DNA of 41,509 bases from positions 1 through 41,509 of the IMG/VR virus record IMGVR_UViG_3300014501_000174; one strand, 5' to 3'. The translations under genes were made by a program, and so were the position numbers. This document shows positions 1-41,509 of the stretch, in pieces. Positions within the stretch are counted from its first letter, which is position 1. Every line of letters starts with the position of its first letter. Under the pieces are notes generated by a model, which was given only the letters and a program-made list of their open reading frames with translations, was not told the DNA's origin and did no database searches. Origin of the DNA: a virus.

Positions 1-2748
1 AATTACGCTTATATAACAGACGAAGGAGGACAGGTAGTAAAATACAAGAATCGCAGATCACAGGATGTATTCGATTCGATCATCGCATATTTAGAAGAGC
101 AACAGGCTGGTATTCAAGTGCTCTGCCTCGACCCCGACACGAAAGTTCTCACTGCCGATTTGCGCTGGGTGCGGATCGACGAACTCAATGTGGGCGATGA
201 ACTTGTGGCGGTCGATGAGGGCATGACTGCGGAAGAGCGCAAGAAAATGTTCGCTGATCGCGCCAGAGAAAAGAGAAACGGAGTTAAGAGGGATAGACCC
301 AAGCGGCACGTAAACAGAGAAAGAAAAATGCGGACATGCGTGGTCGAGAGCAAGTGGGATAGCTTCCAGACCGCGATGAAAATCAAATTTGATGACGGAA
401 GGGAAGTAGTTTCTTCGCCTGACCACAGGTGGCTGGGAAGAAAGCGTGGCGGCTGCGACCCAATCTGGCAAAAGACGAAACATCTACAAATCGGCGACGA
501 GATAAGATACATCACTAAGCCATGGGAGGAGCCGTCTTACGAGGATGGATGGTTTGGTGGGTTTATTGATGGCGAAGGCTCGCAAGACCTCACCCGTTCA
601 GGCGCAGATGTCCGTATAACACAAAGAGAGAACGATGTCTTGAAGAAAGCCAGATCTTATCTTCAGGAACGCGGATATAAATTTTACGAACAATGGGACA
701 TGAGAGAGAAGGGCGAAACAAGCAAACTTGGAAACGTGCCAGTGTCGCGAGTGACGGTATCGAGGATGGACGAACTATTTCGTCTTTTTGGACAAACCAG
801 ACCTGTACGATTTCTAAAAAACCGCTGGTGGGAGGGAAAGTGTCTCCCCGGTAAGAAGACAGGTATTGGTTGGGCGAAGGTTGTTTCTATTGAGATTCTC
901 AAGCAGCAGCGGCTTGTCGATATTCAAACATCTACAAGGACATTCATCGCTGAGGGGTTTGTATCTCATAATTGTCTTAAAGGCCGTCAAGTTGGTATAA
1001 CTACTTTAGTATCATTGTATTTCAGCAACAAAATGCTATTTGTTCCGAACACGCTTGCGGTTATGGCGTCAGTGCAAAAATCAAAATCTGACGAAATTGA
1101 AGTGAAACTAAATACTGCTTACGATATGTGTCCTTTCTGGCTCAAGCCATACAGAATGCCTAAAAGGAGTTTCAGTAACGGATCGCGTCTAATGATTGAG
1201 TCCGGTATGCAGCCTAAAGGTATCGCGCAAGGACAAACTCCGCAATTAATTCATATTTCAGAGATAGGTATTATTCCTAATCCGCATAACGTGATCGAAG
1301 AAGGTCTATTGCCAGCAACGCACTCGAACAAGAATCTATTTATGGTGTTTGAGGGAACAGGTTCAGGAAACGTTGGATGGTTCCCTGATTTCTGGAAGTC
1401 TCAGAAAGCAAAGTGGCCTCTTGGAACAGGGAGGATGTGCCCGTTATTTATTCCGTGGCATTTGGCAACAGATATGTATCCTCAGCCTGATTGGATAAGG
1501 GCGCATCCTGTACCGCCAGGATTCTACGAAAGGCGAATGGACGCCACTAAAGCACATATAGCGAGGTGTGAATCTTATGTGCGTAACACTCCTCATTTAT
1601 CTAGTGTGATGGGTTCTAATTACAGAGTACCTATCGAGCAGCAGTACTGGTGGGAGCTTGAGTACGATCAGGCTAGGGAACGTCATTCTCTCCAGCAGCA
1701 CGCTGCCCGTTTACCCGCCGATGACTTTGAGGCTCTGACAGGCGTCCACGATAGCGTTTTTGACGGCGAGACGATCATGGAACTTGAGGACGATATTTAT
1801 ACGGTTAGAGAAGATGGAGCAAGGGTTCGCAAAAACCCAGTTCAATACTACGCGATTACGGGACATTCAATCCTTGAGGAGTTTGAGCCGCAGGAATCAG
1901 AGATTGATTTTAGTAAAGAGATTATCAGAATCTCGCATAAGAATAATCGTGATGAACGATACGATTGGGAACTTGTACCGCTAAATCCGATTGACGAGGA
2001 AACAGAAAGTTTTACTTTTGATCGCCTAGCGGTATTCGAGTTTCCAAAAGAAGGTGCAACGTATAGCTGCGGAGTTGATACGGCGCATGGACTAGGGAAA
2101 GAGGATGAGGATAGATTCTGTGCATCTATGACGAGAGTATCTACCGGCTCAGGATGCGACATTCAGGCAGCAGAACTTACTTCCTTAAGGTTTTCGCCTG
2201 CTCAAGCGGTTCCTTTCCTAGCGGCGATGGCGGCGTGGTATGGGCAAGTTTCAAAGCATTATAGGGGGGTAAAGTTCTCAATCGAGCAGGTTGAGGGGCC
2301 GGGTGATACGTGCCAGAACCAGCTAAAGATCATGGGATTTAATTATCACGCCATTCCAGGAAGGCTTGACGGAAAGAAGGTCAAGGAAGAGAATAAGCAC
2401 AGGGAAGGATGGTACTCGAATAAGACTACCGTTCCTATTCTCATGGACCGCTTTGTAGAGGCTGTAAATGGTGGATGGTATATTCCCTATTCCAAGTGGC
2501 TGATAGAGGAGTTGAAGACTCTTGAGCGGCACACAAAAGATGGTGGAAGAGACGTTATGACCCACCAGAAAAATAAGCACGACGACAGAATACGAGCGGC
2601 GGCTCAGAGCTATTTGAACTGCCACACATACGATGATCTATCCGCACGAGCGCAGAAGAGATACAATGTTCCAAGTAAGAAGAAAACTGACCCTAACGCG
2701 GGACGGTGCCTGTCGAATATGGTTTCGGTGGGGAGTTGGAAGGATTGA
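1..2748 (+). CDS. terL: Terminase large subunit (TerL) interrupted by an intein; 5' end outside window
   Basis: This is the ATPase/nuclease motor that packages DNA through the portal. The frame is open from base 1, so the true start lies upstream; the GTG at 118 is internal. After removal of the intein (124-972) the exteins join as ...GIQVL-CLKGRQVGITTL, which restores a terminase Walker A motif (K-G-R-Q-x-G-x-T-T, about 979-1005). Walker B is the LIHISE segment, with Glu at 1261-1263. The C-terminal RNase H-like nuclease shows Asp in GVDTAHG (2077-2079), Glu in IEQVEG (2284-2286) and the Asp pair in KHDDRIRAAAQSY (2581-2586). All key residues of both domains are present, so the spliced protein should be active. 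The nuclease part is duplicated in the next gene. Family assignment is firm; the gene is only incomplete because the window begins inside it. Confidence 0.93.
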   Translation, partial: NYAYITDEGGQVVKYKNRRSQDVFDSIIAYLEEQQAGIQVLCLDPDTKVLTADLRWVRIDELNVGDELVAVDEGMTAEERKKMFADRAREKRNGVKRDRPKRHVNRERKMRTCVVESKWDSFQTAMKIKFDDGREVVSSPDHRWLGRKRGGCDPIWQKTKHLQIGDEIRYITKPWEEPSYEDGWFGGFIDGEGSQDLTRSGADVRITQRENDVLKKARSYLQERGYKFYEQWDMREKGETSKLGNVPVSRVTVSRMDELFRLFGQTRPVRFLKNRWWEGKCLPGKKTGIGWAKVVSIEILKQQRLVDIQTSTRTFIAEGFVSHNCLKGRQVGITTLVSLYFSNKMLFVPNTLAVMASVQKSKSDEIEVKLNTAYDMCPFWLKPYRMPKRSFSNGSRLMIESGMQPKGIAQGQTPQLIHISEIGIIPNPHNVIEEGLLPATHSNKNLFMVFEGTGSGNVGWFPDFWKSQKAKWPLGTGRMCPLFIPWHLATDMYPQPDWIRAHPVPPGFYERRMDATKAHIARCESYVRNTPHLSSVMGSNYRVPIEQQYWWELEYDQARERHSLQQHAARLPADDFEALTGVHDSVFDGETIMELEDDIYTVREDGARVRKNPVQYYAITGHSILEEFEPQESEIDFSKEIIRISHKNNRDERYDWELVPLNPIDEETESFTFDRLAVFEFPKEGATYSCGVDTAHGLGKEDEDRFCASMTRVSTGSGCDIQAAELTSLRFSPAQAVPFLAAMAAWYGQVSKHYRGVKFSIEQVEGPGDTCQNQLKIMGFNYHAIPGRLDGKKVKEENKHREGWYSNKTTVPILMDRFVEAVNGGWYIPYSKWLIEELKTLERHTKDGGRDVMTHQKNKHDDRIRAAAQSYLNCHTYDDLSARAQKRYNVPSKKKTDPNAGRCLSNMVSVGSWKD
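124..972 (+). mobile_element. In-frame intein (Hint domain plus LAGLIDADG-type endonuclease domain) inside TerL
   Basis: This is a 283-residue protein-splicing element. Block A starts at Cys1 (124-126) with CLDPDTKVLTADLRW. Block B is VVSSPDHRWLG, with the conserved His and Ser in place of Thr. Block F is KVVSIEILKQQ...DIQTSTRTFIAEGF. Block G ends in V-S-H-N with Cys as the first downstream extein residue (973-975). Penultimate His, terminal Asn and +1 Cys are all canonical, so splicing competence is likely. A single LAGLIDADG-like motif, WFGGFIDGEGS (about 550-582), sits between blocks B and F. I see no second motif, so the endonuclease would act as a dimer or is partly degenerate. The insertion point is directly before the Walker A loop of the terminase ATPase, a typical conserved site for intein homing. 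Confidence 0.92.
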
Positions 2749-2759
2749 GGGAGAGGACA

Positions 2760-3503
2760 ATGAACAGACGATCATTCTTTAAGTTCTTAGGTATAGGTGC
2801 GGCGGCAGCGGTGGTAGCTCCGAAAGTGTTGGCAGGAAAACCTTCCAAGATTGAATACACTGTTGACGATTGGGAGTGGACACCGATTCAAACTCACGTG
2901 AATCGTTCTATCGATGGCCTTACGATCTTCGAGGAACCGCATGAAGGCTACGACTACAGCATCGGCGTGGAAACCGGAGACGGTCTTGGCGGTTCTCCAT
3001 CGGTCGTGTCGGTGATGCGTGTAGGGAAAGATAGAGAACCAGACGTGCAAGTGGCGGAATTCTCGTCATCGCATCATAACGGTGCTAAGTTGGTTCCAAT
3101 TATTGCGCAAATCGCAAGGAAATATGGAGAGAAGTGCGTCAACCCTAGAGGACCAATGATTGTAATCGAGCAAGTTTCTGCTCCGGGGGACGTGACGCAG
3201 GATCAATTGAAGAAAATGGGGTCCAAACGGTTTTTCAAAGTTTCAGGAAACACTAGGGATAAGAACGGTAAAAATGTTCCATGGATTAGGGAAGGTTGGT
3301 ATACGACAAAATTTAGCGGCGAGTTGATGATGGATCGTTTTACGGAAGCCGTTAAAAGTGGATGGTACAAACCACAATCCATGCAACTCGGAGGCGACCT
3401 AACCGTGGCTGGAGGAACGAAGTATCCTACCGCATGGGTGAGAGCAGCAGCACAATCGTATGTAGGATACCACTCGTTCGATGAGGATAAAAGAAATGCC
3501 TAG
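2760..3503 (+). CDS. Tat-signal protein homologous to the TerL nuclease domain, catalytic residues degenerate
   Basis: Start ATG 2760 is preceded by GGGAGAGG at good spacing; an upstream in-frame start overlapping terL is less likely. Residues 1-26 look like a twin-arginine signal (NRRSFFKFLG, then an alanine-rich core ending VLA-G). The rest aligns by eye with the C-terminal nuclease of the preceding TerL: GLTIFEEPHEG..YSIGVETGDGLG against RLAVFEFPKEG..YSCGVDTAHGLG, IVIEQVSAPGDVTQDQLKKMG against FSIEQVEGPGDTCQNQLKIMG, and WVRAAAQSY against RIRAAAQSY. The first catalytic Asp is Glu (2970-2972), and the third acidic site (HDD) has become YPT; only the middle Glu (3168-3170) remains. It probably arose by tandem duplication and lost nuclease activity. 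Whether it is exported, and what it binds, is unknown. Length is 247 residues. Confidence 0.8.
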   Translation: MNRRSFFKFLGIGAAAAVVAPKVLAGKPSKIEYTVDDWEWTPIQTHVNRSIDGLTIFEEPHEGYDYSIGVETGDGLGGSPSVVSVMRVGKDREPDVQVAEFSSSHHNGAKLVPIIAQIARKYGEKCVNPRGPMIVIEQVSAPGDVTQDQLKKMGSKRFFKVSGNTRDKNGKNVPWIREGWYTTKFSGELMMDRFTEAVKSGWYKPQSMQLGGDLTVAGGTKYPTAWVRAAAQSYVGYHSFDEDKRNA

Positions 3504-4284
3504 CACCGACAGAATTCAAACACTCCAAGCGGAACTTGCCGCGCTCAAGCGTGAGAGCAAGGAACAAGCTATTGCCGCCAAGAAGGAACAGCAGTGGGTA
3601 AGCGTCAAGAAGCGTTTACCTGAGAATGAGGATCAGCGCGTTATCGTATGGCGCGAGGATCATATTGAATTGTGCTGGTTCTCAAAAGGAAAGTGGTACA
3701 CATACAACGGATCATTCTTCTTAGAGGAAAAGGACGTGATCGACGGGGTTTCTCACTGGCTTGGAACCGATTGGATGCATTCTAAGTATTCTCCGTCCTA
3801 TGGCCCAGGAATTAAGAACTTTCTGCGGTACTATTGGCACAGATTGACCGACAAAGCATCTGACGTGGCTTACGATTTGAGGCCAAAATCGTGGAGTAAA
3901 GGAAATGCTCAACTCAGCCAAAAGCCAACCTTCTATCAGGACCGATACGGAAAAGTGGTGACGGGACTTCCAGAGGATCGTCCTGCGCCTCGTGGATTCC
4001 AGAAAATCGTTTGCAACAATGTTTTTGAGGCTGAAAAACTTTCTGAGTTGCAGAGGCGTCAGGAGAGAATTGAGCACGGCAAGATAAAAGAAGATCGTGA
4101 GCAGATCGAGGGCGCGGCTCAAAAGGCATGGCGCAGCAACGCTCATAATCTAATGGCAAACGCAAGGAACCAAGTAAACCGAGATTTTATGGAAGCGGCA
4201 TTAGCGAGAAACGCGGAGCACAGGCCGTGGGAGTATTCGAGGGAAAGCTACCTACACAGCGAAGGCCACGAATCTGGACATTAA
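3496..4284 (+). CDS. DUF551-domain protein of unknown function
   Basis: ATG 3496 is chosen because GAGG (3484-3487) sits at SD distance; ATG 3481 in the same frame is the alternative. It overlaps the end of the previous gene by 8 bases, which suggests translational coupling. After a short coiled-coil-like N-terminus (LQAELAALKRESKEQ) the stretch WVSVKKRLPENEDQRVIVW...GVSHWLGTD matches the DUF551 pattern, a small beta domain common in phages with no assigned function. The C-terminal half is basic and helical (EKLSELQRRQERIEHGKIKEDREQ), ending in many Arg/His residues. Its position between packaging genes and the portal suggests a role tied to packaging or the virion, but this is inference. Length is 262 residues. 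Confidence 0.75.
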   Translation: MPSTDRIQTLQAELAALKRESKEQAIAAKKEQQWVSVKKRLPENEDQRVIVWREDHIELCWFSKGKWYTYNGSFFLEEKDVIDGVSHWLGTDWMHSKYSPSYGPGIKNFLRYYWHRLTDKASDVAYDLRPKSWSKGNAQLSQKPTFYQDRYGKVVTGLPEDRPAPRGFQKIVCNNVFEAEKLSELQRRQERIEHGKIKEDREQIEGAAQKAWRSNAHNLMANARNQVNRDFMEAALARNAEHRPWEYSRESYLHSEGHESGH

Positions 4285-4285
4285 A

Positions 4286-4301
4286 TGTTTCACGTGGAAC
4301 A
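4286..4301. promoter_or_regulatory. parS: parS-like centromere site (TGTTTCACGTGGAACA)
   Basis: The 16-base sequence differs at one base from the bacterial chromosomal parS TGTTTCACGTGAAACA and fits the degenerate form TGTTNCACGTGNAACA used across many phyla for ParB binding. It is an inverted repeat around CACGTG and begins one base after the stop codon of the DUF551 gene, in one of the few longer intergenic gaps (4285-4391). No parA or parB gene is seen in the window. What is known: ParB CTPase loads at parS and spreads. What is inferred: the phage may recruit host ParB, or encode its own outside this window. Confidence 0.65.
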
Positions 4302-4391
4302 TAGTTGTAGACGGTAGACATGATTTGGTTTATGATTCGTTTTAGCCACGTCTAAGGACGCGGATCGTACCGGGAGGAAACGTGAGCATGT

Positions 4392-6497
4392 GTGGCGGCT
4401 GATATTGAGACAGTTTCCTGGCGAGTACCTAACTTTGAAAAATCCGATATTGAAAAAATCGCTTGGGTAGAAAACACTATTGCCGAGGGTGAAGGATACC
4501 TTGCCGGTCAAGCCTGCTACCGCAACCTGAATCAAAATCTACGTGTCTTTGACGGCATATTTAAGGATAAAGCCCGGTCTGTTCTGGTCACGAACGGATT
4601 AAAGTATGCCATACGGAAATTCTGCGAGACGTTGGCGGAAGTTCGTGAGATTGCTGGTTTTGGCTCCGACGTAACTGCTTACAAAGCAATGGCTGAGATG
4701 CTTACAAAGGTCTCAAAATGCGTCTATTTAGAGTCCGATTTTCCCTACCAAATTCTGAGAGTTCTGCAATACGCCACAGTAATGGGCATAGGCTATTTAT
4801 GGCCTAAAGTCGTTCCGACAGAATATCATTTTGGCCCACGGGAGATGAGATTTGACGCGCTAGGATTGTTGGATGTAGTTCCTGTCCAGATTCCATCACG
4901 GACAAATGACGTGCAGGATGCCTATGCGGTCACGATCTACGATTACATGCCTATAGCTGAGGCGTGTGCGAACTTCCCTCTGTTTCAGGGTCAACTCCAG
5001 ACCGTAGGAAGAAACAATTACAAAACATTGATCCAGTCACAGCGGCAGGATTTTGCTGCGATGTATCGTTATGGAAGCGTAGGAGAGACGCAGAGCCGTA
5101 GTTTCGGAAACCTCTATGCGGAGATAAGATACACATTTATAAGGGACATACGCATCAACACATCTGGCAAGGAGATGCAGTTTGGAACGGAAGGAACGTC
5201 TTGGTTTTACAAGGTTCCAACGATGGGACAGCCGATCTTTGGAGGGATGAGGAATGGTAAACCATACATGCGCCCTGCAATGGTGGCGGATTGTCGAATG
5301 TACCCTAACCTTCGGCTCATCATTACGTCTTCAGGACTCAACAAAGTCATGTACGACGGAACTTCTTTTGACTGGGACTCGAAAATGCCTGTCATCCAAT
5401 ATACGGTAGACGACTGGGCATGGGAGGCGTTGGGAAGATCGTTGGTTGGAGATGTAGCCTCGATTGAAACGACGATTAGAAAGCATAAGAGGTTGATGGA
5501 TCAATTACTTACGGCTCAAATGGAACCACCGTTAGGATATAAGGCAGACGAAAACGGAGGCAAGAGTATTGAGACGTGGGATATGTTTGCACCAGACGTT
5601 AGGCTTGGCCTGTTCGGTGGTGATGAACCGAGGAAGACGCTGCAATCTCTATTGCCTGAAGGAATGGCGGTAGGAGCAGAAAACAGGGAGTTCGTAAAAG
5701 ATTTAGAGAATGCGGAACTAGCGCAGCTAGGATTAAACGATGTTGGAAGCCTTGCCAACATAAAAATGAATATCGCCAACGACACAGCAGACAAAATGCT
5801 TGAGGCTATTGGTCCTATCGCCAAGGGCATAGCGATGAGGATTGAGAAGGCCAACAAGCGTGTAGGCGAAAGGATGAAAACTCTTATTCCTCAATGGTTC
5901 GACGCTAATAGGCTTATCGAGTATGTAGGTCCAGACAATATCGCAAAGGAGATGTTCGACTACAATCCAGACGACATGGTTCCAAGCCATTTGCCGGATG
6001 AAATGATTAACGGAATCTCTCCCATAGATGAGTCAAAGTATGATCGGCTGACGAGAGCAAAGTTTTTCGCCAAGAAATTGAGGCTTGTTTCCATTCCGAG
6101 CACACTACTGAGGATCACGGCCATGCAGAGACAGATGCTCTTGTTGCAGCTTAAGCGCGGGGGAGCACCGATTTCATGGAGCACGGTAATGAAAACCCTT
6201 GATATTGCAAACTGGGGAGAATCTCAGGGAAGCACGGAAAAAGAGAAATTCTTCAACGAGGAAGTAGATTTGCAAGTCATGGGGATTGTTGCTAAAGCCA
6301 AGGCGCTTATGAAATTGAAGGAGATGGGAATTGATCCTTCGGTTCTTGAAGGTGGAGATCAGCAGGGTGGTAAGGGCGGTAAAGGACCGGGTGGACAGCA
6401 CGCGGGCGGGCGTCCCAGCAGCGGCCAAAAAAATCCAAAGTTGGCGCAAAAGGGTGGAGCGGGTGGAGCACCTCGCACAATCGTAAAAGAATCATGA
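4392..6497 (+). CDS. Portal protein (P22-like size)
   Basis: The portal forms the dodecameric ring at the capsid vertex through which TerL drives DNA. The 701-residue length, position after terL and before scaffold/capsid, and helical composition fit a podovirus-type portal. An early segment (residues about 40-130) is helical, a central mixed region includes YRYGSVGETQSRSFGNLYAEIRY, and a long helical stretch (about 350-560) is compatible with stem and crown. The last 60 residues are a disordered Gly/Lys/Gln-rich tail. Start GTG 4392 is the first possible one: an in-frame stop lies at 4383-4385. GGAGG at 4373-4377 is 14 bases away, a little long. No alternative family comes to mind; the call rests on size, context and overall pattern rather than on a signature motif. 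Confidence 0.75.
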   Translation: MAADIETVSWRVPNFEKSDIEKIAWVENTIAEGEGYLAGQACYRNLNQNLRVFDGIFKDKARSVLVTNGLKYAIRKFCETLAEVREIAGFGSDVTAYKAMAEMLTKVSKCVYLESDFPYQILRVLQYATVMGIGYLWPKVVPTEYHFGPREMRFDALGLLDVVPVQIPSRTNDVQDAYAVTIYDYMPIAEACANFPLFQGQLQTVGRNNYKTLIQSQRQDFAAMYRYGSVGETQSRSFGNLYAEIRYTFIRDIRINTSGKEMQFGTEGTSWFYKVPTMGQPIFGGMRNGKPYMRPAMVADCRMYPNLRLIITSSGLNKVMYDGTSFDWDSKMPVIQYTVDDWAWEALGRSLVGDVASIETTIRKHKRLMDQLLTAQMEPPLGYKADENGGKSIETWDMFAPDVRLGLFGGDEPRKTLQSLLPEGMAVGAENREFVKDLENAELAQLGLNDVGSLANIKMNIANDTADKMLEAIGPIAKGIAMRIEKANKRVGERMKTLIPQWFDANRLIEYVGPDNIAKEMFDYNPDDMVPSHLPDEMINGISPIDESKYDRLTRAKFFAKKLRLVSIPSTLLRITAMQRQMLLLQLKRGGAPISWSTVMKTLDIANWGESQGSTEKEKFFNEEVDLQVMGIVAKAKALMKLKEMGIDPSVLEGGDQQGGKGGKGPGGQHAGGRPSSGQKNPKLAQKGGAGGAPRTIVKES

Positions 6498-6530
6498 TAA
6501 CTATATGATTCTAAACAACTAAGGAGATAT

Positions 6531-6773
6531 ATGGCAATCAGAGTTAAGACTCAGAAAAGTTATTACGTCACAGAATTTACCGTCGAACTTCCCATGAACT
6601 GCGGCGAGCTTAATGATGTTCTCAAGGCGATCAAATCTACAGGGAAAACCGTGTTTCAGTATAATGACGGAAATGTCCTTGGGATCAACGTAGAGCAACG
6701 TGAAAAGGTTCCATCTGGGGCGATTGATGAGCAGATTCGCGATCTTCTTGGATTGGATACGAAATTACTGTAA
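6531..6773 (+). CDS. Small hypothetical protein (80 aa)
   Basis: I do not recognise this gene. It has a strong SD (AAGGAGATAT then ATG) and follows the portal gene by 33 bases. The sequence predicts a beta strand (SYYVTEFTVELP), a helix (CGELNDVLKAIKSTG), more strand (TVFQYNDGNVLGINV) and a C-terminal helix (AIDEQIRDLLGL), so it is a small alpha/beta domain without Cys motifs or membrane segments. A promoter begins just after its stop codon, so it is probably the last gene of the packaging/portal transcript unit. Expression is likely because of the RBS; function is unknown. Confidence 0.75.
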   Translation: MAIRVKTQKSYYVTEFTVELPMNCGELNDVLKAIKSTGKTVFQYNDGNVLGINVEQREKVPSGAIDEQIRDLLGLDTKLL

Positions 6774-6781
6774 AAAAGTGC

Positions 6782-6810
6782 TTGACAAATCGTTTGTAAT
6801 TGAATAGGGT
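6782..6810 (+). promoter_or_regulatory. Sigma70-type promoter for the capsid gene block
   Basis: A perfect -35 TTGACA (6782-6787) is followed after 17 bases by TAGGGT (6805-6810), a moderate -10. Transcription would begin near 6817 and read the leader hairpin at 6870-6903 and then the small basic gene, scaffold and capsid. The perfect -35 box and exact spacer are visible; activity is inferred. Confidence 0.5.
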
Positions 6811-6869
6811 TGTAAAAGATTCACCGAGATACATGCGCCCCTCGCGCAGAATTTTTGAGGGAATACGCA

Positions 6870-6910
6870 ATGGCTCATTAGGCGAAGTGGCCTGATGGGC
6901 CATTTTCCTT
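6870..6910 (+). terminator. 14-bp hairpin followed by a T-rich stretch (terminator or attenuator)
   Basis: ATGGCTCATTAGGC (6870-6883) pairs with GCCTGATGGGCCAT (6890-6903) with only two G-U pairs and a 6-base loop; TTTTCCTTT follows. It lies between the promoter at 6782 and the ATG at 6945. It could terminate readthrough from the portal operon, attenuate the new transcript, or protect an mRNA 5' end. Confidence 0.6.
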
Positions 6911-6944
6911 TGCAGTCAACCTTAACCAAAAAGGAGTATTCCCA

Positions 6945-7052
6945 ATGACAAAGAAACATCATGTAGGTGGAAAAAAGGCGCACGTTAAGAAAATCGGTGG
7001 CAAGAGGCGTGTTCGCAAGGGTCCCAGCAAGAAGAGCGCCCTGAAGATTTAG
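6945..7052 (+). CDS. Very small, highly basic protein (35 aa)
   Basis: ATG 6945 is preceded by AAAAAGGAG at a usable distance. The product, beginning MTKKHHVGGKKAHVKK, is about half Lys, Arg and His, with Gly as the main other residue and no hydrophobic core. It should be disordered and bind nucleic acid or acidic protein. It is the first gene after the 6782 promoter and precedes the Pro-rich and scaffold genes. It resembles the other Lys-rich miniature proteins at 11870, 12013, 29836, 30053, 30380 and 37172 in composition, but lacks their shared C-terminal tail (it ends KSALKI). Confidence 0.75.
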   Translation: MTKKHHVGGKKAHVKKIGGKRRVRKGPSKKSALKI

Positions 7053-7082
7053 TAATTAGCCACTAACCCCCAAACGGAGAAA

Positions 7083-7385
7083 ATGACAGTGGCTACGAAT
7101 GCAATGCCAACGCCAGATCAAGGAGGATCGCCCCAAGCGGGTGGTCCTCCCCCTCCCCCACCCCCTCAAGGTGGAGGTCAGCAAGGCCCACCCTCGCAGG
7201 GTCCAGCAAATCAAATGCAGCAGCTTTTAGGCAAGTGGTCGCAAGCCGCTCAGGAAATGGCGACTGCGTATCCACAGATTGCTGCTGAATTGAATGCAAT
7301 CGTACAAAAGATTGGGGAAGCGCAGACGAAGCTGATTGCTCCTCCGCAGCCTACCCCCATGAGTCAACAGCCAATGTACTCGTAA
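7083..7385 (+). CDS. Pro/Gly/Gln-rich protein of unknown function, head region
   Basis: The first 45 residues are low complexity with a run of seven prolines and repeated Gly-Gln. From about residue 45 a helical segment follows (QMQQLLGKWSQAAQEMATAY, then PQIAAELNAIVQKIGEAQ), and the end is again Pro/Gln-rich. SD GGAG is close to ATG 7083. A disordered arm plus one amphipathic helix, encoded directly upstream of the scaffold, suggests a minor head or assembly protein. No family is recognised. Confidence 0.65.
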   Translation: MTVATNAMPTPDQGGSPQAGGPPPPPPPQGGGQQGPPSQGPANQMQQLLGKWSQAAQEMATAYPQIAAELNAIVQKIGEAQTKLIAPPQPTPMSQQPMYS

Positions 7386-7412
7386 CAGGAAAATCCGGGA
7401 GAATAGTGAATT

Positions 7413-8396
7413 ATGCCAGTTCCGACTGTAGCTGAAGTGCTCAAGCAATCCGGTCTAAGTCAGGAGCAGATAGATGCTCTTGACGCGAAAGTCCTTACGG
7501 GGGTTAACAATTACGTGTCCACCGTATACAACGCGGCAGAGCAAAAGGAAAAGTCCGCATCGGAATTAGCGGTGAAGGCTGAGGCGGATAGGAAAGCACA
7601 GGAAGCCGCAGAAGCAGCCGCAAAGACGGCACTGGACGCAGCGGAACTCCAGAAGAGAAGCGTGGATGAGTTCTGGAATAACACCTATAATCCTGGCATT
7701 GCCGCAGCGGAAGTGGAAAAGACGAGATTGGCAAAAATAGCAACCGATGCAGCGGCTGAAACAGCATGGTATAAGGCACAGCACGCTTCCCTGAAAGACT
7801 TGGGATTTGTTCCCGCAGACGCTCCAGTATTTACTCCTCCAGCCGCAGTAGAGACTCCCAAGACTCCCGGTACACCCACATTCACAGATGAGCAGATTAA
7901 CCAGAGAATCGGTTCTGGTTTGAGTAATTCAGTGTGGGCGTTGCAGGAGTACCAAAAGTTTACAGGCCAATTCCTTCCCGATCCCATCGACCAGCTTGCG
8001 CAGGAAGCAACGCAACAAAAGTTGCCTTTCCGCGATTACGTGGCGCGTAAGTACGACTTTGCTGGAAAGCAGAAAGCCGCTCAGGAAGCAGCGGCAAAGG
8101 CTCACGACGATTCAATCAGGACTGCAAGGGATGCCGAAAAGGATTTGGAGTGGAAGGCAAAGATGGACGCTCAGTCGAATGAATTTGCCGCCAAGGAACG
8201 CAAGATGGCAGAGCAGCATAGCCAAAACCCGGATACTATTTTGCCTCCGGGTTCAGCGAAGTTTACGGAAGTACGGAGAGCGCAGCAAGCCGGTGAGCGT
8301 CCTGATCCAACAAAGATGACGCCGGAAGCTCGCATCAAGTTGACACAGGAAAACCTTCGCAAACGTCTCGACGAACGGCAGCAACAGGTAGCATAA
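7413..8396 (+). CDS. Scaffolding protein (predicted)
   Basis: The protein has 327 residues rich in Ala, Lys, Glu and Gln. Long predicted coiled coils cover about residues 40-120 (EQKEKSASELAVKAEADRKA onward) and 220-280, with a Pro-rich linker near 140-155 (PPAAVETPKTPGTP). The C-terminus is basic (ENLRKRLDERQQQ), as is usual where scaffolds contact the capsid protein. Position immediately upstream of the major capsid gene (apart from the inserted endonuclease gene) is the standard scaffold position. Start ATG 7413 follows GGGAG. There is no catalytic protease motif, so it does not look like a fused maturation protease. The function rests on context and composition. Confidence 0.7.
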   Translation: MPVPTVAEVLKQSGLSQEQIDALDAKVLTGVNNYVSTVYNAAEQKEKSASELAVKAEADRKAQEAAEAAAKTALDAAELQKRSVDEFWNNTYNPGIAAAEVEKTRLAKIATDAAAETAWYKAQHASLKDLGFVPADAPVFTPPAAVETPKTPGTPTFTDEQINQRIGSGLSNSVWALQEYQKFTGQFLPDPIDQLAQEATQQKLPFRDYVARKYDFAGKQKAAQEAAAKAHDDSIRTARDAEKDLEWKAKMDAQSNEFAAKERKMAEQHSQNPDTILPPGSAKFTEVRRAQQAGERPDPTKMTPEARIKLTQENLRKRLDERQQQVA

Positions 8397-8399
8397 GTA

Positions 8400-8431
8400 C
8401 CTAAGTCTAATGTATAATTGGACTTAGGAGG
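8400..8431 (+). promoter_or_regulatory. Hairpin masking the ribosome site of the endonuclease gene, with a TATAAT in its loop
   Basis: CCTAAGTC (8400-8407) pairs with GACTTAGG (8421-8428), with an extra U-G pair. The 3' arm overlaps the SD AGGAGG (8426-8431) of the gene starting at 8441. The loop contains TATAAT (8413-8418). A transcript from upstream would fold and hide the SD, while one started from the loop would begin near 8425 and lack the 5' arm. A -35 box is not evident. Confidence 0.5.
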
Positions 8432-8440
8432 AAACAAACA

Positions 8441-9085
8441 ATGTGGGTAAAGAGCAACAAACCGGAAATGGCACCAACGAAGGTTCCAACTGCGCTCGAT
8501 ATTGCATGGGCTGCTGGAGTCTATGAGGGTGAGGGAAGTTGCCGACTCTGCGGAAAGACGAAGCGCGGGTTCATGTCCGCAACCGTGCAGAAAGACCCTG
8601 AAATACTTTACCGTTTGCGAGACTGGTTTGGTGGTCGCGTAAACGTGAGAGATAGGGGAACAGATTTTAGTCAATACGTCTGGGATGTTTGTGGCGATCA
8701 CGGTCGTATATTCATGGCTTTGATTTACGAGTACATGAGCGCCCGAAGGAAAACACAAATTGACGCTTCTGCCGCACTTTTGTTTCTTGAGGAAAAATCT
8801 CCTGTTGGATTGAATATTGCGCAGTTACGGTCCACGTTAGATGAGTATTACGCCGAAAATTCTCGTAAACAAAGGTCTCACAGCCTAGAGCAGCGGAAGC
8901 AGAAATATCAGGAAGATTACGCTGACCTAGAAAAGAGAAAGTTGATTAACGAACGCAATCGGCAAGCTCGTGAGGCTATGACTCAAGAGCAAAAGGAAGC
9001 CTCACAGAAGTATCAGCAAGAGTATTACAAACGCAAAAAAGCGCAGCAAAAAGCGCAGGTAATAAGCATTAGGAAGACAGCTTAA
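8441..9085 (+). CDS. Free-standing LAGLIDADG-type homing endonuclease
   Basis: One LAGLIDADG-like motif is clear near the N-terminus: AWAAGVYEGEGSC (residues about 23-35), with the acidic Glu used for metal binding. The following RDWFGGRVNVRDR and WDVCGDHGRIFMALI segments fit the beta-strand/helix pattern of the fold to about residue 130. The last 80 residues are a Lys/Gln/Glu-rich coiled tail (QKYQEDYADLEKRKLINER), unusual for the family. Only one motif is present, so a homodimer is expected. It sits between scaffold and major capsid genes without interrupting either, as expected for a selfish free-standing homing gene. Its RBS is overlapped by a hairpin (8400-8428). It is related in motif type, not obviously in overall sequence, to the intein endonuclease in TerL. 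Length is 214 residues. Confidence 0.8.
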   Translation: MWVKSNKPEMAPTKVPTALDIAWAAGVYEGEGSCRLCGKTKRGFMSATVQKDPEILYRLRDWFGGRVNVRDRGTDFSQYVWDVCGDHGRIFMALIYEYMSARRKTQIDASAALLFLEEKSPVGLNIAQLRSTLDEYYAENSRKQRSHSLEQRKQKYQEDYADLEKRKLINERNRQAREAMTQEQKEASQKYQQEYYKRKKAQQKAQVISIRKTA

Positions 9086-9104
9086 GTAGCTGAAAGGAAA
9101 CGAC

Positions 9105-10370
9105 ATGCCGTATACTCAGAACGATCCGACTTTTTCAGAAGTTGACAGTGCTAACCTCGAAAGCGTTAGGGACGAAGTGGTCTGGAACGAATTTTTCGTA
9201 GGCTATCCGTTCCTCGATGAGTTACGTCGTTCTGGCGTAGCCGATCCGTATCTTGGCGGCGCGGGCATGACGGAGCCGATCCTTTACGCTAGGCCGGATG
9301 GTTCTGCCATTGATCCTGCACAGACGATCACGTTGAAGCGTCAGCAGATCACGGACAAGCTGAAGTTCTACGAGAAGGGCTACCAGTCCAACTTCCCATA
9401 CAGCGATTGGGATATTGCTCCTAACGGCCAAGGAGTAATCAACGCTGGTCCTTCGAGAATCTTCGACTTGTATTCAATTTTCGTCACTGGCTGTGTGCAG
9501 ACAATCAATACGATGCTAGAGATGGATTCGTTCCGTCACGGACAGAACATTTCCGCAACGGTGAGCGATGACCGCCATAAGGCATCCAATGGCCTTGATG
9601 AAGCCTTGAATAACGGTATTGATCCTTCGCTCTATGGCAACGTCTACAAGAGCTACGGTGAGCAGTTGCGTAACGGCGCAATAGGCAAGGCAATCAACGT
9701 GACGCCGTGGTACGCTGGACAGCCAAACTACGGAACAGTTGCTGCGCCTGCAACGAGCAACCCAGGACAAATTGATTTCGATACATTGATTCAATTGAGT
9801 TCTCAGTGCGAGATTTGGGGCGGCAAGCCGAAGTTGGGAATCACTAACGTCTTTGGTTTCAAGGCGATTGCAAAGGCTCTATTCGCTTATTACCGCGATG
9901 TGGAGCACACCAATCACGATATTAGGTGGGATGCGTTCACATTCAACGGGACGACATTCTTCAAAGACCCGCTGGCTCCTTCGGCTGTTGCCCAGTATTA
10001 CATTCCGATCAACGGAAGCTCAGGAGCATCAGGCAACACGCTGCTTAAGGACGGTGTTGGATCGAACACTGCGACGGTTGCATTCACGACTCCTCAGTTC
10101 TTTAACGCTTCAAATGCTCCGGTTAACTTTTCGCCAACGAACTCTCAGTTGCCGTCGAACTCGATTATTCAGCCTTCGGAAGCGGTTTACTTCTTGGACC
10201 CAAGCACATTCAAGTTGCGGACGACGGACAAGGAAGAGTGGAACTTCGGAACTCGCAAGACGCAGCAGTGGAACAATCCGAGCATGAATGCAATCTTTGT
10301 GAAGTTGGCAACGAACCTGTATTGCTGCCAGCCAAACAAGAACGCCTACGCATTCGGCTTCCACGCATAG
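9105..10370 (+). CDS. Major capsid protein
   Basis: This is the main shell protein, presumably with the HK97 fold. Support comes from length (421 residues), position after the scaffold, and sequence character: an N-terminal segment with FLDELRRSG, a strand-rich region (ITLKRQQITDKLKFYEKGYQ), a helix containing TGCVQTINTMLEMDSFRHG, then LIQLSSQCEIWGGKPKLGIT and a region with WDAFTFNGTTFFKDPLAPS that look like the A domain and its loops. There is a good SD (AAAGGAAA) before ATG 9105. No N-terminal delta domain is seen, in agreement with a separate scaffold gene. Codon use resembles its neighbours. I cannot name the exact capsid family. Confidence 0.78.
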   Translation: MPYTQNDPTFSEVDSANLESVRDEVVWNEFFVGYPFLDELRRSGVADPYLGGAGMTEPILYARPDGSAIDPAQTITLKRQQITDKLKFYEKGYQSNFPYSDWDIAPNGQGVINAGPSRIFDLYSIFVTGCVQTINTMLEMDSFRHGQNISATVSDDRHKASNGLDEALNNGIDPSLYGNVYKSYGEQLRNGAIGKAINVTPWYAGQPNYGTVAAPATSNPGQIDFDTLIQLSSQCEIWGGKPKLGITNVFGFKAIAKALFAYYRDVEHTNHDIRWDAFTFNGTTFFKDPLAPSAVAQYYIPINGSSGASGNTLLKDGVGSNTATVAFTTPQFFNASNAPVNFSPTNSQLPSNSIIQPSEAVYFLDPSTFKLRTTDKEEWNFGTRKTQQWNNPSMNAIFVKLATNLYCCQPNKNAYAFGFHA

Positions 10371-10434
10371 TTTTTGAAGTTGGAGCGCGAGACAGGAAAC
10401 GCAGTATTCAGTTTGGTGGTTAAGGAGAAATAAG

Positions 10435-11313
10435 ATGCCATTAGTACAAGGTTTGCCAACTTGGAAAAACATGAACTCGGTGAATTCCACTTCATCATCG
10501 GGTCAAACCGATAATATGACAGGAGAGCCGTATTACGGTGACGGCTTGTATCCTGGTGTTTATTTTGACCTGACAAATCAAGAAGCATTGGACTCTTCCA
10601 ATCTGAATACAGGCATTCTGTATGGCGGTCGCTATCGGTATGTGCAGGTTGACTCAGGTGCTACTGCGGCGAACGTTACCACAGGAACGGTCGGATTCAT
10701 CCGCTCAGGATCATCGGTCAAGTCTGTTGTCGTCCTCACGCAGGGCAGCGGTCAGACGGTTGGCACGTATAATGTCGCGGCAAACATTGGCAGCGGCGGC
10801 GGATCGGGCGCGTTGATTCAGGTTGTCGTTACAGGCGCAGCAGCGATTTCCGTTACTGTTCTCAATGGCGGATTTGGATACGTTTCGGCTCCGACATTCA
10901 CACTGGCAACTGGCGGAACTGTGGGAACAGTTGTAGCGCAGTTGGGCATCAGTCAGAACATTGTTACCAGCGCCGATATTGCGTTAGGAAACGCTGGTAC
11001 GCCAGCAGCCACCCAAGCAGGAGTTGGCCCAGTTCACCCAGTTGTATTCCTGAATGCTATCACTCCTGGAAACTATGGGTTCATTCAGGAATCTGGAGTT
11101 GCTACGGTTATCGCATCTTCTGGTGGCCAAACGCAAGCACTCGGTCAGTTTGCTATTGTTCAAAATGCAACTACAACAGCAAACGGAACCATGACTGCAT
11201 CGAGCGCAACTTACGGTCCATTTGCAATCGGAAATGTACTCGATCCGATTATTTCACCTGCGACAGGTACTCCGTTCAAGATTCAGATGGATTCGCCAAT
11301 CTACCAAGACTAA
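10435..11313 (+). CDS. Head decoration-like protein with a GGxGY-P domain
   Basis: The 292-residue product follows the capsid gene and has a strong SD (AAGGAG). Residues about 65-175 are Gly/Val/Thr-rich beta sequence with the pattern LTQGSGQTVGTYNV...GGGSGA...VLNGGFGYVSAPTF, a small beta domain also found in the adaptor-like protein at 12816 and, more loosely, near the N-terminus of the fibre at 19524. The C-terminal part (HPVVFLNAITPGNYGFIQES, then VATVIA) is again beta-rich and typical of capsid-surface accessory proteins. No Cys or catalytic pattern is present. A role as decoration or cement protein is inferred from position and composition. Confidence 0.65.
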   Translation: MPLVQGLPTWKNMNSVNSTSSSGQTDNMTGEPYYGDGLYPGVYFDLTNQEALDSSNLNTGILYGGRYRYVQVDSGATAANVTTGTVGFIRSGSSVKSVVVLTQGSGQTVGTYNVAANIGSGGGSGALIQVVVTGAAAISVTVLNGGFGYVSAPTFTLATGGTVGTVVAQLGISQNIVTSADIALGNAGTPAATQAGVGPVHPVVFLNAITPGNYGFIQESGVATVIASSGGQTQALGQFAIVQNATTTANGTMTASSATYGPFAIGNVLDPIISPATGTPFKIQMDSPIYQD

Positions 11314-11324
11314 CGGTTAGCAAA

Positions 11325-11348
11325 GGGGCGAGTAGAGATATTCGCCCC
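11325..11348 (+). terminator. GC-rich hairpin without a U tract after the decoration-like gene
   Basis: GGGGCGA (11325-11331) pairs with TCGCCCC (11342-11348), with a 10-base loop. No run of T follows, so it may be a weak terminator or an RNA processing/stability element between head genes. Confidence 0.4.
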
Positions 11349-11373
11349 ACAGTTCTCGAAGTAAGGAGCAGCA

Positions 11374-11730
11374 ATGATTATCACCCCAATCAATTCTGCG
11401 GTCTATCCGAATATTACTGGAAGTAAGGATTTGATCGTAGGCACAGGGAACGGTCCATCTTCTTACAACCAGACAACCGGAGATATTTTGTCGGTAGCAT
11501 TGACTGGTTTCCAGATTGATGGAGTTCTTGGACCAGCTGTGACTCCAGATTTGAAGTACATTGCTATTCCTGCTCCTATTGTCGTCGGCAAGGGCGGAGG
11601 TTGGACTCTTTTCTGGTACACACTCTCCTCGCAGGGCGGTGGCGGACAAACAGCAACATGGGTTCCGCTAGGAAGTGGATTGAGCATTTCCACAGAGCAG
11701 GTGATTTTGACAGTGATTGGTTTGGGCTAA
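11374..11730 (+). CDS. Small beta-rich structural protein (118 aa), unknown
   Basis: I do not recognise a family. The protein is rich in Gly, Thr, Ile and Val with alternating beta strands (LKYIAIPAPIVVGKG, WTLFWYTLSSQGGGG, EQVILTVIGLG), contains no Cys or charged clusters, and starts with a good SD (AAGGAG, 11363-11368). Its place in the head block and its closure by a terminator at 11784 suggest it is a minor virion protein expressed with the capsid. Confidence 0.65.
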   Translation: MIITPINSAVYPNITGSKDLIVGTGNGPSSYNQTTGDILSVALTGFQIDGVLGPAVTPDLKYIAIPAPIVVGKGGGWTLFWYTLSSQGGGGQTATWVPLGSGLSISTEQVILTVIGLG

Positions 11731-11783
11731 AACGAGTTTTTCCACAAGGTCTGGTTTCCCTCTCCCGGTGAAGCAGACAATTG

Positions 11784-11830
11784 ACGCCCTTCGTGAGTCC
11801 CTACGGGGCAAACTTGCGGAGGGCGTTTTT
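11784..11830 (+). terminator. Rho-independent terminator
   Basis: ACGCCCTTCGT (11784-11794) pairs with GCGGAGGGCGT (11816-11826, two G-U pairs). An inner CCC-TAC-GGG stem lies in the loop and TTTTT runs to 11830. It closes the capsid-gene transcript before the Lys-rich small genes. Confidence 0.75.
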
Positions 11831-11869
11831 GATAGCAAACGAAATTCTAACGCGCAAAGGAGAATTGAA

Positions 11870-12004
11870 ATGGCAAAGAAAAAAGTTGGTAGTGTGAAGC
11901 GCCTTGAAGGTATCGTCCACCATGATATGAACAAGGAGCATGGATGGACAAAGAAGGGCAAGACAGCGAAGGGTATGAATCGCAAGCGCACGGCGGGAAA
12001 GTAG
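11870..12004 (+). CDS. Lys-rich small protein (44 aa) with the R(T/V)AGK tail
   Basis: ATG 11870 is preceded by AAAGGAG. The product starts MAKKKVGSVKRLEGIVHHD and ends NRKRTAGK. It is strongly basic and probably disordered. The tail (K/R)R(V/T)AGK recurs at the C-termini of the proteins at 12013, 29836 and 30053, and as RVASKG at 37172, encoded by different synonymous codons each time. It lies between the terminator at 11830 and the next Lys-rich gene. A DNA-binding or virion-interior role is an inference from charge and location. Confidence 0.75.
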   Translation: MAKKKVGSVKRLEGIVHHDMNKEHGWTKKGKTAKGMNRKRTAGK

Positions 12005-12012
12005 GCTAACCG

Positions 12013-12198
12013 ATGCATACGAAAAAGCGTTCATCGTGGATGGACGACGGGGATGACGCGCACTTTGACGGCAACCCTGCGTACAGGAAGCATAACGCTA
12101 GGAAACATTTAGCTGCGTCTGGAAGAACGTTGCAATACGTAGGAAAAGGGAAAGCGCAGAAGAAGACAGCGGGTAAAAAGAGAGTGGCAGGAAAATAG
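12013..12198 (+). CDS. Lys-rich small protein (61 aa) ending KKRVAGK
   Basis: The first half has an acidic patch (WMDDGDDAHFDGNPAYRKH) and a helix-like ARKHLAASGRTLQYVG segment; the C-terminal 15 residues are basic and contain the motif twice (KKTAGKKRVAGK). SD is poor (GGCTAACCG), so translation may be coupled to the gene ending 8 bases upstream. It belongs to the same compositional group as the 11870 product. Function is unknown. Confidence 0.7.
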   Translation: MHTKKRSSWMDDGDDAHFDGNPAYRKHNARKHLAASGRTLQYVGKGKAQKKTAGKKRVAGK

Positions 12199-12210
12199 GG
12201 AGCATGGATG

Positions 12211-12744
12211 TCAATCGTAAGAAGAGCGCGGGAAATTCAGACAGGCGAATTCGCCGAAGTGCTTGATGGCCGCACGGTCATAGGCTCTCGCTGCATCCTC
12301 TGCATTCTTAAACCTTCCAAGCCAGATTTTTTTGCCATTAACTTTTATATTCGATTGGTAAAAACTCTGATAACCGACGCCCTTGTATCCAGTGGAATTA
12401 TTAGACTGCCTACGTCTATTCTGACCATTTTGAGTGGCAGTTGCTTCTCTAAGGTTAGAGCGGCGATTATCCAGAGAGTCGTGATTGATGTGGTCTACTT
12501 GATGCGCTGTGCTGAGAATCTCGCAGTGCATTTGGATAGTTCTACATTTTGCGGTTTTGCTAGCATTTCGTACCGCAACCCAACGCTTACTGCTCTTAAT
12601 GTACAGCGCACACCAATTCCAGTACATGAGCCATTCATAGTCGGCAGTATCGACGATGGCATTTTTTCCGCGAGTCAGTGGGATAAGGCGATAAGATGGA
12701 TCAAGCGGCTGGACAACATCATGTCTTGGCATGGTGCGTTTCAT
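12211..12744 (-). CDS. HNH endonuclease with AP2 DNA-binding domain (free-standing homing endonuclease)
   Basis: This is the only clear gene on the minus strand. Residues about 80-115 carry the HNH core: HQVDHINHDSLDNRRSNLRE followed by ATATQNGQN, with the His and Asn metal/catalytic positions intact. Residues about 118-172 form an AP2 domain (STGYKGVGY..., IWLGRFKNAEDAARAYDRAA). This HNH-AP2 arrangement is typical of mobile phage endonucleases. ATG 12744 has GAGGG at SD distance. It sits back to back with the adaptor-like gene's RBS and leaves both neighbours intact, so it looks like an intergenic insertion. A plus-strand open frame of similar span is its shadow. Length is 177 residues. Confidence 0.88.
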   Translation of the reverse strand: MKRTMPRHDVVQPLDPSYRLIPLTRGKNAIVDTADYEWLMYWNWCALYIKSSKRWVAVRNASKTAKCRTIQMHCEILSTAHQVDHINHDSLDNRRSNLREATATQNGQNRRRQSNNSTGYKGVGYQSFYQSNIKVNGKKIWLGRFKNAEDAARAYDRAAIKHFGEFACLNFPRSSYD

Positions 12745-12815
12745 AAGGAACCCTCATTCCTTGTGCGACTGTCCGCCGCACTATCTAATTTTACTACAAG
12801 TTGGGAGGCTGCGTA

Positions 12816-14063
12816 ATGGCCTTTCAAAACATGATCCAAGATGTCTTAGGAACTTTTGCAGGCATGAACAGGGGTCTTGCTGCCAGCAGAATTAACGAAG
12901 CATTCACTGCCATCCAAGACGAAAACATCTGGAATTTCCAGATCATCAATGGGGGTTGGTTGACGCCTAATATTCTAGGCAGTCCCAACGCTCAAAGCCA
13001 ACTCATAAGTCCGGGAACAATCTCCGTAGTCCCATTCACAAACCTAATCACGGGCGATGCGATAGCGACGGCGGCATGGACTGCAACTGTTCCTTATCCT
13101 CCGCTTTTGACGCAGATGCAGATTCGCATTCCTACCTACTCGTTATATTCCATCATGGCGCTAGGAAACAACGGAACGGTAGCCTATGCCACGATTCTTA
13201 CTGGCGGGTCTGCGCAGATCCCCGGTACATACGTTATACCAGTTCTTGACCCCGCAATAGGCGCAGGTGGAACAGTTTCGATCACCGTTAACTCCGATGG
13301 AACCGTGACACTTCCACCTGTCCTTTTGACGGCAGGCAGTGGATACACCACACCGTACATCGTCTTTGCTGAAGGTGGAACATCTGCCACATTCTCCGTT
13401 ACATTGATCGCCACATTGACGATTGATAGATTGTGGACAGAACCTCAACAAATAAACGGTAACTATTTATGCTATCAGGCGTACTACCCTGCGCCTCCCG
13501 GATTCCGCAGGTTCTGGTTTATCTCAGATTTCACGAATAACGCGCCTATAGATTTTACGAGCATGTCTCAGGCGGATTTGGCGCAGGAAGACCCACAGAG
13601 GACAATCTTTAGTCAGCCAGGATTCGCTGTGTATTTTGGACCTGATACCAGACAGGGAAGCGCAACTTACGGTCAGCAGCTCTATGAATTGTGGCGGGGG
13701 CCAACTTCGCAACTACCCTACACGTTTCAATGCCAATGCGATTGGCCGCTACTTCAAAATCCGACTGACACATTGCCTTATCCATTAAGTGAAGAATTGG
13801 TTAGACAGAGAGCTTATGAGATGTGCTGCCTTTGGAAAGAGGGTACCAAGGGCGACGACATGGAACGGGGATCAGGCGCAAATTGGCAGTTTCTAGCGAA
13901 AGCATACCACGAAGAATATGTGGATCGCCTCAAGAGAATCAGGATCATGGATCGTAACATTTCCGATCAGTATTTGACCAGAGCCAAGAGGAATATGCCA
14001 TTTAGCAACGACGGCGGTATGAACAATAACCACACGGCTAGTGTCGGATGGTTTGAGCGGTAA
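12816..14063 (+). CDS. Head-tail adaptor-like protein with an inserted GGxGY-P domain
   Basis: ATG 12816 follows GGGAGG (12803-12808) with ideal spacing. The N-terminus (MNRGLAASRINEAFTAIQDE, then NIWNFQ) and the helical C-terminus (VRQRAYEMCCLWKEGTKGDD, AKAYHEEYVDRLKRIRIMDR) look like the helical scaffold of podoviral adaptor/neck proteins. Between them, residues about 120-200 hold the beta domain LTGGSAQIPGTYVIPV...LLTAGSGYTTPYIVFAEGG, shared with the decoration-like protein at 10435. The chimeric build suggests a connector protein with an added surface domain. A functionally similar adaptor-like gene is at 30539. The exact connector position is not determinable here. Length is 416 residues from this start. 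Confidence 0.6.
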   Translation: MAFQNMIQDVLGTFAGMNRGLAASRINEAFTAIQDENIWNFQIINGGWLTPNILGSPNAQSQLISPGTISVVPFTNLITGDAIATAAWTATVPYPPLLTQMQIRIPTYSLYSIMALGNNGTVAYATILTGGSAQIPGTYVIPVLDPAIGAGGTVSITVNSDGTVTLPPVLLTAGSGYTTPYIVFAEGGTSATFSVTLIATLTIDRLWTEPQQINGNYLCYQAYYPAPPGFRRFWFISDFTNNAPIDFTSMSQADLAQEDPQRTIFSQPGFAVYFGPDTRQGSATYGQQLYELWRGPTSQLPYTFQCQCDWPLLQNPTDTLPYPLSEELVRQRAYEMCCLWKEGTKGDDMERGSGANWQFLAKAYHEEYVDRLKRIRIMDRNISDQYLTRAKRNMPFSNDGGMNNNHTASVGWFER

Positions 14064-14075
14064 AAGGAGAGTAGT

Positions 14076-14477
14076 ATGCCAGCTTACGCGGGACCAGGTT
14101 TAGCAGCACCATTATCGTCTAATCGCCAGATGTATTTTTGGCAGACCGAAACTGTTCCTGTCGCGTCATATCCTGGATCACTTAGTGTCGGGTATCAATT
14201 AGAACGAGTTCCAAACGTAGTTTATCCTTGGGGATTATCATTTGAACTTACATTCTCTGGAAATCCGGGAGCGTTTGAGATTGACATTCTTGGTGCGAAT
14301 GCTGATTATCCACAAAACTACGCATTTCTCGGAATGATTAACGCGGTGAATCTTTATTTGCCAGGATATTACGTTGGACGTTGGGATATGCCTTCGCAGA
14401 TGTGGCCTCGCTATGTAGCTGGTTACGTTAAGACGCTTACCAATGCGGTGAATGTGACGATGACGGTGACAAAATAA
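14076..14477 (+). CDS. Small structural protein (133 aa), unknown
   Basis: ATG 14076 follows AAAAGGAGAG. The protein is aromatic-rich and beta-rich (YFWQTETVPVASYPGSL, VVYPWGLSFELTF, AFEIDILGANADYPQNY, YYVGRWDMPSQMWPRYVAGY), like a compact jelly-roll or tail-associated beta sandwich. It has no signal sequence, unlike the next gene. The end NVTMTVTK is typical of a terminal strand. It lies between the adaptor and fibre genes, so a neck or tail-surface role is likely. No named family is recognised. Confidence 0.65.
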   Translation: MPAYAGPGLAAPLSSNRQMYFWQTETVPVASYPGSLSVGYQLERVPNVVYPWGLSFELTFSGNPGAFEIDILGANADYPQNYAFLGMINAVNLYLPGYYVGRWDMPSQMWPRYVAGYVKTLTNAVNVTMTVTK

Positions 14478-14486
14478 GGAGGCGCG

Positions 14487-17400
14487 ATGAAAAAGATAAT
14501 GCTAATGGCAATATGTCTTCTTGGATGCGCTTCTGCATGGGCACAGTCCTATCCTCCATTTCTCATGTATACGCTTATTGGTGGGGTTCCTACGCCAGTT
14601 TCAGGATCGGGAGCGGTACTTCCGGGTGGTAATCCTCCCGGATACCTTTGCTATGGATTGAACGGTAGCGGACAACCTGCGCCGTGCGTGTTTGGCGGAA
14701 TAGGAGTGACGAGTATCAACACTGTTGCTGGAGCATTTACATTTAATGGTCCCGCTGTAAGTTGCACATCCACAACATGCACATTTACTGGAACTGGGAC
14801 AGGTATTGGAAGCATTGCATGGGCGATTCCGTCTTGGCTTACTGCTTCTCCTACGACAATCTCTGCATCAGGTACACAAACGTTTTCGCCAACGACTGGA
14901 CAGACATCGCATGAGGTAATCGGAACTTGCGGGGCTGCAACTACTTTTGGTCCTTGCGCTCTAGTGGCTGGAGATTTACCTGCTGTGACGAATATAGCTG
15001 GTGGAGCAGCTAACGAGATTGTTTATCAGACAGCGACAAGTACCACAGGGTTTATAGCGGCTGCGGCAAGTTGTGTTCTCTCAACAAACGGAAGCAATGT
15101 ACCATCGTGTTCAACAACGCTTCCTAGCGGATTAAGTTCAACAAGCATGACGTTGGTCACGCCAGCGTTGGGAACTCCAGCATCGGGAGTGATTACAAAT
15201 CTTTCTGGTACGTGCGCATCTTGTAATATAGGAGGAAATGCGGGAACGGCAACTGATCTTTCTACGACAGGTTCTAATGGAACATTCTGGGGAGTATCTG
15301 GAGGGGTTCAGGGGTACTACACTCCGGGCGGGGGAGGTAACGTTTCTACGAGCGGCACCATCACCACAGGGCAGTATCCTGTCTGGGCCAGCGGTACCAC
15401 GCTAAATAGCCAGCCTTTCCAATACATCAGTGTCAAGAGAGATTATGCAGCCACAGGTAATACGCAGGTTGACACGACTTGCACAGTTACAGCCTCCAGC
15501 ACTACGCTTACTTGTTCTGACGGGCCTTTCGTTTCAGGCGACGTAGGCAAGACAATTGGAATACCTTACGCTGGACCAGTAGGGGCTTTCTATAGCATAG
15601 GTGAAACGCTTGTGACTACTATTGCTTCTTATAGTTCAGCCACAACGGTTGTGCTTACAGCAGCTCCATCAGTAAGCATAAGTGGTCCGTTTTCAAATAC
15701 TGGATGCAGTGCGTCTGCGTATTCTAAATCGTTGACTTGCTCTTCATCTACATTTACTCAGGGAGACGTTGGAAAATCCTTTACGACCCCAACAGGAAAC
15801 GCTGGTGCTAACAATTCCACTTCCGTTACGTCTCAGACCGAATACGCGACAAATGCTGGCGGCACAGTCATCACGGGTAATAGATACTATACTTCAGCAG
15901 TCAGCGGACAAAGCGTATCAATTCCCGGCGCGACAGTTATTTGGGGAACGGATGACACCACGGCTTTGAGCAACGCTTTCACTGCCGGGTGTTCTTCTGG
16001 TAGGCCGGTGAACCTGGACCCTGGTCGCTACCTGATGAGCAGTGGATTCTTGGTGTGCAGCGGTTTGTACATCATCGGATCAGGAGCCGGTGTTTCGATC
16101 CTGAATCCTGTCGGTAGTAGTTTCTCGCCCCTGTATAATCACAACACAGCAGGCACAAGCAATGAGGGCTACATATCCTTCGAGATCGACGCCCGTGGTG
16201 TAAGAGACAACACATTTGATGTCTATTCAAAAGGATTGGATATCACCAACCTAACCAACGCTTGGGTTGAGAACTTATATGTTCACGACACGGAAGCTAC
16301 AGGTTTGGCCACCGACTATCCGCACAATGTTTTCAAGTTCGCCAACCGCGTCGTTCACGCAGGCGCACAATATGTCGAATTGTTCGGGGCGATAGGTTCA
16401 GCTTGTTCTGGGGATGCTACTGGGTTCAATGACACCGAATCCGAGTACATCGGCTTCAACGATTTTTCCGACTGCGGTAATCGTGGTGTCTTTATCGAGA
16501 CCCAAGGTTCAAGCTACAGTAAGGGTTTTCGCATTGAGGGGAATACCTGCGAATGGTTGGACACTGGCGAAGGTGTTTGCTACGGAGATCACGGCGGAGA
16601 TCAGGCTATCTGGCAGGGGAATCTTGGTCGGTACTCTAAACTTTGTTTTGACGTTACGGGCGGTTTGAACGGAACCAGTTACCCACTTAACTGGGACTTC
16701 GACGGTAACGCCTGTGAATACAACGATCAGGGAGCAGCCATCAATTATGGCGACACTACTCTCGGTGCGGGCAGTGTAACCAACAACAAGTTCCTCGGTA
16801 GCCTCTCGCTAACCACGGGATCGATGCTCGGATTCACCGTCAATAACGGTTCCAGCACGGCTTCCCTTGAGGTCTCTGGAAACTTCCTCGACGACTACAC
16901 CGGGAACGGAATCAGTTTCGGTGGAAGCAACTCGTTCGGCTCGGTAAATCTTTCCTCAAACCACATTGCCAACATGGGCGTGAGCACAGGCTCCCTTAAC
17001 CCTGGCATTGTCGTTACTCAAAGCATCGGCAAACTGTCTATGACCGGAAATACAGCTTACGACACTCGCGGCGGGTCTGCCCAGCAAAGTTACGGATTCT
17101 CTCAAACGGCTGGGACTATAACCGAACTAGATGATAACGCAAACCAATTTACGGGGAACGCTACGGGAGCTAGGAACCTAGCTGGAACAATCACAACCTA
17201 CGACGTGAACGGAATCGCGGTGCCAGCGAGCACACAATGTTTACATATCAACAGTTCTGGAGTTACTTCCACCACCGGATCGGACTGCGGTTCGGGGAGT
17301 AGTGGACTTTCGGGCATGACCGCCACGCAGGTTCCGATTGCGGCGACAGCAACAACCGTGACGAGCAGTAAGGCGCTTGCGGGTAGTGGTACTGGTATCA

Positions 17401-18734
17401 CCACGGGGCCAATCACCACCACTAGCGGCGACTGCGTAGAGTTCTCTGGAACTGCTGGACAGATTGCCGACAATGGTTCTCCTTGCGGGTCAGGCAGCGG
17501 AGCCGTAACATCCGTTACGAACTCGGACGGGACACTTACAATTTCCCCAACGACTGGGGCGGTAGTAGCCTCACTTGCGCTTGCCCACGCGAACACGTGG
17601 ACCGGAAATCAGACAAGTGCGAAATGGATTGCGTCCACAGGATTCGATATAAGCGGAGCTACGACCGCTGGACACTATCTAAGAAATAACGGTACCGATT
17701 ACGTCGATAGCACCATTCAGTCTGGCGATCTGCCAGCAATTGCGTTATCGGGGTTAGCAACGCAGACTGCTAACACAGTTGTGGGCAACGGCACGAGCGG
17801 ATCGGCCTCTCCAACAGCCTTAACTATGCCTTCCTGTTCGGGCGCTTCTAATGCTCTTACTTGGACCACTAGCGGGGGGTCTACTGCTTTTGGGTGTAAC
17901 ACAATTAGTGGCGGAGGAACACCAGCATATCCGTTGACTATCACTGGAGGAGTTTCTGGTGGTGTAGTTTACGGAAGTTCGAGCACGCAACTCACCGTAT
18001 CGCCCGCAGGAACCGCTAACGTGCTGATGAAGTGGGGGGGCGCGGCGACTGCTCCTGGAAACTCTTCGATCACCGACAACGCAACGTCTGTGACCACAAC
18101 AGACACGGGTGGTTGGGTTGGTCCTACCTTTACAGCCAACGGAACGACTGCCGGGTTCATGGACTATGCGCAAGGTTCCACAAGCGCATCCGTAGCCCCA
18201 TGTAACACGGCAACGTCTATATGCGAGCAAGCGCCTACGTCTGTTACATCGTATCTACTTGTAAAACCGGGTGTTGCTGCGGCGGGCGTGAAGTCAGGGC
18301 GATTAGCAAGCAGTGTAGTAACGGAAGGAATCAGCGGCGATACTAACCATTCTGCAACTGTAGTTATCGGTTCTGGCACGTCGATAGGATCGACAAGCCT
18401 GTGCTCGACCACAGTTTGCCCAGCGGGTACTTATCGGATCAATGTCTACGTGGACATTACCACTGCTTGTGGAACTACGGGAACCTATACGGTAAATCTG
18501 ATCTATACGGACGATCAAGGATCAAAAACTTCCGTGGTCAACCTGAATGGCACAGGCTCAGTTCCTGCCACTGGACTTCTAACCACTACTTCGACTTCTA
18601 ACTTCGGACAGGAGTCACAGATCATCAGGTCAACGGGTGCGGCATCCATAAATTACTCCACAACAGCGGTAGCTTGCGGGACTGGCGGACCAATGGTGGG
18701 GAACCTTTATTTGAGCACGGAACAGGTGCAATAA
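14487..18734 (+). CDS. Large beta-helix tailspike/fibre-like protein with Sec signal peptide
   Basis: The 1415-residue product begins with a textbook Sec signal (MKKIMLMAICLLGCASAWAQ), which is odd for a tail protein that should assemble in the cytoplasm. Residues about 20-480 are Gly/Ser/Thr-rich fibre sequence with many paired cysteines. From about residue 485, WGTDDTTALSNAFTAG...VNLDPGRYLMSSGF...YIIGSGAG is the start signature of a pectate-lyase-type right-handed beta-helix, running to about 930; such domains are often receptor-binding depolymerases. A 66-residue module (17301-17497) is shared with the fibre at 19524. The C-terminal 180 residues contain TCGTTGTYTVNLIYTDDQGS and SQIIRSTGAASINY, typical of a trimeric end domain. 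SD AAGGAGG is strong. The alternative is that it is a secreted host-surface protein rather than a virion part. Confidence 0.7.
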   Translation: MKKIMLMAICLLGCASAWAQSYPPFLMYTLIGGVPTPVSGSGAVLPGGNPPGYLCYGLNGSGQPAPCVFGGIGVTSINTVAGAFTFNGPAVSCTSTTCTFTGTGTGIGSIAWAIPSWLTASPTTISASGTQTFSPTTGQTSHEVIGTCGAATTFGPCALVAGDLPAVTNIAGGAANEIVYQTATSTTGFIAAAASCVLSTNGSNVPSCSTTLPSGLSSTSMTLVTPALGTPASGVITNLSGTCASCNIGGNAGTATDLSTTGSNGTFWGVSGGVQGYYTPGGGGNVSTSGTITTGQYPVWASGTTLNSQPFQYISVKRDYAATGNTQVDTTCTVTASSTTLTCSDGPFVSGDVGKTIGIPYAGPVGAFYSIGETLVTTIASYSSATTVVLTAAPSVSISGPFSNTGCSASAYSKSLTCSSSTFTQGDVGKSFTTPTGNAGANNSTSVTSQTEYATNAGGTVITGNRYYTSAVSGQSVSIPGATVIWGTDDTTALSNAFTAGCSSGRPVNLDPGRYLMSSGFLVCSGLYIIGSGAGVSILNPVGSSFSPLYNHNTAGTSNEGYISFEIDARGVRDNTFDVYSKGLDITNLTNAWVENLYVHDTEATGLATDYPHNVFKFANRVVHAGAQYVELFGAIGSACSGDATGFNDTESEYIGFNDFSDCGNRGVFIETQGSSYSKGFRIEGNTCEWLDTGEGVCYGDHGGDQAIWQGNLGRYSKLCFDVTGGLNGTSYPLNWDFDGNACEYNDQGAAINYGDTTLGAGSVTNNKFLGSLSLTTGSMLGFTVNNGSSTASLEVSGNFLDDYTGNGISFGGSNSFGSVNLSSNHIANMGVSTGSLNPGIVVTQSIGKLSMTGNTAYDTRGGSAQQSYGFSQTAGTITELDDNANQFTGNATGARNLAGTITTYDVNGIAVPASTQCLHINSSGVTSTTGSDCGSGSSGLSGMTATQVPIAATATTVTSSKALAGSGTGITTGPITTTSGDCVEFSGTAGQIADNGSPCGSGSGAVTSVTNSDGTLTISPTTGAVVASLALAHANTWTGNQTSAKWIASTGFDISGATTAGHYLRNNGTDYVDSTIQSGDLPAIALSGLATQTANTVVGNGTSGSASPTALTMPSCSGASNALTWTTSGGSTAFGCNTISGGGTPAYPLTITGGVSGGVVYGSSSTQLTVSPAGTANVLMKWGGAATAPGNSSITDNATSVTTTDTGGWVGPTFTANGTTAGFMDYAQGSTSASVAPCNTATSICEQAPTSVTSYLLVKPGVAAAGVKSGRLASSVVTEGISGDTNHSATVVIGSGTSIGSTSLCSTTVCPAGTYRINVYVDITTACGTTGTYTVNLIYTDDQGSKTSVVNLNGTGSVPATGLLTTTSTSNFGQESQIIRSTGAASINYSTTAVACGTGGPMVGNLYLSTEQVQ
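17301..17497 (+). repeat. Fibre module, copy 1 (about 66 residues)
   Basis: It encodes SGLSGMTATQVPIAATATTV...SGTAGQIADNGSPCG. It is repeated with about 80% identical residues by eye at 21723-21917 in the neighbouring fibre gene, and the two copies use different synonymous codons. Confidence 0.85.
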
Positions 18735-19513
18735 TGAGAAATCTTTTACTTGTATTATTTCTTGGTTTATCGCAGGTAGGCGGTATTGGCGGATTCGGCG
18801 GCGTGGGCGGTGCTGGCGGCGGTCCCACGTCTACATGCACTCTGCCTACAAACCTCACTTATCGCTGGCTTCCCGCTCCGGGGTGCAGTACCAGTTCCCC
18901 GTGCATGACTGACACCGTGTCCGGGAATAACGCCTCGCAAACTATCAGCGGCGATCTGCCTACTTACAGTTCCACGGGGGGTGGAGCGAACGGAAACAAC
19001 TCTTATCTGACGTTCAACGGAACAAGCGACTATCTGATCCCGACCACGGCAATTCCAACGACCGCAAACGTCTACACCTTCTACGCGGTTTTCGAGTTAA
19101 CGACCGCAAGTGTAACCAACCCGCTGTTCGGTTCTAGTTCGGCGTATTCGACTCCCGGTGTGGTCTGGTACGTTACAAGCAGCAATCTTCTCCGAGACAG
19201 CAACAATGGGCCGGTATTCTACACCGGAACTAACACCTACTCATCAACAAGTACTTGGTATGCCGTGGCGGCTGAGTTCAGCGTTAGCGGCAACACTCAA
19301 AGCCTGTATAAATGTACTTCTGGCACTTGCACCGCCGACGGTTCGGGCGGAACTAACACATTCGGCGCAATCACAGCCACAACCAATTGGCTTGGCGCTT
19401 CTCAACTCTTAGGCCCCAACTTCCTGCACGCCAAAGTAAGTGAGTTTGGCTACTACAACGGAAACAGTTTAACCGGGCTTGGGGCCTACGTTAATTGTCA
19501 GTATGGAATTTAG
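18734..19513 (+). CDS. LamG-like (concanavalin-fold) protein with N-terminal hydrophobic export-type segment
   Basis: ATG 18734 overlaps the stop of the previous gene (TAATG), indicating coupling. Residues 1-15 (MRNLLLVLFLGLSQV) form a hydrophobic, signal-like segment followed by an all-Gly-rich linker (GGIGGFGGVGGAGGG). The rest matches the LamG/ConA-lectin pattern: NNSYLTFNGTSDYLIPTTAI, YTFYAVFELTT, WYAVAAEFSVSGNTQSLY and a final FLHAKVSEFGYYNGN strand. These domains bind or enclose carbohydrates. Cys pairs (CSTSSPC, CTSGTC) suggest an oxidised, extracytoplasmic environment. It lies between two signal-bearing fibre genes. Length is 259 residues. Confidence 0.65.
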   Translation: MRNLLLVLFLGLSQVGGIGGFGGVGGAGGGPTSTCTLPTNLTYRWLPAPGCSTSSPCMTDTVSGNNASQTISGDLPTYSSTGGGANGNNSYLTFNGTSDYLIPTTAIPTTANVYTFYAVFELTTASVTNPLFGSSSAYSTPGVVWYVTSSNLLRDSNNGPVFYTGTNTYSSTSTWYAVAAEFSVSGNTQSLYKCTSGTCTADGSGGTNTFGAITATTNWLGASQLLGPNFLHAKVSEFGYYNGNSLTGLGAYVNCQYGI

Positions 19514-19523
19514 GAGATTTGAA

Positions 19524-22500
19524 GTGAAAAAAATTATCCTCCTTCTCGCTCTTTTATTTCCTATCGCGGCTCATGCTCAGACTGCCGCATATTCTGGTTT
19601 CTGCGATCAAGGTGCAACCCCTGCAACAGTTTCTGGATTAAACAGTACCAACCGTCTCCAAGGTGTCATCCCTTACTGTACCGTCACAGTGTACCTAGAC
19701 GGCGTGAGTCGGGTATCCAGCGCAACCTATACGAGCGGTGGGACGATTACTGGAAGCATTGGTCAGACTTGCAACGCATCGTTTACGGGTGGAACTCCTA
19801 GTGGGTCAGGATCAATTGCTCTTACCGGAGCTAATGTAATTGCTGGGGGAACGGCGTTTTCTATTACACCCCCCGGAGTAGGACAATATTCAACGGCTCC
19901 CACCACAGCTACTCTGACAAACGGAACGGCTTCATGCTCAGGAACGGCTACTGTTGTTACAACACTCGCTCCGATCAAGGCAACGATCTTTAAGGACTCG
20001 GCAAATACTCCGCAGACAAATCCTTACCAGACACTCGCTAACGGGCAGATTCTTTTCTATGCGGCGACAGGACAGGGATATGACATTGTTAAATCTGGAG
20101 GTATACCGCCTCTTACTTACATTACGCCTTTGACTGTAACGGATTGGATAGTACCAACTGGAGGCGGAAGCGGAGTCGTAACTCAGCTAATTCCTGGTGT
20201 TGGAACCACAGTTACGCCCGGAATCGGAGTCGGAGTAGTTGCCGTGAACGTCACTCCAGGTGCTACTTTGGACCTTGAGCAATACAGTACCCCAGTTCCG
20301 AATCAAGGCAAACTAAACGCGAACAGCGACATTGCCACAGACCCAGGATTAACTCCAGTTTTATGGAAGAATGATTCGCTAGGAGATTGGTTGGGTGAGT
20401 ACCAGTCCCCCACTGGCGGCTTCGGTCCCACGCTCGTACCCCCGCGTACAGACCTTGCCTCGGTGACCATCCCGTTCTCGCAGGGTGCGGCTTTAGTGGG
20501 TCCCTATTGCGGTGGAGAGATCCCGGGAACATTTTGCTATATCAATCTGCCGCCCTTTGAGCAATGCTTTTCAATCTGCACATTCGATGGCGGCGGCGTT
20601 GAAATTGTTCGTCAAGGAAGCCAGATCGGGCTTAATACGAATACGGTTAGCTGGTCGGTTCCGGTGCTTCCAGCGGGGTTCGTCCCCTCCTCGGCGCTTT
20701 ACATCTATGCGGCCCTGATTGCCAGCAAAAATCCGGTGTGGGCGTCTCCTAATCAAAGCAACCTTACCGTAACTTGCGGTGACGGAGCAGGGCATACAGC
20801 TACGCCGATCAACGGTGCATATACGATTCCTCTCAACACATACAGCGCACTCATGAGCGGTTCTGCTTCCACGTTCAATTGGTCTGCGGCAACCTGCACC
20901 GCGTCGAATCCAGACAGCATCCCGTACACAAACTTTCAGAAGTTCGACATCCCCGAAATTGTTCTGATTCCCTATTTCGCCGGTCCTCCTGCGCCAGCAG
21001 CGCCTTCTGTTATAAACCTTAACCCACCACTTATTTACAATCAAGGAATTCAGACAATAAGTCTGACACTTCCCTACAACTACGCACCTGACACCGGCAC
21101 GGTCAATTTCATGGCGGCATCGCCTCTCAATGTTCCAATCACGCCGGGTATGGACTTCTGGGTGACGCCAGCGAACTCTAACACCACCACTAACCCTGAG
21201 ATTATCGTGAGTGGAGCAGGTCCATTCACCATCACTAAATGCGGCGGTCAGCCTCTTGTGGCCGGGGATATCTTCGCGGGCTTCACGACGGGGGCAGATG
21301 CACATTTTGAGTTTCCCGAAGAAAGCCCTGGAAATGTGGAACTGCAAAACCCTGTCAATGGGTGCGGGAGTGGGGGAGGTGGATCGGTTACCAGCGTCTT
21401 TACTAGAACCGGAGCAGTCGCAGCACAAACTGGCGATTACACTGTGTCCCAGGTAACAGGCGCGGCCCCAACTGCATCGCCCACCTTCACAACACAACTT
21501 ACCTTGCCGAAGGTAGCCGGGTATACTGCACCCGCGCCGGGTGAAATCGGCTACGATACGACAAATGGAAACGTTCATGCAGACTTCAGTAGCACCGATC
21601 TAATATTGGCAGGCTTTCCATCGGCATCTCTCCCTACTAGCGGGCATTGTGCTGAGTTTAACGAGATAGGGGCATGGTGGGAGATTACCGATGCTGGAGC
21701 GCCATGCGGATCGGGAGGTGGAAGTGGTCTTTCGGGTATGACTGCTGGGCAAATCCCCGTTGCGGCCACAGCTTCGACCGTGACAAGCAGCAAGCCTCTA
21801 GCAGGCAGCGGCGCGGGCATCACGACTGGACCCACAACCACCACAACATCCGACTGCGCCAACTTCTCTGGAACCACTGGACAGATTGCCGATAGCGGCT
21901 CGCCTTGCGGTGGCGGCGGTGGAGGAAACACGCTTGTAGGCCCAATCGTGGACGCCCTAGTGGGCAGCACGCAGAATCTAGGCAATGGTGCTGGTAAAAC
22001 CATCCACATGCTTTGCGATTCGCGCTGCATCGTCTCCTACTCCTGCCAAGTAAGTGCGGCGGATCACGACAGTATATCTTCTGCGGTTGTGAGCGGAGGA
22101 AACCTGCTGACCGTCACCCTGTCGGCCTCGAACACCCAGACGGTTGGGAATTATCTAAACCTGCAAGGCGCGACGGGCAGCTATGCCCCGCTGAATAGCC
22201 AGCAACTTGTCGTGCTTTCCTCCGGCATCACCGCCACGCAATATGAGGCTACCGTCTCAGGCGTGCCGAATGGAAGTGTGACAGGAACGCTGACCGATAG
22301 TTGCACCTACAGCCTCGCACAGCAACTAGGCAGGCAACCCTCCACCACCGCCGCAACGATCGTGAACATCGCCCAAGGAGGACTGTCAGCAGCTACGGTG
22401 GCAGCGAGTCCCGCAACTTACATTCCCACAGTAACGGGAGCCAATCAGGTGTTCGTGGTCCAGTTAGGATCGCAGGACTGCCTATCCCCTGGCTGTGTTC

Positions 22501-24314
22501 CAGCAACCGTAGAAGGTAATTTGCAGACCATCTGGAGCTATGCAAGAAACACAGCGGGATACACAAAAATTGTGGCCTCTACGCTCGTGCCCACTACTTC
22601 ATCTATATACAACTACGACTCTCAGCGAAATGAGAACCTCATCAATGCGTGGCTTATCGCACAGGCTCAGAGTTCGACCAATGCATCTGTTGGCTATTTC
22701 GACACGCTGGCTAATCTTGGTGCTGTGATGCCGTTCGCCAACGATCCAAACCTCTTCATGGTTCCCGGCCTTGGCTTGTGTACCTCCGGGCCCTGCGAGG
22801 CTGACCATCCGCAAGACGGCGGCAACTCACTCATGGCAAGCGTCGTCGCCAACGCGGTTACAGCCCTTACCGGCGTGGTACCCCCGATTCCAAACGCCTC
22901 TGGAAACTCCGTGCTGAGCATTGGGGATGCCGAAGGTGACACCTTCACTTTCACCGTAGAAGAGAACGGAAGCAGCATCAGTCAGAGTTGCTTTTATGCC
23001 TACCTGATGAGTCCCGGTAGCTGGTCTGGAAGCTACGACTCTCCGTATACAAACGGGCCGCTTGGGTGCTTTAGGTCTTTAAGCAGCAATCAGGCTTTCT
23101 TGCAACTCAATAACTTGGTTGGATTGGCTTCGGGGCCAGTCACGAGCGGCCAATTGGGAACACTGGACATGACGATGCAGCGTAGCCAGTCACTTGCAAA
23201 CACATGGTGCATGAGTGCGAGTGCCTCCGATGCGCTGGCCGACATTTGCAGCGGCAGTCTGAGCGTGAAAAATCTTTATGTGAGCGGCAATGTCACCGCG
23301 CCAAACTTCTCGCAGCCAAACGTGGCCTTTCAGAGCAACTACAACAATCGTTTTGCGGCCAGCGGTGCGGGCTCGAACAACTTCCAGCCGTCCAATCCTG
23401 CGGGCGTGGCCGTGCAGGAGCAAGGCAATACTGGCACGCTGCTCCCGACTCTCGTGGAAGCTGTCTCCAACAGCGGCGGCAATACCAACATCACATCGGT
23501 TCCTGCTGGAGGGACGATTATAGTTGCCTGCACATCGAACGCGCCGAGTGTGGCTGCTCCAGCGGACAGCACAAGCGATTCATTCGTGCAGTTTGGACCA
23601 ACAAGCACAATCGGCGGCTACTCGTTCCTGACGTTCCAAGCCGCGAATGTGGCTGGCGGATCAACGGTTACAGTCTTTCCCGCTGGCGGTTTTGGTTGCG
23701 GAACCGGGGCCAATATCGGCTGGACCATTATGGTGTACAAGAATGTGCCGACAAGCGGAATAATCGACGGCACAGCGACTATGACCCTGTATCCGCAATC
23801 GAGTGGTGGCCCCGAGACAATCTCGACTGGCGCAGTGACCACAACCCAGACCAACGACACGCTAGTGAATGTGACAATCATTAGAGGTGCTGGAGCACAG
23901 GCCCCGAACTCTCCGATGATTTCCGAGTACAGTAATGCCAATTTTGGATCAGTGGGGGACATGCCGCTCGGCGCGATTGGTTCATATACAGGCTCATGGA
24001 CCTATCAGTACCCAGGATATGGATACATCGCATCCTTCGCGATGAAGGGTCTTGCGGCCAGTCAAACGGGAGACTTGCATCAATCGCTTTCGAGCGCGGG
24101 GAGTGTACTGAGCGGCGTAAACGCACAAGGCATGTTCTACTTCAAACCGATTGCGACGGCTTCTCTTCTGTCTTGTGTTAGCGGAATCGCGGGAACAAAC
24201 GCTGCCGTGAACGACGCGTTAGCTCCCGTCATCGGCTCCAATGTTGCAAGCGGTGGTTCGGACTATGCAGCGGTAACTTGCAACGGCGCAAACTGGACCG
24301 TAACAGGAAAGTAG
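19524..24314 (+). CDS. Giant fibre protein with Sec signal and embedded SGNH-hydrolase-like domain
   Basis: GTG 19524 is chosen because TAGGAG (19511-19516) gives ideal SD spacing; upstream in-frame TTG 19479 overlaps the previous gene. The product has about 1596 residues. Residues 1-19 are a Sec signal ending AHAQ. An N-terminal beta domain (GFCDQGATPATVSGLNSTN, later ATGQGYDIVKSGG) is followed by Gly-rich fibre modules, including VTGAAPTASPTF and the LSGMT module at 21723. Residues about 815-1115 resemble an SGNH/GDSL esterase: Ser in MLCDSRC (22020-22022, residue about 833), Gly in NIAQGGLS, QLGSQD in place of GxND, and EADHPQ with the His at 22806-22808. A glycan deacetylase/depolymerase is plausible. 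The C-terminus (VTCNGANWTVTGK) is a common fibre end. Several catalytic-block substitutions lower certainty for enzyme activity. Confidence 0.65.
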   Translation: MKKIILLLALLFPIAAHAQTAAYSGFCDQGATPATVSGLNSTNRLQGVIPYCTVTVYLDGVSRVSSATYTSGGTITGSIGQTCNASFTGGTPSGSGSIALTGANVIAGGTAFSITPPGVGQYSTAPTTATLTNGTASCSGTATVVTTLAPIKATIFKDSANTPQTNPYQTLANGQILFYAATGQGYDIVKSGGIPPLTYITPLTVTDWIVPTGGGSGVVTQLIPGVGTTVTPGIGVGVVAVNVTPGATLDLEQYSTPVPNQGKLNANSDIATDPGLTPVLWKNDSLGDWLGEYQSPTGGFGPTLVPPRTDLASVTIPFSQGAALVGPYCGGEIPGTFCYINLPPFEQCFSICTFDGGGVEIVRQGSQIGLNTNTVSWSVPVLPAGFVPSSALYIYAALIASKNPVWASPNQSNLTVTCGDGAGHTATPINGAYTIPLNTYSALMSGSASTFNWSAATCTASNPDSIPYTNFQKFDIPEIVLIPYFAGPPAPAAPSVINLNPPLIYNQGIQTISLTLPYNYAPDTGTVNFMAASPLNVPITPGMDFWVTPANSNTTTNPEIIVSGAGPFTITKCGGQPLVAGDIFAGFTTGADAHFEFPEESPGNVELQNPVNGCGSGGGGSVTSVFTRTGAVAAQTGDYTVSQVTGAAPTASPTFTTQLTLPKVAGYTAPAPGEIGYDTTNGNVHADFSSTDLILAGFPSASLPTSGHCAEFNEIGAWWEITDAGAPCGSGGGSGLSGMTAGQIPVAATASTVTSSKPLAGSGAGITTGPTTTTTSDCANFSGTTGQIADSGSPCGGGGGGNTLVGPIVDALVGSTQNLGNGAGKTIHMLCDSRCIVSYSCQVSAADHDSISSAVVSGGNLLTVTLSASNTQTVGNYLNLQGATGSYAPLNSQQLVVLSSGITATQYEATVSGVPNGSVTGTLTDSCTYSLAQQLGRQPSTTAATIVNIAQGGLSAATVAASPATYIPTVTGANQVFVVQLGSQDCLSPGCVPATVEGNLQTIWSYARNTAGYTKIVASTLVPTTSSIYNYDSQRNENLINAWLIAQAQSSTNASVGYFDTLANLGAVMPFANDPNLFMVPGLGLCTSGPCEADHPQDGGNSLMASVVANAVTALTGVVPPIPNASGNSVLSIGDAEGDTFTFTVEENGSSISQSCFYAYLMSPGSWSGSYDSPYTNGPLGCFRSLSSNQAFLQLNNLVGLASGPVTSGQLGTLDMTMQRSQSLANTWCMSASASDALADICSGSLSVKNLYVSGNVTAPNFSQPNVAFQSNYNNRFAASGAGSNNFQPSNPAGVAVQEQGNTGTLLPTLVEAVSNSGGNTNITSVPAGGTIIVACTSNAPSVAAPADSTSDSFVQFGPTSTIGGYSFLTFQAANVAGGSTVTVFPAGGFGCGTGANIGWTIMVYKNVPTSGIIDGTATMTLYPQSSGGPETISTGAVTTTQTNDTLVNVTIIRGAGAQAPNSPMISEYSNANFGSVGDMPLGAIGSYTGSWTYQYPGYGYIASFAMKGLAASQTGDLHQSLSSAGSVLSGVNAQGMFYFKPIATASLLSCVSGIAGTNAAVNDALAPVIGSNVASGGSDYAAVTCNGANWTVTGK
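21723..21917 (+). repeat. Fibre module, copy 2 (about 66 residues)
   Basis: It encodes SGLSGMTAGQIPVAATASTV...SGTTGQIADSGSPCG and matches the copy at 17301-17497. Here it joins the N-terminal fibre part to the SGNH-like domain, so it may act as a recombination hinge for swapping receptor domains. Confidence 0.85.
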
Positions 24315-24321
24315 GAGCACC

Positions 24322-24498
24322 ATGGCAGCCGCACGCAAGCTGAAGAAGAAGCCGAAGCGCGAGAAGGGCGACAGGCTATACCGTCCGCCGAAGAGTGGAG
24401 TGCCCGATGTTAGCGATGAGGATTTAGAAAACTATCTCGCCAGTCAGGGTAGGCCGAAGCAGGACAAAGCACCGAGAGCACCGAGGAGGGACCGATGA
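24322..24498 (+). CDS. Small basic protein (58 aa)
   Basis: The start ATG 24322 follows TAGGAGC, and the stop overlaps the next start (ATGA). The N-terminus is very basic (MAAARKLKKKPKREKGDRLY), the centre acidic (DVSDEDLENYLASQG), the end again Arg/Pro-rich (APRAPRRDR). It was too short to stand out as an open frame, but RBS and overlap support expression. It does not carry the RVAGK tail. It is the first gene of the GC-richer small-gene block. Function is unknown. Confidence 0.7.
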   Translation: MAAARKLKKKPKREKGDRLYRPPKSGVPDVSDEDLENYLASQGRPKQDKAPRAPRRDR

Positions 24499-24755
24499 AT
24501 CCGATTATTGTCGTCTCGCTCATCGGTTCGGCGGCGCTTGTGATCCAGGCACTCATCAACTACTGGGGCAACAAGAAGACAAAGGAAGAAGTCCAGGCAG
24601 TCGGCAAGCGCGTCGATGGCCGTATGGATAACCTGCTGGCCGCGATCCGTGCAGAGGGCGTGCAAGAGGGCGGTGAACAGATGAAGGCCCGCATCACCGA
24701 GGAGGCTGTCAGGGTCGCGGGCGTGGACCTTGAAGCCGCAAAGAGGGCGAAGTAA
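24495..24755 (+). CDS. Small membrane protein with one TM segment and coiled-coil tail
   Basis: An N-terminal hydrophobic helix (PIIVVSLIGSAALVIQALI) is followed by a charged helical tail (NKKTKEEVQAVGKRVDGRMD, MKARITEEAVRVAGVDLEAA). It starts at ATG 24495 within the previous stop and has GGAGG just upstream. One TM plus a soluble coil resembles some holin-like or inner-membrane spanin proteins, and many phage lysis regions begin with such genes. No specific family is recognised; membrane location is well supported, lysis role is inferred. Confidence 0.65.
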   Translation: MNPIIVVSLIGSAALVIQALINYWGNKKTKEEVQAVGKRVDGRMDNLLAAIRAEGVQEGGEQMKARITEEAVRVAGVDLEAAKRAK

Positions 24756-24847
24756 GCATAGCGCCTCCAGATTCACATTGAAACACTGCAATTGCTTCCC
24801 AGTATGTTCAGTTCTGCACATAGAAAGTTGGGCCAAGGGGTGAACGT

Positions 24848-25285
24848 ATGGTAAGCAGGAGAGCGGGCAAAGTGCTCGATGGAGACATGGGCGTGCGAGA
24901 TTTTCTCAAATTTATGGCTTTTGGTTTGACCTTCAGTGTGCCCTTGCTGATTGGCGGCTTCGTCGCGTGGGGCAACCTTGAAGGCACTCTAGCTATACTC
25001 ACAACCAAAACCGATGCTCAGCCGGAAGAGATAAAGAGGGTACGCGATGAGGTCGCTGTGGTTTCCGCGCGCCAAGCCGATACGGACGAAAAGGTAATGC
25101 GCATCATGTTCTATTTCCGCGTGCCGCAGCAAGGGCCTCCTTTCACCGTGTACCCGCCATCAGCCCAGCAGCACGGCAAGGTCGAGCCGCCGTCACCGCT
25201 CAAGGGCCACGCGCTGTTCGATACCCCGCAGACTTTAGCGGACGCGCCATCGTTGCCTGTAATCTCAACCACTGACGACCACTGA
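24848..25285 (+). CDS. Membrane-anchored coiled-coil protein (spanin-like candidate)
   Basis: The 145-residue product has a basic N-terminus, one TM helix (FLKFMAFGLTFSVPLLIGGF), a coiled-coil segment (AQPEEIKRVRDEVAVVSARQ), then a Pro-rich C-terminal third (VPQQGPPFTVYPPSAQQH). This order resembles i-spanins or other periplasm-facing membrane proteins. The SD is modest (AAGGGG before ATG 24848); ATG 24885 or 24889 could be used instead. The gap 24756-24847 before it holds nothing I can identify. Confidence 0.55.
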   Translation: MVSRRAGKVLDGDMGVRDFLKFMAFGLTFSVPLLIGGFVAWGNLEGTLAILTTKTDAQPEEIKRVRDEVAVVSARQADTDEKVMRIMFYFRVPQQGPPFTVYPPSAQQHGKVEPPSPLKGHALFDTPQTLADAPSLPVISTTDDH

Positions 25286-25293
25286 GGTGAATC

Positions 25294-25422
25294 ATGAGCA
25301 AACCGAAAAAGAAGGGCTTCCCAATCAACCCATTCCCCCCGCCGCCCATCATCTACGTATGCCCCACATGCGGCGCTGAACTGAAAGACAAAAAGTGTCC
25401 GAATGGGCACCCGCAGGAATAA
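25294..25422 (+). CDS. Zinc-ribbon mini-protein (42 aa)
   Basis: ATG 25294 is preceded by GAGGTG. After a basic start and a Pro-rich stretch (FPINPFPPPPIIY) it has CPTCGAELKDKKCPNGH, a C-x2-C...C-x3-H zinc-binding pattern. It ends one base before the promoter of the next gene. It probably binds metal; partner unknown. Three further mini-proteins with Cys motifs follow in this block (26019, 26521, 26678). Confidence 0.7.
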   Translation: MSKPKKKGFPINPFPPPPIIYVCPTCGAELKDKKCPNGHPQE

Positions 25423-25423
25423 G

Positions 25424-25460
25424 TTGACAGCGTGCGTGGATTGTGGGTACTATTACCTAC
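25424..25460 (+). promoter_or_regulatory. Promoter and 18-bp inverted-repeat operator of the RHH gene (leaderless)
   Basis: TTGACA (25424-25429) and TACTAT (25448-25453) are 18 bases apart. GTGGGTA (25443-25449), CTAT and TACCTAC (25454-25460) form an inverted repeat with six of seven arm pairs, covering the -10 and the expected start site. It abuts ATG 25461, so the mRNA would begin at or within two bases of the start codon and carry no SD. Confidence 0.6.
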
Positions 25461-25670
25461 ATGGACAGAACTGATTACATCAAAATAACCGGCGTATCGA
25501 AACAGGAGAAGATGGTCCTTGGTGCGCGGGCCAAACTTGCCGGCCAATCCATGAGTAAATACTTGATCGAAAGCATCCTGATGGGCGAACAATTTCGCGA
25601 AGATAGGGTTAAGCAGCAGCGCAAGGCCAAGCATCAGCACAAGGCCGCAGCCGGGAAGGTGAAGCCGTGA
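25461..25670 (+). CDS. Ribbon-helix-helix type DNA-binding regulator
   Basis: The 69-residue product shows a short strand (DYIKITGVS), a helix (KQEKMVLGARAKLAG) and a turn plus second helix (SMSKYLIESILMG), the layout of Arc/MetJ-type regulators where the strand contacts the DNA major groove as a dimer. A basic tail (RVKQQRKAKHQHKAAAGKVKP) follows. It has its own promoter overlapped by an inverted repeat of the spacing such dimers bind, so autorepression is likely. No SD is present; the ATG directly follows the operator. Its stop overlaps the next gene's GTG. It is the only gene in the window with the look of a dedicated transcription repressor. Confidence 0.65.
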   Translation: MDRTDYIKITGVSKQEKMVLGARAKLAGQSMSKYLIESILMGEQFREDRVKQQRKAKHQHKAAAGKVKP

Positions 25671-25801
25671 CAGAACCATTTTGGGCCGCATTCGTGCTCG
25701 GCTCTATATTCACGACAATTGTATGGTTGACGATAATTAGGTGGTGGCCGCTTTATTGCATAGACCGCGCAGCCCTGCGGGAGAAGGAGCCAACCAAGTG
25801 A
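25667..25801 (+). CDS. Single-TM mini-protein (44 aa)
   Basis: The GTG 25667 start overlaps the RHH gene's stop (GTGA). It has a hydrophobic helix (FWAAFVLGSIFTTIVWLTII) followed by RWWPLY and a short charged end (REKEPTK). SD is GGGAAGG. A membrane-inserted lysis or superinfection protein is possible. The gene is too short for usual ORF lists, but chain overlaps on both sides support it. Confidence 0.55.
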   Translation: MTEPFWAAFVLGSIFTTIVWLTIIRWWPLYCIDRAALREKEPTK

Positions 25802-26022
25802 GTGCGACGAACGAGCAAGTGACCGATTACCGCATCGGGCTGGATAAAGTCATCGACCAACGTAATCGGCTCGTTGAGATAAACATTCTTAATCCGGCGT
25901 GCAGTGATTTTCGCGATGGAGTTGTCTTGGCTTTCGACATTCTGACGCAGGTTCTAATCGAACACTTTCCGCTGCTGGCAGAAAGTGTAAATGATCCAGA
26001 GAAGGAGCCGACCAAGCCATGA
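25798..26022 (+). CDS. Small helical protein (74 aa), unknown
   Basis: GTG 25798 (or GTG 25802) follows GAGAAGGAG at 8 bases. The product is mixed helical (YRIGLDKVIDQRNRLVEINI, FDILTQVLIEHFPLLAESV), with no signal or TM. Its last residues EKEPTKP repeat the end of the preceding protein (EKEPTK), because the same RBS-bearing DNA GAGAAGGAGCC-ACCAAG precedes both following genes. It belongs to the translationally coupled chain 25461-26818. Confidence 0.6.
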   Translation: MSATNEQVTDYRIGLDKVIDQRNRLVEINILNPACSDFRDGVVLAFDILTQVLIEHFPLLAESVNDPEKEPTKP

Positions 26023-26234
26023 CTCACGCATGCAATCTAGGATCACCGAGTCAACGCGCAATCTGTAAGAATTGCGGATGCATCATCGAATATTTTAGTG
26101 GAAATGGCTGGCTGCATCAATTGGGGGCGACAAGAAAGTGCCGCTCCCAATATGCAGAGCCCAAGAGCGGAACCGAACGAGAGTGCGTGTCTGCAATGGC
26201 TATGGCTATGGCTGGAGAACATCAACAGATATGA
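26019..26234 (+). CDS. Cys/His mini-protein (71 aa), probable zinc binding
   Basis: It starts in the previous stop codon (ATGA) and its own stop overlaps the next ATG. The sequence RAICKNCGCIIEYFSGNGWL and later RKCRSQY provides several Cys and His residues in the CxxCxC style of a treble-clef or short zinc knuckle. The region with MAMAMAGEHQQI is low complexity. Function is unknown; position in the small-gene block is the only context. Confidence 0.55.
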   Translation: MTHACNLGSPSQRAICKNCGCIIEYFSGNGWLHQLGATRKCRSQYAEPKSGTERECVSAMAMAMAGEHQQI

Positions 26235-26524
26235 GACCTTACCTCACCCTCGCCGTGCTGTTCATCTGCGGGTTGGTCGCGTTCGGGCAGACCGCACCCC
26301 TCAAAGCGCAGGTGCTGGTTCCTGCTGCGGCATCGACTGAGGATTTGCAGGAGTGGTTTGATTCCATTCAGGCTAACATCGACACATGCTGGGCGCATCA
26401 TCATCTACCGTGTCTAATTTCATTGAATGAAGCCCAGAAGGTGATCTTGGACGAACTCGACCGCCGCGACCGTGAGAAGGTGCAGGCGCTCACGCAGGCG
26501 CTTGAAGGAAAGAGGAAGCCATGA
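26231..26524 (+). CDS. Small exported or membrane-anchored protein (97 aa)
   Basis: ATG 26231 overlaps the preceding stop. The N-terminus (MRPYLTLAVLFICGLVAFGQ) is a signal-peptide or single-TM segment with a possible cleavage after AFGQ. The remainder is helical and charged (STEDLQEWFDSIQANIDTCW; EAQKVILDELDRRDREKVQA), consistent with a periplasmic coiled coil. This is the shape of an Rz-type spanin, but no spanin family motif can be confirmed. Two Cys residues are in the soluble part. Confidence 0.6.
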   Translation: MRPYLTLAVLFICGLVAFGQTAPLKAQVLVPAAASTEDLQEWFDSIQANIDTCWAHHHLPCLISLNEAQKVILDELDRRDREKVQALTQALEGKRKP

Positions 26525-26688
26525 ACAGTGTGGTGAGTATTCCTTGTCCTCATTGCGGTGCGGAAGTTGGATATAAGTGCTTCACTGAGTCTGGACGAAC
26601 GATGCGGAACCAATATCACGTTGAACGCACCAGTAAGATTATCAGGATCGAAGCAGCCAAGAAAGGGAGTGTGGGAAATGGAAGGTAA
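26521..26688 (+). CDS. Zinc-finger mini-protein (55 aa)
   Basis: ATG 26521 lies in the previous stop (ATGA). The N-terminus has IPCPHCGAEVGYKCFTESG followed by an HVERT ending, matching a small C-P-x-C-G...C...SG...H..R finger that recurs in phage and actinobacterial proteins and is thought to bind nucleic acid. The C-terminal part is basic (TSKIIRIEAAKKGSVGNGR). Not in a long open frame, but RBS GAGGAAG and overlaps support it. Confidence 0.65.
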   Translation: MNSVVSIPCPHCGAEVGYKCFTESGRTMRNQYHVERTSKIIRIEAAKKGSVGNGR

Positions 26689-26818
26689 TGAGAATTGCAC
26701 CTGCGGACATGTCTACGAAGAACATGGCGGCGATGTGGAATACCCTGGGTCTTCGGCCTGCAACGTTCCAGATTGCGACTGCGTATGTTTTGAAGAAGAC
26801 GCAGAAGACGAGAACTAA
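26678..26818 (+). CDS. Acidic Cys-rich mini-protein (46 aa)
   Basis: ATG 26678 overlaps the preceding gene by 11 bases and follows AAGGGAG. CTCGHVYEEHGG and CNVPDCDCVCFEED give six Cys and two His in a protein otherwise rich in Asp and Glu, suggesting metal binding. The pattern CxCGHxYxEH recalls short zinc knuckles found in small phage proteins. No function can be assigned. Confidence 0.6.
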   Translation: MEGNENCTCGHVYEEHGGDVEYPGSSACNVPDCDCVCFEEDAEDEN

Positions 26819-26820
26819 CT

Positions 26821-27114
26821 ATGAACCTACTCGCCATCTGGAACGCTCACAGCGCACGCACCAAGGTAATCGTGGGCACGCTGATTACCGCAGCGAGTGT
26901 CATCAGCGCGAACCCGCAAGCCCAGGCTTTCGTCTTGCTCACGTTCAAGAACAATCCCGCGCTGGGCACATGGCTCGTTGCGCTGGCAGGACTCGTGGCC
27001 ACGCTGATGAGTCCGCACAGCGACGCTGGGGCGGTCGCGCACGCGCAGACCATCCTGAATCAACCGGACGCGCCTACGGCCTCGGAAGTGGACGCGGCGA
27101 CAACAGGGAAGTGA
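26821..27114 (+). CDS. Holin-like protein with two TM segments
   Basis: The 97-residue product has two hydrophobic helices, TKVIVGTLITAASVISA and GTWLVALAGLVATLMS, separated by a short charged loop (FKNNPALG), and a soluble Ala/Thr-rich C-terminus. Size, two TMs and location in the lysis block are holin-like (a protein that opens the inner membrane for endolysin). There is little SD upstream (TAACT), so coupling to the previous gene is likely. DNA here is GC-richer than the capsid region. Confidence 0.6.
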   Translation: MNLLAIWNAHSARTKVIVGTLITAASVISANPQAQAFVLLTFKNNPALGTWLVALAGLVATLMSPHSDAGAVAHAQTILNQPDAPTASEVDAATTGK

Positions 27115-27116
27115 CC

Positions 27117-27299
27117 ATGAAACCTGACAAGTTGGCTGAGGTCAAGAAGGCACTACTCGCGGCGAAGGAATTCGCGGATGGCTGGCCTGTGGATGCAGAA
27201 GGGTACGCCAGGGTGATTCCGGAGTATATCCGCAAGGCTATCGACTACGGCCTTTGGCAGTTCGATGACGAGTCCGAAGACATGGCACAACCGACCTAG
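27117..27299 (+). CDS. Small acidic helical protein (60 aa), unknown
   Basis: ATG 27117 follows the holin-like stop by two bases. Helix LAEVKKALLAAKEFADGW and then YARVIPEYIRKAIDYGLWQF, ending DDESEDMAQPT. No signal, TM or Cys. No family is recognised; expression is supported by tight spacing and a plausible AAGTGACC leader. It could be a chaperone or regulator of the lysis block but that is speculation. Confidence 0.55.
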   Translation: MKPDKLAEVKKALLAAKEFADGWPVDAEGYARVIPEYIRKAIDYGLWQFDDESEDMAQPT

Positions 27300-27323
27300 A
27301 AGTGAACCAACCTAAGGAGCACT

Positions 27324-27863
27324 ATGACTATGAATCGCAGGCAATTCGGCAAGTCGCTGGCGGGTGCATCTGCGCTCGTGGCGGCTGGCCCGGCACTCTT
27401 GACTTTACAAGGCTGCACTCCAGGCCAAGTCGAGAACGAAATTAACACCATCTTGCAGGAGGCGGTCGGCATCATCGCCGTAGCTGATCCCGGCCTGTCG
27501 TGGCTTGCGGACTTCTCGAAGGCTACGGCGCTGCTCAAGGTGGACGAAGCGAACTGGATTCAGGGCGGTGCTGTGCAGGACGTGATTAACGTGCTGACGG
27601 ACTTGCAAGGCGTCTGTGCGCTCGTCTCGGCACTGGTACCCTACGCGCAGCTTGTAGCGGTACTGGTGGCTGGTATCAACGCAGCCCTGGCTCTGTTGCT
27701 GCCGACGCCGGCCGTTCCAGTAGCGATGGCGCGCATGGCCGAGAAGCCGAATCCGTGGATCGGGATCGCTCATGTGAGCAGCGCGAAGGATAGCCGGACG
27801 CAGTATTTGGCTGCGTGCGCGAAGAATCCGGCACTGGCGCTGGCAGCGGCGGCGTTGCGGTAA
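27324..27863 (+). CDS. Tat-exported lipoprotein
   Basis: AAGGAG precedes ATG 27324 (or ATG 27330). The start MNRRQFGKSLAGASALVAAG is a twin-arginine signal, and LTLQGC is a lipobox with the Cys about residue 31, so a folded protein would be exported and lipid-anchored. The mature part is about 148 residues, alanine-rich and helical with hydrophobic stretches (YAQLVAVLVAGINAALALLL) that may be membrane-associated. It is the second Tat-type signal in this phage after 2760. Phage lipoproteins often give superinfection exclusion or join the outer membrane in lysis; which applies is unknown. Confidence 0.7.
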   Translation: MTMNRRQFGKSLAGASALVAAGPALLTLQGCTPGQVENEINTILQEAVGIIAVADPGLSWLADFSKATALLKVDEANWIQGGAVQDVINVLTDLQGVCALVSALVPYAQLVAVLVAGINAALALLLPTPAVPVAMARMAEKPNPWIGIAHVSSAKDSRTQYLAACAKNPALALAAAALR

Positions 27864-27869
27864 GCTAAG

Positions 27870-27947
27870 TTTGCGCGGCAGCGTGCTGGCAGCACACCCG
27901 AGAACAAGGGGCTTTAATAGGCCGGTAACCACCCCGGCCCGCGCAAA
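27870..27947 (+). ncRNA. Structured intergenic RNA candidate (cloverleaf-like, not a tRNA)
   Basis: TTTGCGCGG (27870-27878) pairs with CCGCGCAAA (27939-27947) as a closing stem. Inside are GTGCT-GGC-AGCAC (27883-27895), CCC (27897-27899) with GGG (27908-27910), and GGCCGG (27920-27925) with CCGGCC (27934-27939). It lacks the T-loop and anticodon layout of a tRNA. The non-coding gap 27864-27994 has no other recognised content. Confidence 0.45.
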
Positions 27948-27994
27948 GATTCAGGGGGATCGCTACGAACAGAGTTAGACTTTGCTATCAGCAT

Positions 27995-28249
27995 TTGCTC
28001 AGCGTGATTGCGATACCTTTACGGTTCAATCATCTTCTACGCCAATTCTGCGATAACTGCGGAAGAACCAATTGGGGCATGTCGTGGTGGGATGATACCA
28101 CTCAAGTATGGGAATCTGTAGTGGGTAACGTTAATGATTTTCATCATGGGTGTTTTTGCCCTCAATGCTTTACCGCATTAGCCATAGCCAAGGGCATCTC
28201 TTTGGTGTGGAGGCCAGTTATAGATTGCCAAGATATTTGGGATAGATAA
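27995..28249 (+). CDS. Small Cys/His protein (84 aa), start uncertain
   Basis: The frame is open from 27929, but no ATG or clear SD is present; TTG 27995 or GTG 28004 are possible starts. The product has FCDNCGRTNWGM and HHGCFCPQCF, two CxxC-type pairs that could coordinate zinc, with aromatic residues (SWWDDTTQVWESVV) between. It follows the structured RNA candidate and precedes the HTH gene. It may be part of an otherwise regulated unit; function unknown. Confidence 0.5.
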   Translation: MLSVIAIPLRFNHLLRQFCDNCGRTNWGMSWWDDTTQVWESVVGNVNDFHHGCFCPQCFTALAIAKGISLVWRPVIDCQDIWDR

Positions 28250-28276
28250 GGCCACTTAGGATTTTTGAGGGATTAA

Positions 28277-28675
28277 ATGTCAAACAAACCTTATGTTCCG
28301 TGGGATGAGCGTAAGCGAAGGAAACATCTTCGAGCCAACCGAAAGAAAACAGATCATCGTCCAATGCCTTATGCTGATCTCACGAGAAGTTTGGGGTTGA
28401 GCGTATCCATGGAAGAATGTGCTGATAGGATGGGTTTATCCGTAAGGACTGTGGCAACTATATGGCATACGGCTCTTTGTAAAATAGTGGATGCTGTTGA
28501 GCAGTTACAGGAACACGATAAGAAGAGAGAGTTTGAACTAATATTAGGAAAAATACAGGCGGTTGAGGATAGTCAAATGTGGGGTTTACCGAAAGCTGGA
28601 TCACTTGAGTGCGACAAGGAATGGATTCAACTTCACTCAGAACCTGCGAGGATGCCAAACGGTGAACACTTCTAG
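28277..28675 (+). CDS. Helix-turn-helix protein resembling sigma factor region 4
   Basis: After a very basic N-terminus (DERKRRKHLRANRKKTDHRP) the segment LGLSVSMEECADRMGLSVRT with following VATIWHTALCKIVDA fits the H-T-H of sigma70 region 4-like regulators (M-E-E-C-A-x-R-M-G-L-S-x-R-T-V). The tail is helical. ATG 28277 is preceded by GAGGG. It sits just before the lipoprotein and endolysin, so late-gene or lysis control is possible. The length, 132 residues, is less than a whole sigma factor; it may be a transcription activator or a late-promoter specificity factor. Confidence 0.6.
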   Translation: MSNKPYVPWDERKRRKHLRANRKKTDHRPMPYADLTRSLGLSVSMEECADRMGLSVRTVATIWHTALCKIVDAVEQLQEHDKKREFELILGKIQAVEDSQMWGLPKAGSLECDKEWIQLHSEPARMPNGEHF

Positions 28676-29228
28676 GATTGTTATTCTCTCCACACTGTGC
28701 CTATCTTTAACGGGATGCCCATCAGTTACGCCTATATGTCCAACATGCCCTACCTGCCCACCAATTCCCACTCCAATAACCATCACTGCTGTGCCTACTA
28801 TCGCATCTCCTACCGCCGTATATAATCTTCCTTTAGGTGTTCCTCCAGGTTCGACAGGATACTTTTCTGTAACTCCTATTGCGCCAAGCATGGGACAGGC
28901 TACGCTGCCCCTTCCGTTTGTTCCCTTATGGACGACTAGTGATCCGGTTAACGCGCCTGTTGTACCGGACCATGATGGTCTTAGCGCAACGGTCACGGTC
29001 GTATCTGGTTATGTTCCATCGGCGGGAGGACAATTCACGGTTACGGTTAGCAATCCTGATGGTACAGGAGCAACAGCTTTGACTGTACCTTACATTGCTG
29101 ATGGGTATACTGTATACCTAGTGAATGGGGTAGCGGAACCGTTGGCCATTTTACCAGCTAATCCACAGAGTGCAACGATAGCTGGGTACCTAGTGAATCA
29201 GGTGCCAACACCTACCGTGGCGCAATAA
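28662..29228 (+). CDS. Sec-lipoprotein with Pro/Cys-rich linker and Ig-like domain
   Basis: GTG 28662 is chosen because GAGG (28648-28651) is 10 bases upstream and the product then begins with a lipoprotein signal (MNTSRIVILSTLCLSLTGC, lipobox LTGC). An alternative start further upstream would bury it. A Cys/Pro linker follows (PICPTCPTCPP), then a beta-sandwich-like region (FVPLWTTSDPVNAPVVPDHD, ATVTVVSGYV, FTVTVSNPDGTGATALTV) resembling a bacterial Ig-like fold. The gene overlaps the HTH gene by 14 bases. Beside the endolysin, an o-spanin or surface-exclusion role is possible. Length is 188 residues. Confidence 0.65.
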   Translation: MNTSRIVILSTLCLSLTGCPSVTPICPTCPTCPPIPTPITITAVPTIASPTAVYNLPLGVPPGSTGYFSVTPIAPSMGQATLPLPFVPLWTTSDPVNAPVVPDHDGLSATVTVVSGYVPSAGGQFTVTVSNPDGTGATALTVPYIADGYTVYLVNGVAEPLAILPANPQSATIAGYLVNQVPTPTVAQ

Positions 29229-29237
29229 GGAGTTGAA

Positions 29238-29756
29238 ATGGCGGTATTCCTAACCTCATATTTCTGGATGCTAGACAATGAGGATTCTGCTCACGCCTAT
29301 GCCGTAGTGCCCGACGATCCTCCGGGTTCACATGCGATCTCAGGGATCAACTCCTCGTCCTTTCCGTCTCAGTTTGAGGCGATACAGGCGATTCCACAAA
29401 ACCAAAGAGGCCCAGCGGTACAGAACTTCTACCAGACGCAGTTTTGGAACAAATGGTTTGCTCAATTGACATCGGATGAAGTGGCAAAGAGAGTTTATGA
29501 CGCTAGTGTAAATATGGGCGGAGGAACGGCTGTCCATCTACTCCAACAAGCAGTAAATGATTCGAGTCCAGCAACGGTCTTGAATGAAGATTCACAGTGG
29601 GGACCAAAGACGGTAGGAGCCACGAACGCCTGTGATCCTGTCGCGCTTGTGGCGGCGTTCAAGTCCGCTCGTGTTTTTCACTACGAGTGCATTGTTAAAG
29701 CTAATCCGCAGGACGAAAAATATTTGGCAGGATGGATCGCACGCGCAGAGAAGTGA
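29238..29756 (+). CDS. Endolysin, GH108-type N-acetylmuramidase (predicted)
   Basis: It cleaves peptidoglycan at the end of infection. The 172-residue length and the pattern match GH108/peptidoglycan-binding muramidases: an N-terminal LDNEDSAHAYAVVPDDPPG with a candidate catalytic Glu (nt 29280-29282), AISGINSSSFP, RGPAVQNFYQTQFWNKWF, VAKRVYDASVNMGGGTAVHL and a C-terminal repeat-like helix (ACDPVALVAAFKSAR). It has no signal peptide, so it would need the holin candidate at 26821. SD AAGGAG precedes ATG 29238. It is the last gene before a strong terminator. The family match is by memory of the motif order. Confidence 0.75.
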   Translation: MAVFLTSYFWMLDNEDSAHAYAVVPDDPPGSHAISGINSSSFPSQFEAIQAIPQNQRGPAVQNFYQTQFWNKWFAQLTSDEVAKRVYDASVNMGGGTAVHLLQQAVNDSSPATVLNEDSQWGPKTVGATNACDPVALVAAFKSARVFHYECIVKANPQDEKYLAGWIARAEK

Positions 29757-29791
29757 TGTAGAATACGAAAGACGGACCTTATCGGGAGAGG

Positions 29792-29819
29792 GGCGCAGGC
29801 TTAGGCTTGCGCCTTTTTT
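29792..29819 (+). terminator. Rho-independent terminator after the endolysin
   Basis: GGCGCAGGC (29792-29800) pairs with GCTTGCGCC (29805-29813) with one G-U, a TTAG loop, and TTTTTT (29814-29819). This is the strongest terminator in the window and ends the lysis block before the Lys-rich gene trio. Confidence 0.85.
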
Positions 29820-29835
29820 CGCGTAGGAGGATGAT

Positions 29836-30042
29836 GTGCCATCAAGTGAGGTTATGAAGGACTTTCGAGAAGGCCATCTTCACAGCGGCAAGAAGGTGAA
29901 GGGGAAGAAGCGCAATATCGTCAAGAACAAGAAGCAAGCGAAAGCGATTTTACTCAGCTATTTGAGACGCGAGGGTAAAATTGGTCCTCGTAAAAAAGGT
30001 AAGGGAAAGAATCATTCTAAGAAGCGGGTCGCTGGAAAATAG
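29836..30042 (+). CDS. DUF6496-like Lys-rich protein (68 aa) ending KKRVAGK
   Basis: GTG 29836 follows AGGAGG (29825-29830). Residues 4-50 (SEVMKDFREGHLHSGKKVKG, KNKKQAKAILLSYLRREGK) follow the pattern of DUF6496, a family of small phage proteins with V-M-x-x-F-x-x-G-x-L-H-S-G and K-Q-A-x-A-I. The C-terminus KNHSKKRVAGK carries the tail found on at least four other small proteins here. It is strongly basic. It starts the set of three such genes after the endolysin terminator. Its family suggests a small basic virion or DNA-binding protein; no biochemical role is established. Confidence 0.75.
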   Translation: MPSSEVMKDFREGHLHSGKKVKGKKRNIVKNKKQAKAILLSYLRREGKIGPRKKGKGKNHSKKRVAGK

Positions 30043-30052
30043 GAGAGAACTA

Positions 30053-30361
30053 ATGGCGCAAAGCACTGGTAACCAACAGGCAGATGATTTGGTGGATGCA
30101 GCTAAAGCTGGCCCACTGCGTAGGAAAATTGGCGGGTACGCTGACAAGGTTAGTGGCGCTGTTGATAGCGTCAAGGACGCATGGGAGGGCAGTCCTTTAA
30201 AGCAAGCGTACAACAAGTATGTGGGTGGTGGAAGTAGCGCCAAGGACGCTAAGAAATACGTTCCCGGTCAACGCGAGAAGGAACTTGGATTCACAGCCGC
30301 GAGGAATAACGCACCAACTAAGAAGGCTGCACCACGCAAGCGAGTAGCTGGAAAAAAGTAG
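30053..30361 (+). CDS. Small basic protein (102 aa) ending RKRVAGKK
   Basis: ATG 30053 follows AGGAGAG. The N-terminal half is helical and moderately acidic/Ala-rich (QADDLVDAAKAGPLRRKIGG, DKVSGAVDSVKDAWEGS), then KQAYNKYVGGGSSAKDAKKY; the end is Lys/Arg-rich and finishes APRKRVAGKK. It shares only the tail with its neighbours, so the tail is modular. Function unknown; possibly an internal or DNA-associated protein, given the gene neighbourhood of head/connector genes. Confidence 0.7.
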   Translation: MAQSTGNQQADDLVDAAKAGPLRRKIGGYADKVSGAVDSVKDAWEGSPLKQAYNKYVGGGSSAKDAKKYVPGQREKELGFTAARNNAPTKKAAPRKRVAGKK

Positions 30362-30379
30362 GACACAAGGAGAGTAATC

Positions 30380-30526
30380 ATGTTTGGAGAAATTGAATCA
30401 GCAGAGACCGAAGACGTTAAGAAGCCTAAGAAGCACAAGGTCGCTGGAAAAGGTAAAGGCAAGAAAGCCAAGAAGCATAGTAAGAAAAAGCACCATGCAA
30501 AGAAGAAGATTGCGACCAAAAAGTAG
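30380..30526 (+). CDS. Histone-H1-like Lys-rich mini-protein (48 aa)
   Basis: ATG 30380 follows AAGGAGAG. An acidic start (MFGEIESAETEDVKKP) is followed by a dense Lys/His tail (KGKGKKAKKHSKKKHHAKKK) with an internal KVAGK and the ending KIATKK, a degenerate form of the shared tail. It was too short and simple for a long ORF but has a good RBS and tight spacing to the next gene. The composition suggests binding to nucleic acid. Confidence 0.7.
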   Translation: MFGEIESAETEDVKKPKKHKVAGKGKGKKAKKHSKKKHHAKKKIATKK

Positions 30527-30538
30527 TAGACTGATTGC

Positions 30539-31864
30539 ATGGCTAACGGCAGCTTTTCTTGGTTGACGATGACGCAGGCTGTCCAGCAACTAGGGCAGAG
30601 GCTCAATGTCGTTCCGTCCGCAACCACACTATGGACGCCAGCGGAACTCGAAATCTACATCACAACTTCGCTGCGTCAGATGAACTCCCTATGTTGGCAG
30701 TGGAGGCAGGACTTTCAATATAACGATCCCGTCAATCTCTGGAATTCATTAGGTTCACTTGCTGGTAGCCCTAGACAGCGAACCCTATTCGATACAGATG
30801 CCTACATAGAAATGCAGTATCTTCTTTTGGAGCCGCCGTCAGGATCAGGGACGTGGACAGGAACTAATCAGTTCAATCTCAGTGTGATGTCTCAGGCTCT
30901 CCAGCGCCGCAGGGACGAAATGATTCAACTGGGAAATCTGAATCAAAGTCTTCTCACAGGAATACCACTAACGCCGAACACCATAAGAACCGAGTTGGAC
31001 GACCAAATAATTGACGTGGAGCGCGTGAGATACATCCCCGTAACAGGGAGTCCGAATACGCTTTATCGAGATGATACCATATCTCAGGAATTCTACGAAG
31101 CACCGCTTTACCAGCTTCAACCAGGAACGCCGCAAACGTTCTCTCTATCCTCTGAGCCGCCTCTATCGTGGCAGGTTGACATTCCTCCAGCCCAACCTGG
31201 AACCTACGAAGCTATCGTGTTGCAATCGGGAGCGCCGTTTAATCCTCCTACGCCGACGCTGATTGGCATCCCAGATGATTTTGTTTTTGTGTTGGAATTT
31301 GGCGCTTTAGCAGATTTGCTTGGCCAAGAGTCAGAGTCAACCGACCATGAGCGTGCAGATTATTGCATGAAGAGGTATCAGGAAGGTCTCGAACTGATGC
31401 TTAAAACTCCGTGGATCGGTCTCGGAAAAGTAAATGGAGTGGCTGTCAGTATTGATTCTATCTTCGCTTTGGATCAGTATGATGTTAACTGGGATTCAAA
31501 CCCAAGTGGCTTTGGACCTGTACTGGTAGCTGGAGGCGTTGACAATATCGCCGCACCTTTGGCGCAGGGCATAGGCGTAACCGTATTAGGCAATGCCCCA
31601 ATATTGGATAGCACGAACACTTGGGTGCAGATAAGCCGCCCTATGGCCGACACGATGTTCGATCTCGCACAGGCGCGGTGTATGTTTAAGTGCGGAGGTG
31701 GTGAGTGGAAAGCGGCTTTGGAACTTGAGAAGCGAGCTTTACAGGCGTGTGAGGCTGAGCGAGTACGCCTGATGAGTCAAGGTGCTTTCTCTGACTTCTT
31801 TGACGAGCGTGGCAGACAGCAAGAGCGCGACAGGAATCGGTACAACGCGGCCCATAAGAAATAA
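30539..31864 (+). CDS. Second head-tail adaptor-like protein (441 aa)
   Basis: The N-terminal helical part (MTQAVQQLGQRLNVVPSATT, AELEIYITTSLRQMNSLCWQ then WRQDFQ), a beta-rich middle (TLIGIPDDFVFVLEFGALAD) and a long helical C-terminus (MFDLAQARCMFKCGGGEWKA, ELEKRALQACEAERVRLMSQ) fit connector or adaptor proteins that plug onto the portal. The same N- and C-terminal plan is seen in the 12816 product, but I see no close alignment. SD is poor (no GGAG before ATG 30539), so it may depend on the Lys-rich genes upstream. It is the last gene before a promoter-like leader at 31865. Confidence 0.55.
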   Translation: MANGSFSWLTMTQAVQQLGQRLNVVPSATTLWTPAELEIYITTSLRQMNSLCWQWRQDFQYNDPVNLWNSLGSLAGSPRQRTLFDTDAYIEMQYLLLEPPSGSGTWTGTNQFNLSVMSQALQRRRDEMIQLGNLNQSLLTGIPLTPNTIRTELDDQIIDVERVRYIPVTGSPNTLYRDDTISQEFYEAPLYQLQPGTPQTFSLSSEPPLSWQVDIPPAQPGTYEAIVLQSGAPFNPPTPTLIGIPDDFVFVLEFGALADLLGQESESTDHERADYCMKRYQEGLELMLKTPWIGLGKVNGVAVSIDSIFALDQYDVNWDSNPSGFGPVLVAGGVDNIAAPLAQGIGVTVLGNAPILDSTNTWVQISRPMADTMFDLAQARCMFKCGGGEWKAALELEKRALQACEAERVRLMSQGAFSDFFDERGRQQERDRNRYNAAHKK

Positions 31865-31929
31865 TTTTGCGGTAGAATAAGGCATTACCTCACAAGGACC
31901 GGGAGCCGCGTGAGTCACGAAAGGTGACT
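31865..31929 (+). promoter_or_regulatory. Leader copy 1: TTTTGCGGTA / GACCGGGAGCC element with SD hairpin
   Basis: TTTTGCGGTA (31865-31874) leads into a TAGAAT -10-like box (31873-31878). GACCGGGAGCC lies at 31897-31907. AGTCAC (31913-31918) pairs with GTGACT (31924-31929), folding the AAAGGTGA SD into a hairpin just before GTG 31931. The same decamer and 11-mer recur at 36553-36596 with almost the same spacing (32 versus 33 bases). Confidence 0.55.
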
Positions 31930-31930
31930 T

Positions 31931-34900
31931 GTGCCCAATAGCGGACTAAATTTTCGCGGCCTTAATTTGGTCTCTCCGGTCAATAGATTAGCGGCAGGAT
32001 TTGCCACGGTCGCTGTCAACCTCAGAGCCTATTTCGCCGGTGGCGTCACCTTCCGCAATCTCCTTACTAATGCCATCTATACGCTAGGAGCAGCGGTCCA
32101 TACCCTGCGCAGGCTCAACGATCAGACTCCCAACGCACCTCCTAGCGGATTTTCGATCATCAACGGTGCAGGCACTGTTCTCTCCGCATGGAACTCGACA
32201 ATAGGCGTCAAGACTGTAGCTACAGGATTGAGTGGTAATCCTGTTTCGATGGTTCCTTTTCGTCCTAATACGTCCGTTCAAGCCGTGATGTATGTAGCGG
32301 ATTCGGCGGCTCAAGGCTCTGTGACCCTACATACTCAGTACCTTGGAGCAAATGCAAGCGGTCCTTCTGGTACACCTGTAGATTTTGTTTCCAATGGGAT
32401 GATGAAGGTTTCCTGCAATGATGGATATACAGGAACGCCTACACCTACTGCGGTGTGCTGGAAAATGGGTATACAGGAACCTGCCCTTGCACCTGATATT
32501 GCGACTTCAAACTCAATTGTTCCATTCGGGGAAGGTGGAGTAGGGAATCTTTTAGCGACAGCAATCCCTTGGACGAACTATCTCGGACAGAACACAGGAG
32601 GTTCTACTCCTTATAACTACGGGGAGGCGCTCGGTTATCCTCACCCAGTTTTAGGAAGAGATGGAACCGCTCCTTTCATTATTGACGTACAAAATGCAAC
32701 TACGGTGACGATCACTGCTCTTGCTCTGGACGGAACGGTGGTTATCAACGGGACTACGATAGCATCAGACGCGGCTTTGGCTGTAGCCGATCCATCAAGG
32801 GTGGTTGCGGGCGCTCCTGGCTATCCAGGTCAGTTCATTCAGGTCATCGGTACACCAGGATTTGCCACTGCCGCTTCCTACATTGTGGGCGCATTTACAG
32901 ACGGAAGCGGAACTGTTGTTCCGGCTGGCGTAGCGCCTCTTTATATTCCTAGCGTTGTTGATGTAGGAGTAGCGTTTGCAACATCGACCCCTATACCTGT
33001 GCCGTTTGGTGCCGTTGATTTCCAGGTTGGAGTAAATTCTCTTGGGGATCACTACACGTTAGGAACTCCACCGATAAACTCTGGACTTATAACCTTCCAA
33101 GGGACCGTAACCACGAACGCCCTTCCATCGGTCGTGTCTATCCTCGGTTCTCTGTCGCTTGGTTATTTCGACGATTCGCCCACATCTGGTCCAGTTTCTG
33201 CCTATATCTGGAAGAACGCTGATGATCCAGGTGGTTCAGGTCCAGTACGAAGCATTTCCGATGCTATTGGAACGACGGCAGGAAACTCGTTTATCTTCGA
33301 TTGCTCGTTTGGATCATCTGCTGTTCCGCCTCTTGCCGCAGGTATTCCCGGCCTTCCCGGTATCGGTTCTCCGACCGTACCAATGTTATGGACCACGTTG
33401 AGTCCTGAATCTGTTGCGACAGGAAGTAACGCTATCTTCGCTGCGCCGCTGATTAGAACGAATCCAACAAATACACAGTTTTCGAATTTCAACTTCTGTT
33501 TGACGGGAAATATTTACTTTCCTCAGGCGGGACAGTATTTATTCATCCTGACGAACCATGACGACTTTATTTGGGGAATCGGAGGAGGAGTAACGTTAGT
33601 TTCGGCAACTGTGTCTGGAAGCGGAGAAGGATCATCGGCTTCCATTTCTGGCTCTGGTCAGACGATCTCAGTGGTAAATGGACTGCCGCTTTTGCCTCGT
33701 CAGAATTATACAAGCGGAAACGGTGGAAACTACGGGAGAACCAACGTCATTATCAATGTGCCTTCCGCTGGAATCTACCCAATAGAAGTGGACTACGACT
33801 ACTGGTATCACTCAGGAAGAATCCTGTTGATTATGGCGACTCCTACGCCGTCAACTACCCCAAGCAATGCTACGATCATTCCACCACTTCCATCGAACGT
33901 CAGGCAGGAAACTCAGTACCGTTATGTATACAGGTCTTCGGCAACAGGAGCAACATCAAACCCGTCTCCTGAATCGACTGCTGAGACTATTCCTGTCGCC
34001 GCAAATACGATCACGTCCCTATGGTCTAACGATCCTCAAGTGGACGTGGTTGATTACTACAGAATAGATTCCACGGTTGCCAACTTTACCTACGTCGCGA
34101 CAGGACCAAACGACGATCTAGGCACGGTACCAGGAACCAATACACCTATTAGTGATTCGTTGACCGATACTGAATTAGGAACTCAATTACTAGACTACGA
34201 TAACTTTGAGCCTTTTCCTTCGATTGACCTTCCGCAAAAAGGAGTATGCAGTGTATCGGGCGGTGTTATTACTTGGGTTTCCGGTGGGGCGATAGGAGGA
34301 TCAGCAACAGGGTTTAACATCCGTTGGCTGGCAGGAACCGAGATTCTTATCGGTTCTCCTACATCCTTGGCCTACACATTCATTGCTAGACCGACATCGG
34401 GCACGAGCGTAACGATTCCTGGTGTGCCTGATGGAACTAACTTAGCCTACGAAATACCAGAGCCAATTCTTGCCGCTCAACCCCTTCCTTACATGTGGGG
34501 TCCGACAGACAATATCAACTTCGCCTACGCCGTAGGTGACCCGCTGAGGCCGGGGACGCTGTATTGGTGCAAGGGATCGAACTTGGATTCTGCGCCTGAT
34601 ACAAATCAACAGGACGTGACATCCCCAGACGAGGCTTTAGTCAACGGAGCAATTGCTGGTGGACTTGGCGTTTTGTTCTCGATTAAGAGGGCATGGTTGA
34701 TTTTGCCGAACTTCGCTTCTGCTGTGGCCACTGCCACAGGAACCACAGGATCAACATGGACATTGCAGGAATCTTCGATTACTCGTGGCTTGTATATCCC
34801 ACGTTGCGTATGCGTTTCGGGCGGAGGTTTGATCTTCTTCCGCGTTGACGATGGAATTCACATATCGTCTTACGGATCGGCATCGAAGTCTATAACTGAT

Positions 34901-35596
34901 GACAGCCTCTATCCAATCTTTAGCCACGAGAACGAGGACTCAGCGGGGAATCAGCCTGTAGCAATAACGAGGGAAGGCGTGACGATTTATCCACCTGACG
35001 ACACGCTCCCTCAGTTACAGCGTTTTTCGTTCAATAATGGGTACATGTACTATGACTACCAAGGAATAGACGGATTCCCTCACACGCTAGTGTTTGATGA
35101 GGCTGCAATGGGTTGGGTCTTGGATGTTCTTACTCCCCCCGCAACCATCCACGCGCCAAATGAAGGTCAGAGCCAGCAAGGAGTATTGGTAGGATGCAGC
35201 GATTTCAGTGTCAGACAGATGGCAAGCAATGGGACTGAGGTTATCACGGGAACGGTAATGTCGGCTGCGATAGGAGGAAAGGGCTATAATCACACTGGAA
35301 TGATGGTCATCGAATACAGTTCAACCTCGACCGTGACGCTGAATATTTATCCTGCAGATGAAGGGAACGGAAGCTACGGACCACCGACAATCACATTACC
35401 AAGTACAGGTGGAGCGTTAACGAAGTATTGGCTGAGACCTGGAGCGAACAAATATAAACTTTCATGGTTCCAGTTCTCAAGCACGGTTCCTTTTATTTTG
35501 AACTTCCAAGGATGCATCGCGTTCCAGAAGTCGTGGGGATCGAGTTCCGCCTATGATGAAATTCCAATCTTTGGCGGCGCAGGAGGAGAAGGATGA
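31931..35596 (+). CDS. Large tail/stabilisation-like protein with PA14-like domain (1221 aa)
   Basis: GTG 31931 follows AAAGGTGA. The N-terminus (LNFRGLNLVSPVNRLAAGFA, NLRAYFAGGVTFRNLL) resembles podoviral tail stabilisation/needle-hub proteins, where such conserved N-termini attach to the tail. Residues about 515-640 read like a PA14 domain: LTGNIYFPQAGQYLFILTNH with DDFIWGIGGG and a later IYPIEVDYDYWYHSGRILLI. Such domains often bind carbohydrates. Later parts contain propeller-like or Ig-like repeats (YRYVYRSSATGATSNPSPES). No membrane signal is seen, unlike the fibre genes at 14-24 kb. It is expected to be virion surface-exposed. Confidence 0.55.
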   Translation: MPNSGLNFRGLNLVSPVNRLAAGFATVAVNLRAYFAGGVTFRNLLTNAIYTLGAAVHTLRRLNDQTPNAPPSGFSIINGAGTVLSAWNSTIGVKTVATGLSGNPVSMVPFRPNTSVQAVMYVADSAAQGSVTLHTQYLGANASGPSGTPVDFVSNGMMKVSCNDGYTGTPTPTAVCWKMGIQEPALAPDIATSNSIVPFGEGGVGNLLATAIPWTNYLGQNTGGSTPYNYGEALGYPHPVLGRDGTAPFIIDVQNATTVTITALALDGTVVINGTTIASDAALAVADPSRVVAGAPGYPGQFIQVIGTPGFATAASYIVGAFTDGSGTVVPAGVAPLYIPSVVDVGVAFATSTPIPVPFGAVDFQVGVNSLGDHYTLGTPPINSGLITFQGTVTTNALPSVVSILGSLSLGYFDDSPTSGPVSAYIWKNADDPGGSGPVRSISDAIGTTAGNSFIFDCSFGSSAVPPLAAGIPGLPGIGSPTVPMLWTTLSPESVATGSNAIFAAPLIRTNPTNTQFSNFNFCLTGNIYFPQAGQYLFILTNHDDFIWGIGGGVTLVSATVSGSGEGSSASISGSGQTISVVNGLPLLPRQNYTSGNGGNYGRTNVIINVPSAGIYPIEVDYDYWYHSGRILLIMATPTPSTTPSNATIIPPLPSNVRQETQYRYVYRSSATGATSNPSPESTAETIPVAANTITSLWSNDPQVDVVDYYRIDSTVANFTYVATGPNDDLGTVPGTNTPISDSLTDTELGTQLLDYDNFEPFPSIDLPQKGVCSVSGGVITWVSGGAIGGSATGFNIRWLAGTEILIGSPTSLAYTFIARPTSGTSVTIPGVPDGTNLAYEIPEPILAAQPLPYMWGPTDNINFAYAVGDPLRPGTLYWCKGSNLDSAPDTNQQDVTSPDEALVNGAIAGGLGVLFSIKRAWLILPNFASAVATATGTTGSTWTLQESSITRGLYIPRCVCVSGGGLIFFRVDDGIHISSYGSASKSITDDSLYPIFSHENEDSAGNQPVAITREGVTIYPPDDTLPQLQRFSFNNGYMYYDYQGIDGFPHTLVFDEAAMGWVLDVLTPPATIHAPNEGQSQQGVLVGCSDFSVRQMASNGTEVITGTVMSAAIGGKGYNHTGMMVIEYSSTSTVTLNIYPADEGNGSYGPPTITLPSTGGALTKYWLRPGANKYKLSWFQFSSTVPFILNFQGCIAFQKSWGSSSAYDEIPIFGGAGGEG

Positions 35597-35706
35597 AAAA
35601 TCCAGTCACGCCAAGACGATGCTCACGTTGCGGGACGGTAGGCCATCAGCCGTTTCCTAATAACCTATGCCCTAGCTGTACTAAGTGGACGGAGAAAAAG
35701 AAATGA
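35593..35706 (+). CDS. Zinc-ribbon mini-protein (37 aa)
   Basis: ATG 35593 overlaps the previous stop (ATGA), and AGGAGAAGG precedes it. The product RRCSRCGTVGHQPFPNNLCP with SC next has two C-x2-C pairs (CSRC, CPSC), a clear zinc ribbon. It ends in a Lys tail. Its stop overlaps the next ATG. It is probably translated from the late transcript of the 31931 gene. Confidence 0.7.
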   Translation: MKNPVTPRRCSRCGTVGHQPFPNNLCPSCTKWTEKKK

Positions 35707-36536
35707 GCACTCCCACGGTTAATCGCTTTCCTTTTGAGCCACACATTGCCAAACTTGAGCCTCAAGTTCAATATGTCCTTAAGAATCTATGGAACGTTGC
35801 CTTTGATGCACAGAACGCTGTACCGATCTTAAAGGCTCAAATAGACGCAAATAAGAGTGCTGTAGCCTCTGTAACAAACACCGTAACCAACAACAGCACA
35901 GCAAGCGAAACGATTATCCAGCAAATCGTGAGCGCATACGGAACGGTGAATAACCAATCGGGCAACGTCGCATATTCTACAACCCAATCCGACGCCAGCG
36001 CGTTCATCATCCTGTCCGATGCGTCTCCTGTCGCGGTTAGCTTAACGGCGGCTCCGGTGATTACCCTCCCGTGGGCTTGTGTTTTGGTCAATGAGGGAGT
36101 CGGGTTAGTTACGGCCACACCCGCGTCTGGTACGATCAGCTATCCGAATAATATAGCGGCGGCTAGTATGCCTGTAGCGCAAGGACAAGCTGCCATTATC
36201 TGTTTTGACGGCACAAATTTCTTCTCTGTAATCATTGCTGTCCAGCCGCAGAATACGCCTTCAATCGTCCATCAGTGGATCACAGCATACAACTCGATAA
36301 CGGGCGTTTTCAGCCAGAGTCAACCAGCCGTAGGAGACGTAACAGGTGCGGCTCCAATCGCCTCACCGACGTTTACTGGAACCGTAACGGAACCTACTCC
36401 GCCAGTGCTCACCGCTGCTGTAACAGCGACTAGCGCGACAGCAGGAGCGGCATCTGCCTTACCCTTAACGCCGCTTGGTTACCTAGATTGGAGCGTTAAC
36501 GGCGTGACGGTCAAGGTTCCTTTTTACTCTGTTTAG
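35703..36536 (+). CDS. Tail fibre/adaptor protein (277 aa)
   Basis: ATG 35703 (GGAG upstream, within the previous stop) gives MSTPTVNRFPFEPHIAKLEP. A helical stem (QAQIDANKSAVASVTNTVTN-like) is followed by a beta region and then the fibre module VGDVTGAAPIASPTFTGTVT, also present as VTGAAPTASPTFTTQL in the 19524 fibre. The C-terminus ends NGVTVKVPFYSV, a common terminal signature for tail fibre proteins. It may be a fibre or a fibre-attachment protein. No signal peptide is present. Confidence 0.65.
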   Translation: MSTPTVNRFPFEPHIAKLEPQVQYVLKNLWNVAFDAQNAVPILKAQIDANKSAVASVTNTVTNNSTASETIIQQIVSAYGTVNNQSGNVAYSTTQSDASAFIILSDASPVAVSLTAAPVITLPWACVLVNEGVGLVTATPASGTISYPNNIAAASMPVAQGQAAIICFDGTNFFSVIIAVQPQNTPSIVHQWITAYNSITGVFSQSQPAVGDVTGAAPIASPTFTGTVTEPTPPVLTAAVTATSATAGAASALPLTPLGYLDWSVNGVTVKVPFYSV

Positions 36537-36552
36537 TGTTGCGCTATCGGCG

Positions 36553-36632
36553 TTTTGCGGTACAATGATGGATGTTGAGCATGGCGACCGGGAGCCAGCC
36601 GTACTCTAAAAAACAACTTGATGTAAGTTGTT
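36553..36632 (+). promoter_or_regulatory. Leader copy 2: TTTTGCGGTA / GACCGGGAGCC element with hairpin
   Basis: TTTTGCGGTA (36553-36562) overlaps TACAAT (36561-36566). GACCGGGAGCC is at 36586-36596. AACAACTT (36612-36619) pairs with AAGTTGTT (36625-36632) 1 base before the SD AAAGGAGGG (36634-36642). The layout matches the leader at 31865-31929; only the hairpin sequence differs. Confidence 0.55.
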
Positions 36633-36645
36633 GAAAGGAGGGCAC

Positions 36646-37158
36646 TTGGGGTCATTTTTTAGCGCGTTATTCGGGGGAAGTTCGGCTAACCTTAACGAAA
36701 ACATCGGAAAAACAGGTCAGATTGCCGGATTTGATACCAGTTTAGGCGAGAGCAACGCAACCGCTGGCAGCGATTTCAATAAGGCCATCGTCAGTGGGGA
36801 TGCGACCAAGACCAGTCAGGTTTTGGCACCAGTTATTTCTGCCGCGAAGACCTCCAATCAACAGACCCAAAAAACAAATGCAGAGATGGGGACGCGCTCA
36901 GGCGGGACGGCTGCGACAAACGCGGCCTCTAGTGATAAGCTCCACTCTGATATAACCAACCTTACAGGGAGTCTTACAGGTAAGGCTGCGGATACGCTAT
37001 TGAGTTCTGGTAGCACGTTCTTGGGTCAAGGCGAGGCTGCGAACATGGACAATGCTAACTTAGGGCAACAGCAGTACCAGAACTGGATGGATTCTATCGC
37101 TGGAAAAGGAATCACGACAGCGGTTTCTGCGGCAGAGACATACGCACTTGGCGGTTAA
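36646..37158 (+). CDS. Internal virion/ejection-type protein (170 aa)
   Basis: AAAGGAGGG places the start at TTG 36646 (product GSFFSALFGGSSANLN); an upstream TTG 36628 would lie inside the hairpin. The N-terminus has a hydrophobic, Gly-rich amphipathic segment, then an Ala/Ser/Thr-rich helical body (NQQTQKTNAEMGTRSGG). Small proteins of this type often precede the ejection proteins of podoviruses and enter the cell with DNA. The neighbouring 37172-41360 genes support such a cluster. No specific family can be named. Confidence 0.6.
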   Translation: MGSFFSALFGGSSANLNENIGKTGQIAGFDTSLGESNATAGSDFNKAIVSGDATKTSQVLAPVISAAKTSNQQTQKTNAEMGTRSGGTAATNAASSDKLHSDITNLTGSLTGKAADTLLSSGSTFLGQGEAANMDNANLGQQQYQNWMDSIAGKGITTAVSAAETYALGG

Positions 37159-37171
37159 GAAGGAGAGAATC

Positions 37172-37432
37172 ATGGCAAATGATGATGCGTGGCAAGCGGG
37201 AGTGGACATCGCAACGAAACATAAGGACGACAAAAAGAAGAAAAGCGATCTACTTCACCAACCTACCCCAGCAGGAGTAGCCAACCCTTCTTCGTTTAAG
37301 AAGGGCGGTAAGGTAAAAAAAACTGGCGTTGCCAAAGTTCACAAACATGAAGTCGTTTTAACGGCAAAACAGGCTAAGCAATATGGCAAAAAGAAAGCCA
37401 GCACTAAGAAGCGCGTTGCATCAAAGGGGTAG
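37172..37432 (+). CDS. Basic virion-associated protein (86 aa) ending KKRVASKG
   Basis: ATG 37172 follows AAGGAGAG. It joins three recognisable pieces: an N-terminal motif MANDDAWQAGVDIATKHKDD also found at the start of the next protein (MADSQAWAEGAAIGSERAKE); a GGKVKKTGVAKVHKHEVVLT segment of the kind found near phage structural protein ends (G-x-A-x-V-H-x-x-E-V-V-L); and the basic tail STKKRVASKG, a variant of the RVAGK tail. It has no TM or signal. It links the Lys-rich small-protein group physically to the ejection genes. Confidence 0.7.
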   Translation: MANDDAWQAGVDIATKHKDDKKKKSDLLHQPTPAGVANPSSFKKGGKVKKTGVAKVHKHEVVLTAKQAKQYGKKKASTKKRVASKG

Positions 37433-37435
37433 GCA

Positions 37436-39142
37436 ATGGCAGACAGTCAAGCATGGGCAGAGGGCGCTGCAATAGGGTCAGAACGTGCTAAGGAGCATCG
37501 CGACAAAAAAGAGCGCATGTCGGACGAGGAACTGCAAGGGAAGATCAGTACCCTCATCGACAACAGGAAAGCCATTCAGGGTAAACTTCCTCTCCTCCTA
37601 GACGACAAAGGTAATCCTACGCCTCAGTACAATGATGCGATCCAGCAGCTTACCCAAAACGCTAGAGACTTGAGAGAAGTTTATCACCCAGATAAGCAGC
37701 CGGGAGCCATCGAAAAGTTTGGTCATCTTTTGACAGATGCACTTCACGTCACGAAGCCAGAGGACCGTATCGCAAAAGAGGGCCAGAAGAGAGCCACGGC
37801 AGCGGCGGGAGACGAGAAGACAGCGTTAGGTGTTGCGGCGGCGGCGCCAGTATCACCTGAGCAGGCTGCGACTACGACAGCTAATGCTGGAGCGGCAGGT
37901 AATCTAGCGTCTATTCAGGCGGCTTTGAAGAACTTCGATACGCTCAATCCTAATGCCTCACCACAAGAAAAACAGTCATTTCTTCAAGACCTGATTCAGA
38001 AATCCTATGGCACTACGGCCAGAGGAAACTGGACTACTGTTGCAGGTAAGGTTAACGGCCAGCCTACCAGTTTGCTTTTCGATAAGAACACACGCCAGTA
38101 CCGCACACAGAGTGGAGAGGCTGTTCCGACAGAGATACTTGACCAGTTCGTTCCTGATGTAAAGACAACGGAAGCGTCAAGCAAGCGTGCGGATTTTGAT
38201 GAGTTCAAAAAGAAGAATCCTACCTATGATGGCTCTTTTGAGGAATGGACTGCTTTAGAAGCGGCGAAAGGACGAGCAAAGGCACCGAAACCTGAGACGC
38301 TCGATACGGAATACAAAGCTATTCTCGTCAAGAAGGCATCTGGACAGCCTCTTACGCCCGATGAGCAAGCGCACGAAGCAGCATGGCAACTTTACAACCG
38401 CGAGACGAAGATTGATCCCGGCGTAGCGAGAGCGGCAGCGTTTGGAGCAATGCGGTATATCCCTGTGTTAGACCCATCAAATCCTGAGAATGTGGTTATG
38501 ATGCGGGCTGGAGAAGCGGCGAAGGCTGGCGTTAACACACCGCAGAGTATCGCGTTCAAGACAGACACGGCCATCACTCGTTACATGACAAGCGGAGCGG
38601 GTGGAACAAACATCACCTACTTCAATACCGCAACGGATCACTTGCGGCTGCTCAAGGAGGCCGGTGATGCTCTGAATAACGGTGACTACCCGTTGTTCAA
38701 CCGCTATGCCAATCAATTCGCTACCGCTACAGGTGATCCTGCGCCAACCAATTTTGAGGCTGTGAAAACCGCTGTTGCTGGCGAATTGTCGAAGACCTTT
38801 AAGGGAACTGGCGCTACCGACTCTGAAATCAGTGAGATCAATTCAACAATCAATCAGGCTCAATCTCCACAGCAGATTCAGGGTTCGATTGATTACTACA
38901 CTAGCCTGATGGGAAGCAAGGTCCATGCTTTGCAATTGCAATATGAGGCTGGAAAATCAGGGAGACCCAACTTTCCTGGAACTACGCCTTCGGCGGGTGG
39001 AGGAAATACTCCACCCCCTGCGGCGAAATCGAAAGGAATTGTTAGCATTGCGGCAGCTATGCAAAAGCCTAAATATAAAGGGAAAACGAAAGAGGAAGTG
39101 AGTTCGGCAATCACCGCAGCGGGGTATACTCCAGTTGACTAG
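37436..39142 (+). CDS. Internal virion/ejection protein (568 aa)
   Basis: ATG 37436 lies three bases after the previous stop. The N-terminus shares the 37172 motif (A-W-x-x-G-x-x-I, then D-K-K-x-x-x-S-D-x-x-L). The body is long, Ala/Lys/Glu-rich and helical (KISTLIDNRKAIQGKLPLLL, DKKERMSDEE), with central repeats near FDEFKKKNPTYDGSFEEW. The C-terminus has a Pro/Gly linker (PGTTPSAGGGNTPPPAAKSK) and a short SAP-like or helical end (KGKTKEEVSSAITAAGYTPV). Composition and position fit an ejection protein of the podovirus cluster; no enzymatic motif is visible. Confidence 0.6.
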   Translation: MADSQAWAEGAAIGSERAKEHRDKKERMSDEELQGKISTLIDNRKAIQGKLPLLLDDKGNPTPQYNDAIQQLTQNARDLREVYHPDKQPGAIEKFGHLLTDALHVTKPEDRIAKEGQKRATAAAGDEKTALGVAAAAPVSPEQAATTTANAGAAGNLASIQAALKNFDTLNPNASPQEKQSFLQDLIQKSYGTTARGNWTTVAGKVNGQPTSLLFDKNTRQYRTQSGEAVPTEILDQFVPDVKTTEASSKRADFDEFKKKNPTYDGSFEEWTALEAAKGRAKAPKPETLDTEYKAILVKKASGQPLTPDEQAHEAAWQLYNRETKIDPGVARAAAFGAMRYIPVLDPSNPENVVMMRAGEAAKAGVNTPQSIAFKTDTAITRYMTSGAGGTNITYFNTATDHLRLLKEAGDALNNGDYPLFNRYANQFATATGDPAPTNFEAVKTAVAGELSKTFKGTGATDSEISEINSTINQAQSPQQIQGSIDYYTSLMGSKVHALQLQYEAGKSGRPNFPGTTPSAGGGNTPPPAAKSKGIVSIAAAMQKPKYKGKTKEEVSSAITAAGYTPVD

Positions 39143-41360
39143 CGCAGCCCAAACTGACGATTTCGCTGACATCGCAAAGCCGCATCCGGCTGCGGCTCAG
39201 GATGTCCAATCGGACGATGAATTTGCTGATATAGCGAAGCCGCATGTCGATCCATCTCAATTTTCGGCACCAAAAGATAACAAGGAAGGTCTGTATCAAA
39301 TGCAGACCGCTGATGGAAAACTGACGCAAGTTCCTTACAGCAAGGTCATGGACGCGCACAAGGCTGGATATAAGATTTCCCCAGACGATAGGATCAGGTT
39401 TGGCAACGACAAGGTTGCAGATTTAAGCGGCAAAGGACAGAAAGGAAATTTCAATCCTGACACCGATCTTCCTGAAGCGTTCCATAGCATTTCGGCTACT
39501 GAAAAGACACCGTGGTACAAGCCGAACTTCAAGGCGGTAGAAAGAGGATCGTTGGACTTGCTTCCTACGGTTGGAGGTATCGGCGGAGGCATTTTAGGAG
39601 GCGGAGCAGGAATTGAGACGGGTCCGGGAGCCATTGCGACGGGTGCGATAGGCGCAGCGGCTGGTGGAGGGTTAGGTGAGACTATTCGCCAAGAAGTAGA
39701 GGAAAAGCTATTTCCTTACGATCATAGGCTTACGCCAAAGGAAACGGCCAAACACATCGCGGCACAGGCTGGATTGCAAGGTGCAAACGAATTAACGGGA
39801 CGAGCAGCAGGTAAGGTGTTAGCGCCAGCGGTCAAGTTCTTTGGTGATACTGCATTGGCATCTGAAAAGGCTGGCGTGAGACTCCTTCCATCTGAGGCCG
39901 CAGGAAAAGCACCAAGCTACCTTGAGAAGTTCTTAAAGGGTTCGGTTCTGACTAGCGGCAGGATGGAGAGGTTCCGCGAATTACAAAATGCACAAACTAA
40001 GACTGCTGTGGAAAAACTGGCGAACGATATTTCCAATTTCAAGGGAACTCCAGAGCAACTAGGTCAATTGGTACAAGATGGGATTGACAAGCATACAGAG
40101 CAGTTCCGCTTACTCCAAAACCAGATGTACAAGGACATTGAAAGTCAAGTGGGAGAGAAGACGGTAAAAGTTCCTGTCACTACTCAGGTTGCCTCAAAGG
40201 TACTTGGTGCCGATGGAAAGCCTGTGATGCAGAACGTTACCAGACTAGAAGATCGCGTTGTGGACAAGGTAATGCCATCAACTGTACCTTTGAAACAGTT
40301 TGCGGCTCAAGAACTGAAAAAGTTGGATCAGCTTGAAAAAGTTCTTCATCCCAATATTCTTGGGCAGAGCAGAGAGATGCTTCAAACTATCCTCAAAGCG
40401 CCAAACAATCTACCTTATAGTGCAATGAGGGCGGCGCGTTCGGACACTCTTGCTAAAGTAAGAGAACTCGATCAAGCCCTTGCTGGTAAGCAGGCAGGAC
40501 TCGCTAAGAAGATGGCTGGCTTATTTGATGATTCGATCATGGATGCTGTGAAAAAGAGTGGTATCCCCGGTCTTGAAGACAGCGTTCGAGCAGCGGATAA
40601 GTTCACAGCAACCGAACATCAAATGTTCGAGCAGCAGCTTGTGGATAAGATAGTGAAGACAAAGAAACCAGAAGCGATTGCTATGTTCGTTCGCAACAAG
40701 AATATGGGAATTCAGGAGACGCGAGATTTATTCACCGTTCTTCCAAAGGAACTTCATCAACCTGTCCAGCGTCAAATCATTCTGGATACGATGAGACAAT
40801 CAACTAATAACGTTAGCAAGACATTCAATGAAAGAAAATTTGCTGACACAATCGGGAGCATTGGGGATGAGCGTGGAAAGATAATCTTTGGAAAGAACTG
40901 GGACAACATCAAAGAACTAGCAAATGTTATGGAGAGGATAAACGGACCTGTCGGAATGCAAGGCGGATCGGGAGCGTCTTTACAGAACGCCGCGATGATT
41001 AAGAATATGATCGTCACGAGCGCCGAGACCGCTGCGCTGCCTTTAGGTCTGGCCAGTGCTCACCATCCTATCGGAGCTGTAGTTTCCTTTGGTGGAGAGT
41101 GGGTGACGTTGCAAGGATTGGCTTCTGCGCTTACTAATCCACAGGTTGCGGAGAAGATTCTTAAGGCAACACAGCAAGTCGTAAAGTATGCTCCCTACGT
41201 GCCAACCGGCGCTTTAGCTGTTGAGAGAGGGAAGCGTAGAGCAAAAGGAGAAATTCCACCAAGCAGCATAGACGAAGTAAAGACAAAAGGTGATGAACTA
41301 CATCGGCAGATGCACTTAGGCGGCTTTGCGCCAGCACCGAAGGCAGGAGTGACGAATTGA
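39135..41360 (+). CDS. Large ejection/tail-internal protein with glycine-zipper segment (741 aa)
   Basis: TTG 39135 overlaps the previous gene by 8 bases; SD is weak, so coupling is likely. Residues about 6-38 hold a duplicated motif (DDFADIAKPH then DEFADIAKPH). Residues about 145-190 form a Gly/Ala zipper (GGIGGGILGGGAGIETGPGA, IGAAAGGGLGETI) that could insert in a membrane. The rest is helical, with long coiled segments around residues 280-520. The plan is like large podoviral ejection proteins that form the DNA conduit through the envelope. The next gene's TTG overlaps its stop. Confidence 0.6.
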   Translation: MTSAAQTDDFADIAKPHPAAAQDVQSDDEFADIAKPHVDPSQFSAPKDNKEGLYQMQTADGKLTQVPYSKVMDAHKAGYKISPDDRIRFGNDKVADLSGKGQKGNFNPDTDLPEAFHSISATEKTPWYKPNFKAVERGSLDLLPTVGGIGGGILGGGAGIETGPGAIATGAIGAAAGGGLGETIRQEVEEKLFPYDHRLTPKETAKHIAAQAGLQGANELTGRAAGKVLAPAVKFFGDTALASEKAGVRLLPSEAAGKAPSYLEKFLKGSVLTSGRMERFRELQNAQTKTAVEKLANDISNFKGTPEQLGQLVQDGIDKHTEQFRLLQNQMYKDIESQVGEKTVKVPVTTQVASKVLGADGKPVMQNVTRLEDRVVDKVMPSTVPLKQFAAQELKKLDQLEKVLHPNILGQSREMLQTILKAPNNLPYSAMRAARSDTLAKVRELDQALAGKQAGLAKKMAGLFDDSIMDAVKKSGIPGLEDSVRAADKFTATEHQMFEQQLVDKIVKTKKPEAIAMFVRNKNMGIQETRDLFTVLPKELHQPVQRQIILDTMRQSTNNVSKTFNERKFADTIGSIGDERGKIIFGKNWDNIKELANVMERINGPVGMQGGSGASLQNAAMIKNMIVTSAETAALPLGLASAHHPIGAVVSFGGEWVTLQGLASALTNPQVAEKILKATQQVVKYAPYVPTGALAVERGKRRAKGEIPPSSIDEVKTKGDELHRQMHLGGFAPAPKAGVTN

Positions 41361-41509
41361 TTGAACTCATCGAAGGATTTTGGGTTGACCCATGGGACGT
41401 AAAGGCCGTGAGAGCAATCAACGATCACAGTTGCAGCATGTGGCTGACAGGACAGAACGCGGAGAATGGATTTGTCCTTCCTTACGAAGCCTCGGAAGTC
41501 GTGGATGCT
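41357..41509 (+). CDS. Small protein of unknown function, 3' end outside window
   Basis: TTG 41357 lies in the previous stop (TTGA) and AGGAG (41345-41349) is at SD distance. The visible 51 residues (MIELIEGFWVDPWDVKAVRA, NDHSCSMWLTGQNAENGFVL, PYEASEVVDA) suggest a small beta-rich domain like those of FlbD-type or phage accessory proteins, but no assignment is possible. The frame is still open at the last base. Confidence 0.6.
   Translation, partial: MIELIEGFWVDPWDVKAVRAINDHSCSMWLTGQNAENGFVLPYEASEVVDA

Follow-up and report, generated by a model that had tools for sequence, protein, structure and literature searches.

Several small Lys-rich proteins encoded in the window (the whole 41,509-nucleotide stretch of viral DNA analysed here, record IMGVR_UViG_3300014501_000174) have different bodies and nearly the same last residues, which raises the question of whether this tail is a functional tag and what such a tag would do. 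The genes occupy four fixed slots of the virion module, and these slots recur in relatives: slot 1 before the scaffold gene, with a tail type of its own (SAIKA); slot 2 between g11 and g14; slot 3 between the endolysin and the adaptor-like gene; and slot 4 directly before the ejection-like genes. The features concerned are the following.

6945-7052, + strand: 35-aa Lys/Arg-rich protein, slot 1 (portal side, g5 to scaffold), with N-terminal HVGGK and tail SKKSALKI
9105-10370, + strand: major capsid protein (MCP), a lineage landmark (PHROG major head protein, E 1.7e-5)
11870-12004, + strand: 44-aa Lys-rich protein, slot 2, ATG start with SD, ending NRKRTAGK (RKRTAGK at 11981-12001)
12013-12198, + strand: 61-aa protein of the DDAHFDGNPAY family, slot 2, ATG start, ending AGKKRVAGK (KKRVAGK at 12175-12195)
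29836-30042, + strand: 68-aa DUF6496 protein, slot 3, GTG start, ending SKKRVAGK (KKRVAGK at 30019-30039)
30053-30361, + strand: 102-aa protein, slot 3, start at ATG 30053 with SD rather than at TTG 29981, ending APRKRVAGKK (RKRVAGKK at 30335-30358)
30380-30526, + strand: 48-aa Lys-rich protein of the FGEI family, slot 3, ATG start, ending AKKKIATKK (KKIATKK at 30503-30523)
37172-37432, + strand: 86-aa protein of the NDxAWQAG / GGKVKKTG family, slot 4, ATG start, ending STKKRVASKG (KKRVASKG at 37406-37429)

The five C-termini from which the preliminary description had started (RKRTAGK, KKRVAGK twice, RKRVAGKK and KKRVASKG) were all present, as was the internal KVAGK that it had reported in the 30380-30526 product (30437-30451). 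Its statement that the bodies differ was confirmed by their falling into separate BLAST clusters after tail removal, and its siting of the genes beside head, adaptor and ejection genes held for the MCP/head, adaptor-like and ejection-like neighbours, in the window and recurrently in relatives. The KKIATKK end of the 30380-30526 product, not counted as a tail before, is a sixth variant. Most tail-gene starts in the window are preceded by a clear purine-rich ribosome site.

The general plan of these proteins is a conserved head, a basic linker of varying length and a conserved tail, B-B-[VI]-[AST]-[GST]-K, the form of which in the window's clade is KRVAGK. In a 13-member alignment of the DDAHFDGNPAY family the head and the tail are kept and the linker is unalignable. 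Alignable relatives of the 30053-30361 protein end in KRVATKR (G009, 48704), KRVAGTK (G001, 11769), KRVAGKQ (G011 and G035), KRVASK (G036) and KRIEGK (G022), FGEI-family homologues in KKIASKG (G001) and KKIAAKK (G041), and the eight aligned members of the NDxAWQAG / GGKVKKTG family include the tails RVASKG, RVSSKG, RIASKG, RISSKR and RVARKA. The gene at 11870-12004, placed 3' of the MCP block, encodes a body with no BLAST relative among the called genes, and in L008/G006 the same slot is filled by 8427-8546 (MAKKKHKTSDAGAKRIEG...KKRVAGK). The slot 1 protein belongs to a family of 16 members across the phage group with tails (S/H)KK(S/L)AIKA.

Enrichment of the tail was assessed in 105 distinct small proteins (at least 20% Lys+Arg) from the structural module of related contigs, which fell into 33 BLAST clusters once the last 8-10 residues had been left out of the comparison. 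The strict tail, defined as [KR]RVAGK plus at most two further residues, ended 22 of the 105 proteins and occurred in 11 of the 33 families. Shuffling of the last 20 residues gave a mean of 0.002-0.012 strict tails, with a maximum of one in 2000 rounds, and with one protein per cluster the count was 7.6 against 0.001 in shuffles. An excess over composition-matched Lys-rich controls, on which the preliminary description had staked its reading, was thus found (22 strict tails versus about 0.002). When all 120 orderings of R, V, A, G and K were counted at protein ends, RVAGK was found in 11 families, KRVAG in 11 (the RVAGK tail read one residue earlier), VAGKR in one and the others in none. The larger proteins of these phages, 237,243 aa in total, contain no RVAGK. 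At the DNA level, the pattern for K-R-V-A-G-K gave about 40 matches in records of the phage group, and a reversed-pattern control gave none.

The strict tail is restricted to the virion module: in relatives of 121, 136 and 138 kb none was found outside it, and the two variant tails located elsewhere in these genomes (RKRTSSK and VARKRIPKK) are on proteins resembling module proteins. Among the 2.9 million viral contigs of IMG/VR, KKRVAGK followed by a stop was found in 7 stretches and RKRVAGK followed by a stop in 16, and all gene-like in-frame cases belong to this phage group, whereas the codon-permuted control KKGAVRK-stop gave zero.

The tag-bearing lineage consists of soil phages. Relatives of the window were collected from IMG/VR with profiles of the MCP (35 loci), the adaptor (5 loci) and DUF6496 (31 loci, some outside the lineage), a search with the window MCP alone having returned no match, and some 30-40 related contigs were compared, whole or in large part. 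Genes were called by a codon-plus-SD dynamic program, which recovered the window genes well and missed some small genes in distant contigs. The only cultured relatives found were the Tunturiibacter phages Tunturi_1 and Tunturi_2 (Acidobacteriota), which share with the window the terminase, portal, MCP, endolysin, small Lys-rich genes, adaptor and large virion protein in the same order. Other landmarks of the window are the terminase, a P22-like portal and a GH108 endolysin. By its homologous MCP (24.6% identity to the Tunturi_1 major head protein, E 9e-26, 98% coverage) and its gene order the window contig falls in a Tunturi-like podovirus lineage; Tunturi 1-3 are short-tailed (PMC11924767), a morphology known for these phages alone, the window being placed by its genes only. 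Since its cultured relatives infect Acidobacteriota and share its gene order, an Acidobacteriota host is likely for the window phage as well. The small Lys-rich proteins of Tunturi_1 and Tunturi_2 differ from those of the window in ending in KKSGAKK or KKKDCK, never in KRVAGK.

Which proteins have the tail depends on the virion type, not on the protein family to which they belong. Strict KRVAGK is the mark of the MCP clade to which the window belongs (18 rows, support 100/100), and is also present in G042, on the separate G041/G042 branch; sister clades carry KKVAVKK and KRISSKR (in the 63% MCP clade) or KKISGK and KRIATKK (in the 57% clade). The 29836-30042 protein matches Pfam DUF6496 (PF20106) above its gathering threshold (E 1e-6; 29.5 bits, gathering 24), and DUF6496 heads are shared by this lineage with phages unrelated to it. 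When lineage membership was decided from MCP and adaptor matches without regard to the tail, 9 of 11 DUF6496 proteins inside the lineage and 0 of 8 from unrelated phages had the tail (Fisher p 0.0007, indicative only, as the regular expression was made after many tails had been inspected). The two exceptions are near variants, KRVVSKQRSRR and KKISVSK, and in two remote members of the lineage the ends of the DUF6496 proteins are basic but lack the motif. Among the DUF6496 members compared, the tag is thus confined to those of this phage lineage.

That the tail is a common functional tag is well supported. What it does is a more tentative matter, and the reading that we favour, at slightly less than even odds, is that it may be a C-terminal docking tag by which Lys-rich proteins would be brought to one virion partner and thence into the prohead. 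Since the tail tracks the lineage and keeps a non-basic core within a flexible end, it is best read as a motif that docks onto a partner specific to this lineage; from where the genes lie, that partner is probably a virion component, and the outcome probably encapsidation. The reading draws on the occurrence of the strict tail in 11 BLAST-unrelated families, on the confinement of gene-like IMG/VR matches to the phage group, on the recurrence of the genes at four sites of the virion module, and on the combination of conserved head, variable linker and conserved tail with an end that is predicted to be unstructured in the DUF6496 protein (AlphaFold model: helices at residues 5-12 and 32-46, residues 47-68 unstructured). 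The podovirus lineage would make a changing set of small Lys-rich proteins alongside its structural genes, each built of an individual head domain, a basic and flexible linker and the C-terminal tag. The tag would be bound by a single virion component particular to the lineage (the scaffold, the inner capsid surface or the portal complex), which would so draw the tagged proteins into the prohead, where the Lys-rich bodies may rest on the packaged DNA or accompany it on ejection. Of the docking or packaging tag suggested in the preliminary description, the tag itself stands, with selection at the protein level, a shared tail on unrelated bodies, siting in the module, enrichment and lineage tracking all in its favour, and the docking and packaging remain conjectural.

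Some observations count against the docking tag. The motif also occurs internally in three families and near the N-terminus in one, so exposure at a free C-terminus is perhaps not essential; other Lys-rich module families end in SAIKA, TILK or FALKK, which means that the tag is not universal, or is degenerate; and the distant relatives Tunturi_1, G044 and G057 have basic ends without the motif. A degenerate pattern of the type B-B-x-small-x-K, drafted after the tails had been inspected (as was the general motif pattern, after some of them), ended 82 of the 105 proteins against about 4 in shuffles. It is conceivable, if rather doubtful, that such an address is found throughout the lineage on almost all small Lys-rich proteins of the virion module (for example KRVAGK, KRVASKG, KKIATKK, KKVAVKK, SKKSAIKA or HKTILK); one or a few virion receptors would then read the tags, and head domains could be freely swapped with packaging retained.

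The main alternative to a docking tag is a conserved DNA- or RNA-binding end, similar to protamine or histone H1, that contacts the genome or another nucleic acid without a protein partner. Basic tails are also typical of DNA-binding proteins, bodies and tails here are strongly basic (net +9 to +20), internal motif copies would fit, and the internal proteins of T4 make contact with DNA phosphates through Lys (PMC3012670). We nevertheless consider it somewhat unlikely, given that V-A-G and the terminal position are kept far better than the equally basic linkers and that within DUF6496 the tail tracks the phage lineage; the non-basic positions (V/I, A/S/T and G/S/T) are also kept in the sister clades, for which charge alone is an insufficient explanation. 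In a narrower form of this alternative the tail would mimic the basic C-terminal tail of ribosomal protein uS13, which in Thermus (...RKGPRKTVAGKKKAPRK) shares VAGKK; VAGK was absent from the four uS13 tails read in other bacterial genomes, Acidobacteriota not among them, and the likeness stands as a lead.

Degrons and protease sites can likewise be short, exact C-terminal peptides on unrelated proteins. The tail could accordingly be recognised by a host or phage enzyme (protease, adaptor or chaperone), or shield the C-terminus from degradation, in ways unrelated to packaging. This is improbable in view of the restriction of the tail to virion-module genes and of its distribution in 85,000 prokaryote genomes (257 Gb), where KKRVAGK-stop was found in 40 scattered stretches, only three of them in open frames of more than 40 aa and none in an Acidobacteriota record. 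A motif of the bacterial host was rejected on these genome counts.

Spread by recombination, in which a neutral and functionless 3' cassette would have been copied among neighbouring genes, is still less probable. One such case was found: three different bodies (G008 31623, G015 1408 and L031 7199) share a terminal cassette that carries KRVAGK twice (KKRVAGKKTGGVHKQGMSTVGGKKR..KKRVAGK), and this C-terminal swap is a real exchange. Between tails of different families, by contrast, 1.64 of 5 codons were identical compared with 1.52 expected from codon usage, and in strict tails the usage of codons for Arg, Val, Ala and Gly largely resembles that of the genomes at large. The codons have thus been randomised while the peptide was kept, which argues for selection on the peptide, as the preliminary description had proposed from codon differences, and most copies are not recent DNA copies: they are mostly old and selected, or converged. 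Synonymous saturation therefore largely refutes DNA-level copying as the main cause. Chance likeness of low-complexity ends, which the composition of the proteins (20-48% Lys+Arg) might suggest, has a negligible probability and was ruled out by the shuffles, the word counts (nearly all of the 120 orderings giving no family) and the permuted and reversed DNA controls.

A docking tag of this kind would have functional parallels. In phage T4 the capsid-targeting sequence (CTS) is N-terminal, and the prohead protease gp21 cuts it off. Among the internal proteins of T4, a diverse set, the CTS alone is conserved (PMC3012670). The KRVAGK proteins resemble them in being otherwise diverse small phage proteins with a short signal in common; the signal differs in being C-terminal in 11 families and N-terminal in one, basic, found in podovirus-like genomes and only putatively linked to packaging. 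A prohead protease was not seen among the genes scanned. The cargo-loading peptide of encapsulins is short, conserved and C-terminal, is carried by unrelated cargo encoded beside an HK97-fold shell gene, and is sufficient for loading (PMC7355545). KRVAGK is likewise a C-terminal peptide on unrelated proteins encoded near a shell gene, but encapsulin peptides bind a hydrophobic luminal pocket, whereas KRVAGK is a basic tag whose core is V/I-small-small, and the shell here is that of a phage, formed by its MCP and filled with DNA. By analogy, the tag may be functionally like the T4 CTS and the encapsulin cargo peptides, as a member of neither class. If it is a packaging tag, it would provide a six-residue, C-terminal and genetically portable address for loading phage heads, and a second example, besides T4, in which diverse phage proteins have nothing but a targeting sequence in common. 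Sequence alone would then reveal which proteins are internal or ejected in a lineage that has scarcely been studied and that probably infects Acidobacteriota, and the function of anonymous small Lys-rich genes, DUF6496 included, would become testable.

Further searches added little. No Rfam family or tRNA was found in the window, no prophage in GTDB genomes and no PDB match with MCP or adaptor profiles, and structure prediction for the adaptor was unsuccessful (pLDDT 32.7). BLAST of the small proteins against INPHARED gave no match, probably because of low-complexity masking. In the literature searched no mention of KRVAGK or DUF6496 was found, nor was text on SDS-PAGE or mass spectrometry found in the Tunturi paper (PMC11924767). 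The IMG/VR tail matches that were not gene-like were very short open frames or read KSVAGK, and one tail match, in L128, comes after a TGA.

The cassette KKRVAGKKTGGVHKQGMSTVGGKKR..KKRVAGK, which is C-terminal and holds two copies of KRVAGK, was found joined to three distinct N-terminal bodies, each on a different IMG/VR contig:

G008, 31623: body ending in the cassette
G015, 1408: body ending in the cassette
L031, 7199: body ending in the cassette

On a further contig, L128 (IMGVR_UViG_3300043811_000021), a 120-aa protein (2964-2569, minus strand) has the C-terminus ...ALGIR, and its TGA stop shares bases with an ATG that may start the next gene. KTTRKRVAGK followed by a stop lies immediately past this TGA in the same frame. 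The TGA reflects either a nonsense change or a site of stop readthrough, the latter of which would append the tail. Genes of the phage group with the strict tail ([KR]RVAGK and at most two further residues) ended in TAG in 17 of 22 cases, compared with about 22% across all called genes, and several of these TAG stops in the window merge into a GGAG site serving the next gene.

The exact tail, as KQRQKKRVAGK, closes an open frame resembling ribosomal protein bL36 in L166 (Spirochaetia UBA5368), which is probably a coincidence; the C-terminal end of Thermus uS13 reads RKTVAGKKKAPRK.

Four other features of the window were recorded:

about 118-980: intein-like insert (CLDPDTKVLT...GGFIDGEGS...VSHNC) within the terminase frame
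6945-7052: Lys/Arg-rich protein of 35 aa, preceding the scaffold gene
8441-9085: second endonuclease-like frame, between scaffold and MCP
12744-12211, minus strand: HNH/AP2-like homing endonuclease frame, between the slot-2 proteins (downstream of the MCP block) and g14

The terminases of the related contigs G006 and G008 could be aligned to that of the window only downstream of the intein-like insert. The 35-aa protein, left out of the ORF list by its 40-aa limit, belongs to a family (n = 16) with an HRVAGK-like motif at the N-terminus and a SAIKA-type tail at the C-terminus.
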